Assembly: GCA_914767715.1 (NCBI GenBank)
Contig: OU612075.1
Location: forward strand, 22,940,001-23,004,000
Source of the DNA: Membranipora membranacea
Lineage: Eukaryota; Bryozoa; Gymnolaemata; Cheilostomatida; Membraniporidae
Length of the DNA stretch: 64,000 bases
Direction: 5' to 3'
Every line of letters starts with the position of its first letter. The stretch's first letter is position 1. The translations under genes were made by a program, and so were the position numbers. Of the stretch, positions 1-64,000 are shown piece by piece. Below the pieces are notes generated by a model. That model worked only from the letters and a program-made list of their open reading frames with translations. It did no database searches and was not told the origin of the DNA.

Positions 1-215
1 CCAAATACTAAAATTATTTTCCAAACTATGTCCATATGAGTTTTCAATGTTGCAGATTCTGAATCAAAAATAATTTTTATCCTATTATAAGCGGTTTTCA
101 AGATAACCCTCTTTTCAGCACGTTTTTCCTATGCGGCGTGGGTTAAAAGTAGCAAACTGGAGAGAGGACAACTCCAGATTGAGGCCAAAATCAGAGCTCA
201 GAAAACTGTCCATTT
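1..215 (+). mobile_element. Single arm of a foldback element
   Basis: This stretch closely matches 53,660-53,890, the right arm of a foldback element in a MITD1 intron, and matches the complement of that element's left arm at 53,290-53,515. The shared core includes 'ttttcagcacgtttttccta' and 'gcggcgtgggttaaaagta'. Only one arm is visible because the window begins inside the copy; the other arm would lie to the left. It is a non-autonomous repeat with no coding potential of its own. Confidence 0.75.
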
Positions 216-809
216 CAAACTCGAAACCCCGCTTAATGATGTTAAAGTTTTAATACCTGACTCGACTACATACATGTTATTATTGACCTGATCTCACAAG
301 GAATTCTAATGAGTGAGTGATTCTCATTACCACAAGCAATCACTTACGGATACAGAAGTCAGTGACACAGGGAAGGATAACTTGTCTCTCTCCAGTACAT
401 GACATGTAACCGACAGATGTCCACATATACTGACATGGTATACTGTAGGTTAGTGTCTGAGTAAGTGGATTACAGCATGTCTTACTTACTGACTCGCCGT
501 CCACAGTCAGTCTGGTCTGTTCAGATGCAAAGAAAAGTTGTATTTATGCAGGAAAAGTTTGATTCTGGCCATGATATTCAAGCAAAATTGGACAATGAAT
601 GCTGAGCTGGGGAGATGGTGAATCAGTTCCCCTGATTACACCCGGGATGTTAATTTGACAGTTAATTCTAGCCTTATATTTTAGACAAACCTGCTGACTT
701 CATAGTCATAAAATTCTGTTGAAGTGATAAGTGTAACTATAGCAATGTTCCGAGTGAATGACGATACATGGCTTGGAAAGCTGATTACAGTTTGATATGA
801 TAGACTCAC

Positions 810-910
810 AGGTAATGCTAACTCACAGATGGCGATGCTTTTTTGAGCTGATCTCTTGGGTTGTTTATATGATAGTACTAGTCTTGTAGTCACAGCTGAG
901 GACTGATACA
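810..910 (-). CDS. Exon ending an F-type lectin-like domain
   Basis: The minus strand has a pyrimidine-rich acceptor ending in CAG before 910, an open phase-1 exon of 101 nt, and a GTGAGT donor after 810. The 33 codons include the motif IAICELAL preceded by a TTRLVLSYK strand. This resembles the end of an F-type lectin (fucolectin) domain, where a final strand carries a conserved Cys-Glu. The same arrangement, with the same acceptor phase, occurs in the exon at 5,446-5,675. It probably belongs to the same minus-strand lectin gene, but the exons carrying the first half of this domain were not found between 911 and 5,445, so the link is inferred. The gene would continue left of the window. Confidence 0.4.
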
Positions 911-3900
911 CTGAGCAGGAGTTAGTAAATATACCAGGTCCGGTCAGCTCACGTGATGAGTCTGTGTAACAAACGATAAGCTGGTATTAGCAGGTCAGCT
1001 TGAGCTACTCAAATAGTAACTGACCAAGTGTGACGCAAAAAGTCAAATATACGCCTAATATTACATATGACTATGGCTAATACTTTGTATAAAACATGGC
1101 TTATACTAATATTGCTGTGGATTATGATGCTGGAGAACCTGAAGTAAAGTGATCATCATGGGGTTAGGGGGTAAAAATCTCAAGTTTGTCTCTGTCCTTA
1201 GACTGAGAAATAACAGTGCCTTAAGGGCACGGCCGCCATATTCGGCGCCAAGTTGCTCTCAGTTTGCAGGCAGGTTGGAGCACACCTGGGGCGTCAATTG
1301 AGCCCAGTAGTTGCTAGACTGCAGCAGGACTGACCTAAGACCTCCAACACTTGCGCATGTAGAGGGCAGGCACTCGAACCAACTGAGCTACCTCCTACTC
1401 CAAGATGTATATGTCATTATTATTACACAAAGTATTGGATATTATTACCGTGAGTTATACATGATGTATCCGATATGATCGCTGCGTTAGGCGGATACAC
1501 AGTCGGATCTAGTACAGCCACAAAGTGATAAACATACAGTGAGCTCATCGTTGGCTGTATCTCGAGAATCAGAGATAAAGTCTCACTCGTCTGGCACTAC
1601 AACAAATAAGTATCACCACATGGCTTATGGTGCGGTATAATTGATTTCAACCTAGCTAAATGAACTTATGTTTTGATACATGTGTTTTTACTATTCCTGT
1701 TTTTAGATGAATTGTAGCCTATGTGTTGACACTGATTGACTGGTGGATAGTAGGAGCCAGCTAGATTAAGTCAAACACATTGGCTAGATAAATGGTTAGT
1801 CAACGGACAGATCCCAAAAAAGTTTCTTTGATTTTTATGCCGCGGGATATTTCGAGGGCACCAAAAAATTAGTGTGATTTGGTTACACTGTAGACGAGGA
1901 CTTTTTTTTCGTTTTTCAGATTCACTCAAAAAAAGTACAGAGGCTAGATTTACATGCTTGCTTCACTTCCTGAAAGTCTCAAAACTAAAACTTAAATATT
2001 TTTTAAGCTATGGTCATTTCAAATATGAAGAATTCATTCGGAGTTGTCCCGACAGCGAATTACAAATGCATTTTTACTTGCTGATCTTTGAATATAATTA
2101 ATTTTCCAAATGTAGATTTAGAATAAATTACTTGCTGCCACCCTTCTTAACATTGTTGAGTATAATTGTGTCTCTGCTAAACTTTAAATATGTTATTATT
2201 AATTTCCTTCACTATTCAATGAATGATGATTATTGGAACGATTTTTTGAAGATCAAGATTATTGTCTGATGTCACCTTGTTTCTAATTTAAAAAAATCGT
2301 GTATAAGAAAGTATAGTAACCTACTGTCATTATAAGACAACAACATTTGTGATCGGACAAGGCAGTCCTACATCAAAATCCCAAAAGACTAGTCTTTGGA
2401 GAAGCACCGCTGAGACATGACCAGATTATTCTGGTGTCGTATTTATCGAATTATCTTGAAAGTTAAAATGCGCAAGGATCCCCCAGGCCAGCAGTTTAGT
2501 AACAACTTGATAGAGCACTGTCCCAAAAGGCCACTGAGCTACATTGAGAAATGCTACAAATATGACACAAGCAAGCAAACCGTCTCCAGGTTTGCTGACA
2601 TGGCAATCTCTTACATAGGGTATGAAACGAATGAACTGCAAGAGATGCGTCTTTGGTTGTGAGCCTTAACTTTTTGAGAGGCCAAGTGTATATTCTTCAT
2701 TGTCAACAAAATGAAAGTGAGTCGACAAATTTTTCAAGCGTCTATGAGTATGACTGAGGTTCAACAGAGAAACCAGATCGACATGCGATCTTCATTCACA
2801 AGCACAGTCTGATCAGGATCAGCTAGCTATTGAGGCACAATACAACAACAGCTGCCAGTAATACATAATGAAAATAGTCTCACACCAGACTGCCTAGCAC
2901 TTCAGCGATCAGATAGTATCTTATAAGTCAAGTAACATATTCCTAAACCGTTTTTACATGGCAGTAAGGTCTCACTAGAGCCAGACATTCAAAAAGCAAG
3001 CGATTTAATATCAGGTTGCTCCAGCTAACCAACAACACCCCTATCCTGTAGGTGAACATATTCTAACACATGCCTCAAAGATTTGGATGTTTGTTTTCAA
3101 CTGCAACAATGAATTTAGAATTTTGAAATTAAAATGTATTCGGGTGCGGCAGAGATGAGGCCAACATGCGCAATCAGCGTGTTAAGGTTTTAGTTTTTTG
3201 AGGTACCAGTCCATACACCGTACAAGATGTGGCAAAAATCCGTGATAAAAAAGTCAGTAGCACCTGAGTGCCAAAGGTGACCTTTAAAAGGATAAAAGGG
3301 GCAGTGTAAATTCGAATTTAAGATAAATTGAGATAAAGTCGGACCTAGAACTTTTAAATAACTGAGGAACCCAATCGTTTATAGTACCTGCCTCAGAACA
3401 TATTCTTAATGATCACCTAAATCTTTCTGTAATATGCAAGGCAGGACGTGAAGTGCTCAATTGAACATGGTTTAGACACATATGGGATAATTCTGAGAGT
3501 AGGACATGTCGGTGGAGGGTATCAAAACTCGGAGTTTCATTCACTCATGGCTGTCAAACCTTTGTGAGCTAGCAATGAAAGTGTCTTATTGGTTGATATA
3601 TATTCCCTTAACTGCAGTGCGCCATCATTGAATTCAAAAGTTGAGTTGCAAAGAGTGGGGACTTATCTGCTGATGCAGCGTTGAAATAGGTCCCGAACAA
3701 GCTAACCATGTCATAGCTGCACTCGTTGGCGATGCCAAAAGAGACGCTCTGCCCGCGTGAAAAGCTGCTTCATCTCCCAAGAACGGACGGTCTTGGTGGA
3801 GCTCATGTTAATTGCTAAAAGTATGGCAAGACAAGCTTTTCTGGCAGAAGCAATGAACAAATGCAAAGCAAAGAAGTCTTCAATCATCTAATAACATGGC

Positions 3901-5445
3901 AGACGAGATACTATGCAATGCTGTTGATTTCGGTGCTTGAGTTGCCCTTTATGTGAAATGCTCGTGTGGGGGAGGGATAACAAGGAGGGATAAAACTTGT
4001 GCCAGGTGGTTTGTCACATTTCACACAAGTTTCTTCATAACACATCGGCTTAACAAATTGGCTAATCATGAGTTGTCATTGAGACAAATACACAGGGGCG
4101 ACTGCAAGTCAAAGTCAGGCTAAGAACTGCTCAATGGTGCCTTTGTATCATGGTAGACGGACAATTAAACAACTCAGCGGCTACCCAGTTTGTGCTAAAG
4201 CTGTAGTGCTTCGAGAGTTAATTTAACGTCCTGACCAATTATTGCTGAATTTTGGGGTCAATATATAGGCGATAATCTTTATAAAATTCCTTGATGTAAG
4301 CTTTCTTTGACAACCTCACCGAAATCTTATAATAATCAAATTAATGTACCAGGTTTCAATATATGAAAAAAACCGAATTCAAGATCTAACGTAGATTTTC
4401 ATCCTGTAGGGAGCTGCACTGCATGAAACGGTGGTGCAAGTCTCATGCACCTAAAAATTATAATACCCTGTCATATTGTCTGCCAGCCACCAACTATTCT
4501 CATGGAAGGATGAACACGGAAGACACTTTCATCCTCTGTCTGTCTCTCTGACTATAAGGCAAGCGAATGGGAGATTGCCCAGCCAGAATAAAAAAAATTC
4601 AACCATCTGTAATCAACGATCATGGGCGGGAGATTACCGGGGCTGTCTGCAAGATTGTATACACCGCACTACCCCCAGCTCTTAAAGATCTAGAGGAATT
4701 GACAGGGACCAACTACCGGTCATCACAATGCAGATTTTAAGCTTGCAGCTGCCAAATATGAGGGGAAACTTTTGCCGCAATCTTGTCGCTGTGGGTGCGA
4801 CGTCTGCTTCGACTTTCCAGCTTAAAACAAGGCTGTATATTCAGATTGGAGTGACTATGACTGCTGTACCTCTTCTGGGATATGACAGATTGCTCATGAC
4901 CCATCTGTGTAATATTTCGTTGAAGTTAAACCTTTTTAAACAATAAAAAAGTGAAAAAAATCCAAAACGAGGGAGACAACTACCACTTTGCAGAAATTAA
5001 ATTTGAATAAGGGTGTTTTTGGTGATTTTTTTAGCGATGCAAAATTTATTTTTTAACCATGGATAAATATCATCCAAAATGCATATTTCTGAGGCATTGG
5101 AAATATATATTTATCATCCAAGGGAGAAAAAAGGCCCAAAAAAATTCGTTTTGCTTAAAAAAATGGCCGCCCCCAAATTTTTCTTTTCACCTTAATATTC
5201 TTACTCAGAAGAAAATTCCCTTCGATTTGATGTTTGGTGTTGCTTTGTTCCTTCCGATATCACGAACCCTCAAAAAAAAGATGATCTGTCCGTTGACTAG
5301 GTGGACAATTAATTTGTTCTCATAGATTTAAATTTTAATTTAGATTATTTTTAAACATGCGAACAAAAGTCTTGAAAGTAAACTTTCTGCAAAGCATCGT
5401 GAATACAGAAAAGCCTTTTGGGGAGAATGTACGATATTAATTTAC
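911..5445. other. 4.5 kb without a recognisable gene
   Basis: No exon with convincing homology was found on either strand. Short open frames here (for example 1,874-2,101, 2,417-2,662 and 4,476-4,946) show no recognisable domain and no good splice or promoter context. If the lectin exons at 5.5 kb and 0.9 kb belong to one gene, this is intronic DNA that should contain at least one further exon. A SINE-like tRNA head is at about 1,340-1,402. Confidence 0.5.
1225..1402 (-). repeat. tRNA-derived SINE-like repeat
   Basis: On the minus strand the region begins with a box A-like 'GGTAGCTCAGTTGG' followed by a GTTCGA box B-like run. Spacing and stems do not make a normal cloverleaf, so this is better read as a tRNA-derived SINE head than a functional tRNA. 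The body would extend toward 1,225. Confidence 0.4.
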
Positions 5446-8400
5446 CGTAGAATGAAGAGGGTCGGTCTGACCATCAGAGACAGTAGACGATAGCAGAGGA
5501 TCTGCGTAACTTGTCCCATCTGTCACTCTGCCGTACTTCACTTTACGATTGAACCCGGCTAACTCAACCTTAACCTCACAGACAGAGAACCTGATCAGCT
5601 CACCGAGCGCCGCTCCGTCATCTTGTCGTATTATCAGTATGAAACTACCGGCAATATGCGGCTTCAAAACATTCACTGCAACGATAAAGATCACAAGCAT
5701 AACGACCTACTAGAAATAACAATAAAGATTGAGAACTCTAATACAGTGGAAGAAGTGATAGATTTGGTCAAGGAATTGTTTTACACCTTCAGTTCGATAT
5801 TAAGTGTTTGAATCTGTTCTGTTATATGACAGGTGAGACTCACATCTGACAGGTGTTAGAGAGTGTTGTACTGTAAAATCAGGGTGCAATGTATTATCTG
5901 ATAAGTTTCTCAGTGAGAATGTGACGGGTTGTGTCGTTCCCTCATCTATCGACATGTAGAACTGAGGCTGCTCTAATGGTACACAAGAATCGGCAAGTAG
6001 ATAACTCCTGACATCTCCGTCCAGAACTTCAAAGATAATAACAATAATTTTCAAAAATGTAATCATTTCATCACCAAAATCGCATAACCAAGCTTCAGAC
6101 ACAAGGATACAAATTGTTAACAGTTTGCAGTCAGTCTCCTGTCTTCATAATTGTATAACCATTATGCCAGGACACAGTGGCATTGCCATGCAGCCACTAA
6201 AACAAGATTGGCCGCATGACAAGGTAAAGGACAAACCAATGGTCAAGAAAACAAGCCTTCAACATACTAGTGATGTAAGTGGTACCAGGATGTCGTATCA
6301 TATAAGGATAATTGTGACCCACCATGACTCCATATCATCAGACCTCCGATCCCTCCGCTGAACAAATCTCCAAATATATAAATATAACTATCCTCAGGAA
6401 TAGATAAGTCCTGATCAGTGTAGTGAAATATCTGTCTGCCAGTGTTCTCAAAATCAACAGCTACATCTACCAAAGTGTTTGTAGGTTAAAACCTCACTTG
6501 TGATTACCGGTTCTAACTCTGAAGCTATTTACTCATATCAACCAGTCCACACACAGGCTTTCAAACAAGACTAGTTCCTGTGGCAACCATTTCCGTATGA
6601 GGAATTCTTGAATGCTGAAAATTTGACAGTTACTCACTGAATGCGTTCCTTCTTCGTAGGATACAGTAATGATGCCATGATATCGGAGTCATCTGCTCCT
6701 CAACCAGAGCCACATACCCTCTGAGTAACATATAGACAAAACCACTACTGGACACAAACACACTTATACCTGCAAGAAAATATTAAAACCTTCTCAATAA
6801 GTTATAGGTAAAAAGAGATGCAGTGCAGGGGCGTATATTCTAAGAAAATTCACTCACTGACGTTTTAGAGATGAGCATAATGATCGGGCGCAGCCCGATC
6901 CACACGCCGTAGGCGTGGCGGGGAGGGTGTGGGTGTGTGTCAATACACCGGGCTTTTGATTGGCTTGTCCAGCTCAAGGTCAAAAGTCAAACTTTGTATG
7001 TACCGTAATTCCTCACTTATAAGACCCCCCCTTGGGAAAAGTAAAAATGCTCCAGTTATAAAGCACCCATTTGGAAAAAAATCTGACATTGTTGGGATCC
7101 GAACCCACGACATTCTTAATAAACAGAGAATACCAGGCAGACGCTCTACACACTGAGCCTGGCTTGAACGTAATTAACACGAATTTTTATTTACGGATAT
7201 CCGTGGTCCGTGATTGCTAATATACGCCACTGACGCAGTGGTCAATGCTGCCTCAGGATAAATGTCAGGACACAAGTTCACATTTCATTTTATAGGTTGT
7301 TATTTTTAAAATCTATCAATTCGAGTCCTAGAACAGGTAAAAAACACAGGTTTTTCATTGCGATTCGTTTTGGATATCTTACGTAGGTGGAGGGCGGTAG
7401 TCTAGATTCAGGCACTATTTTAGAAAACATGTGCATCATGTGCATGCTTATCCAAATAATGCTACGGCTCCACATTTAACTCAGCTCTGGACTGACACCA
7501 GTTTCTAATAATCTGATTGGCTGAGAAGTATAAGTCTCACCTTCAGACTAATCTGATTGGCTGAGAAGTATAAGTCTCACCTTCAGACTAATCTGATTGG
7601 CTGAGAGGTATACGTCTCACCTTCAGACTAATCTGATTGGCTGAGAAGTATAAGTCTCACGATTAGACTAATCTGATTGGCTGAGAAGTATAAGTCTCAC
7701 CTTCAGACTAATCTGATTGGCTGAGAAGTATAAGTCTCACCTTCAGGCTGACCGTTATTATCTTCAGGTAGATCCTCAGTAGTTATCCTTATTACAGTGG
7801 TATCAGCAGGAGGCAGCGGGTCAACTCGCAGCCAGAAACACAATCCCCAGTTATGTATTCTACTGAGCGGTACCTGAGATTTGATGAGCGGTAACACATC
7901 GGTGGTGCTTCTATTGTTCACCAGAGCATTATAAAAGTGACAAACTTTATTCTCTGCAACGGAAGGGAATACAATATATAATTACAATAATAATGTTGTA
8001 GTACTGGCAGCTTATCGCAACGCAGATTCTAGGCTGTGATAACTTCCACGTGTTTTCTATCCTATAAGAAAGAATCTAAAGATAAATTTATCAGTCCCAA
8101 TCCCAATTGAGCACACACTCCCAAAACTAAACTAAGTACCTTTCTTGATACAGCGATAGTATATTCGTAGTTTGAGAGGTAGTCCTCGCTGATTCTGACA
8201 GAGGCTGCTCTCCAGAATACTTCTAACTGCGCTATTGTTGTCTGATGCTGACGTGATATCGACAGTGAGCTTGGTGAGATGATTAAACAGTTTGCGAGCT
8301 TGTTCAGTCACATTAGCAGTACAGTGTTCTTCCTGAAAATTTAAAACTAAAATAAAATAACTGAACTTTTGGGAGTTTACAATGTCCATGAAGGTGACTC

Positions 8401-11400
8401 AAATAGCTCTCATCAAGGCAATAAGAGTCCTCGGTTACTAGTTGAATGTAAATCTCAGGTTGTAGGTACTAGACAAAGTGAGAGCTCTAGCAGTATATTG
8501 ACATACTTACACCGGCAGATGGAAACCAGTAGGCCAATAAAACATCAATCTCATAGTCTTCATTCTCACAGTCTAATGTGGCAGCGCTATGGTCATCAAA
8601 CAGCTCCATGTATGCTGTAATACAGGGAGTAATACAGGGAGTAATACAGGGCGTAATACAGGGTGTAATACAGGGCGTAATACAGGGTGTAATACAGGGA
8701 GTAATACAGGGAGTAATACAGGGTGTGATACAGGGTGTGATACAGGGCGTAATACAGGGCGTAATACAGAATGTAATACAGGGCGTAATACAGGGCGTAA
8801 TACAGGGCGTAATACAGGGTGTAATACAGGGCGTAATACAGGGAGTAATACAGGGAGTAATACAGGGTGTAATACAGGGTGTAATACAGGGCGTAATACA
8901 GGGCGTAATACAGGGCGTAATACAGGGAGTAATACAGGGAGTGATACAGGGTGTGATACAGGGTGTGATACAGGGCGTAATACAGGGTGTAATACAGGGC
9001 GTAATACAGGGTGTAATACAGGGTGTGATACAGGGTGTGATACAGGGTGTGATACAGGGTGTGATACAGGGTTAATACAGGGTGTAATACAGGGTGTATT
9101 ATAGTGTAACTGTAGAATAATACCTAATCTATAATAGGTAAGGGCAGATGCGATGTAAAACCAGGGACCTCTGATAATCATCACAGAGACATTCAGTGAG
9201 GACACAGAAGTAATTATGATGTTTGTTGAGTGCTTGGCGAGGAGTTGTTACCTTGATTGCGCACCTGTATGATCGAAGGGCACCCACTGACTGGCCAGTA
9301 GAGGAGGCCGAGATGGGATACACACATTCTTTATAAACTCTGTGATTCTGTTATCACATCCTTGTATATCTGAGTGTATAAAGTTCACCATCCCTGTCAG
9401 GAAGAAGACAATGTGCAGTACAACAATCATACTCAGAGAAGTTATATAATATATATTTCTGTTCTTTAACTCATATCTATCAGTGTTTGTTCGGTAGCTG
9501 TAAATTGCTGAACAGGCTGAACGGACTGAACAGAATTTCTCAGACTACTATTTGTTTGATTCTATACATGATTGGCTAATTTTGCATGAGCGTGGACAAA
9601 TTCTTATATTCTGCTCATTAATTTGTTTATTTAAAGTTTGCATTCGCCTTGGTTTCTTTCTATTTTTCGGCATTACACTAGGGAAGTAACTTGTCTTGGC
9701 AAGCTTCGTTTGGGTGGAACCATAAGCCCCCCCCCCCCCATAACAAAGCTTGTCAAGACTGGCTAGATGGAGGGTTAAGCTGGATAATTTGGCTGGAGAA
9801 AAAATTCTTTGCAAAGAAGGGAGTAACGTAGTGACTAGAGATTTTAGGAGATCAACTAAGAGGAAACACTAATAACCTACCACAAAAGGCAGCCGGGTCA
9901 GCTAAGAACGACTGTCTCTGTCGTACTAGAGTTTTGTTACTCTCGTATTTATGTATATCAGTAGATGTAATATAGATTGAGAAATCATCAGGTTGCTCCC
10001 TCGAGTTCACACATGCACTGAGATCTGGTCAAGACACGAGTAATTCTCACAGGCAATATAAAGGTTCGGCCAATAGACTGATTAATAATCATTTGAGACA
10101 GGAAAGTATGTGCCTCTTCACTGAGACACATACTTGTGGTGATGTTACAACATCGGATTGTGCAGTAACAATTGGTTTACTCATGGTTGTCATTGATTTG
10201 ATTTGCAGCGAACAGTTTTATGTTGAACCAGTTTCAAGCTTTAAAGTTACTTTGGTTTTAATTATGTGCTCTAATTCCTCAATGATCATGATCCATTTGA
10301 TTTAGTAATCTGTCTTGGGTAAATTTATTTTTCTATGGTCCTTCTCAATTCTTGTGGCTCTGATGTCTGAATACATACAGTTAGCTTGGTGTTGAGAAGT
10401 GAAACTTATAACTAGAGACCACCACAAACAAGCACTTTGTGTGATTGGTTTATTGATTGGTTGATTGGCTCTTAAAAGCAAAGTCAGATTGATAATTAAT
10501 CTTACCTGTCATAACGGAGACTGAATGAATGGCGACCAGCTCAAACAGTTTTATTCTGATCCATGGCTGGTTCCAGGCAGAGGCTGGTTCTGAGCTAAAC
10601 CATAACCATGACTGCTGAGCCCTGACACAAGTAGTGTTCTGTCCATCGATCGCAGAGTCTGAGTAACTAGCCCTAACATTGTTATCAGTCCAACTACAAC
10701 AAAGGTTTCATTATAGACTTAATAATAAACCTAGACAAGACACTATAAAGAGCTAAAGCGCTGAGGCGTTTAATTGTGTGTGACGTTAACTGTTAACTGT
10801 TAACTGTTAACTGTTAACGCGGTAACTGTAAATTGCTGAACAGGCTGAACGGACTGAACAGCTGAACAGAAATTCTCAGACTAAAATTATCATTTGTAGT
10901 CATTTCTCTGGGTGACTATCACTTCTCAAACATATTCCTCTTAACCAAATGATTTGATGAGTCATTAAGTTCCTGTTGGCACCTAATATAACACATTAAG
11001 GGCAAGCAAATGAAGCAATCAATGTGCCATTTCTGCCCAAATCTGATGGTGTTCTGGAAATTGGACACCAGAAACATTATCCAGCTCAACCTTCCATCTA
11101 GCCAGTCTTAACAAGCTTTGTTTATAGGGGGAGGGAGGCTACTTTCCATCCATTCACTAGTAGTGTAACGACGAAAAAATTACTGTGAATAAAATTGAAA
11201 GAAACCAAGGTGAATGCAAACTTAAGATAAATAATTTAATGAGAAGAATATAAAGAATTGTCCATGCTTATGCAAAATTAGCCAATCACGTAAAGAATCA
11301 AACAAATAGTAGTCTGAGAAATTCTGTTCAGCTGTTCAGTCTGTTCAGTCTGTTCAGCAATTTACAGTTACCCTGTTAACGTTAACTGTGTAGTAGGTAC

Positions 11401-12703
11401 TGTGTTATCATTGACTCACAGGCCACATACCAAGTTTTTTTTATTGATAACTCCAATTACCAATACCAATTTCAATTAGATTTTGAGATTGATAACTGCC
11501 ATAGATTTAGCAGCTTGTTGTGATCAATTTGATAGAATTTTCACCGAACAACCTTTTTTAAACGTCCCAAGCACTAGCAGGGGTCACCAAAGCAGCCCAA
11601 CCAATAACAGCGTGTTGTACGGAAAAGTCTTTTGCAACCCACACAGCTTTTCAATGCATTATGAACAAATCGGGGCCCCTAGGCAGCTTCTCAAATCACT
11701 GAGTTAAGTATATCTTCAAGCATCATCACTAGCGATACCCGGCTGCAGCTTGGAATTAATAATGACAAATTGAGCACTGAGACACCTGAACCGACAGTGG
11801 AATACATTTATAAAGGCAAGTACAGGGGCTAACATAACAAGTACAGGGGCTAACATAAAATACAAGTACAGGGGCTAACATAACAAGTACAGGGGCTAAC
11901 ATATATATGTGATAACCTATCATATGAATACAGAATAGTCCGCTGTGTATATGGATGAATATTTCTTTAACTAACGAATATTTTAAACACTTTCTCCATT
12001 TAAGATTGTGATCGGCCCAAGGCTACCTTAGTTGCCAGCCTTGAAACAGAAAAAAAATTGAATACAAACCTTATGGAAAACGCTTGGGATTGAAGTTCAA
12101 TACAAAATCAACGATGGTAAAGTCCAACAGTGATGTATAGTTTCATTATTCTTATCAAATTTGTAAAATTTTCCTAGCCTTGTCACACGGCTTCTATTTT
12201 TGTAGTCTATAATTTACCAATTATATAATCTCAAATATCATATCATGTAGTGTAAGGTTAACTTGACTGTAGTTGATGACTCACACATGCCCTGCTGCCG
12301 GGTTTATTATAACAGGATACTGATCATGGTCATACGCATAGCTCAGCACATGGTTAAACAGATGCCATGCAGCGTCATCTGCAATATATAATAAGTATTA
12401 TTACACATATTCATAGAGGTTTTCATATAAGTTTCTTATATACAAAATAAAATAAAACCAATAAAAAAAGAAATATATGTATAGAAAATATAAAATATGT
12501 ATATAATAATGTTTAGGCCATGGTGTAGGTGTAGGAAAACAACGACACTCACATGCCTCGATGTTATTCTTTGTTAAATAATATTAATATATACACTTAC
12601 CAATCACTGTGTAGGTGTATGTACCGATGCCTTTCCAAACTACCTGGCAAGTTGCATCACGTATCAAACACAACATGAAAAGGCTCACTGAAAAATACAG
12701 CAT
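5446..12703 (-). CDS. Secreted F-type lectin domain protein (exons in this span)
   Basis: Exons on the minus strand with matching phases: 12,601-12,703; 12,285-12,378; 10,506-10,693; 9,881-10,024; 5,446-5,675. Exon 1 starts with ATG and a hydrophobic signal peptide (MLYFSVSLFMLCLIRDATC). Exon 3 carries a fucolectin-type first half: SYSDSAIDGQN, then Cys, Trp-rich strands, PWIRIKLFE and HSVSVM. Exon 4 continues the domain, with paired cysteines. Exon 5 supplies the closing strand RFSVCEVKVEL and then starts a second domain copy (SDGQTDPLHST). F-type lectin domains bind fucosylated glycans and often act outside the cell in recognition. The open points are the 4.2-kb intron between exons 4 and 5, which contains another apparent gene, and the missing continuation left of 5,446. 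Splice sites are canonical; the domain call is firm for exons 3 to 5, the full model less so. Confidence 0.6.
5800..9430 (-). CDS. Secreted concanavalin/LamG-like protein, nested in lectin gene
   Basis: Eight exons join in phase to 412 codons: 9,252-9,430; 9,124-9,170; 8,511-8,614; 8,140-8,332; 7,741-7,953; 6,638-6,769; 6,323-6,466; 5,800-6,026 (TAA at 5,800). The start ATG opens a signal peptide (MIVVLHIVFFLTGMVNFIHS). Residues about 185-340 look like a concanavalin/laminin-G or pentraxin fold: NWGLCFWLRV, then PISWHHYC, then VAVDFENTGRQIF and SYIYIFGD. The N-terminal third is cysteine-containing with NxT sites and matches nothing I recognise. A GTGAGT inside the last exon (end 5,844) could instead splice in phase onto the lectin exon at 5,675, so the two models may share a 3' end. 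Two minisatellites touch its splice sites (7,511-7,750 and 8,615-9,105). Confidence 0.65.
6885..6935. repeat. Two adjacent short GC-rich hairpins
   Basis: 'gatcgggcgcagcccgatc' is an inverted repeat and is followed directly by 'ccacgcc..ggcgtgg'-type pairing ('cacgccgtaggcgtgg'). Two compact hairpins in tandem in otherwise AT-rich intronic DNA suggest the end of a mobile element, but no family is assigned. Confidence 0.5.
7075..7165 (-). repeat. tRNA-derived SINE-like repeat
   Basis: On the minus strand a box A-like 'GCTCAGTGTGTAGAGCG' is followed about 50 nt later by box B-like 'GTGGGTTCGGATCCC'. Stems are imperfect and the flanks look like repeat body, so a SINE head is more likely than a working tRNA gene. 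Confidence 0.45.
7511..7750 (-). repeat. 40-bp minisatellite, 6 units, spanning a splice donor
   Basis: Six units of 40 bp. On the minus strand each contains GAAG|GTGAGAC or a close variant, which is the donor of exon 5 (end 7,741) of the nested secreted gene. The unit nearest the exon is the functional donor; the others lie downstream in the intron. The fourth unit has a changed exon-side sequence (AATC before GTGAGAC) but keeps GTGAGA. Confidence 0.9.
8615..9105. repeat. 12-bp minisatellite abutting a splice acceptor
   Basis: About 40 copies of 'gtaatacagggt' with the last bases varying (gt, gc, ga; some 'gtgatacaggg'). The array fills the intron between exons at 9,124 and 8,614 of the nested secreted gene. 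Its left end reads CCCTGTATTACAG on the minus strand and directly forms the acceptor. Long open frames across the array on both strands are a result of the 12-bp period, not genes. Confidence 0.95.
9494..11371. mobile_element. Foldback element with about 300-bp inverted arms
   Basis: The sequence at 9,494-9,820 (beginning 'gtaaattgctgaacaggctg') recurs as its reverse complement at 11,060-11,371. A third, partial copy of the same end lies at about 10,813-10,900 in the left-arm orientation. The termini carry a repeated 'ctgaacag' motif. No transposase is visible. Exons 3 and 4 of the lectin gene (9,881-10,024 and 10,506-10,693) lie between the arms, so either this is two separate insertions in opposite orientation or a rearrangement. 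Confidence 0.7.
11815..11905. repeat. Short tandem repeat, about 4 units
   Basis: About four copies of a unit containing 'aagtacaggggctaacata', in the second intron of the lectin gene. Confidence 0.85.
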
Positions 12704-14076
12704 CGCTTGTACTATGAAGCTAGATTTACAATCTGCTGGCATATAAACCCTGCGAGGCAGCACACACGATGAGTAACACTGAGCTTCGAATTGTTACACA
12801 TGACTTTGACACAAGGCTGAAATATGCTGCCTTCACGTTTGGCGGAGCCGTGAAGATTCTCCTGGTGACTTAGTTTTATTGAAGTTTGGATGTGAAAATT
12901 AACCAAGTTAAACAAGGTGCGGAATCACCGGCCTGGGTGGCTGGATGGATGGTGAACAGGGGGTCTCAGCCTCATATCCAATCTGTTTCCTTTTATATTG
13001 ATATTTACAGCATTGGTAGTATAGGTTATCACAAGTACATTATTCTCAATAGATTTAGATAACTCAGCCACCATCAGCGACTCATTAAATTCAACTCCTC
13101 AGGAAACCTGAAAAGATCTTGCCATTTTACCGAATCATGTGGCAATAACTTTAATATCCTAAGGATCATGAGAACTGGTTATTTATATACACAAAGATAA
13201 GAATACAAAATACAAGTAGGTGAAAAAAATATTACAGGTTGCCTCAAAGAAAGCAGCATCTCAGTGTCACTATAATGAACGATTAATATATGATACGATG
13301 AGATGTCCGGTACCTGAGTCGCCTGGTACCTGAGTCACCCGGTACCTGAGTCGCCCGGTACCTGAGTCGCCCACCCATTCATTCATTCATTCACTCACTC
13401 ACTCACTCACTCACTCACTCACTCACTCACTCACTCACTCACTCACTCACTCGCTCGCTCGCTCACTCACTCACAAACATCAAACCAAATAACGAACACA
13501 GAAAAGTTAGGTCAGGTCAATATTTAGGGGTAATACACTGAGTATCACTTGAACACAACAAGCTGCAGGGTGATATATCTCACCAAGTGAGATTTAAGTC
13601 AGCGACCTGCCTACAAATTGTTGAAGTCGCCATTCTAAATTACAGGAAATATTTTGGGGCAATCTAATAAGCAGCGGACTTTTCAAATAGTTGAAAGAGT
13701 GTGATTTGAAATTTAGTGAAAATACTCATCATTCTTAAGGATAATAATTGGAGATTGACAGTGTGTTGGACTTACTCAAAACATTGTATTATATAAACGA
13801 TCAAAGTTACTGTTATCTGTTTGCATATGGAGATGCTCTACTTCAAGTCGCTATATCGGTATACTAAGCGGAGAGACTCAAATTCAGACAAATTTAGTAC
13901 AAAGAAAGTTTGTTCACCATTAATTTTTATAGGCTTTATTTTATTTGTTCCATGAAAATTGTTAGCACTTCAGCTATTGTTTCAAATGATTTAAACCACC
14001 ATAAGTCATGTGACCTGGCGGTAGCCATCAAAAGAAGGGAAGAAACTCCCAAATCAAACTGTATAACTCTAGCAAG
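12704..14076. other. Intergenic region with simple repeats
   Basis: This lies between the start of the lectin gene and the stop codon of the first GT31 gene. It contains four copies of 'cggtacctgagtcgcc' at about 13,309-13,375 and a 4-bp repeat (cattn/cactn/cgctn) at about 13,376-13,472. The rest shows no exon I can support. Confidence 0.6.
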
Positions 14077-17000
14077 TTAAACGGTAATAATACGATGTTG
14101 AGGTATTTTCCATTTGACTGTATGTTTATACATACACTTAGTCTGTTCTATCTGCCATGTGTGCTTAGAGCACTTATATATCATAGGATACCCGATATAC
14201 TCAAACGGTATGTTATCTTGTTTAGCCTTTTTCTGGGAGTAGATCATCTCGTCTATGATGTCAGGCCTCTCCCACGACTTAAAGTTAAATTGATAAGTAT
14301 TTATATATCTATCGTAGTAGTAGAGCTCACGCACTGAGTAATCAGCTTTGTGTAGGATCGTCATCTCCCTAGCCCAGCAGTAGTTATAATAATCCCAAAT
14401 CTCCCAGTTAGAATATCTCAAGTTACTGTATCCCGTTATATTACCTTCTTTAGCGCATATACCTGCAGAGTAAGAAAATTACCTGCAGAGTAAAATATCT
14501 TCATGCAGTGTAAAAAATATACCTGCAGATTATATTAAAAAACTGGACATTATTCAGTTGTCAACTACCATTCAACCAAATTAACTGGGAGTTGTCTTCT
14601 TAATGTCAATGAGGAGATAAGACATAATATGACTTATCTCCTCATTGATATTAAGAAGACAACTCCCGGTCCTGATTGAGACACACCTAGACCTTCATAG
14701 GGATGGCAAAGTAATTTGTACTATGGAGTAGGGAACTAAAGTTTTGATGAACCAAAGATTGCCATTCAACCATATGTGATCAACTTGATCAACATCGTTA
14801 GTGATATTCTATTCAATTTCCGTATTGTTTCCTTTTTGTTTTTCTGCCACTGAGTGCAAAGCATTCCAATGAGATAACTTTGGTTGCCAATAAAAGTATA
14901 TATCTTTACATTGAAAACAAAACCGATTTCCTGATGAAAGGCATTTCGTATGTAGATGCTATTTATTAAAGAGATTACAAAGTTACAAACAAACCATTGA
15001 AAAGTCAATTATATGCGGAACACTGTGGTTGCAAAATCTTCCCCTATTTCAGGCAAACATAGCCCAGACCAAATAACTGCTGCTTGCTCAGATATTTAAT
15101 TACCTCCTGTCACCGAGTACTGATTACTGCAGCTTTTGAATCGCAACACCAAGTCACAAAGTAATAAGGATAATACAGGATACAAAATGTCATTGGAGTT
15201 TTCACTTACCAACAAAAACATCCTCCATAGGCATGAAGGGCACCTTGTAGCTGTTATCAACTACTCTATCAGCAGCCTTATATGACAGGACATAACCAGG
15301 ACCACCCATATAGTCAGGGTATACATTGTGCGGATATTCCTGTAATGTTACATGCCACTTATCAGATGTATCACGTATCGGAGGCTTGTGTGACATCATC
15401 ACACCAGTGTACAAATCTGTAACATCAAGGATAGAATTATCATTATTTAATTATTACTATGCGCAATAACTCGGTCTGAAGAAGAAACTCGGAGCTTTAT
15501 ATTGAATATGGAAAGATATAACCCACAAATAGTAATCGCTTTGAACGCTGACTGAAATATGATACACTGTTTCTGGTGTTTCATAACTACTCTGGTTAAG
15601 ATGTGGTTGATAAGAAAGGTCAAGACCAGAATCCCCGGCAGAGTTTGAGCGCTTTAAATAATAAAACTGTCCTGATAATCACTATGATTCCATGTTGCGA
15701 TTTTGTAAGGATTTCGGGAGTAATCGCCCCATGGAAATGACACTTTCAGATTGTGACGGATGACTTTTTGGACGCGAATATCCATACCGTGTTAATTCAA
15801 CCTACTTTCTAATTGGCAGCGTGGCTGAATGGTTAGCGCGTGCTTGCACACAAAGGGAATACATGTGGGAGTCTGGGGTTCAAGTCCCAGCTGCGGTAGA
15901 TGTTTTTTATGTTTTTTCCATCATGAGAATGGTTAGAATCCACTGGATTCTAACCATTCTAAAATTGGATTCAACCACAAATTCGAAGCATGGAACCATA
16001 GTGATTAAAACTGTGATAACATGAGTAGATCTTTTTGAGCTAAGCTATATTTGCCTTAGCTTCAAACATTCATATCCAATACTGTAAATTACGACTAACA
16101 TTTAAATACTGTATATAACACTTACATTCAGTCATCTCAGAGGGCAGTTTAAGAAGTTGTCTGACCAGCACATCAAAGTTAACAATCATATCATCATCTG
16201 TTTTGAGAATATATTCAAATGGCTGACATTCATCAATAGCCCAGCGAAGGCTCAACATTGTCTTCAGTGTGAGGTTACGATAATTGTCTTTAAAATCAAT
16301 ATGTAAGATATCTCTGTGCCTACAGTAAATAAGTAGGACAATCATATAGAGATAGGGAGGCTGGGAGACCCTCCCTGATAGAGATAACCGGGTAACAGTT
16401 GATTCTTATAATAAGGCTGGTCACATCAGAGATAAAGCCTGCAGTGCGGATCTGTGGCTGATTATAATCACAATATACCACTTTGAGGGTGTGTTACATA
16501 TATGATGTATTACATTATGTATTACAATCAGCTTAAAGAGCACTGTGGGCTCCATCTCTGATGTGATGTGACAGGGGGGAATAATAAGGAGTAATGCAGG
16601 GTTGACAATTGTTTTGGTGGCCAAAGTAGTTTCTGTTTGGAATATAGATGGCTTGGCTTTAATAAACAGCCTCAGGCCCATGGTACGCAGGAATGGTGTG
16701 GGAGAGGACTCGGTGTGGCCACCCACTTGAGGATTGACCGGGGGCACCTCCCGCAAAGTGTTTGCGTTGGGGCCCCAAAATTGAAGGCTCTCAAGTATAC
16801 CTAAGGTCATATACCAATGAATATAAAAATACATCACAGCGGTAACAAAAAAGGTAAGCGGCCCTCACATGATGTTATGATATAATGTATAATATGGCTC
16901 CCTGATGAGAAGAAACAAGAGTTAAGATCAGCTAATAATACAATTGTTCACCTTTTGTATTCCTCTTGTAGAAGCTCATAAGTTTGATTTATTCCGCTGT

Positions 17001-18574
17001 TAGCCGTGATAAACATCACAGCTACTCTCCTTCCATCTACATGGTCTACCTTCCATCTACGCCTGAAATAGTCTCTCTCCATAGCATTGTATGTGGTAGA
17101 TTCTACTATAACAAGTAGGAACACAGGCTCACTGCACACATTGTCTGAAATCAAGAGAAATTCTACTATAACAAGTAGGAACACAGGCTCACTGCACACA
17201 TTGTCTAAAATCACGAGAGCTTCTACTTTAACAAGTAGGAACACAGGCTCACAGCACACATTGTCTAAAATCAAGAGAGATTCTCCTATAACAAGTAGGA
17301 ACACAAGCTCACCGCACACATTGTCTGAAATCACGAGAGCTTCTACTATAACAGGTAGGAACACAGGCTCACTGCACACATTGTCTGAAATCAAGAGAGC
17401 TTCTACTATAACAAGTAGGAACACAGGCTCACTGCACACATTGTCTAAAATCACGAGAGCTTCTACTTTAACAAGTAGGAACACAGGCTCACAGCACACA
17501 TTGTCTAAAATCAAGAGAGATTCTCCTATAACAAGTAGGAACACAAGCTCACTGCACACATTGTCTGAAATCAAGAGAGCTTCTACTATAACAAGTAGGA
17601 ACACAGGCTCACTGCACACATTGTCTGAGATCACGAGGGCCTACTATGTCACTCATGCAAACTACAGTTATACTTTTGGGTGATAAAAACATTAAATATT
17701 ATCTAGAACATTCAGAAACCATACAGCTCTCACACATAAACACATCGGCTCGCTGTGGCGGGCCCCTCAGGAGCAGGTTAGAGCAGGTTAGAGGTTAGAG
17801 CTATTGGGTATTCTCACCTGAAGGGTTGAGATGGTATTTATAGTTGAGTGTGTGTAGCTGGGTTCCTTCTTGCCTAGCCTGTGATCCTCGCCTAGCATGT
17901 GATCCTAGCCTAGCCTTTGCTCCTCGCCTAGCATGTGATCCTTGCTTAGCCTTTGATCCTTGCCTGCCCGGATGTTGATGATTAGCCGGAGTCAGTGATT
18001 GTGACCTTAATTTGGTTCTTGAATCTTCACTCAGAGCCTCTCTTAACCTCTTTGACTAATAATTACGAAAACAATCTCAATAAAATGCAAGCTTATGAGA
18101 TCAGAGATCAGGTTTGTTTTTGTAGGATGGATCCCAAGCTGTGAAACCTTTTTTAGTTCCGATAAGCATAACTATCCTATGAGCATGCAATATATGACAG
18201 TAGACTCCATGAAACCATCAACGGTGCAGATGTTAGTACAAAATAAATACAGGTCGATTATATAATACCTGCTGGTTGTCTTTCAGTATAAATGGCTGTC
18301 CTCATATCCATCAGAAATTTTACCAAGCGAGAAATTCAAATCATAACGTAACAGTAACGATTTATCATTTTACAAGATACTGCCATACCTCGAACACTAC
18401 AGCTGCTGGTGATTGGTGGAGGTCTTTATTTTGGACCTGAAGTGACCAATCAGGTGTCTGCTTGATGAAACTAGGACTTCTCCATAGGTACAAAGCAGAT
18501 AATACCAGAAAGAAGCCAAACTGTAAGACAATAGCAGCCCACAGTATGGAGTGAGAGGCCATCGTACGAGCCAT
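14077..18574 (-). CDS. GT31 beta-1,3-glycosyltransferase, complete (copy A)
   Basis: Six exons join in phase to 408 codons: 18,389-18,574; 17,818-17,878; 16,952-17,144; 16,126-16,319; 15,210-15,416; 14,077-14,462. Exon 1 encodes a short N-terminal tail and a transmembrane signal anchor (about residues 10-30), typical of a type II Golgi enzyme. Residues about 85-300 carry GT31 landmarks: ERDYFRRRW, DNYRNLTLKT, the metal-binding KTDDDM (DDD at 188-190), YMGGPGYVLS and EDVFVG (near 275-280). The family transfers galactose or N-acetylglucosamine in beta-1,3 linkage in the Golgi; which sugar cannot be told. The tandem paralogue at 20.1-31.4 kb has the same exon structure. Exon 3 may start at any of nine repeated acceptors (17,144 to about 17,624), each adding 20 in-frame codons. 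Confidence 0.85.
14455..14530 (-). repeat. Repeated acceptor-like motif at exon 6 of GT31 copy A
   Basis: On the minus strand CTGCAGGTA occurs at the real acceptor (14,462) and again about 25 bp away, both after TACTCTGCAG. A further related copy follows in the same intron. This is a short, degenerate version of the splice-site repeats seen elsewhere in the window. Confidence 0.6.
14587..14667. mobile_element. Short hairpin MITE-like inverted repeat
   Basis: Arms of about 35 bp (14,587-14,621 and 14,633-14,667) are near-perfect reverse complements with an 11-nt loop. The outer part begins 'gggagttgtcttctta'. It sits in intron 5 of GT31 copy A. Confidence 0.85.
14835..14910 (+). mobile_element. 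3' tail relic of the two-ORF LINE family
   Basis: 'gccactgagtgcaaagcatt' and the following 'gccaataaaagtatat' match the 3' end of the LINE at 40.8-44.95 kb ('ggcactgagtgcaaaacatt', then 'gccaataaaaagtatata'). Only the 3' tail is present, as expected of a severely 5'-truncated insertion. It lies in intron 5 of GT31 copy A. Confidence 0.75.
15817..15902 (+). repeat. tRNA-like SINE head
   Basis: Box A-like 'TGGCTGAATGGTTAGCGCG' and box B-like 'GGGGTTCAAGTCCCAG' with a good T-stem are present. The acceptor stem does not pair properly and the anticodon-loop position lacks the conserved U33. I read it as a tRNA-derived SINE rather than a functional tRNA. Confidence 0.5.
17101..17640 (-). repeat. 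60-bp minisatellite, 9 units, spanning exon-3 acceptor of GT31 copy A
   Basis: Nine 60-bp units. On the minus strand each has a pyrimidine-rich tract, TTTCAG or TTTTAG, and then the first about 44 nt of exon 3 (ACAATGTGTGC...). Sixty is divisible by three and no unit contains a stop, so the frame stays open from 17,634 through exon 3, giving 20-residue repeats built on DNVCSEPVFLLVIVEALLIS. Units 2-4 and 6-8 share variants (SEL or GEL, then CCEP, then SEP), showing that a block of several units was itself duplicated. Confidence 0.95.
17865..17970 (-). repeat. Tandem repeat at exon-2 acceptor of GT31 copy A
   Basis: About six degenerate units of 'gcctagcatgtgatcct' type. The exon-2 acceptor (GATCACAG before 17,878) lies in the end unit, and other units keep AG|GCTAGG-like junctions (for example GAGCAAAG|GCTAGG). 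Confidence 0.8.
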
Positions 18575-18927
18575 CAGTGATAGATTCGACTACAGCTGTA
18601 GTCTTATGTGGTGGAATTGTAGGATAATCAGTAAGAGGTAGACTATAAATGAACCTGAAGGTGAACAAGTTTGTTGATAAATGAAGAAGTAATACATGTA
18701 GTAATATTAATGGAATTCAGTGGAGACTTTGCATGACTTGTATGGAGATAAGACAACAAATACAGTTACGTAGTGACCACCAAAGCGATTAATGTATTAG
18801 TATATTAAAACATCTGTAGATTCACAAGTGCCTAATATCCTTTATCTGAGACATGCTTCCTGTGAGGCTCGTGTGGTAGTATCGCTTCCTGTGGTAGTAT
18901 GGGTCACACATACAGGAGCACTATAAG

Positions 18928-19175
18928 GTGTGTGAGCAGTGTGTGAGCAGTGTGTGAGCAGTGTGTGAGCAGTGTGTGGGCAGTGTGTGGGCAGTGTGTG
19001 GGCAGTGTGTGGGCAGTGTGTGGGCAGTGTGTGGGCAGTGTGTGGGCAGTGTGTGGGCAGTGTGTGGGCAGTGTGTGGGCAGTATGTGGGCAGTGTGTGG
19101 GCAGTGTGTGAGCAGTGTGTGAGCAGTGTGTGAGCAGTGTGTGAGCAGAGTGTGAGCAGTCTGTGAGCAGGTGAT
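18928..19175. repeat. 12-bp minisatellite 'gtgtgtgggcag'
   Basis: About 20 copies of a 12-bp unit, with g/a variation (gggcag or gagcag). It lies about 350 bp upstream of the start of GT31 copy A. The Thr-His-Cys-rich frames across it are artefacts of the period. Confidence 0.95.
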
Positions 19176-19375
19176 CACACACTAACTCACTCACTCACAC
19201 TGCCACCAAACAACTAACCTTGCACTGCACTGCTGTTTAATGATCTGCACCGACCATGCACTCATTTTCAATATAAATTTTTTGAGGCAACAATTTTATT
19301 GTCACAACACTGTTAAACGATTTAAGACTGATCATGTGTGCTGATCAATAGGTGCCTGCTGACAAATTCCAAACC

Positions 19376-19540
19376 CGGAGTACCGCACTGCGTCTCGTGA
19401 CACCGCACTGCGTCTCGTGACACCGCACTGCGTCCCGGAACACCGCACTGCTTCCCGGAACACCGCACTGCGTCCCGGAACACCGCACTGCGTCCCGGAA
19501 CACCGCACTGCGTCCCGGAACACCTCACTGCGTCCCAGAG
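19376..19540. repeat. 20-bp minisatellite, about 8 units
   Basis: Eight copies of 'caccgcactgcgtcccggaa' with minor changes (cgtctcgtga in the first ones). A related single sequence ('taccgcactg' type) recurs near 19,900. Confidence 0.9.
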
Positions 19541-20809
19541 TGCAGGTGCAATTCAGCTCTTGTTTATTATATTCAAAGCTAAAATTTGAGTGTTCATTTT
19601 ATGAATTGCATCATTTTACTATATTTGTGAATGCTATTGTTGTAATTTATTCAACCTTAGAGGAACACTGGTAGGCTAGGCTAAGATACTGAAATATCTG
19701 CATACAAGCAGTAAAAGTAATAAGCAACTACATAGGTATGTGTACTGTAGGGGTAGGAAAACGTATTTTCCTCCGCAATAGAAAGATTCAAAAATTATCT
19801 AGATGAGGTGGGGAGGGGATGGGAATTACGGTCCATCCATGACAACTTGGCAGACTCGGAAAACAGGAGGTCTTTGTGAACAAGCTCCTGTCCCAGAGTA
19901 CCACTCTGCATCTCGCAGTGTGGATGCAATTCTAAGCTAAAACTTGAGCGTTCATATTTGAATTGCGTCATTTGACCTGATTTTACAAATGTTATAGTTG
20001 TACTTCATCCAAACTAGAGAGAGACAGCCCTAACAAAAGTGTTAGGCTAGGTAAAAGTTATGAATAGCTACATAATGGTAAAGCAAATACAAGGAAAAAA
20101 CTGGGAGCCTCCCTACTAAACAGGGAGACTCGTCAGGTTCTATAGATCAATTATCCTCTCCTGGGGAATGCCCCTTTTGACTAAGTTTGAGTGCTGACTT
20201 TTGTTAAACATATACCAAGTATAGTTTGAACATCTATAGATCATAGGATATCCTACATTACTTGTTATAGATTTGTTCTGAATGTATATCATATCTTTAA
20301 TACTAACATCACCAGAGCCCCATGATTCAAAGTCATAACGATGACTGTTTATCATTTTATCAAAATAATACAGCTCTCTGACATTAAAGTCAACGTGATG
20401 AAGTACCGCAACGTCGAGGAAGTGGCAGTAATCATACTCAGCCTGTATTGAACCTCTTTGGAATCGAACATTACTATATCCGGTAATGTTAGCTTCTTTA
20501 GCACACAGGCCTACAATATAAGATAACATATATTTTACTCTCATGTTTGAGTTTTTAGATGGTGCTGCTGCCCATTCAACACTTAACAGTACTGTTGTCT
20601 GTGAGTATGTTAACAAGGTGAGTGCGGCGTGGGGTCAGTAGTGTGATGTGTGGTTAACAAGGTGAGTGTAGTGTAGTGGAACCGGATATTAGCATAAGGA
20701 ATAGCGACTGACAGAGAGAACTAAGAAGATTAGCCACTCCTTCTCGAATACATGTGAGTTGAATACACGGCAGTGTGATGCGTGGACGTTGATGTGTTGG
20801 CGGTTGAGT

Positions 20810-21680
20810 GGGGAGATCAGTAGTTAGTGAGTGAGTGTGAGTGTTGTTAGGATGTGTATGTGAGTGAGTTGGTGGATGAGTGAGGAAGTGTGTGGGTGGG
20901 TGAGTGAGTTGGGGGAGTGAGTGGTTGGGTGGGTAGTTGTTTGGTTGGGTGGGTAGTTGTTTGGTTGGGTGGGTGAGTTGGTTGGTTAGTAAGTTAGTGG
21001 GTGAGTTAGTCTATGCACTTTGCAGGATTTTCTTGGATTTATCCTCCCATTACTTCTACATTTATCTTACTTCATATAGCCTAAGGGTCCAATAATACAC
21101 GTTGTATGACCTTTTGACAGTGTCATGAATGACCGCCCTTATTCAAAATGAAATATTTGGTAGTGAATATATCTGCCCATGGGTATGTATTTCCCAAACA
21201 TGAGGCTACTTTCCCAGAGTCTGACTAGAAAATTCTCATACCTGGAGCAATATAGTAGGTGGCATGAATAGAAATCAATAGATATTTCAGTTTTAGTGTT
21301 CCCCTTTATTTACTTATAATATCTAAGGTCAGACAACACCAGCAAGATCCTGCATTGTTCTCGGACTTTCCCTCGCCGGGAGGCCGTCGGGCGAAGGGCA
21401 AAAGTCTGGGGGGCTCAGACTATGGGTGAGTGGGTGGGTGAGTGGGGGAATGAGTTGTTGGGTGGGTAGTTGTTTGGTTGGGTGAGTTGGTTGGTTAGTG
21501 AGTTAGTGGGTGAGTGGGGGAGTGAGTGGGTGGGTGAGTTGGTTGGTTGGTTAGTAAGTTAGTGGGTGAGTAAGCGAATATGTGGGTGAGTGGGGGAGTG
21601 AGTGTTTGAGTGGATGGGCGATTGAGTGAGTGAGTGGGCAAGTGAGTTAGCGATTAGTGAGTGAGCGATTAGTGAGTAAT
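20810..21680. repeat. Degenerate gtgagtggg/ttggttggg repeats (two tracts)
   Basis: Tracts at about 20,810-21,010 and 21,420-21,680 are G/T-rich with repeated 'gtgagtgggt' and 'ttggttgg'. A GC-rich stretch (about 21,370-21,415) lies between them. This is in intron 5 of GT31 copy B. No coding content. Confidence 0.8.
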
Positions 21681-22084
21681 TGCTGAAATATTTTTCTGAT
21701 GATAAAAATTGTGCCAGAACTTATTGGTTAATGATGTCACATTTCTGAACACCAAAAGTGTAAGTATGCGATGGAAACTGTATCAAGGAAAAGAAAGATA
21801 ATAAAACCAGGGTCCTCAAAATGCAATTCTCCCGCCAACACCCTACAATGGCCTAGAACAGAACATGGCGGAGGGATATTGTAAATGTTTGGTATCGAGG
21901 CACCACCACAGAGGAAACAACCTTCTTCTAACACTGGCCAAGAATAGAGTGGCTAGAGCTCGAGTGTAGAGTGAAGGATAATCAAACCTTGCAGCATAGT
22001 ACAACATTATTATTACCTTTTTGTTAACTTTAGTTCCTGTTCACTACACCTTCTACTGATTTGGCATTAAAGTTTGCTATCCAA

Positions 22085-22480
22085 AATGTTGTTCGTAAGG
22101 CAAATCAAAGAATGTAAATAATTAAAAACTTTCTGTATTTGAGTACCAAGCCATTAGCATGCATGCTTTTTAAAAGTTTTATTGTTTCACTTATAATAAT
22201 GTATTGTCTACCAGTCCTCTATCCTGCCATTTATCAACGAGATAAGAAGGACATGCGCAAAATATTTAAAGATGCTTCCTGGCTAGGATTACAGCTTAAT
22301 TTTGATCTCGGCACTCTAGTTAACACTCATTTAAAAAATCGTGTAATGCAGATATTCACTGACGACGAACACTTTATCCAGAACTACCTCGAACGGTGCC
22401 CCTCAGGTCGGCTTAGACACCGTAAATACCGCACTGCCTGGGGCAAAGACTGCTTTTTAAGACACATGTGCATTTGGAAA
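22085..22480 (+). mobile_element. 5'-truncated LINE fragment
   Basis: The frame contains MLFKSFIVS, then KIFKDAS, CPSGR and GKDCFLRH, matching the C-terminal end of the LINE ORF at 25.1-27.9 kb (MLFKSFIVS, KIFKDAI, CPSGR, GRDCFLRH). Only the C-terminal 120 or so residues are present and they are diverged. Confidence 0.85.
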
Positions 22481-23989
22481 ACATTGAAAATGACCCAGAA
22501 TGAAAATGACCTGAGTATGAAAACAACCTTAAGTTGACCTTGACATATATATAAAATAGTGCAAGGAGATTAAATCAGTCTATAACCGGAAATGAAAATG
22601 ACCCAACCAATCAGACACCTACATGAAAATGACCCAACCAATCAGACACCTACATGAAAATGACCCAACCAATCAGACACCTACATGAAATGATCCAACC
22701 AATCACACCCATATATGAAAATGACCCAACCAATCCTTGAAGGTATTCATAGTTAAAGGTAAAGTGAGGAATATTTACACAGCCTTGGGAGGCTGTTTGG
22801 GGTGGGGTTACAAACCCCCTACACAAGAGAGTTAGCCTAGGCTAGTTACACACATGTATCAGTTTCACTTTGGTAACAGCTGCTATTATGTTGACTCTTG
22901 ATCAATGAACCTCTTCATTGATTTTATGGTGGACATACAGTATCGTTTTTATGATAAAATATACAAAGTAAGAATACTCCACACATTTTGCTGTCTATAA
23001 CATAGCAGCATTGTGTATTTTGGATATCTTAAGATATTTTCAGCAGCTCAAAAGTCAAAACAAAATCTGAATTCCTAACTTTTTGATGACTATTCATAAT
23101 TCTCTAATCATATTAACTTAAACATTAGCATTGAGTAGCATATATATTTTTTGTGTGTTATTGCAGGTGAACTAACTGGGGCAAGGCTATCCGATTGCTG
23201 TAATATCTTTGACAGTCATGTTGCTCGTCACATACTCCAATTTTCTAGCGATGATGGCAACAGAAAGCGATAAATAGTAAAGGAATTTTGTATTGTTGTT
23301 GGGTTTTGCACGTTGTCACATTTTGTGCAGAGTTTTGTTACATTTTGCACATGGTGTCATGTTGTGTGCATTTGTCACTTTTGTCCTCAAACAAGCAAAT
23401 GATTACTCCAATTCAGTCATCAAACATTGGCAACCACAAAGGTCATTTACTGACTAAATGTGATGTTATAGCTGATATCAGCATTGTTCTCACCTCTCTA
23501 CGATTAACACTCTGATGACTAATCAACGTAAGACCCTCTCTCTCAGATATATACATGACAAATGTCACTTTACAAATGAATTTGTGATTGATTGTCAATC
23601 CCGGACGCTACTGCACAACATATAATAAGGACTATAGAAGCGCTTCGAACAGCAATAGTATTTTGCGCTATGTAATTTATTATTTGATTATGATTTCTTT
23701 TTCTATGCTTCTTGGTATTTTTAGTTTGAAATTTTGATATATGATATTTTACACCGATCAATTCAAGGAGCAAATATGACCATTGTATTTGTAAACAACA
23801 ACAAAAAAAGAAACAATAAGAAAAAAGGTATTGATGTAGTTAGGTGTATATATAAAAAGGCTTTTTCCGCAAAGAGCTGTGTTGGATTAAGGGAGGGCCG
23901 GGGTTTTGTGATGTGACAGGGTTTGAATGTAGGTAATGGTGAAATGGATGGCTGGTGTGCTCTGCTACATTATGGACATAGTTTATTCT

Positions 23990-24262
23990 CGAACACTGCC
24001 AAAAGACGGCCACTAAGATTATTTATACTGATATTGAATGTTATGAAGAACGGTTATCACTTCTAAACTTGACTACTGTCAATGAATTTTTATTTTCTAT
24101 GTCACAAAATTATTTTAAAAAGATTAGCAACAATCCAAGCCATCGATTTTTTAGTCGTATAAGATTCAACACTTGTAGAACATCCTCTTGCAGACCTATG
24201 ATTAATAGAGCTGAAAAGAGTAGGACTGAGAAGAGAAAGAACAGCTCTATCAGATTCTTATG
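23990..24262 (+). mobile_element. LINE RT C-terminal relic (plus strand)
   Basis: The frame reads KTATKIIYTDIECYEERLS, then LLNLTTVNEF and RIRFNTCRTSS before a stop. This is the typical C-terminal tail of APE-type non-LTR retrotransposon ORF2 (CYEERL...LNL). It is unrelated in detail to the two larger LINEs here. Confidence 0.65.
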
Positions 24263-24334
24263 AGACACAACAACTCATAAGCCTAATGTGATGGTTTTTG
24301 CAATGTTAGATGGTTCAAAATACACATACAATAC

Positions 24335-24601
24335 AATATAATAGTTGGGGCATCAAATGTTCTGTTAAATTCAATGCCGCAAGCCGCTCATCATGACATT
24401 CTACATATATGGCAAGATTTACGGACAACACTTAAGGCATAATTTCTCAAGCCCTTCAAGTCTCTCCTTGTCCCCTTTTGACAAGTATGGAAACCAACTT
24501 GGAGCCGCGTATGAGTTCACTGACAGAATTCTCGATCTATAGAATGTGATCAGACTAGATGTGGAGACGCCAACTTCCCTAAGCCCGGTGATGGCGTCCA
24601 C
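24335..24601 (-). mobile_element. LINE RT C-terminal relic (minus strand), frameshifted
   Basis: The minus frame has TFYRSRILSVNSYAAPSW and KERLEGLEKLCLK. A frameshift follows, then YVECHDERLAALNL in another frame. It is the same region of a LINE ORF2 as the neighbour at 23.99-24.26 kb, so the two relics lie tail to tail. Confidence 0.65.
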
Positions 24602-25034
24602 AGCTGGCCTTCACTTGATTTATCAACACAGAATCAACTTGTTTTGGTTTGGTTATTTTAACAATCAACAGGCGATAAGATTGGATTGGTACATGAAAAT
24701 GTTGTTGTGCATGGGAAGGTATTCCAGACACACAATACATATTTATTTATTAATTATACACATACATATGCAAGGGCCATGGTTGAGTTCATTTTGATTA
24801 TATCATCATGATTAAATTACAACAAGAAAAATGATGTGATCTCTGCTAAAAAAACTCTGGCTGTCAATAGTAGTGTCACCTGTCAAATATTACATATTTT
24901 GAATCTTCTAACAGAAAAATGACAATTCTTGAATTGGTGAACTGGTAGGCAGGCAGGAGTGGGGGGTCCATAACCCCACCCCAGATAGCCTACCATAGCT
25001 ACGTATATATTCCATACTTTACCTTTAACTATGA

Positions 25035-28025
25035 CAAAAGTTAAATACTATGTTGTAACAGCCTAGAGGTGTGAAATGCCTAGAACCCTTTGTGGATTAT
25101 CAATCTCTGTCGGATATTAAAAACTCATTGAATCAACGTCAGCTAAAAGATATATGGAATATAAATTATAAGCAGCTAGTGAAAGACACTGCTCCTGAAC
25201 TTTTACGATCTTCAAAGAGAGGTAGACGAGGCGGGGCGCGTGTGAACCATAGTAACAAAAATGGTAAAGTACCGCTGCCTGCTGTTGTACTCACCAATGC
25301 ACAATCGATTCGGAATAAGCTTGATGAACTGCACTCTCTCTTGAACACTAAGCGCCTAAAAAATCAATCTCAGCTTATCTGCATCACAGAATCCTGGCTC
25401 AGCCCTGCTATATCGACCTCTCGTACTGAACTCGATGGATATGAACAATTTAGAAATGATAGACAACCTGACACTAGCGGTAAATCATGTGGAGGAGGTA
25501 TTCTCGTCTACATCGACAGCAAATGGTCAACAAACAATAGCGTAATCTTCAATCATAATGACAACCACTGTGAAATCCTTACTATCAAATCCCGGCCACA
25601 TTGGCTACCTCGTGAATTTTCTTCCATAATCTCTGTTTCATGCTACACTCCGTTTACCGGTAATTCCAGACTTAAACATAATGCTACTTCCACTGCTAAA
25701 ACAATCTCTACACACGTTAAGGAACTGGAGAAAAATCACCCTGATTCTTGTATTATGGTAATGGGCGATTTCAACCAGCTTCCTTTCAGACTTGATGGAT
25801 ACTACCAGGTAGTTAAAACACTGACAAGAAACAATAGAATCCTAGACAAATGTTACATCAGACTCAAAGACGCCTTCAGCCATTGCCACCAACTTGCAAA
25901 CCTCGGAGGATCTGACCATTACATAACTCATCTCATCCCAACCTACACACCTCTCTTCAAATATAAATCTACCAGAGTAACCCGTCGTATGTTTACAAAC
26001 GAAAACTGTGACAACTTGAAAGCAGCTTTGGATATTACACTCTGGGATAATTTACTTTCTGATGAGGATGATATCCACACCCAGACTGAAGTTATCTCAG
26101 ACTATATCAATTTCTGTACAGACACCTGCATACCCACTAAAAGTTTCAGGATGTGTACCAACCAAAAACCGTGGATGAACAAGCATATATCAGAGATGTT
26201 GGAACAAAAACAAACTGCTCATGAAACTGGCAATCGTAAACTGTATAACAAACTTAAGCGTGATATAACCAAGGCAATAATTATCGCTAAGAAAAGCTAC
26301 TCTACCAAAATTCAACAACAACTAGTCAAACAACCTGCAAAAGCATGGACAGATATCAAGGAAATTAGTGGGCTACCTACTAGCACCAACACAACTCCTA
26401 AGCAGAACCTATTTGCCCCAGATGACCTGAATACCTTCTTCACCAGATATGAGAAACCTATACCCGTCCCGCCTGTGATAAACAATTCTAACACTACAGC
26501 ACCACCACTAGAAATAAAAGAAGATATAGTCCTCAAACAGCTCAGTGGACTTAACCCTAGGAAAGGCCCCGGACCAGATGGCCTTATTCCCAAAGTTTTA
26601 AAGCTATGCTCCAACCAGCTGGCGCCTATCATCACTAGACTGTTCAGCTCCTCTATCAACTCTAAAACTACACCTGCTTCATGGAAATCGGCTATAATAA
26701 AACCTCTACCAAAAGTCAAAGACCCTGCTCAACTTAAACAATATCGACCAATAGCGCTAACTAGCTGTCTCTGCAAGATGATGGAGCGGCTTGTAAAACA
26801 TTATATTATGGCTCATACTCCTATGGATAGATACCAGTTCGCATATCAAGCTAATCGGTCTACACAAGATGCCCTGCTCTGTCTAACTTCGACTGTCACC
26901 AGCTTTATTGACCAGAAGGCTTCACACTATGCTAGATGTCTCTTCTTAGACTTTTCATCGGCCTTTAATACTATACATGTTCCTGATCTTATCTCGCAGC
27001 TTACTCATCTTGACTCCAATGTCACTGAGTGGGTCTACAGCTTCTTATCTAACAGAGTGCAAAGAACTGTTGTTGATGGTAAAACTTCAAATGCTATTAT
27101 AACGAACACTGGCACCCCCCAGGGCTGCTGTCTGTCTCCCCTTTTGTTCTCCATATATACAAACCGGATTACCTCAAACCTGAGTAATGTTACAATAATT
27201 AAGTACGCAGATGACACTTGCATCATAGGCTGCATAGCTAATCAATCAGATCTCAACTCCTATTTTGATGAAATCCATAGAATTGCTAAACAATGTGCTG
27301 ATTTAAATCTTTTATTAAACCCTACTAAGACCCAGGAAATGATGCTATCCACCCAATATGTTAAACCTTCTACCCCTACACTTGTTTTAAATGATACTGC
27401 TATTGCTTTTAGTGATAAAGTTAAATATCTTGGTGTATTAGTTGACGATAAGCTGCGTTTTAATGATCATGTGCATGGTATAGTTTCAACCGCCTCTCAA
27501 AGGATGTATGTAGTCAGGAATTTTGTATTTTTAAGCTCTAAATCACTATCAAATATGCTTTTTAAAAGTTTTATTGTATCACGAATCTCCTATTGCTTAC
27601 CCATTATTTTTAAAAGCTTGTATGCTGCTGACAAGCAACGCCTGTGTAAAATTTTCAAGGACGCTATTAAGTTAGGCATTGAACATCCCGATATTTATAC
27701 CATGATGGACAATCAGACACGAACACTGGCCTTACGCTATATTCACGATGAGGATCATTTCATCAATGATTTGTTGAGTAAATGTCCATCTGGCAGATAC
27801 CGTACAGTAAAACATAGAAGCTCACTGGGGAGAGACTGTTTTCTGCGTCATATCACTCTTATTTTAAACGAAATACTTTTTTAGACAGAGATTTGATTTT
27901 TTATTCCAAGTGTCTTCGCTTTTTCTTGCTGATTCAAAGTGCCAGGAATTACACTGTATTTCGCGACTCATTTTTTTCTTTTAATAATGCTGTCAGTGAT
28001 AGTAATAAAATCCATCCATCCATCA
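25035..28025 (+). mobile_element. Full-length single-ORF LINE (about 3.0 kb)
   Basis: The boundaries are fixed by comparison with the uninterrupted copy of the host repeat at 22,742-22,765. The element has a 5' leader of about 25-35 nt, one long ORF and a short 3' end finishing in 'atccatccatcca'. It resembles compact RTE-like or CR1-like elements that carry endonuclease and reverse transcriptase in one ORF and end in simple repeats. It lies in intron 5 of GT31 copy B, in antisense orientation. Confidence 0.75.
25062..27884 (+). CDS. LINE endonuclease-reverse transcriptase ORF
   Basis: The open frame is about 937 codons. It begins right after a stop at about 25,059 and has no ATG near its start (the first codons include GTG at 25,071), so initiation is unclear. 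An apurinic-type endonuclease occupies the N-terminal third: TNAQSIRNKLDEL, CITESWLS, GGGILVYI, VMGDFNQLP and GGSDHYI. The reverse transcriptase occupies the middle: QYRPIALTS, CLFLDFSSAFNTI, GTPQGCCLSPLLFS and the catalytic KYADDT. The C-terminus has CPSGR and GRDCFLRH. No stop or frameshift interrupts it, so it could be active or recently active. Function: target-primed reverse transcription of its own RNA. Confidence 0.9.
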   Translation, partial: PRGVKCLEPFVDYQSLSDIKNSLNQRQLKDIWNINYKQLVKDTAPELLRSSKRGRRGGARVNHSNKNGKVPLPAVVLTNAQSIRNKLDELHSLLNTKRLKNQSQLICITESWLSPAISTSRTELDGYEQFRNDRQPDTSGKSCGGGILVYIDSKWSTNNSVIFNHNDNHCEILTIKSRPHWLPREFSSIISVSCYTPFTGNSRLKHNATSTAKTISTHVKELEKNHPDSCIMVMGDFNQLPFRLDGYYQVVKTLTRNNRILDKCYIRLKDAFSHCHQLANLGGSDHYITHLIPTYTPLFKYKSTRVTRRMFTNENCDNLKAALDITLWDNLLSDEDDIHTQTEVISDYINFCTDTCIPTKSFRMCTNQKPWMNKHISEMLEQKQTAHETGNRKLYNKLKRDITKAIIIAKKSYSTKIQQQLVKQPAKAWTDIKEISGLPTSTNTTPKQNLFAPDDLNTFFTRYEKPIPVPPVINNSNTTAPPLEIKEDIVLKQLSGLNPRKGPGPDGLIPKVLKLCSNQLAPIITRLFSSSINSKTTPASWKSAIIKPLPKVKDPAQLKQYRPIALTSCLCKMMERLVKHYIMAHTPMDRYQFAYQANRSTQDALLCLTSTVTSFIDQKASHYARCLFLDFSSAFNTIHVPDLISQLTHLDSNVTEWVYSFLSNRVQRTVVDGKTSNAIITNTGTPQGCCLSPLLFSIYTNRITSNLSNVTIIKYADDTCIIGCIANQSDLNSYFDEIHRIAKQCADLNLLLNPTKTQEMMLSTQYVKPSTPTLVLNDTAIAFSDKVKYLGVLVDDKLRFNDHVHGIVSTASQRMYVVRNFVFLSSKSLSNMLFKSFIVSRISYCLPIIFKSLYAADKQRLCKIFKDAIKLGIEHPDIYTMMDNQTRTLALRYIHDEDHFINDLLSKCPSGRYRTVKHRSSLGRDCFLRHITLILNEILF

Positions 28026-28424
28026 CCTTCAGGGATTGGTTGGGTCATTTTCATATATGGGTGTGATTGGTTGGGTCATTTTCATATGGGTGTCTGATTG
28101 GTTGGGTCATTTTTATTTCCGGTTATAGACTTTTTGTGACCTGCCAATATCGGAATGATTCGGACAGCTTAAGATGACCCTGACCTCGGGTCATTTTCAT
28201 TATGCAGGTCATTTTCATTCCAGGTCATTTTCATCTCAGGTCATTTTCATTCTGGGTCATTTTCATAGTGATTCGTGCATTTATATTAATAATACAATTT
28301 TTTAACTACTTTTCAATAATACTATTTTAGCATGCAAGGCAACTTCATTATTTTTTAGCAGAGTACGTGTACCAGCAACCTTTTTCTCGCAACTCTTACA
28401 GTTAGTGATAGAATACAAATCAAT

Positions 28425-28560
28425 CAATCAATCAATCAATTCACTGTCAATCAATTCACTGTCAATCAATTCACTGTCAATCAATTCACTGTCAATCAAT
28501 TCACTGTCAATCAATTCACTGTCAATCAATTCACTGTCAATCAATTCACTGTCAATAAAA
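28425..28560. repeat. 15-bp minisatellite 'caatcaattcactgt'
   Basis: About eight copies preceded by a short (caat)n run. It ends about 110 bp from the donor of exon 5 of GT31 copy B, on the intron side. Confidence 0.95.
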
Positions 28561-29104
28561 TCTTATTTGCTCAATTATTAGGATGTGGTAACCGTAGCCA
28601 TTATGAGATTAAGAGTTATGGTGGTATCCGACTTACACTAAATACTAAATTGAGGAGGGTTCGCTACTTACCCACAAAAACATCTTCCATAGTCATGAAG
28701 GGCACTCTGTAACTGGCTTCAACAACTTTAGTAGCAGCTTTATATGACAGAACATAACCAGGACCATTCATATAGTCAGGATACTTCTGTTGTGGGTATT
28801 CCTTGTAACTGACAAAAAACTTGTTGTCTCTCCGACGCATCGGTTTAGCATTATCCCACATATATCCAGTGTATAAATCTGCAATATCAAAATGTTGTGA
28901 CAGTTAAGTTCGGGCCTAATGGTGAGTATAACATATCATCTAATATGGTTTGTCAGGATTGTTTGGAGTACAAAATAAAGCGGTGAAGACAGCTGAGAGT
29001 ACCAGGTATTAAGATTTAATTTTCTGGCTGCAAACAGACAACGAAATTGATCATGTATATACTGCAAGCTAACGAGTTTGTGCTGAGTATGACCTGACTG
29101 ACAT

Positions 29105-29510
29105 ACTAACATTCATATACTGTATACAACACTTACTAACATTCTAATATTGTATATAACACTTTCTAACATTCATATACTGTATATAACACTTACTCAC
29201 ATCAATGAACTCCCACATTCACATACTGTGTATAACACTTACTGACATTCACATACTGTGTATAACACTTACTGACATTCACATACTGTGTATAACACTT
29301 ACTAACATTCATATACTGTATATAACACTTACTGACATTCATATACTGTATATAACACTTACTAACATTCATATACTGTATATAACACTTACTGACATTC
29401 ATATACTGTATATAACACTTACTAACATTCAAATACTGTATATAACACTTACATTCATATACTGTATATAACACTTACTAACATTCAAATACTGTATATA
29501 ACGCTTACAT
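29105..29510 (-). repeat. 30-bp minisatellite, about 13 units, spanning exon-4 donor of GT31 copy B
   Basis: Units of about 30 bp ('acttactgacattcatatac' plus 10 nt). On the minus strand each reads TGAATGT(T/C)AGTAAGTG, a copy of the exon-4 donor (GAAT|GTAAGCG at 29,509) and the first intron bases. The corresponding place in copy A (16,126 and below) has only about one unit. Confidence 0.9.
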
Positions 29511-31388
29511 TCAGTCAGATCAGGGGGCAGCTTAAGAAGTTGTCTGACCAGCACATCAAAGTTAACAATCATATCATCATCTGTTTTGAGGATATATTTA
29601 AATGGCTGACATTCATCAACAGCCCAGCGAGGCTCAACATCGTCTTCAGCGTGAGGTTACGATAATCATCCTCAAAATCCAAATACAAAATGTCCTTGTA
29701 CCTGCCCAGAAGTAAAGAACATTGTATATATGTATAGCAGATAAAATACATGTTGTAAAAATGCGCTCTATAGATTTACAAATAAAAGATGGTTTCTAAA
29801 GATAGAGGGTCTAATATCTCTAGTTGTTAGAAACCCAAGAGATATCGTAATTCTTATTTCGTACTATTATTGATGTTTATATGACTCACTCTTTATACTC
29901 CTGATATATACTGTGGCGTATTGTAGAAGATTTACTGTTGGCTACAATGAACACTGTGTCTGTTCTCATATTATCTACCAGCTCAGTCTTCCATCTCTTC
30001 CTGAAGTAATCTCTCTCAAAAAAGTTATCAGGTGATGACATCACAACAGTCAGTAGATATATAGGATCTCCACAGACAATGCCTGAAGATAATAACTGTC
30101 ATTAGTTTGGTTGTGTGTGTTTAGGTGCATGCTAAGAGGCTGGTTCATATTATCTCAATTGGCATTGGGGAGGCATCTGGGGTGCTGATCCCAGATAATC
30201 AATTAAGTTTTTGTCTGAGATGTATTCATATTATCTAAGTTTGTCCCATGTAGTAGTCCCATATAGTCCTAGATAGTCCCAGATCATCCCAATGTTGTAT
30301 TGTATTCAATCCGGATGTAAAATGAGTCTGGGTCGGAAACTGGAAGTATATAGGGTCAAACTTTTTCGTTACTGATCCAGACTCTTTTTTTATTGCTTGG
30401 ATTATGTCGTATTTCACATTCACAGTGTTTGGGATGGCTCTCTTGTCTCTTGGTTGGCTGTCTGGGACAATTCGAACAAAGCTTTACAGACTGAAGGATT
30501 AAATTATTGAGTACCAAATTTTATTTATTGCATATATTTCATATGCGTTCTTCTTCTACATGTTTGATAAATCTTGATTTTCAAAGTACTAACCTGACAT
30601 GGCTTCTCTCATGTCACACAGTCTGCTCATTAGTAGAGCGTGGAAACACGACGTACAACGTGATGTCATTGGAATCTATGTATCATGAATCATGGTCAAA
30701 TAGGTTTTCATATGGTAGATAGATTCAATGTTTGGAAATTCTCAAAATTTCATATTAACGAATGACAGTGACCGGAACGATGGTCAGTAAATATGAGAGT
30801 TGCCACCTCTGTGAAAAGAAGAGGATAACTTCATAAAAAAAACACAACATGAAAAAGTCAGTATTATAGTCAATAAGGCAGTCTCAAATCTGATTTTAGC
30901 GAACTTACTTGAAACATCAGTCTTGTATTTATAATTTATCGTGTGTAGCTCAGTTCCCTCTTGCCTCTTAGCCAGAGAACCATATTTTCTATGAGGCAAT
31001 GGCAGACTATCTACTTTGAAGCTACTAGAAGCATTCTCATTCTGTGAACTCATAAGAAAACAAACATTCTGAATGGTTTATACAGAATGCTATAATCTAG
31101 ACTTAGATCTCACTGATACAGTTTCAAACTCCCACTGACCCGTTGAGGAAGACATGTGTTTAAATGAATGTTAATATGTCACAGAACTGTTCGCTACAAA
31201 ATTACCTGATAGTTGTTCATGAAAAGTTGGTGATCTCTTTGCAGTAAATGATGAGAATTTGTGGCAGCAGCTGATTGGCTGATGTTGGAAGAGCTCCACA
31301 TGTACATAAAAGATAACAAGATGAGGAAACACAGCTGAGCTATATGAGCTCTCATGTGACAGGTGGTAGAAATCAACGGTTGAGACAT

Positions 31389-32220
31389 TACGTCACCTTC
31401 AATACTAAAATCAGAACAAAACAAATGATTCAATAAACATGTAGAGATATAATTGAACTTATTTACTATTGTGGTTTACTTAGTCAAGATGTCAGGGGAA
31501 AGGAATTCTTACCGTGAAGATTATCTGACCTTCCGAAACTTCAAATTAATGAAAATCCAGCGATCCTATCCTTAACTAGGACATGATTTTAATGTCATAC
31601 TTGGTCATGAAAAAAATGTTTAAAAGTGTTGTAGTTAATTATCATGTTCAAAATGCTTTGATTTTTAGATTTTTGAAATGTGATGACTTTTTATGGATGA
31701 ATCTCTCCTCAAGGCAAACAATTGGAGTTTATCTGGAAAACGTTGTAGTAATTGTCATTGTCATAACATATTAATGTTAATTATTGTGAAGCAACTCGAT
31801 TATGAATAATACGGATTAACACGTATTATTTATTATAGATAACACACATTTATTATTTATTCTAATCATCTTTACTTGACTATCCGCTGATATCTGATGA
31901 AAAACATTCCTCCAGCAGTCAATGGTACGTATCCCAAAACATACATGGATTTTGAGAGAGTTATTTAACTCAGGCCTAGCATGTACATGTCTATGCGTGC
32001 AGACTTCATGTGTATTGGGAGGCTAGAATGACGCCGCAATTGAAACACAGACAAACTTATATGTGTGTAATATCGTGTTCATATAGTTTACGTGGCTGAA
32101 AGCTTTAATTAAATGGTAAGTGTGGCACTCTCTCCTCCACAATAGTGAGAAGTATTGAGTGACCAAATATATGTTCTAATAAAATATCAATATCCTACCG
32201 TAAAATCGAACTGAAATCCT
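31389..32220. other. Intergenic region, nothing recognised
   Basis: This lies between the start of GT31 copy B and the stop of the SLX4-like gene. It is AT-rich. No exon, repeat array or clear promoter element was identified. Confidence 0.5.
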
Positions 32221-35200
32221 TCAATTGGTAAAGATCGCCGTGTCGCCGCTGTCACTGAAGTCATCTATGAACAGGTCGTCACTTCCATCTACAGTCAAAG
32301 CAGAATCAGACTGACTACATCGTCAACACTCAGGTTATATAAAAAGTATTAGTTAGCATTTCAATAGCGCTTTGGTGATCTAAAAATAAGATCATAGATA
32401 ATGATCTCTACATATTATTGTTTGTTAAAGTGCACCATTGCTTTTTTACGGACCCTTAAAATCCTTTGTACAAGTCTCAGCAAATCTATCATGTTTCAAG
32501 TATGTTCATGTAATCAGAATAATGAAGCTTACACGGTTTGACATCTTCACACATAATAAACCTGATGGGACATTAGTATGAAAATACCACATCGTTGTAG
32601 GATAGCTTATTTTTCTACTGAACATGTAAAAACTTCTCAGAACAACATGAGTTTATGGCAAATATTGAGCTAATCATAATTGATTTGAAGGTGATTGACA
32701 AACCACAATAAACTGCTTATAAAATTCCAGTAGACATACTATTCAGGGGTCAACAAGGACACAGAAGAACACCAACTAATTTTCTAGATAAGGGGTGAGG
32801 TGACCTGTATAAGGGGTGAGGTGACCTGTATAAGGGGTGAGGTGACCTGTATAAGGGGTGAGGTGACCTATATAAGGGTGAGGTGACCTATATAAGGGGT
32901 GAGGTGACCTATATAAGGGTGAGGTGACCTGTATAAGGGGTGAGGTGACCTATATAAGGGTGAGGTGACCTATATAAGGGGTGAGGTGACCTATATAAGG
33001 GTGAGGTGACCTATATAAGGGTGAGGTGACCTGTATAAGGGGTGAGGTGACCTGTATAAGGGGTGAGGTGACCTATATAAGGGTGAGGTGACCTATATAA
33101 GGGGTGAGGTGACCTATATAAGGGTGAGGTGACCTATATAAGGGGTGAGGTGACCTATATAAGGGTGAGGTGACCTGTATAAGGGTGAGGTGACCTATAT
33201 AAGGGGTGAGGTGACCTATATAAGGGTGAGGTGACCTGTATAAGGGGTGAGGTGACCTGTATAAGGGGTGAGGTGACCTGTATAAGGGGTGAGGTGACCT
33301 GTATAAGGGTGAGGTGACCTATATAAGGGTGAGGTGACCTGTATAAGGGGTGAGGTGACCTGTATAAGGGTGAGGTGACCTACCTGGCCCATTTGAGGCA
33401 TCAGTGCGCTTGATCTTGTCCGAAGACAGCAGAGACCGTTTGGTTTTATAGTCTTCGATGGATGCAGCAGCAGCATCTATAGAGTGATGGTTATCATTGT
33501 TATCTGGTATATCTGGTAGAGTGCTGCAGTTTGCTTCCTTATTATATAACACAAACTCAGAAGTCTTATCAACCTCAATCAGCTGCCGGCAGCGTTTTTT
33601 AGTAGCAGGAGGCAGTGGAGAGATAGCAGTTATATCACAGATCATTCCATCGTTTGACGAGTCTCGTCTCTCCGCATATCGCGCTATGTGCTCAACGCCA
33701 TTGGGTAACAGATCCACAACTACAGGATCATGACTTGTTTGATTCTCAAACTTTGACTGAGTCAAGATCTGCGCATGTTCTCCAGGAGAGCTAAGAGGAA
33801 GCTCTGGGAGGCGGAGCTCTGGGAGGCATTGCTGGTTCATTTCTGTATTATTGTGACCATTTGGTTGTGCTGGATGGAGTTCGGAAATTTTTGGCTTTTG
33901 AGTTTTTTTGTCATTTTCAATATTCCAAGGGTGCTTGAGACCAAGCTGATGTGTGATTGCTAAGCATTTACCAGTTTCAAGATATGTGGTAGTTTCTGGT
34001 TGGTTATTTGGGAGACCACCTGTCTCCGTATGAGAGAGACCAATTGTTGACAGAAGGGGAGATAACTTGTTATGAGGAGGAGTGCAGCCTATGATTGGAT
34101 TGTACTTATGTGCTGATTTACGCTTGGCCGACTTTCGTATTCTGTAAGGTTTAGGAGAAGTTGTCACCACTTTAGATGTTGACACTGAGTTTACTACACT
34201 GGAGTTGTTCTCACTTACTCTTAGAACATTCTTGCTGTCAGATTTTCTAACCCTGGAAGTTTTTATCGCATTATTATTTTTGGCAGGAGACTGTTTCTTC
34301 TTGGCAGGTTTATTTTTAGGTAGTTTGGGTTTAGGTGGGGTTCTCCTGGTATGTGGGGCTGATGATTGGTCAAGCGTCCAGGAGGCAGCAAATGTGAGAA
34401 AACTGAGAAGAAAAGAGTAAACATTGCTCTTACATACAATTATCATTAAGGCATTAGCAAAGTTACACTTTGACCACATCATTAACGACAAACCCATACA
34501 AAACCATACACACACATACTATAACATTATATACATAGACAGAAAGTAGTTTCTTCACCTTAAAGTAAAAAGTAAAGAAGCCGTTTGCATTTCATCTAAC
34601 TTTCAAATTGATTATTCTTCAATACTTTTATTGTTCAACAATAATGGTTTACTGTTTTATTAAACAATTTTATTAACTGATTATGAAATTAACTGATTAT
34701 TACAATAATGTATAACATCACTTACCTGTTTATAAAAGCTATTGTCTCCTTATCGATGTCTCTATCAGCAGTGCTCTGATCCGATGAGTAAACTCGAGAT
34801 AACCAGATTAATATTACAGGCTTCTCCAGGCCGCTGAGGTCTATAGTGATGTGCTCATCAAGAAACTGTCAATAGCACAGTAAACTAAATCATTGGGGTA
34901 AGGGACAATCGAACATTGTGTGCTTAGCGGAGGAGGGAGAGGAGGAGGAGGAGGGGTACTTTATCACTCGGGCGCGCGTGCCGTCGGAGGGCGCTTATAA
35001 CTTTAAAAATTCTCAAAGTCTCATAAGTGATGAGGTTTCTGAGGAGCATTTAGAATACACACAAAGTACGCCACGGATAGAAGTACGCTGTTATACATGT
35101 TCAATCAACAAGGTATAGACAGTATAGCTGACTGCTCTCACATAGTACTTTATATACTCACTAACCATTTTGATACCTGGATAAGTTGCCGCTAGCAAAA

Positions 35201-37559
35201 TCTTATGTGCAAACACCAGCCCATCATCAGCCGTCCGGATATTCATATCAGAAAATAGCTGAGAGTCGAGCATCTCACTGAATCCAGGAGTCTTCTGTGG
35301 GGAGAGTATCTATATCCATGAGTAGGTATATAACCACGTGGTCTAAACACGCTTTATTAATTACAACAGTCATTTACGTGGCAATAATAATATCCATATA
35401 CATACAGCAAATGGTAGGAGCACTAATACGCACTTATGAATGTTCAATTGAGTATATTATATATTACTATATATAATCGTAGGCAATATAGTTAAGCCCA
35501 TTCCATTCCATCTAAAAGCTATTGATTTATGTTTACGATAGATTTTCCATGTTAATGATTTAAATATAATGTATACTAGACTTACATTTTTTTCTATAGT
35601 AATATGGCCTGTAGATTTAGTGACGTCAGCTCTCTTATCTAAGGAGGTAGTCTGTATATCAGTAACTGATGAAGGAGATACTGAGCTTCCTATGAGTAGC
35701 TTGTCTCTTATCTTTGTACCTACAGCTTGACGGTCCCTATAAGGGGTGTGCTGTGTACCCTCATCCCCCTCAGAAGGGCTACAAAACGCATCGGTGCTCG
35801 GTGCTAGATTTGTAAGGAATTATTGATGATGTATATGAATGATATCTGGTATTTGCGCTCATATGAAGTTTGGATTTGCATCATCTTCATTATTTGACTG
35901 AATGCACCTACACTATAAATATAAACATCAATTTATTTTACCCCAACTACATTGATTTGACACGCTAATACTGAGTTCTCTAAGTGCATATCATTGTTTT
36001 GTGTGTAAGGGGATTAAAGTTCACTTGGGATGAAACGACTGGGTTTGCAAATTCAGTTGTAGCTCCCTACCTATCAGAGACGTTGTAGCTCCCTACCTAT
36101 CAGAGACGTTGTAGATCCCTACCTATAAGAGACGTTGTAGCTCCCTACCTATCAGAGACGTTGTAGCTCCCTACCTATCAGAGATGTTGTAGCCCCCTAC
36201 CTATCAGAGACGTTGTAGCTCCCTACCTATCAGAGACGTTGTAGCTCCCTACCTATCAGAGACGTTGTAGCTCCCTACCTATCAGAGACGTTGTAGCTCC
36301 CTACCTATCAGAGACGTTGTAGCCCCCTACCTATCAGAGACGTTGTAGCTCCCTACCTATCAGAGACGTTGTAGCTTGTTTCCAATGATGAGCTGGCAGC
36401 TCCCCACCATCCTATTCTCTCCGAGGACAGGCGCTCTATAGAAGGGCTCTGACGTGGTAGGCTGCCTGATAGCGGCACCTGGTGTTGATCAGATGAGAGG
36501 TTAGAGGGAGGTAACTTCTGAGTGAGCCCGTGTACCATCTGAGAGCTGAGAGTATCATCTAATATCTGATTGATATTACACTGTAAAAGCTGCCACCTAG
36601 TCTCTTGGTCAGCCTGATATTAGATTATAAATACAAATTTTCTATTGTAGAAGCATATAGGATCACCTACATATCAGAGCATCAAATCAGGTGATATTAC
36701 GGTCATCTGGCTAACATGAGAATTTAACACATTGTGCAGTAATATGTCGCCTGCGTATTATTTGTGGTTTTTTAAATATGTCATTGACTTCAGACATTTT
36801 TTCATTGTCTGTAGCATTATCACTATAAATCCCATACCTGTTCTAGAAGTGTCTTAGTAACGAGCCGTGTGAAGCGGACTGTGGAGGGTTTCTTATTCTT
36901 ACTAGTTGGATTCTTATCAGGCTGGTTTGGCCCACATTTCTTCTCAATCGCCTACAAAGATACATTATTGTTAGTGTATTACTTTTAATAATTATGATCG
37001 GATTTATACGGCAGACTTAGGGTATGCAATACGATTACTACCACCTGGCCTGAAAATTACATTTGAAGGAAGTCGGAATGCAATGTATGGGTTCAACAAG
37101 TCACAGATACACAAGAGTTATCTTCTACTTTGGTATGGGTGGGTAAATCTAAATGTTACTGGGATGAAAACTAAGTACGCCAAGCAACACAGATTGAGGA
37201 GGAGAGATTCTGATACAATCTCTCGACACAGATGACCTTCTGTCTTCAACAACAACACAACGACACAAAATATGATATTTACACTCTGAAAATTAGCAAA
37301 AGAATAGAAGATATCTATGTGAATTCTATTTAAGTACCTTTGATTTCCGTATTTTCCTGATAACAAGCTCTGGGCGATCACCAGCCACTTTCACAATGCC
37401 TGTATCACCCTGAGGCTTTCTCTTTCCCGTCACCCTGGCTAATGTAGATTTCGCCACAACCAGAACACACTTAGACACATGCTTCTCCAGTGCATTCATC
37501 ATCTTGTAATGTTTTCCACACTTTGGACATGATGATAGATCTGTAGCTCCCGTCTCCAT
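32221..37559 (-). CDS. Zinc-finger plus BTB protein, SLX4-like
   Basis: Exons: 37,338-37,559 (ATG); 36,838-36,951; 36,357-36,613; 35,586 to about 35,796; 35,166-35,294; 34,726-34,865; 33,384-34,402; 32,221-32,288 (TGA). Residues 11-31 form a CX2C-X12-HX3C finger (CPKCGKHYKMMNALEKHVSKC begins at residue 11), like the UBZ4 fingers of SLX4. Exons 5 and 6 encode a BTB fold: MLDSQLFSDMNI, GLVFAHKILLAATYP, ITIDLSGLEKPVILIW. The large seventh exon is basic and low-complexity; the end is acidic (DDLFIDDFSDSGD). SLX4 is a nuclear scaffold for structure-specific nucleases and has this finger-then-BTB order. However, I see no SAP or SLX1-binding C-terminal domain, so another BTB protein is possible. The exon 3 to exon 4 junction does not fix uniquely, because the donor lies in an array. 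Confidence 0.55.
32785..33383 (-). repeat. About 20-bp minisatellite starting at an SLX4-like exon donor
   Basis: About 30 copies of 'aggtgacctgtataaggggt' with 19- and 20-21-bp forms and 'ctatataaggg' variants. On the minus strand the first unit contains the donor CCAG|GTAGGTCACC (exon end 33,384), and later units read ACAG|GTCACC or ATAG|GTCACC. It fills most of the last intron. Confidence 0.95.
36055..36370 (-). repeat. 26-bp minisatellite, about 12 units, spanning an SLX4-like exon donor
   Basis: Twelve units of 26 bp, core 'gtagctccctacctatcaga'. On the minus strand each contains GATAG|GTAGGGAG, the likely donor of the exon ending at 36,357. Two units have 'agccccctac' and one 'agatccctac'. 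The exon's last codons (YNVSDR) are part of the unit, so the array has grown out of the exon-intron boundary. Confidence 0.95.
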
Positions 37560-39959
37560 AATTCTGTCACTGATAAATAATAGGAGACATTATGACCTGA
37601 GATATAGCTTGATATATGGATATATGACAACTTTGCAAGATGAGGCCCTGAGCAAACTAAATTTATCAATTTTATACACGTATTACCGAATGAGTTTCTT
37701 TAGAGCAATAACTGGAGGGTATTTCAACTAAAAACAGGCAAGACAAGATCACAACATCATCGCACACTCAGAGAGCGAGATCAAGTGGGTTAGTTTTGAA
37801 CAATTGATGTGATTAGTGATAATTAATCAACGTGTCCAGAACCCAGATAATGATAGCAGTGATGCGACTAGACGAGACAATATGGAGCTTGTCTGCCAGG
37901 ACCTTGTGGACAGGCAGATTATATAAACAAATTGTCTATAAGAACTGTTCTGGAAGGAAATCTTGACCAGTCGCTAGCAACAGGCGCGTGAAGGCTAATA
38001 AGACCTGTTGAGGGGGCAGTCTTGAGACATTGTAGAGCAGGCATTGGACGCCTTAAGGTGTTTGTGAGGCAGTCTTGGGATGTGGGAGGACTGCCTTGAG
38101 GCCTAATGCATAGTAGAATCAAATCATCTCTAACCAAGAACAAAAGATTTGTGTGGAAATCAATACACCCACACTTTTGATTTTTGTGGGTCTAACGTTA
38201 TGGACCTTTCAAATACTGATAGCAGGGAGAATTCTCCCTGCTGATAGCGTTCATAAAAACCACAGGTTTGGGTGTATTGCCATCCATCGTAGTTTTTTGT
38301 CTGTGGGGTCAGATGGTTGATTTTATATGTATTAGGCCTCAAGACTGTCTTACAACGTCTCAAGACTGTCTTACTACATCTCCAGACTGCCCCACAGCAA
38401 GTCTTACACAAGCCTTTACGGGACTCTGGTCAAGGTGTCCTTTCAGAACTGATAAACAAACTGTAGTGTTGTGGACGTGGTTATCATATGGGCTGCATGA
38501 GTAACCAAACACAATCCCTTGCAACATTTCAACAGTACCCAAAACATGTTTTATCAAACGACAACATAGGCTGAATCAACAACAAAAATCCAGCACATCC
38601 ACTATCTATGGCCATGGGTTTTTCAGCAAAGTTACTACTCCTAGTCCTACTGCCCACACAGAACTAGACTTTTTATATACATTACATCTTGGTTCCATTT
38701 CTCATGGGCACATGTTTGCACACTGCTTGAGCACAGCTTTGAGTTTATGGTAGGCATGTGAATGATACAAACTAAGGAGTAACAGGGGAACTGTTACTTC
38801 TTGTACAAATTAAGGTTTATTTTGTTCCAAAAACTGTCATAAACTGTTTGAAGTTCCCTCTCAAGTCATTTTTGTACAGGAAGCTTATACAGATGTCACA
38901 GCTCGACTCACTGTGACTGAATTGAGCTATGTGGGAACAACTCCTCACTTCACCAATACTCTTTTACTCTACTCAAAAACTCACGTGTGCTGCCATCAAT
39001 GAACTCCCTCTTCATTGCAGCCATGTAATGGTTTTACAGTTCATTAGTCCAATGATAAGCAGCTTGAAGTTTAGGCACATTTTAACAAATTTAACTATAT
39101 GACCACTAGAGCGGACCACAATAACACAGTTCATTGGTAAAATAGTGCATTAAATTTGAGTAGTGCCAGCCGCTACAGAGGTATGACATACCTCTAAACA
39201 AGGAGTTCATCTCCAACTCCTTTCTCTAAGCATGTTTATTGATCGTATGACACACACCACTCCAATTACACATACACTGTCTATCGTAGTCCATTTCTAT
39301 GCAAGGCGTTATACACTTTGCGCATGTGCACCAATCAATTCAGATTGGTAATCTTTGCACACTTTTTCAAATGTGCCGGGTCCCCAGCTCCGGCGAATTT
39401 TCAGTTTGAAAACGCAATTGCAGAGGCACTCGTACCACAGAGTCTATCTACAAGCAGTGTGGACATAATACCAAATAACACCCATGACCAGGGAGCTAAA
39501 TCCCTGCCTAAATCATATATGATCCCACAAGTATGCCTGAATTTCCAGTTGCCCATTTGAGCTGTTGATAAATATAATGGGAGCAAACTGGAATGACAAT
39601 CCTGTTGGATCAAACTTCATCTATTTATTATCTATGCAAATATTCATAGCCTCACACAATTAGAGTGAGATTTTTCCTCAAATCGAAATATCCAAGACAA
39701 TCCATTTTTTGCAATCAACTAGTTTGCGAAAACATTCACTGGACAGTGACACCCAATTCCGAATGGTCATTTACCCTTTATAATGCTAGGGCTCGAATAT
39801 CAGATGCAAGAATATCCTGCGCTGTATGCAGTGTTGCCATTATATGTGCTCAATGTCTCAATTACAAAACTCCTGGTCATATACAACATGACAGATTCGA
39901 CAGAGATTAATCACAACAAGCCAGAGTTTTTTTGGTGTTTTCATAGTTTTTATTGAGAC
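37560..39959. other. Intergenic region with a foldback element
   Basis: A foldback element lies at 37,925-38,462. The rest (38.5-39.96 kb) shows no exon I can support; open frames at 39,318-39,560 and 39,665-39,910 have no recognisable domain. Confidence 0.5.
37925..38462. mobile_element. Foldback element with about 200-bp arms
   Basis: 37,925-38,160 matches the reverse complement of 38,270-38,462 (shared 'cagtcttgag', 'gaggcctaat', 'tcttgaccag'). The right arm contains tandem 21-bp units with 'caagactgtcttac'. It lies upstream of the SLX4-like gene start and has no coding content. Confidence 0.7.
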
Positions 39960-40200
39960 TTAAGCAATGAACTCATATCTGATGGGCTCAACAATCTGTG
40001 GCTTGTTTGTCCTTGCGTTGACAAAGTGAGCGGGTCTTGGGCCGGTTGGCTGTCTCTTCAGCTGTACTTTAGTGCCAGCAGCTCTGGCCTCGACCTTCTT
40101 AGCCTCATTATCCTTCATTCTCTTCAAGAAGTCGAGTCGGCAGTTAGAGTGCTTAATGTGCTCAATTCTGATGTTCAGCTTCTTGGCCAGAATTCTACCT
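39960..40200 (-). CDS. RPL21: C-terminal part of ribosomal protein L21
   Basis: The minus frame of 80 codons runs from a possible acceptor (ATAACAG before 40,200) to TAA at 39,960. It carries RPL21 landmarks: [44 protein letters not shown] and the C-terminal [14 protein letters not shown] follows the stop by about 5 nt, typical of short ribosomal-protein 3' UTRs. Just upstream, 40,205-40,245 still resembles RPL21 (VTNITQ for the usual VYNVTQ) but the frame is broken, with a 22-nt stretch of GT...AG shape that is too short for a normal intron. It may be a real terminal exon, or a 5'-truncated retrocopy. The two-ORF LINE begins about 600 bp further up on the opposite strand, and no other RPL21 exon was found. 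Confidence 0.65.
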
Positions 40201-40797
40201 CTGTTATTATAGGCTTACTTACCTGTGTGCCCGACGTTGTGTTATGTTTGTAACAAATCTTGGGAATCTCTCATCAGTCATATACACACATTAATCCCAG
40301 TCCCTAAGCAGACATACGTGAATGTATACCTGTTATAGTAAGTTATATAGTACAATATCCTTCTAAGTTAGACTACAGATCGCAAAAGGTAAAATCTTCA
40401 TGTTATTTATACCATGCCTTAACGATGACAGTTAAATAGTCTGCTAACAGACATCACAGGACGTGATGTCATATTCTATTGTTCTTTTATAATGACCACA
40501 ATGCCGTGGCTATTTCCTTTTCTATGTAAACCATGCTACCAGTAAGATGCCTCTGCTACATGCTCCCAATAAAGTATCGTAAAACATCACCAACACCAGT
40601 GAGCATGAAGCCAGGGCCATAAAGTTCTAGACTAGTCCTAGCTCATGACAAATCTTCATTCCCATTCCCACACCACATATCATGCTGAGCTTTGTAATAT
40701 TCTTTCCTTGCAATGTATAGGCAATTTGTTACATGATTTTCAAGTTCCCCATTCGGTTTTGGTGACTCACCACTGACTCTCCGGTCGGCACGCGTAA

Positions 40798-42084
40798 TGC
40801 CTCATTGAATTAGTAAAGTTTTCAGTGGTGTTATCACCTGCAAACTGCAATACTGCAAACTTTTACCATACCACCTCTAGAATACTGGTGAATGCTATCA
40901 AAGATGTGGATGTGTTTATAAGTCACTACTCTAAGCTGGTAGGTGAATTACAGCCAGAAACAATTGCCAATTTAAACGAGAAAGTCCGTTCCTCATGCTC
41001 AAATGCAATGGAATCGCTAAAAAGTAAACAAACCAATGCCAACAGCAGCACAACTCAACAACAAAGCACACAAGGTGCTCTAGGGGGATCTACAGTTTCA
41101 CTGCCAGAGTCTTCTCAGTGTTCCCTGTCTGAGACAATGGAGACTTCTGCTCCATTCGTCGACAGCGCTCCCAGTCATTCCAGGGACAGAGATTGTGGGG
41201 AGAGTCCCGAATGTGCATCATGCAGAACTCTACATGGCGTGCTTTCTATTATGATGGAGAAGATGGACAGCATGCAGGAGAAGATGGACAGCATGCAGGT
41301 TAAATTGGATAAAATTACTAGTGCTTTTTCTGAGAGCCCTAGTACAAAGGAATGTCCATCAAATTCCAAAAATACCGTACAACAAACATATCTTCCAACT
41401 CAAACTCTTAACACCACACAACAATGGTCATCAGTTGCAAGCAGCAGTAGACAACTCCACAGAAATATTCCTTCATCAACAACACATCAAAACACACCAA
41501 CACCAAGTTCACCGGCAACTACATCCAACACACCAGATCACATGCCCTCTATTACAAAAACAGCTCGTCCAAACAACTTCAACCCAAAGCACTGCATCGT
41601 AATAAGTATCAACAAGTCATCAAAAACCTACCAAAATTATAATCAAGACAACATCAGACGTGAGATTAACCGTGAATTCGGCCCAACAATCATAGAAAAC
41701 ATAACGACCTACAATTTCAAGACAGAATCTCCAAAAATTATGCTGCACCTTCGCGATGAAAAGACAGTGACCAAGTTGATAAACACTTGGAATACATTAC
41801 TATTTGAAAATTCGCAAGTAAGAAAGACAATCAATCCAGAATCAGCAAAAGTCAACACTGGTATGCTGAGAGGCATTCCTATCGATGCTGATGATGAACT
41901 TGTAATAAAAGAGATATCACAGAATTTCCCCAGCTCTTCAGCTATAAGGATTTACAAAGGGGAAAAGAAAATGCGCATATTTAAAGTAAAGTTTGACACT
42001 CAGGACCAATACAACAAGGTCCTCAGTCAAGGTATGATTTTAGACTCACTTAAACTTAAATGCCATTTTGAAAAACTTCTATGA
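40798..42084 (+). CDS. LINE ORF1 protein
   Basis: The open frame is about 419-428 codons. No ATG occurs until about 41,008 (MESLKSK), so the start is uncertain or the 5' end is truncated. The middle is Ser/Thr/Gln-rich. A heptad-like stretch MEKMDSMQEKMDSMQVKLDK near residue 150 suggests a short coiled coil for multimer formation. The last 150 residues (CIVISINKSSKTYQ, LRDEKTVTKLINTW, MLRGIPIDADDELVIKEI) look like an RRM-type nucleic-acid-binding fold as in LINE ORF1 proteins. The TGA stop overlaps the ORF2 ATG. Confidence 0.75.
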   Translation, partial: CLIELVKFSVVLSPANCNTANFYHTTSRILVNAIKDVDVFISHYSKLVGELQPETIANLNEKVRSSCSNAMESLKSKQTNANSSTTQQQSTQGALGGSTVSLPESSQCSLSETMETSAPFVDSAPSHSRDRDCGESPECASCRTLHGVLSIMMEKMDSMQEKMDSMQVKLDKITSAFSESPSTKECPSNSKNTVQQTYLPTQTLNTTQQWSSVASSSRQLHRNIPSSTTHQNTPTPSSPATTSNTPDHMPSITKTARPNNFNPKHCIVISINKSSKTYQNYNQDNIRREINREFGPTIIENITTYNFKTESPKIMLHLRDEKTVTKLINTWNTLLFENSQVRKTINPESAKVNTGMLRGIPIDADDELVIKEISQNFPSSSAIRIYKGEKKMRIFKVKFDTQDQYNKVLSQGMILDSLKLKCHFEKLL

Positions 42085-44824
42085 TGGCAATGAATTTTTA
42101 TAGCGCATATCTTAATATCCGTGGATTGGCAAGCAAACTGGAAGAGGTTCGTTTAATTCTTAGTGATCACAAATTTAGTATACTGTGTTTGGCTGAAACA
42201 TTTTTGAATGAAAATGATGACAGCTGCCTATATGAGGTACCAGGATATACGATGATAAGAAGGGATAGGCTCTGTAACAATGGTGGGGGATTACTCTGCT
42301 ATGTCCATGATTCACTGGTCATTGAACATCTGGAAAATTTAGATCTTTACATGGATGAGAGTATAACAGTCAAGGTCAGACCCAGAAGCCAAAAGAGTTT
42401 TTGGTCACATACTTATATAGACCTCCCCAATCAAAAGCATCATGGAACACAGACTTTTCAGAGTTTGTCGAGCGTTGTTATGGTTTGAACGATGAAATTA
42501 TAATATTTGGTGATTTCAATATTGATTTGCTGAATCCAACTTCGAAAAACAGGTGGTTAGATAATGTTACCTCTCCACTACTGTTGAATCAACTTATATC
42601 TGAACCCACTCGCATAACTAATTCATCAAGGACACTAATTGACCACATCTATTCAAGTAAAAGTGACAATATTGCTAAATCTGGTGTCATCAAATATTCA
42701 CTGAGTGATCATTTCATGATAGTAGCTTCAAGAGAGATTGATAGAAATGTTAAAATATCTAAACAAAGATGTAAGGTAACATTTTTGGATTATTCATTTG
42801 CAACACCTGAAAATATTTTTAACACATTCTCAAGGGAACATTTTGGTTATGTACTGTATGAAAGATCAATAGACTCAATGTTTGAGAAGTTCTATAGCCA
42901 TTTGAATCATCTTATATCAAAACTCGTGTTTGAGAAGACTCGTTTTGTAAGAACGCATAATCTTCCAAAATGGTTGGATGATGAGGTAAAAATGAACATC
43001 AAAATCAGAGATCAACTCAAACAAAACGGTGATTGGGAAGGATATAAAAAACAGCGAAATTATGTCACTAATATGATCAGACAAAAGAAGAAAAGAGCTA
43101 TTTCTAATACTATTAAAGAGTCTAAAGGTAATACAAAACCTGTTTGGGATGTATTAAAGAATAAAAAGAAGGAGACTTTCCCTGCGACAAATTTGAGTGC
43201 AGATCAATTTAACAGCCATTTCACATCCATTGCAAAATCAATCACAAAAAACCTTGTTGTAACAGATGAGATGACATTTCCCGTATCCAAACATAATTTG
43301 ACAGACATACCACAATTCACCCCTTTCACATGTACAAGAATATTGTTCCACATTCCTGATAGTAAAAGTACAGGACCTGACAGAATTACAGTGAAGATGT
43401 TGAAGCTTGTTTGGCCTTATATTGTGGATATTGTCACCGATATGTTTAACAGGGTTTTAAGCAAAGGACAGTTCCCTTCAACATGGAAACTAGCTCGAGT
43501 TTCACCAATACATAAATCTGGGGATTTAAATAACCCATCAAATTATAGGCCAATTTCAGTCTTGCCTGTTCTTTCAAAAATATTTGAGAAACACATAAAT
43601 CACCATCTGCAAGAATATCTCACTAAGAACAAAATCATCCATGAGCTTCAATGTGGATTTAGAAAAGGCCATTCTTGTTCAGACAGTTTATTTAAAATTA
43701 TTTCAGACTCTTTGGTGGAGAAAATTAATGGAAATGTTATGACATTACTTTTTCTGGATTTTAAAAAGGCATTTGACTGTGTATCCCATGTTTTACTACA
43801 CAATAAGTTGAAGGCTTGCGGCATCGGAGGAAATATGTTAAAACTTCTTGACACCTTTCTGACAGACAGAAGGCAGTTTGTTAAACTCAATAATATTGAA
43901 TCTTGTAGATTGCCTATCACAATAGGGGTCCCTCAAGGTTCAATCCTAGCACCAACTTTGTTTCTCATCTTCATAAATGATTTATTAACTTCATCAAAAT
44001 CAGACTCATCATCATATGCATATGCTGATGATACAGTGTTCCTGTCATCTAATAAAAACCTTCAGCAACTAAAGGCAAAGGCATCTGAAGATTTAAGTGG
44101 CATTTTGGATTGGTGCAATCGTAACCGGATGGTTATAAATGTTCAGAAATCTCATTACATGCTACTTAATATCTCAGATCCGCTTTTTGACCTGGAACTG
44201 TACATAGGGCATGAAAAACTAAGTAGACAGAGAACTACAAGGCTTCTGGGTTTTGTGTTGAATGACTCGCTTTCATGGCAGGATCATCTAGAGTATGTAT
44301 ATAAAAAGGTACAACGGAATGTTTACCTACTTCAAAATTTGAGATACTTCTTGGATATAGCAAGTGCCCGCACATTTTACTTCCAGTTTATCTATTGTCA
44401 CCTTATATATGGTATCCATATCATTGGCAACTTGTCCTGCAATAATGCCCTCAATAGATTATTTTTGTTGCAAAAACGGGCTTTACGCATTATCGCCAAT
44501 GTGCATTACATCCCGTATTATCTCATTTCAACCGAATCCATTACACAATCATTACAACTCCTACCTCTTCCTAAGCTTGTTTGTTATTTCACTTCACTTT
44601 TTGCGCATAAGATAAACAATTTTTTAACACCACCATTTATATATAGAGGATTTAAAAACACTACCAAGTTCAATTTTCGTGATAAACATTTACTTTTATA
44701 TCATACAGACAATCTAAGATACAAAGTTTCTGCTACATACAATTCTTTACCATTACATTTGAGATCTAAAGAGAAGTTCAGTTCATTCAAAACTTTACTT
44801 TTCAACCATATATTATCGACTTGA
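42081..44824 (+). pseudogene. LINE ORF2 endonuclease-reverse transcriptase, one frameshift
   Basis: The start ATG at 42,081 overlaps the ORF1 stop (ATGA). The first frame runs 42,081-42,488 and the main frame continues from about 42,400 to 44,824, so a single 1-nt shift near 42,398 in a run of t's separates them. Endonuclease motifs: LNIRGLASKL, CLAETFL, IIFGDFNIDLL, LIDHIYSS and SLSDHFM. Reverse transcriptase motifs: NYRPISVLPVLSK, LFLDFKKAFDCV, GVPQGSILAP and AYADDT (catalytic Asp pair). Apart from the shift there is no stop, so the copy is young. A sequencing error in the homopolymer would restore it. Confidence 0.85.
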
Positions 44825-44964
44825 CCAACATCATTGATGATATTATTTCCCTTCTGTTTCTATTTTTTTGTTATAAAAAAAATTGTTTTCTGGCACTGAG
44901 TGCAAAACATTTCGAATGAGATGACTTTTGATGCCAATAAAAAGTATATATATATATGATATTA

Positions 44965-45026
44965 TGGCCCTGGCATTATGACAATGGCGTTATGCTCACT
45001 GGCATTTTGTCCCAATGGCATTTTGT
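44965..45026. repeat. Degenerate 'atggcattttgtccca' repeats
   Basis: About four units of about 16-18 bp (ggcattatgacaatggc, ggcattttgtcccaat). The same motif is expanded at 47,720-47,975. Confidence 0.75.
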
Positions 45027-46993
45027 CTAGGCCAGAAGCCGCCTAGCTGTAACTGCTCTATAAAAAAGTGACACGGACAGTTTTTGATGGTAGGAAACTG
45101 ATCGCATATTATACTTCATTGATGATTCTTCTGTAAAATTCACCGGGTGTACCCAGTTGTAGTGGTCATATTTAGAAATTAAAAGGTGTTTTGTTTTTGC
45201 ATTATATGTGTGGGGACATAACTCCTATTCTGTGTAATATTACTAATCTAATCTTCAGGGAATTCCAGGTTGAAACTGCATTGTGGGGATTTTGTTGACA
45301 TGGCAATTTATTTACCAAGTAAACTTGCAGAAGTCTGCTCGTGTTAGATCAGGACAAATTTAAAATTTTCAATAAGTATAATGTCAGATCTTTATGAGGT
45401 TAGTGTGATACTGTCTTGCGGCAGCATATCCGCAATATTTCTCAAAATTGCATATAATAAGTGAAATGTTAAGAATTCAATAAAAGGTGTTTCTAAGGTG
45501 GAACAACATGCTGAATCCAATATTAGGGGGTACCCAGTTGTAGCGATCATGTCAGCGGCAGAATATCCTCATTTCCTCTAAAAATTGATTTAATGGGTGA
45601 AATATTAAGAGTTTAGGTAAAAGGTGTTTCAAGGGTATAATAACATGCTGAATATAAAGAAATAAGCATGTAACCTAGAACAAGTTTGATCCAATTGCCT
45701 GCATGCCTTTTGCTCCCGATCCACTGGTCACGCCGCGGCGTGACCAGTGGATTGGAAGCCACTCGGAATTCAGGCAAATGGACCAAACTTGGTCTAGTGT
45801 ACCCAGTCGTAGCAATCATGTCAGCGGAAGATCGGCAGCGCGGCAGCATATCGAAATTTTTCACAAAATCGCTTATAATAAGTGAAATGTTACGAGTTTT
45901 AAACAAGGGTATATCTAGGTTAGAACAACGTGCTGAATCTAAAACTGAGAGTGTACCCGGTTGTAGCAATCATGTCAGCGGCAGCGCGGCAGCATACCTG
46001 CAATTTTCTTCACAATCGGTTAGGTAAGTGAAATGTTAAGTGATTAATATGGTCAGCAGGAAACACGACTATATGTATGATTTTAACAAGATATTCTATC
46101 ACATTATTGTAAAAGGTGGTCAGCGACAGCACTACATCTCAATGAGAACAAGACAAAAAGCAGCCTAGACGTTAGACAAATTTGATGTAGGAAAAAAGTG
46201 TGTACCCAGTTGAAGAGGTCAGCCGCAGCACTACTGCATATCCCAAATATTCACTATCAATATTTGATTAGTGGGAAGTCAAGAGTGTGATGCAGTTGAC
46301 ACAAGTCAAGACTATAGTCCTGGGTTCTACATTGTGTATGTTTTATCATTGCATGAGGTGGTTGGTGAGAGACAGCGCTACCGCATATCCCCATATCATG
46401 TCATTAGCATGTTAGGAAAGTATGCGAAGCTGGCATATCTAAGTTTTTCAGACTCTGACAGTTGGGTTTCTTTGCTGAAAAGTGAGGCACTCATTGAACT
46501 CTTTGCTCATGTGTTATGCAAAAGATATCCAGCCGAAAAATGACATATAGGAGGCAATTGAAACATCAAAAATGTTGTTGGTAATTGCCCCAAGACAGTG
46601 GTCTTAAGACCATACAATATCATACTAGTCCCATAAGAAGTTTGACATAATTCAATTGAAATTTTTCAATTTGTGCTGGTCTGATACGAGCAGACTTCTC
46701 TACAAGTTTACTTCGTTAACTAATTGCCATGTCAACAAATCCCACAATGCAATTTCAACCTGGAATTCCCTTATGATTAGATTAGTTAGACTACACAGAA
46801 TAGGAGTCATTAACCCCACACATATAATGCCAAAACAAAACACCTTTTAATTTCTAAATATGATCACTACAACAGGGTTCACCCAGTGAATTTTACAGAA
46901 CATACACCAATGAAGTATAAAATGTGATCAATATCCTGCCATCAAATATTGTCCGTGCCATAACAACTTATGCTATAGCTGCTTCTGGCCTAG
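45027..46993. mobile_element. 2-kb foldback transposon with about 350-bp inverted ends
   Basis: The termini are 'ctaggccagaagc' (45,027) and 'gcttctggcctag' (46,993). The left arm to about 45,390 matches the reverse complement of about 46,650-46,993. The interior has several copies of a roughly 130-150-bp unit around 'gtacccagttgtagcaatca' and 'cagcgcggcagcata'. Near the middle is a perfect 34-bp palindrome (45,719-45,752). No transposase frame is present, so it is non-autonomous. Confidence 0.8.
45719..45752. repeat. Perfect 34-bp palindrome
   Basis: The half-site 'atccactggtcacgccg' is followed immediately by its exact reverse complement with no loop. It sits near the centre of the 2-kb foldback element. 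Confidence 0.95.
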
Positions 46994-47719
46994 TCAGGGA
47001 ATCATGGAATTCATCTGTAGAGCCCTAAAACTGTCTCCAGGCTTTTGTGGCCGGACACCGCTGAGAAGGCCTATGAACACCCCCCTTCCTAAACCCGAAG
47101 TAATTCATGCACAAAGTGTTTGCCCCTTCAAAGTGCAACTACAAGGCACTGCAGAGTATCGGAAAAACTAAGGTTTTGGATCATCCCAGGTTGAGAGCCC
47201 TGGTCATCTGCAGCTTGGATCGTACTGAGGTCCTCCAGCCTGCCTATGATGAAGCAGATCAGACAGAGAGTGTCATGTTTGTTTTTCACTGCTAGGCCCA
47301 GGAGAAGGAGATTTGTTAGGCATGTGCCACAGAAAGTAAGCCTGGAGAAGTGCTATTACAAAGTATGAGGAATGGCTTAGGAGACTTTAATTGAATCTTA
47401 GCAATGCCATCATGCAGTGATTGAAGATATTTTAACACATGCAGTTTGAGAATGAGCTACTTACCGATAACTCATAACTCATAACCCATAACTCACTACC
47501 CATAACTCACCCATAATGATCAGTCTTAAGTGACAGCCATAGACTTAATAATAAACCTAGACAGGACACTATATACAGCTAAAGTCAGGCAAAATAGGCA
47601 AATAAGGTTGAATTTAACCGCTATTTTAGGAGATAATTTATGAATATCTCTGATCGAGCAATCTGCAGCTGTAATGTGACTAAAAAAAAGTACAACGTGG
47701 CTTGATCTCCTTTGGTTAT

Positions 47720-47975
47720 ATATTTTGGCATTTTGGCAATGGTATTTTGGGATATGGTATGTTGTCCCGCATGGTATTATGTCCAATCTGGCTTTATATC
47801 CATTGGTATTTTGACACATCTGGCTTTATATCCACTGGTATTTTGACACAACTGGCGTTTTGTACGGCTGGTATTTTGGCATTGGTATATTGTGCAGTGG
47901 TGTTTTCACCTATGACATTATGGCCATGGCATTATGACAATGGCATTTTGTCCCAATGGCATTATGGCCGGGTAC
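47720..47975. repeat. Expanded 'tggcattttgac' repeats
   Basis: About 14 degenerate units of roughly 16-20 bp with the core tggtattttgnc or tggcattatgnc. The last units are almost identical to the array at 44,965-45,026. Confidence 0.8.
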
Positions 47976-48114
47976 CCGCGCTGTGACAGGAAAGACATAA
48001 TGATATTATAAGCTGAGCCTCTTATGCCAAAACTGCGGATTTTTTTCAAAGGTATCTGATGATTGACACAAAAAGATAAGATAAGTGATATGAAGTAGCC
48101 TTGTTCTTAGGTGT

Positions 48115-49051
48115 TCAAACACTCTGTAATGATTTTGTGAATTGCATCAGAACATGAAAATCCAGGCCTAAATCCGGATTGCAGAGGGTGAAGTAAATTG
48201 TTTTATCAAGGTAGCAGTATATGTGTGAATTTATATGCTTTTCTAATAGTTGCTACCCAGGGCAGGCTCTTCCACCTGTCATAACCATCAAAAAGGATAG
48301 TGAGGACTAGAGATACAAATATGATTCCAAAAAAGGACCTGGAAATGGAATAGGGAGTTAAAACATTCTTTCATGTGCCATGAAGGGACTAATAAGCAAC
48401 TACCTGGCATATGCTGTCTCCTCAATGCTATCAGAGGTTTCCAGCAGACAGGATTCCCATCCATCCATTATGTTCTTCAATGTTTCAAGTACCATATTAT
48501 TTGATGGCCAGCAAAACAACAACTATGGACAGACAAATGTTGATGACTGGACCGGCAAAATCTTTGAATGGGTGGCGATAAGATTTTGGAGAGATTGTTT
48601 TTGATTGGAGATATGTACGGACAGACAAATCATTTTGATAAACATGCAAAAAATACAAAAGAGCATAGTTCGACTTTTTGCAAATCTGTGATATATATAT
48701 TTTAAAAGTAATGTTGCCATCAATTTCTAATCCTAAAAACATAGTGGAGGAGATTGGGTGGAGATTGGGGCGGAGAATTAGGCGGTTTGCCAAGCACCGC
48801 TGATCAATATTGATTAAATTTTCTTTTAAAATTTTTGGATCAGTGCTAAAAATGATTGTGTCGTCTGCAAATAAAATGTATTCAAATTTAGGAACAGAGT
48901 TGATTAGGTCGTTATTGAAAATTGAAAACAAAATTGGGCTCAGTACCAATCCCTGAGGCACACCAATTTTCACTTTAATTGTGGAAGAACAGAAATCACC
49001 CAACTTTGGTCCAACACCTCTATATTTTTTTCCCCATTGCTTTACATGCAA
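48115..49051 (-). mobile_element. Degraded LINE reverse-transcriptase fragment
   Basis: The minus frame 48,497-49,051 contains KIGVPQGLVLSPILFSIF, ILFADDTIIFS and TMFLGLEID, i.e. RT motifs including the catalytic ADD. A stretch at about 48,115-48,205 gives LHPLQSGFRPGFSCSDAI, a more N-terminal RT motif that lies downstream on the minus strand. The pieces are therefore out of order, so the region is rearranged or consists of two fragments. Confidence 0.75.
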
Positions 49052-49495
49052 ACTATGTTGACTTGTTACCTCAATTGGCCTGCTTCAGGTTCTTTCAATT
49101 CTTTAACCAGACCACTCAAAATGATGATATGCTCCTGTTCTTCAATATGGGTGACTATGGGTTGAAAACTGATTGTCAGAATTTTTGCCTTATTTCTACT
49201 TCAAGCTCTATTTGAGCACCCAGGTCTAGTTGGGCACTGCTTCTCAGTCTAATTCAAGGCTATTTCAAACCCGCTTCACCTGTCTTGACAAATCTTTCTG
49301 TTTCACTGTCATAAAATAGTGCGCATATTACACATATTATTACACATATTACACATATTACATCTCCTTCTATGAATAATTCATCATTGTATCCATAGAC
49401 ATGTGTTTTGTCTATGATTGTATCACAGCTTAGAAGTGAGGTGTAAGTAAGGTGTTTGGTGACAAAATTCACAGCTTATAAATAAGTTATCATCA

Positions 49496-49512
49496 CAAGT
49501 TGTATAAAAGAC
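49496..49512 (+). promoter_or_regulatory. TATA box upstream of the GPCR
   Basis: 'gtataaaaga' lies about 115-120 bp before the receptor ATG. A start site about 30 bp downstream would leave a 5' leader of about 90 nt. Confidence 0.5.
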
Positions 49513-49621
49513 TGCAGCGGATGCCGCAATCCGTGTTCTAACACTTCCAACCCTGGCAGCAAGAAGACCTTTATATCCAAATAAACGCTCTGCACTCTGC
49601 TCTGCACATCACATTGATATA

Positions 49622-50659
49622 ATGGAGAGTAATAACGAGACTAGCATTACTACGACACCTTATCCCAAAGTACCGCTGCCGATCCTCAGAGTCAGCAATG
49701 TAATATCAGTCGCTGCTATATTACTCAACGTCATTCATATTTTATTTTTATCACTGCGGCCCAAATCAAACAGACCGAAGGCTGAGAACTTTAAAGTATT
49801 CCTCATCTACCTGGCTGTAGTGGATATACTGATGATGATTGGTCAGTTTGCTCTCGATCATGATGTCATACAGATGATGGTATATAGGAATCACTGGGCG
49901 TGTGTACTTAACGCCACTATACTGCATAGTCTGTTTGTGTTTGAGCTCGTACTGCTTCTCCTGATGAGCATGGAGAGACTACTCACTGTCTGGCTACCAA
50001 ATAGAATCAATACTGCCATGCATAAAAAGACTTACGCTATCTTCATTTTTAGCCTCTATGTATCTATTCAGTTCCTTTATTGCGCTCTAGCGATATTGTT
50101 CCACGACAAAGCTTACGCTGTTAAAGGCTCCGGTGTGTGCAGCCCGGGTAGTAAGGAGATGCCAGAGCTGAATAACGTGAGTATCGGCTTCGGTCTGATC
50201 TGTCTTACGCTGATAGTACTCTCCTCTCTCATCTTACTCGGTAAATCATGTCATATCATCTCCATGGCTAACACTCTACCTGACGCCGCAAGGACTCGGA
50301 GGGCCCGACAAACCATAGTCATAACTTACATGATCGGAGCTTTGGTTACTGCGAAGGTCATATGTTGGCTACCAGTATTTATAGCAGTAATACTGAGAAA
50401 CACTAGATATCATAGTCCTAACTTAGACTATATTGGACGTATGATGGTTCACGTATTCTCGTTCCTAGCACCGTTAATATACGGCGTGTCTAACAAACAA
50501 TATAGGCAGTATATCATGAGGACTCTGTCCTCCATTAGTATCTCAGTGCAGGTCGCTCCTATACAGACAGGGAGAACATCGCCAAACACTTCGGCACACT
50601 CTAAACCTTCTAATCACCTACAAGTTATCACGCCTCGACCAAGGCTAGACACCATTTAG
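49622..50659 (+). CDS. Rhodopsin-class G-protein-coupled receptor, intronless
   Basis: A single ORF of 345 residues with an ATG and seven hydrophobic segments (about 22-45, 57-78, 94-116, 136-158, 188-207, 230-254, 270-289). Class A landmarks: NET glycosylation site at 5-7, YLAVVD in TM2 (Asp68), the disulfide pair Cys94 and Cys173, CWLP in TM6 (248-251), and APLIYGVSNKQYRQY where NPxxY and helix 8 normally lie. The TM3 end has MERLL in place of the usual D/ERY, and TM7 has Ala in place of the usual Asn. The tail is Ser/Thr/Pro-rich. It acts at the plasma membrane; the ligand cannot be told from sequence. Intronless class A receptors are common in invertebrate expansions. An upstream TATA box supports expression. 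Confidence 0.85.
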   Translation: MESNNETSITTTPYPKVPLPILRVSNVISVAAILLNVIHILFLSLRPKSNRPKAENFKVFLIYLAVVDILMMIGQFALDHDVIQMMVYRNHWACVLNATILHSLFVFELVLLLLMSMERLLTVWLPNRINTAMHKKTYAIFIFSLYVSIQFLYCALAILFHDKAYAVKGSGVCSPGSKEMPELNNVSIGFGLICLTLIVLSSLILLGKSCHIISMANTLPDAARTRRARQTIVITYMIGALVTAKVICWLPVFIAVILRNTRYHSPNLDYIGRMMVHVFSFLAPLIYGVSNKQYRQYIMRTLSSISISVQVAPIQTGRTSPNTSAHSKPSNHLQVITPRPRLDTI

Positions 50660-51954
50660 TTTTATTTGCATTTTTGTGAGTATGATGAGTAAGATTTCAT
50701 GTTGCATGTTTTGTGCTACGAGTAGCAAGAAAACAGTCATGTTAATTACAGGAGAATGAAATGATACTGTTTATGTTATGTAACAGACGGAAACTTTTTG
50801 TATCTTGTCACAACTGACAAGCTTCATTTATAAGGTTTGAAGCAGCAAAATACCTGCTGGTGTTGCTTTTCTCCCAGACCAAGTGTATTTATATAGGTTA
50901 TATATAGTTATACAGGTGAATAAGATTTGCTGGTTCCGAATTTAGCATCCATTGCAGGCACCGTAACCTTTGACTATTGTTGAACAATATAATTATTATT
51001 ACAGCCTGAAGTTTCTTTTTTTATTGTAAACATCTAAGTTTCTACAATTTTTTTTCCATAACATTAATTCTTTTTGCTCTACTCCCAGGAAAAACTAAAC
51101 TTGTACACGAACAGGACCTATTTATTCAATGATAAAGCCTATTAGTGAAGAATTAAGCCTTCAAGATGAAGATATAAACTTAATCAAATAAATTTTGTAG
51201 ATGTTTTGCGTAAAACATTGAACGTAAAGGCATCAATAAATGAATTAGATAACACTAGAATAGCAAAATTTAAATCTTAGAAAATAGAGATTTCCTGAAG
51301 GGAATTTGTTGAACATTCCATAATTTGGTGATCCATAATTTGTAATTGATTTGGTAATCCATAATTCCATGAGTGAACTAAGCTATGATCTGTCCAACTG
51401 AGCCAAATAGTTTTGCTCCTTTTCGGTGGTCTCTGATCTTATCAGTTCTAGTTAGAATCATGTCCTAGTTGGTTGATAGTATTGCAGATAGATATAATTA
51501 CAGATTTATCACAGTGCAAATTAAAAATTATATAAATGTATACATGTATAACATATATTTTTCATTTATTCCCTAATTTGTGTTATATATGCACAGATCA
51601 TGAATGACTATAAACACAGAATCAACATTGACAGCCTACCTCAAACATGTTGGATATACGATTTAATGGCAGAGTTATCAAAATAGGTGACAAATTTTAT
51701 TCCCAAAATATTGAGCCACTCATGAGCAGGCTAGGGGGTAATTGTTTGGAGCCGATCACAAAATTATAAATACTATAACACAAAATATAATAATTATGTT
51801 TACATAACAATTGTTAAACTTATGCGAGAACTATATCTTGGCCTCTCATTATGTCTCACCAAATCAAATTTGATATCTCATCACAAATCATGATAAAATA
51901 TCAAAATGGTGTTTTAGACATGGCTTAATATTTGTAATAAAAAAAAAAAAATCA
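50660..51954. other. Intergenic region between GPCR and MITD1 3' ends
   Basis: AT-rich, with an AATAAA near 51,186 that could end the receptor transcript. No exon or repeat array recognised. The two genes converge here. Confidence 0.5.
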
Positions 51955-54900
51955 TCAGGACAGTTTGTAGAAAATATCGATTGTAGTTTCATGGCACTGA
52001 CGGAGATCGAAGTTGAAAGTTCCTAGTGTGAGCTTACCCTGTGGAGGTTTGAAGTAATCTAATCCCCGTCCTATCTTAATCACCCAACCACTGCTCAACC
52101 TTCAACGAAAATACCGAGTAAATAAGACGATAAACATCACAGCGCCAAACATTGATGCGGAGTTTTTAGCCCTCTACTCAAAGTTGTTAAAACATTATTA
52201 AGGAGTTGGTAAGGCCTAAACTACTGAAAGTTGAAAAAAAGTGGGAGTGGCTGAAAATTTTCATCGGATTTAAATTTTGCTCGAGGCTAATCGGTTCTTC
52301 ACAAAACATTACTTTCACTTTTCATTAGACTTCGGTATCACTCTGAATGAAAACCTTTATAAAGGTATCTCAAAATCAAAATGTCTAATGCTCCAACCAC
52401 TCTTGGCCAAATCGAGGGTAGACTGAACTAAGTGATTAAAACTGCCTATACGTGATTGCCGAGGATATTTTAAGATGATAATAAGGTGCAAAGCTCCACA
52501 GCACACATTTACATAGAGCTGATAGTACACAGTATACAGTTAATCCATCTGGGAGTTGTCCCCCTGACTGACTAAGAGTTATCCCCCTGACTGACTGGGA
52601 GTTATCCTCCTGACTATCTGGGAGTTATCTCCTGACTAACTGGGAGTTATCCCCCTGACTGACTGGGAGTTATACCCTGACGGACTGGGAGTTATCCCCC
52701 TGACTGACTAGGAGTTATCCCCTGACTGATTGCGAGTTATCCCCCTGACTGACCGGGAGTTATCCCCCTGACTGACTGGGAGTTATCTCCCTGACTGACT
52801 AAGAGTTATCCCCCTGAATGACTGGGAGTTATCCCCCTGACTGACTGGGAGTTATCCCCCTGACTGACTGGGAGTTATCCCCCTAACCGACTGGGAGTTA
52901 TCCCCCTAACCAACCGGGAGTTATCCCCCTGACTGACCGGGAGTTATCCCCCTGACTGACAGGGAGTTATCCCAACCCTGAGACTTACCTGATCTCTCTA
53001 TCATGTAGACTGTCTGAGTACTGAACCTCTAACCTAACTCCATATCCATTCAGACTTTGAGATATTTGCTGCACCTTATCTCTCTGATTCTGTGGCTCGT
53101 GAGTGTCACTTCCTGTCTTCAGTTTTATCACTTTTACTCCACATTGTGAGTTGACAAGTAACTCGCAAAACCTCAGAAAGTTTAATATCTATAAAAAAAT
53201 GTCAAACAACAGAAGTGTAAATGGACTTTTTGGTCTTGTAGAATACAGAGTTCTGCTGATATGTCGTAACCTGATCTAAGATAAATGTATAGACAGTTTT
53301 CTAAGCTCTAACTTGAGGAGTTGTCCTCTCTCCAGTTTGGTACTTTTAACCCACGCCGCATAAGAAAAATGTGCTGAAAAAGGGTTATCTTTAAAACCGC
53401 TTATGTTAGGATAAAAATGATTTTTGATTCAGAATCTGCATCATTGAAAACTGATAGGGACACAGTTTGGGAAATAATTTCGGTATTCGGATAGTCCATT
53501 ATATCAATTTCAATTTTTGATTCAGAATCTGCACCATTGAAAACCCTATGAGAAAGTGTTTCCAAATCATTGGGGGCTTGATAGTTGATAAATCTTAATT
53601 ATAGTGACAAAATTGATGAAAAATTCCATGAAATTTGTCAGCAAAACTGGCAGAAATTGATATAATGGACTATCCGAATACCGAAATTATTTCCCAAACT
53701 GTGTCCCTATCAGTTTTCAATGATGCAGATTCTGAATCAAAAATCATTTTTATCCTAACATACGCGGTTTTCAAGATAACCATCTTTTCAGCACGTTTTT
53801 CCTATGCGGCGTGGGTTAAAAGTACCAAACTGGAGAGAGGACAACTCTGGATTGAGGCCCAAATCAGAGCTAAGAAAACTGTCTATTGGTAAACAAACAA
53901 TCTAAGATCTACTTGCAGCCTGCTACAAGCCAAATTAGTCCTGCATCTTAAGGTAATTCCAAAAGATTGTGATAGGTTAATAAGATCCGACTTCGCTCAC
54001 TTTTTCAAAACAGTTAGAAGTGTTGATTTGTGCAGTAACAATTTAAAATGCATTTAAATCTATTATCAAATTCTAAAAGCACACCAAAACACATAGATAA
54101 CTCATAGTCCTACCTGATGATGAGATCTAATATAAGGATCATCTATCTGCACATTATCACATTTCTCTTGTAGAAATCTGTACATAACAGAGTGATAAGA
54201 GTAACCAGTAGTATTCTCTCTTATAGTTATCTGCTCGTGGTATCTACCGGCTGGTATATAAATATACAAACTATGTATTATATATATAAATACACACAAT
54301 ATATCTTATATATAAATAGAAACTATATATTATATATACAAATACAAACTATATATCATTTGGTTTGGTTTGGGTGGTGTGAGAGGAATACTATAGCTCA
54401 TACTGATCAGGATATATTAACTACCAGATAATCATCTGACTGTTGTGAGTTGATATGCCGTAGCGACAACTGACATGCAAATTAATAAACTTTATTGCGC
54501 TTCTTTGCTCATTGAAACGAAGTGAACAGGAATGAGAGTGATACAAGCTACATGTAGTTCAACACACTCCTAAAATGATGAGTTGCTAGGGGAAGCTCAT
54601 ACCAACTTAATGTGTGGAGTTATGTACCTAAAACTGTGATACCGTTAAGTTCAAATTCTGATCTCTACTATGATCGGACACAGCAGTATTTCTCACAACA
54701 CTCACTAGTTTTCTGAGATTGAATGAGTGATTTGATCTGTTCTGCTCTGTCCATGTATTTTGCCAGTCTACTCTTTAGGGCTGACTTAAACTCCTCTGAC
54801 TTTCCCGGATCTAAAATACAACACAAGACATTCTTCAGAGTAAGATTTAAGACTTAACAGTATAATTAATACAGACCATAAGACCATAATCTGAAGAGAG

Positions 54901-57900
54901 ACATAGTTCAGACAACCTTTTAAGAAGTGGAAAATAATTTCATATGGCTGTGAAAATGTCGACAAAATTTTAGCCAGATTGGATGGAGTGGTAGAACAAA
55001 CTAGCGAAGAGGATTTTTTTTTCTTCTATGCACTAGGTCTTATTTGACCGCCCTATTTGACGGGCCCCCTTAAGCTCGGGTGGCTTTTGTGGGGTAGTAC
55101 CCTATACCCTTGCCCGCCGTTGCCGGCTACTCTTTTTTGAAGAGGCCGGCTACTCTTTTTTCGAAGAGGCAGAGGGGGATCTTTATACTGCATGCAAGCA
55201 CACAGTAGACCTCCTGTATGTATGGTCCTGATCCGAACAGACCTGGCTAGGATGAATGGCTTGCCAGTGCCAAATCAGAAATGATAGCCGGCGCCGGGAA
55301 CCGAACCTGGATCATAAGATCACAAGTCCATACCCTTAACCGTCAGACCACTCCTGACTCCTGGTGAGAGGAGAAACACTGCCCATAGCATCAAGTTAGG
55401 AGCTTACACAAACACTGCCCATAGCATCAAGTTAGGAGCTTACACAAACACTGCCCATAGTATAAAGTTAGGAGCTTACACAAACACTGCCCATAGCATC
55501 AAGTTAGGAGCTTACACAAACACTGCCCATAGCATCAAGTTAGGAGCTTACACAAACACTGCCCATAGCATCAAGTTAGGAGCTTACACAAACACTGCCC
55601 ATAGTATAAAGTTAGCAGCTTTCACAAACACTGCCCATAGCATCAAGTTAGCAGCTTACAGAAACACTGCCCATAGCATAAATTTAGCAGCTTACACAAA
55701 CACTGCCCATAGTATAAAGTTAGGAGCTTACACAAACACTGCCCATAGCATCAAGTTAGGAGCTTACACAAACACTGCCCATAGTATCAAGTTAGGAGCT
55801 TACAAACACTGCCCATAGTATAAAGTTAGGAGCTTACACAAACACTGCCCATAGCATCAAGTTAGGAGCTTACACAAACACTGCCCATAGCATCAAGTTA
55901 GCAGCTTACACAAACACTGCCCATAGTATCAAGTTAGGAGCTTACAAACACTGCCCATAGTATAAAGTTAGGAGCTTACACAAACACTGCCCATAGCATC
56001 AAGTTAGGAGCTTACACAAACACTGCCCATAGTATAAAGTTAGCAGCTTTCACAAACACTGCCCATAGCATCAAGTTAGCAGCTTACAGAAACACTGCCC
56101 ATAGCATAAATTTAGCAGCTTACACAAACACTGCCCATAGTATAAAGTTAGGAGCTTACACAAACACTGCCCATAGCATCAAGTTAGGAGCTTACACAAA
56201 CACTGCCCATAGCATCAAGTTAGGAGCTTACACAAACACTGCCCATAGTATAAAGTTAGGAGCTTACACAAATACTGCCCATAGCATAAAGTTAGCAGCT
56301 TACACAAACACTGCCCATAGCATCAAGTTAGGAGCTTACACAAACACTGCCCATAGTATCAAGTTAGGAGCTTACAAACACTGCCCATAGTATAAAGTTA
56401 GGAGCTTACACAAACACTGCCCATAGCATCAAGTTAGGAGCTTACACAAACACTGCCCATAGCATCAAGTTAGCAGCTTACACAAACACTGCCCATAGTA
56501 TCAAGTTAGGAGCTTACAAACACTGCCCATAGTATAAAGTTAGGAGCTTACACAAACACTGCCCATAGCATCAAGTTAGGAGCTTACACAAACACTGCCC
56601 ATAGCATCAAGTTAGCAGCTTACACAAACACTGCCCATAGTATAAAGTTAGCAGCTTACACAAACACTGCCCATAGCATCAAGTTAGGAGCTTACACAAA
56701 CACTGCCCATAGCATCAAGTTAGGAGCTTACACAAACACTGCCCATAGCATCAAGTTAGGAGCTTACACAAACACTGCCCATAGTATAAAGTTAGCAGCT
56801 TTCACAAACACTGCCCATAGCATCAAGTTAGCAGCTTACAGAAACACTGCCCATAGCATAAATTTAGCAGCTTACACAAACACTGCCCATAGTATAAAGT
56901 TAGGAGCATACACAAACACTGCCCATAGCATCAAGTTAGGAGCTTACACAAACACTGCCCATAGCATCAAGTTAGGAGCTTACACAAACACTGCCCATAG
57001 TATAAAGTTAGGAGCTTACACAAATACTGCCCATAGCATAAAGTTAGCAGCTTACACAAACACTGCCCATAGCATCAAGTTAGGAGCTTACACAAACACT
57101 GCCCATAGTATCAAGTTAGGAGCTTACAAACACTGCCTATAGTATAAAGTTAGGAGCTTACACAAACACTGCCCATAGCATCAAGTTAGGAGCTTACACA
57201 AACACTGCCCATAGCATCAAGTTAGCAGCTTACACAAACACTGCCCATAGTATAAAGTTAGCAGCTTACACAAACACTGCCCATAGCATCAAGTTAGGAG
57301 CTTACACAAACACTGCCCATAGCATCAAGTTAGGAGCTTACACAAACACTGCCCATAGCATCAAGTTAGGAGCTTACACAAACACTGCCCATAGTATAAA
57401 GTTAGCAGCTTTCACAAACACTGCCCATAGCATCAAGTTAGCAGCTTACAGAAACACTGCCCATAGCATAAATTTAGCAGCTTACACAAACACTGCCCAT
57501 AGTATAAAGTTAGGAGCTTACACAAACACTGCCCATAGCATCAAGTTAGGAGCTTACACAAACACTGCCCATAGCATCAAGTTAGGAGCTTACACAAACA
57601 CTGCCCATAGTATAAAGTTAGGAGCTTACAAACACTGCCCATAGCATCAAGTTAGGAGCTTACACAAACACTGCCCATAGTATAAAGTTAGGAGCTTACA
57701 AACACTGCCCATAGTATAAAGTTAGGAGCTTACAAACACTGCCCATAGTATAAAGTTAGGAGCTTACACAAACACTGCCCATAGCATCAAGTTAGGAGCT
57801 TACACAAACACTGCCCATAGCATCAAGTTAGGAGCTTACACAAACACTGCCCATAGTATAGAGTTAGAAGCTTACACAAACACTGCCCATAGCATCAAGT

Positions 57901-58870
57901 TAGGAGCTTACACAAACACTGCCCATAGCATAAAGTTAGCAGCTTACACAAACACTGCCCATAGCATCAAGTTAGGAGCTTACACAAACACTGCCCATAG
58001 TATAAAGTTAGGAGCTTACAAACACTGCCCATAGTATAAAGTTAGGAGCTTACACAAACACTGCCCATAGCATCAAGTTAGGAGCTTACACAAACACTGC
58101 CCATAGTATAAAGTTAGGAGCTTACAAACACTGCCCATAGTATAAAGTTAGGAGCTTACACAAATACTGCCCATAGCATAAAGTCAGCAGCTTACACAAA
58201 CACTGCCCATAGCATCAAGTTAGGAGCTTACAAACACTGCCCATAGCATCAAGTTAGGAGCTTACACAAACACTGCCCATAGCATCAAGTTAGGAGCTTA
58301 CACAAACACTGCCCATAGTATAAAGTTAGGAGCTTACAAACACTGCCCATAGCATCAAGTTAGCAGCTTACACAAACACTGCCCATAGTATAAAGTTAGG
58401 AGCTTACAAACACTGCCCATAGTATAAAGTTAGGAGCTTACACAAACACTGCCCATAGCATCAAGTTAGGAGCTTACACAAACACTGCCCATAGCATCAA
58501 GTTAGGAGCTTACACAAACACTGCCCATAGTATAGAGTTAGAAGCTTACACAAACACTGCCCATAGCATCAAGTTAGGAGCTTACACAAACACTGCCCAT
58601 AGCATAAAGTTAGCAGCTTACACAAATACATATTGCTGACAGGATTATGATAAACTAAAAAAACTTCTTCATACTACCTATAAGAGGTTTGAATGACACA
58701 TATATAATGTATATATAACTTATCTCACCCTTTAGTACCTGTAGAAGTATCTGCATTCCTTCCTGATAACATATAAGGCACTCAGTGTACCGCTTACTAC
58801 TGTCTAGTTCTATAGCTCTCTTTATTATACTAATACCAGACATCTCCAGGCCTCCGCTGGCGTCACCCAT
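51955..58870 (-). CDS. MITD1: MIT domain-containing protein 1, complete
   Basis: Five exons join in phase to 242 codons: 58,729-58,870; 54,706-54,810; 54,114-54,250; 52,989-53,188; 51,955-52,099. Residues about 10-82 form the MIT domain ([26 protein letters not shown], then [16 protein letters not shown]), which in MITD1 binds ESCRT-III tails. The rest is the phospholipase-D-like C-terminal domain: [56 protein letters not shown] and the terminal [14 protein letters not shown]. In animals it works at the midbody during cytokinesis and abscission. Length and motif order match the family throughout. Intron 1 (3.9 kb) contains a 3.2-kb minisatellite, intron 3 a foldback element and intron 4 a 24-bp array. 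Confidence 0.92.
52545..52975. repeat. 24-bp minisatellite, about 18 units, next to a MITD1 donor
   Basis: Units of about 24 bp, 'gggagttatccccctgactg' plus 'actg'. The array ends about 14 bp from the exon-4 donor (52,989) on the intron side. Confidence 0.95.
53290..53890. mobile_element. Foldback element with about 230-bp arms
   Basis: 53,290-53,515 and 53,651-53,890 are inverted copies (for example 'ttggtacttttaacccacgc' against 'gcgtgggttaaaagtaccaa'). The same arm appears at window start 1-215. It lies in intron 3 of MITD1. Confidence 0.9.
55060..55365 (-). repeat. SINE-like repeat with tRNA head
   Basis: On the minus strand a head with 'GTGGTCTGACGGTTAAGG' (box A-like) and 'CAGGTTCGGTTCCCGG' (box B-like) is followed by a GC-rich body. 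The body includes a duplicated 'ccggctactcttttttcgaa'-type 25-mer. No good cloverleaf forms at the acceptor stem. In intron 1 of MITD1. Confidence 0.45.
55373..58627. repeat. 3.25-kb minisatellite, 36-bp unit with 32-bp variants
   Basis: About 90 copies of a unit starting 'aacactgcccatagcatcaa' and ending 'gttaggagcttacaca'. Variants: catc/tata after atag, ggagc/gcagc, and a 4-bp deletion giving 'cttacaaaca' (32 bp). Blocks of ten or more units recur in the same order (for example 55,590-55,960 and 56,020-56,390 and 56,780-57,150), so there is higher-order structure. It fills most of MITD1 intron 1. Confidence 0.97.
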
Positions 58871-58978
58871 AGTAACACCGGGTATGGTCACTCACTGAGT
58901 AACACCGGGTATGGTCACTCACTGAGTAACACCGGGTATTGTCACTCACTGAGTAACATCGGGTATGGTCACTCACTG
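58870..58978 (-). repeat. 27-bp repeat, 4 units, abutting the MITD1 start codon
   Basis: Four units of 'gtaacaccgggtatggtcac' plus 'tcactga'. On the minus strand each unit contains CAGTGAGTGACC, which resembles a splice donor, and the first unit ends at the ATG. This would be in the 5' leader. Confidence 0.9.
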
Positions 58979-60798
58979 ATGTTTATAGAGTAGCAGCTTC
59001 TAAAACAGAATCATTTCTTTTAGGTATGCTTAGATAAGCTAGCAAGTCGAACTCAGCTGTGATTCAAAACTTGAAATTGGACACAAAAGTTAAGGCCTTT
59101 TATATCGCTTTTATTGATTTCACAAGAATATGGATCAGCACCCAATTAAAATAGTTTTCAGGGAGAAGTTGGGGTGTGGGGACGTTTGACTTCAATGGAT
59201 TTAATTGGACATAATATATATTATGGATATATATTCAGTTTGAGATGGTTACCCGTTTATCCCTGATAGTTTTGTAAGAACGTTACTGTAATTTATACAA
59301 ATTGACGTAGTAAGAATCAATCTGTGTCTATGACCCACCAGGCCAGTCTTTAACTACTACTTTGTGTTACAAATCAGATACCCTGACAAGTATATGTCGT
59401 GTCACAAGATGCTTTGATCGGATTTGAACCAATCTAGTGGGGGAGCAACTCTATATGCAGGCAGATAAGAACAAATTTGATCTAGATCGTGCTACGGTAC
59501 GAGTACACATCAGATGACAGGGCATGTTACACCATCAATCAGGGCCCATGCCCATGATATGGCTCTGGACTGGCAGAGACTCTGGAATGACATGAGTAAC
59601 ACAAAGTGTTAAGTGCTTGTGGAATGGCAAGGAGTGATATTACTCATTTCGTAAGATAAAGGGTCCGATGACGGACCAATGCCAACATGATCAATGAGTT
59701 ATCATCACGCAAGTATAATATCTGTGTTATTCCCTGAGAACCAATCTAAGATCAGACCAACTGCATTAAATCAGCCTGTGGACCACATGATATTTTCCTC
59801 CCGGCACCCCCAGGGTAGAGGGGAAGATAGGCAGTGTCAGGAGCGTGATCATTCTCAGCTAACATATCATCACCAGGCTTCTCAGAAGTAACTTAGGTCA
59901 GCAGCACAGTCATGATAATAACCCCTGGAGGCTGAGACAGAGCTGCACATAACCACAATATTCATACTGATAATAATATTTTATCAGTTTTTTTCTAAGC
60001 CACATCATTCTTTAGAGAGTTCCATTTCCGTGTAGGTTAAAAAATTTGGTTTGTCTTCTGATTTCTATTCTGAGTTGGAATTTATTCATAATTTTATTTT
60101 GAACAAAATTGTATGATCATGATGTCATCGGAGAGGATGTTTTAGAGAAGTCAAATTACTGGAGTAATGTGCAGCACCACTCAGAGTGAAGGGCATAATT
60201 CAACGTGACTCAGCTGGAGAAATCTCATTCTCATCAATTCAAGCCTTCATACGTTCACCAGCAATACTCAACCAGACAACCACACAACCACACCACCACA
60301 CACCCACAGGGTCTGCAGGGCCAGACATGCAGCAGGCTCCCCAGACCAGAGATTGTGTGGCAGATAATACTACTTGCTCTGGCAGGCCTTGTTATATTCT
60401 GACTAATATTACTATTTTAGTCCGAGTTCCACCAGACCAGACTATAGGTAAGATTAGCAGACAAACCAATTCAGTGATAATAGCTGCCCAGTTTTCACAG
60501 ATGATGTCAGGATTAGCTGATAGGGGAAATACCTATTCTACCTCCAAAATACTTTGCACCCTCCAGAGATCATTTATTTAAAACACACAGAGACTTTTTC
60601 AGGGAATAATTCTCAGTTTGGTGTTAGCACTACAATATCATCAATATATATGAAACAATCAAAATGGCGCAACATATAATACTGTGAGATGGAGCTCGGG
60701 CTAAATCAGCAGTCTATTCTGTAGTTATACTACAGCCAGTAATTCTAATAAGTTACAAAGTAAACAATCATTGTTAGAGGGGAGTTAGCGGACTGTTA
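58979..60798. other. Region between MITD1 start and IGHMBP2 end
   Basis: No firm gene. A tRNA-like box B (minus strand 'TTGGTTCAAATCC') lies near 59,424. A plus-strand open frame at 60,186-60,581 is discussed under rejected items. Confidence 0.4.
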
Positions 60799-63700
60799 CT
60801 ACGATTTGTCCTTTTCCTTTGGTTTACGCTGTTCTGTAAATTTGTCCATTTTGGTCTGAAGTTTTCTTTCTAATTGAGCTCTGGTGACTGCATTTGGTTT
60901 CTTATTCGGTGTTCCACTTCCTGGAAATAAACCAAATAAAATTTAATGTATAACTCTTAAATCACTCTAAGAATGCTGATGTAAGTTGAGGGAAATTACA
61001 TAGAACGAATAAATTAACACAACCATCTTGGTCAATAGACTACATATCTAAGAGCTTTTCAAGACTACTGTCCAGTGTACACAGGCGCAATATAAAATAT
61101 TCAGTTCAACAATTTTAGTATCAATGTATAATAGGGAGATGTGTATTTGTAAACGTGAGCTGATAATACTACTCCATATGTTCAGACACATCTATAGTTA
61201 TAATCACTGATTATCAGAGCAGTGCCGATCTAAGTCCGATCTAAGTACACATGCACTGTCACACTCACCACTGTATATTTTCCCCTCTCTGCTGATATTT
61301 ATTCTCGCCTGAATCTTCACAGCGTCTCCACAACCGTGAACTTCAGGCATACCATGAGTCAAACAAAACCTTAGAAATATAACAGAGTACCGGTAGCCAA
61401 TACTTCTAATATAATAACAAAAGTATCCAGGCAAGTTATTATTTCACAACATCAGACTTCCGTACCGAGCACATTGTATGTTGTTGATGCTAAAATCATG
61501 ACTGGCCTTCATCTGCCACAGTAGGTCGAAATGCGGAGGTGTGAATGTCTCAATAAAAATAGCCAAATAACAACACTGTCCCACTTTGTAAGAGACATTG
61601 CTAACAATATAACGCAATGTCATCCACAAAAGGTATATTGCAAAGTTATTTGTTACCCAGATAATGTTTGTCCCCTCTAGCCTGTTGACGGAGGGATATA
61701 ACTAAAGTCAGGTATTTAGGTACCATGTATTACTAAAGGTAACAGGTCTTGTGATACCCCTCTGTCACCAGACCAGACTTATTGGCTCCGTTACCTGAGC
61801 TTACCTGAGCTTACAATGAGAGCAGTTAGTACCGAGAGTCTTAACTAGAGTTTTACATTTCTTATAGTTACACTGAGTATTTAATCTATCAGCAGCAGCT
61901 AACAAGGCATCAAAGTCATCATCTTCTACCTTTCTTAGTATGGCCTCGTCGTTTATTGTCTTCCTGCGGAGAGAGAGATGAATTAGTATGGCTGCTTGTT
62001 GTTGTAAATCAGTAGACAAATAACCAGATCATGTCTATCCTCAGATATTTCTCCACATGTGAAAATATTAATAATAAGTGTAGTGTTAAGGGGGTGGCTG
62101 CCGACAAGCATACAACAACAAATATGTGTGAAAATCCCAAGTCAAAAATGGCAACATGTGTAAACAGACGATTATGAAGGACATCAGTATCAATGTAAAA
62201 CGTGAGGGGTCGGACACTATCCAGGAGTCGGACATTATCCAGACATTTGTTATCAGTGAAGCCTCAGCAGGTGAGATGTACGTATATAACTGTCACACCT
62301 ATAAATATGATTCTAACCACATACCCCTAGGGAATAAATGTTAGCTAGAGTTTAGTTTAGTTTAGTTTACATGGGTTTGACCTAATGTTAGCTAGTATTT
62401 GTTATGTGTTACAGCAATGCCGGATGTGTAAATTATAAAGTCTAAGCATTAATTTTATTCTGTTTTTATTTTCATGCCCAGGTTGCCTTCCTTACTTATA
62501 TTGTGATGAAACCTCTAAAGGTCGCCTCTAATTTTTAGAAGATGATCATTGGTTCAGTAATAAAGATTATATATATACTTCATTTTGGCTAGCTGAGGTG
62601 GAAGTCTATATAAGAATATGTAAATATACAGAGTTTTGATTTCAAGCATCTGCCAAACATCGAACTTTTCTCCCGTGCGTACTTTACTCCTCCGTGATAT
62701 TCAAACTTTTAGCGGAGTACATCCTCACTGAATCTCATTTAAACGCAAAGCAGAGGAAAAGTTGCTTATTTAACTATTACCTTTCCTTCTTCTTTTTCTT
62801 CTGTTTCACACTATCTATCTGTTTATCTATCTGTATGTTTGTCTGTGGATTAGAGCTTGTAGATTTGGGTCTGGTTGAGTTTTGCTGGGAGTTGACTGTA
62901 GTCTGTTTAGAGTTGGGTACAGTGGAGCACCTAAGCTGATGTAGAGTGATGTTTGATTTAGCGACAAGATGACCACATGTCTCACACGTCGTCATGTCTG
63001 TAGGGATGGCAGCGGGTACTGTGTAACAAAAATATATACGCGTATGTTATTTTATAATTAACTGATCTTAAAAAGACTTTTTTTGAGGCTGCTCTTTTGT
63101 ATCACATCTTATTCTCCATATTTTATTCAATCATGTGAGCGATTTTCAGCTTTAGAATCCAAATATTGAGGAAGTAATGGCCTCTCAGACTTCCAGGGTG
63201 ATTGCCCTCAATCGGCATTGGGAATAAGCGGATGTTTCCCCTGGGGTACGTCACAACCATAGACATGTGTTTTGTCTATGGTCATACTTATTGTGAGTTA
63301 TTAGTTAATACACTAATAATCACACAGATAAGATGATGATCAAAATTCAGACCTGGGTTGGAATCGAAAACGGGTCCCAATACCTATAGGCAACGCTGCT
63401 ACCATCACGCCACTTGGACCAACTAGGTTAGCCAGTGGACAATATAGCGAAGTGTTAGCGGCGTTGCCTGCAAAGCCATTTGGAACTGGGTTCGAGACCG
63501 TTACAGATCTGAACATTTTGATCATCAACATATTTATTAGTGTATCGTAATAAGTATGATGGTTGTGACGTACCCTAGGGATTGCCGGCTGATTCTTACT
63601 GCCGATAAATTGCCGTCACCTTGGAAGTTTGAGAGGCCATAACTTCCTCAATATTTGGATTCTAAAGCTGAAAAGTAATATTCCTGTGTACACTTATTTC

Positions 63701-63873
63701 TCTGCACTCACCAGGTTTGAGCTGAATATCATCCTTGGCTTCTTCACCTTTGACCTCGGTGCCGGCCAATTCTCGCTCGAGTCTCTCAGTTTTAGTTTTT
63801 GGAGGTTTTTTGAGGACAATATGTCTATCTGGCCCTTCTCCTTTACTGCTATGTTCTAAACCATAACTCTCAG
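60799..63873 (-). CDS. IGHMBP2: 3' part of IGHMBP2 (SMUBP-2) helicase gene
   Basis: Last five exons, all in phase: 63,712-63,873; 62,781-63,018; 61,805-61,963; 61,269-61,369; 60,799-60,920 (TAG). The first encodes the end of an R3H nucleic-acid-binding domain (ESYGLEHSSKGEGPDRHIV). The third and fourth encode the AN1 zinc finger: DDDFDALLAAADRLNTQC, then CSHCKLRFCLTHGMPEVHGC, then ISREGKIYSG. The last gives the conserved tail SGTPNKK, RAQLERKLQTKMDKF. Animal IGHMBP2 is an SF1 5'-3' helicase linked to ribosomes; its helicase exons would be right of the window. Between R3H and AN1, exon 62,781-63,018 encodes an extra CX2C-X11-HX3C finger (CETCGHLVAKSNITLHQLRC) followed by a Gln/Lys-rich linker. 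Confidence 0.9.
63143..63674. mobile_element. 530-bp foldback element with tRNA-like cores
   Basis: 63,143-63,405 and 63,412-63,674 are inverted copies (shared 'ttttcagctttagaatccaa', 'gggtacgtcacaaccat', 'tgatgatcaaaat'). Near the centre both arms carry tRNA-like sequence (box B-like gggttggaatcg or gggttcgagac, and box A-like gtggcgtgatggtagcagcg), so it may be two SINE-like copies head to head. It lies in the IGHMBP2 intron between the R3H and finger exons. Confidence 0.85.
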
Positions 63874-64000
63874 CTATCTATATACCCACATAATGACAAT
63901 AAACATAACAGTGATTATGAGCATGGCTGTAATATCAGGCGCTAAACAATGAACGAATGTGTTTTGTAAACCAGTTGGAGTAGTTGAAAGAGACTGAGGG

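Follow-up and report, generated by a model that had tools for sequence, protein, structure and literature searches.

Minisatellite-like repeats that span exon-intron borders have been described in amphioxus as "mirages", in Adh3, the globins BflGb6 and BflGb9, troponin C, and PGBD5. In the accessible text of these reports, mirages lie at donors and acceptors, many of their units carry a GT or AG of their own, and they are presented as features of a few genes (PMC3087553, PMC3902484). In human genes within segmental duplications, internal tandem repeats with ~30-bp units occur at exon-intron boundaries and can alter intron structure, according to the available portion of PMC2812944.

Here we describe minisatellites at splice junctions in a window of 64,000 nucleotides, the whole stretch analyzed, from chromosome 11 of Membranipora membranacea (Bryozoa), 0.36–0.43 Mb from the chromosome end. 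We propose, with a probability of about two-thirds, that the junction arrays of this window are mirage-type minisatellites born from exon-intron borders and extended by repeat instability. A preliminary description of the window had stated that no system of this kind was known, which the amphioxus mirages contradict, as far as the accessible parts of PMC3087553 and PMC3902484 describe them. No report of mirages in a bryozoan was found among the papers listed in searches of the open-licence literature, and none of five repeat or intron terms occurs in PMC13326412.

Arrays and junctions in the window

Tandem Repeats Finder recovers the units and copy numbers that the preliminary description gave for its junction arrays, confirming that these are real (Table 1). 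Our exon models, all on the minus strand, place eight of its nine junctions as claimed, with those at 7,741, 8,614, 33,384, and 36,357 based on open frame and splice consensus only. The ninth, a supposed acceptor at 17,878, is a coding repeat: the frame of the adjoining exon runs open through the array, and a paralogue exon matches it by eye. At 52,989 both the donor and the nearby array stand, with a gap of 15 rather than at most 14 bp. The array at the right limit of the described pattern, 58,978, abuts the MITD1 start codon, and the model has no splice site at that point. Units differ among the junction arrays (12–60 bp, up to 40 copies), in agreement with the earlier view that they do not form a single mobile family.

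Table 1. Arrays and host genes of the window (window coordinates; TRF, Tandem Repeats Finder; GalT, galactosyltransferase family)
Positions	Strand	Feature	Gap to junction	Basis and details
7509..7746	-	40-bp x5.9 array at donor 7,741	none (spanned)	TRF; exon 7953-7741
8616..9098	-	12-bp x40.3 array at acceptor 8,614	1 bp	TRF
14457..14529	-	20-bp x3.7 array at acceptor 14,462, last exon of GalT paralogue A	none (spanned)	TRF
17101..17637	-	60-bp x8.9 array at acceptor 17,144 of GalT A	none (spanned)	TRF
17872..17965	-	18-bp x5 array within GalT A coding exon, no junction		Frame open through array into exon
29104..29508	-	30-bp array at donor 29,509 of GalT paralogue B	none (reached)	TRF, two rows (3.3 + 9.9 copies)
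32784..33382	-	20/21-bp x29.1 array at donor 33,384	1 bp	TRF; exon 34402-33384
36056..36376	-	26-bp x12.3 array at donor 36,357	none (spanned)	TRF; exon 36613-36357
52549..52973	-	23-bp x18.6 array in intron at MITD1 exon 4 donor 52,989	15 bp	TRF
54255..54357	-	26-bp x4 array at MITD1 exon 3 acceptor 54,250	4 bp	TRF; missed in the preliminary description
58871..58979	-	27-bp x4 array immediately upstream of the MITD1 start codon		TRF; lies at the gene edge, where no splice site is modelled
52039..58870	-	MITD1 orthologue		Exons 58870-58729, 54810-54706, 54250-54114, 53188-52989, 52099-52039 (last exon end approximate); spliced translation
14077..18580	-	GalT paralogue A		Exons ~18580-18389, ~18055-17818, 17144-16952, 16319-16126, 15416-15210, 14462-14077
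20137..31379	-	GalT paralogue B		Exons ~31379-31206, ~31048-30909, 30082-29890, 29701-29509, 28878-28672, 20510-20137

Support varies among the host genes. The MITD1 orthologue scores 231 bits to human MITD1 (PDB 2ymb) and has MIT and MIT_C domains. GalT A matches Galactosyl_T (PF01762) at 151.6 bits; its last four exons form an intact spliced frame and its first two are placed by open frame only. GalT B has a LINE in its last intron and a frame broken in exon 4. Neither the large exon at 33,319–34,518 nor an exon at ~40 kb, which we take to be RPL21-like, has a Pfam match. Arrays at 22,592 and 28,034 were considered as junction-linked and rejected; both have the same unit, in opposite orientations and next to LINE reading frames, which suggests a link to LINEs.

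With 8,052 bases, arrays account for ~13% of the window, and we dropped a coverage-based measure of enrichment because long arrays often put junctions "near" by length alone; contact of array edges under random placement is the fairer test. For nine of the 26 arrays, one of the 68 modelled junctions is no more than 16 bp away, compared with a mean of 0.65 contacts under random placement that forbids exon overlap or 2.15 when up to 45 bp of overlap is allowed, and none of 400 shuffles reached nine; these figures are optimistic because the window was chosen for the pattern and some exons were sought where the preliminary description had flagged them. Restricting the test to the 29 better-anchored junctions, four of which belong to the open-frame-only first exons of the two GalT genes, gives five contacts against random means of 0.30 and 1.04, again with 0 of 400 shuffles. 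The claimed enrichment of arrays at junctions is supported in the window, and arrays bearing the donor consensus greatly outnumber the reversed pattern genome-wide (see below). An ab initio score for exons at array edges recovered most window junctions and was noisy: 8,616 scored at control level and 29,104 moderately, with no score at 28,432, 47,772, or 17,872.

Five of the nine junction arrays contain copies of the splice site inside their units. At donor 7,741, CTGAAG/GTGAGA (slash, splice position) is present in five of six units, once at the junction itself and again at +40, +120, +160, and +200. The array at 36,357 repeats 20 exonic bases and has 11 further copies of TAG/GTAGGG, and that at 29,509 has units bearing GTAAGT, with 12 donor-like sites. 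At the paralogous GalT A donor, 16,126, a good unit and a decayed one were recognized by eye. Among the acceptors, the array at 14,462 holds CTGCAG/GTA copies at -20 and -60 and a weaker AG at -36. Each unit of the 60-bp array at 17,144 includes ~44 exonic bases; AG/ACAATG is kept in all nine printed units, and one frame is open throughout.

The other four arrays abut or sit near their junctions, and their units lack a site as good as the true one. No donor of at least 1.5 bits was found in the units at 33,384, and no AG or acceptor-like site of its own was found upstream within the array at 8,614. The array beside 52,989 offers two weak GTCAGT sites as its only donor-like sequences, and four weaker AG sites lie inside the array beside 54,250. 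The earlier suggestion that each unit brings its own splice signal applies to five of nine window arrays and, as described below, to three of six followed up elsewhere.

Donor-bearing arrays across the genome

Across the genome, a run of three perfect AGGTAAGT donors in succession has 454 matches; the reversed pattern has 79, confined to 5 loci. With a second donor spelling, 253 matches stand against 16 for its control, one control 8-mer per pattern being a thin control. Single sites occur 12 times for AGGTAAGT and 17 times for TGAATGGA in 657,982 strand-bases, and the donor-array excess is therefore not explained by site frequency. Among the AGGTAAGT matches listed (100 of 454, from C1 to nearly the end of C3), a hand count gives 18 distinct arrays, or 26 loci if nine loci of one 31-bp family are counted apart, and a per-base excess of 10.6–15 fold. 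The 31-bp unit recurs at these nine loci on one strand within ~0.8 Mb of C1. For AGGTGAGT, three of the 11 listed loci are plain simple repeats, with units of 9–11 bp.

Upstream sequence was read for six donor arrays. In three cases the array stops precisely at an open exon, and the final 16–18 bases of that exon recur in the unit with at most two mismatches. One of these three exons, at the array at C1:32,366,5xx, belongs to an IP3-receptor gene; its alignment to ITPR1 (112.5 bits) extends to the final residue of the exon. A fourth array has, by eye, a donor ~20 bp away, and no exon could be tied to the remaining two, L090 and L092.

Among the listed matches on three chromosomes, nine of the 18 AGGTAAGT arrays are found in the terminal 2 Mb, compared with 10.4% expected; the window itself is also near an end. 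Junction anchoring is not uniform. In samples outside the window and its flanks, no junction arrays were found at 24 donors and 12 paired acceptors of homeobox genes, among the eight arrays in 20 evenly spaced 4-kb pieces (80 kb), or, by eye, among the 13 arrays in ten pieces of 4 kb taken 0.4 Mb from chromosome ends; for two of those 13 arrays, a possible exon lies ~30 and ~60 bp away. The pattern is enriched and far from universal. The homeobox search of the genome itself returned 79 matches, with a small Hox-like cluster.

Origin of the junction arrays

We propose that a short tandem duplication would first cover an exon-intron border, taking in ~5–45 exonic bases, the splice signal, and some intron. 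Ordinary repeat instability, probably slippage or unequal exchange, would then copy the duplicated border further into the intron side. The copy adjoining the exon would stay put, such that the exon keeps its end, and inner copies would become intronic pseudo-junctions, with the exon-proximal unit presumably the one spliced. Tolerance of a duplicated splice site and a seeding bias at junctions may together make the excess. We favor this mirage-type origin because the junction falls inside the units at five sites of the window and three donors outside it, because donor-bearing arrays are in genome-wide excess and concentrated near the ends of the three listed chromosomes, and because a junction that bears an array in one GalT paralogue has about two units, one of them decayed, at its counterpart in the other.

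Tolerance alone could produce a similar picture if minisatellites form throughout the genome, and most of all towards chromosome ends, with exonic ones purged and those stopping at junctions surviving, and if a rich window had been picked. Array density fits this account: the 64-kb window has 26 arrays and the evenly spaced pieces have 8 over 80 kb, and density appears higher towards chromosome ends, where 40 kb contain 13 arrays, five of which share a single locus. The negative samples outside the window fit it as well. However, the 0.65 contacts obtained when exon overlap is forbidden fall well short of nine, the excess of the donor motif over its reversal is genome-wide and independent of the window, and purging alone should not enrich junctions above intron interiors; we consider tolerance alone doubtful. 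An origin of the arrays as young introns, or as intron extensions, from exon ends tandemly duplicated at an AGGT proto-splice-site seems quite unlikely. The eight window arrays in introns with both ends modelled sit at one end only, no intron among these eight was seen with a repeat at both ends, and intron positions are, by eye, common to GalT A and B with or without an array, although the units that, at several sites, combine as many as 47 exonic bases with a GT or AG would suit such intron gain, which the accessible text of PMC3087553 proposes for amphioxus mirages.

Splice sites that are U1-bound or R-loop-prone might themselves promote duplication, or spare sites might be selected for. 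The units of the arrays at 8,616–9,098 and 32,784–33,382, which lack splice signals, speak against such coupling and lead us to regard it as unlikely, despite the excess of donor-consensus-centred arrays with unrelated units and the AG/ACAATG retained, with one open frame, in the 60-bp acceptor array, whose frame may have stayed open by chance as the units were homogenised. We also raise, as a possible if speculative extension, that splice junctions are preferred duplication starts, through a transcription- or splicing-linked process or spare-site selection, and that many, perhaps hundreds, of independent junction arrays exist genome-wide, densest near chromosome ends. Tandem repeats are a common assembly problem. 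An artefact is nonetheless very improbable given a 66-fold HiFi assembly (available text of PMC10290214), the shortness of the nine arrays (0.07–0.6 kb, units matching at 77–96% in Tandem Repeats Finder), and the intact exon frames of GalT A and MITD1.

Junction arrays show how repeats can accumulate along gene borders and leave the gene intact. With a second, distant phylum and a measurable genome-wide excess, mirages would become a testable general phenomenon. One could then ask at which places minisatellites originate, in what way introns grow longer, and how a single site is picked by the spliceosome out of a dozen near-identical ones. The HiFi assembly, alternate haplotype (GCA_914767555.1), and RNA-seq (ERR6464929) of Membranipora, as set out in the accessible part of PMC10290214, make these questions directly testable.

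Comparison with described systems

Human subtelomeric minisatellites cluster near chromosome ends, as the bryozoan arrays do, but here the phase of the unit is tied to the splice junction. Introners, one dispersed family making whole introns, share with these arrays a tie to introns, whereas each bryozoan array has its own unit, with the exception of the 31-bp unit at nine C1 loci. The duplicated exon end with GT is as expected from AGGT intron gain, unlike the position of arrays at one intron end in the eight window introns and the sharing of introns by paralogues with or without an array. The human repeats, in the available portion of PMC2812944, occur in recently duplicated primate genes with transcript support; ours occur in unrelated genes, with diverse units, and are read from genomic sequence.

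The closest likeness is to amphioxus mirages. In five of nine window arrays and three of six donor arrays elsewhere, bryozoan units span the border with copies of the splice site, while the other four window arrays abut or sit near it. Bryozoan arrays also lie at both donors and acceptors, with GT or AG in many units, and their unit lengths (12–60 bp, up to 40 copies) compare with 10–160 bp in the accessible text of PMC3087553 and PMC3902484. Amphioxus mirages are described as leaving normal splicing undisturbed and as unstable in length between alleles or in soma; the bryozoan arrays are known here from the genome alone and compared between paralogues. Amphioxus hosts are cephalochordates and ours is a bryozoan, such that the two are alike in form, with no common descent claimed. 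Tandem duplications of exon-intron borders are already known from amphioxus; measured in the bryozoan, and new as far as literature searches show, are the genome-wide excess and the terminal bias, together with the phylum itself.

Splice-junction arrays in the window

Merged tandem arrays (period at least 9, score at least 80) number 26 in the window, 8,052 bases altogether, and nine of them are in contact with one of 68 modelled junctions, contact being defined as a distance of at most 16 bp. The 29 better-anchored junctions account for five contacts, at 14,462, 17,144, 29,509, 52,989, and 54,250. Random placement gave means of 0.65 (68 junctions) and 0.30 (29 junctions) contacts with exon overlap forbidden, and of 2.15 and 1.04, respectively, with 45 bp of overlap allowed. 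The observed number was reached in 0 of 400 placements in all four runs alike, a significance that is overstated because the window was chosen by a reader, some exons were sought at that reader's flags, 4 of the 29 junctions have an open frame as their sole basis, and a portion of the 68 coordinates was placed approximately by hand.

The window occupies positions 22,940,001–23,004,000 of contig C11, 0.36–0.43 Mb short of the end of chromosome 11 (23,367,560 bases; contig C1 has 41,072,641 and the genome 339,339,785). In the accessible text on Membranipora membranacea assembly tzMemMemb1.1, the longest scaffold is 41,072,641 bp and chromosome 11 is 23.37 Mb (PMC10290214). All window junctions under discussion are on the minus strand. 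Human MITD1 scores 231 bits against a near-identical translation of the window's MITD1, which has MIT and MIT_C domains. The last four exons of galactosyltransferase paralogue GalT A splice into an intact frame (Galactosyl_T, 151.6 bits). GalT B has identical intron positions (by eye), carries a LINE within the last of its introns, and shows a frame break in exon 4, the exon beside the 30-bp array; it is possibly a pseudogene. Genes at 5–11 kb and 33–38 kb are predicted from open frames and splice consensus alone, with domain matches below cut-off.

GalT B donor 29,509 leads into the 30-bp array, whose unit is that junction's own flank, and the matching GalT A donor, 16,126, has a different layout of one good and one decayed unit followed by unrelated sequence (by eye). 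The two look like one shared ancestral splice junction at which, with an array in B and about two units in A, the array would have grown or been lost.

Coordinates of junctions, arrays, and neighbouring features; exonic bases per unit are approximate, permit up to two mismatches, and use array limits from TRF
Feature	Position	Strand	Observation
Donor	7,741	-	AAG/GTGAGA recurs four more times at multiples of 40 bp, one unit lacking it; 6–11 exonic bases
Acceptor	8,614	-	Array abuts or nearly abuts; no scoring splice site in units
Acceptor	14,462	-	Three scoring AG sites upstream; 6 exonic bases
Acceptor	17,144	-	AG/ACAATG kept in 9 of 9 printed units; 44–47 exonic bases
Donor	29,509	-	Followed by twelve donor-like sites; 0–4 exonic bases
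Donor	33,384	-	Array abuts or nearly abuts; no scoring splice site in units
Donor	36,357	-	TAG/GTAGGG recurs in eleven more copies downstream; 20 exonic bases
Donor	52,989	-	Array abuts or nearly abuts; two weak GT sites
Acceptor	54,250	-	Array abuts or nearly abuts; four AG sites, each weaker than the true acceptor
MITD1	58,870-52,039	-	Five exons, single joined frame
GalT B exon 4	29701-29509	-	
18-bp x5 repeat	17872-17965	-	In frame in GalT A coding exon; six-residue repeat ahead of catalytic domain
36-bp x91 array	55374-58626		3.25 kb in MITD1 intron 1; long open frames through it look like repeat by-products
27-bp x4 array	58871-58979	-	First base adjoins MITD1 start codon
Paired arrays	22592-22735, 28034-28113	opposite	Common core unit, flanking LINE reading frames; look LINE-linked, not junction-linked
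Shared stretch	1-200, 53300-53880		Ends in cggcgtgggttaaaag; again near 53.7 kb, inverted near 53.3-53.5 kb (by eye); looks like a fold-back element
Right-flank array (10 kb read)	L008:86-220		Begins roughly 9 bp from a donor; exon's R3H match below cut-off
Left-flank array	L009:4,295-4,721		About 4 bp separate its start from a possible donor (partly by eye) scoring no better than a quarter of controls
Left-flank array	L009:2,427-2,520		Possible donor some 60 bp away (partly by eye)
31-bp donor-bearing array	C1:33572675-34379183	single	Nine loci over about 0.8 Mb, as if inherited within a local gene family
Hox-like homeoboxes	C1:21406192-21469916		Compact run (gene names by eye); one Hox4-like homeobox lies apart on C2 (name by eye)

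Donor-bearing arrays across the genome

We sought AGGTAAGT three times in succession, 10–40 bases apart, with the reversed pattern as control. Genome-wide there were 454 matches (154 + 300) versus 79 (70 + 9) for the control, the latter confined to five loci, with 70 inside one long 44-bp array on C9. A hand count of the 100 matches listed, which cover C1, C2, and nearly all of C3, gives 18 distinct arrays, or 26 loci if nine C1 loci of one 31-bp unit are counted singly; per base, arrays were 10.6 to 15 times the control among the matches listed. Single 8-mers of motif and control were about equally frequent (12 and 17 in 657,982 strand-bases). A second donor spelling, AGGTGAGT, gave 253 matches versus 16, and the 100 listed fall at 11 loci, three of them plain simple repeats with 9–11-bp units. 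Half of the listed AGGTAAGT arrays (9 of 18) fall in the terminal 2 Mb of a chromosome, against 10.4% under an expectation that disregards gene density.

For six of these 18 arrays (L090–L095) we read 400 bases each. At three (L091, L093, L094) the array meets an open exon exactly, and the exon's last 16–18 bases recur in the unit with at most two mismatches. The L093 exon encodes inositol trisphosphate receptor, ITPR1 residues 1334–1417 aligning through its last residue (112.5 bits); Csf1_N and BLTP1_N matches in L094 are weak and far below cut-offs, and L091 and L095 have no Pfam match. A possible exon stops about 20 bp ahead of the L095 array, the L090 read falls within its array, and the 400 bases of L092 contain no clear exon. 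The array at the IP3-receptor exon (C1:32366594) and a AGGTGAGT array (C1:32,377,187) are about 11 kb apart, and this gene may hold several mirages, the amphioxus name for such border-crossing repeats.

Samples from elsewhere speak against junction arrays as a universal rule. At 24 homeobox loci where the homeodomain match stops at an intron, no array lay within 16 bp of the exon end (0/24) or of the paired acceptors (0/12). Twenty evenly spaced 4-kb pieces held 8 arrays, and scoring identified no exon-like edge on any of them; two are 334/335-bp satellites, which fill pieces on C2 and C10 (L062, L078) and likely belong to large satellite blocks. At a distance of 0.4 Mb from chromosome ends, ten pieces of 4 kb each contained 13 arrays, five of them in one piece (L083), and inspection by eye placed no array within 16 bp of an exon; possible exons lie about 60 and 30 bp from the arrays in L080 and L081, respectively.

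Origin of the arrays and known systems

We propose, with a probability of roughly two in three, that these are mirage-type arrays, seeded at junctions and in genome-wide excess. Most likely, a short tandem duplication would happen to cover a splice junction and then expand by ordinary repeat instability, the array being tolerated because its exon-proximal copy preserves the exon end. Were tolerance alone responsible, junctions should be no richer in arrays than intron interiors; the donor-motif excess favours an additional bias, whether in how duplications arise or in which of them are retained. To any specific cause of that bias we assign a much lower probability.

The preliminary description, which reported minisatellites repeatedly anchored on splice junctions, knew of no described system of this type. 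That statement falls, as mirages were already named in amphioxus; the papers listed by our literature searches included no bryozoan report and no genome-wide measure. Minisatellites at exon borders are also described, in the text available, as altering intron structure in human segmental duplications (PMC2812944). According to the accessible portions of the amphioxus reports, mirages are tandem repeats across the exon–intron border of Adh3, globins, troponin C, and PGBD5, RT-PCR suggested normal splicing despite many AG- or GT-bearing units, and length instability was recorded (PMC3087553, PMC3902484). Amphioxus mirages and those Membranipora arrays that span or reach an exon–intron border are alike in form.
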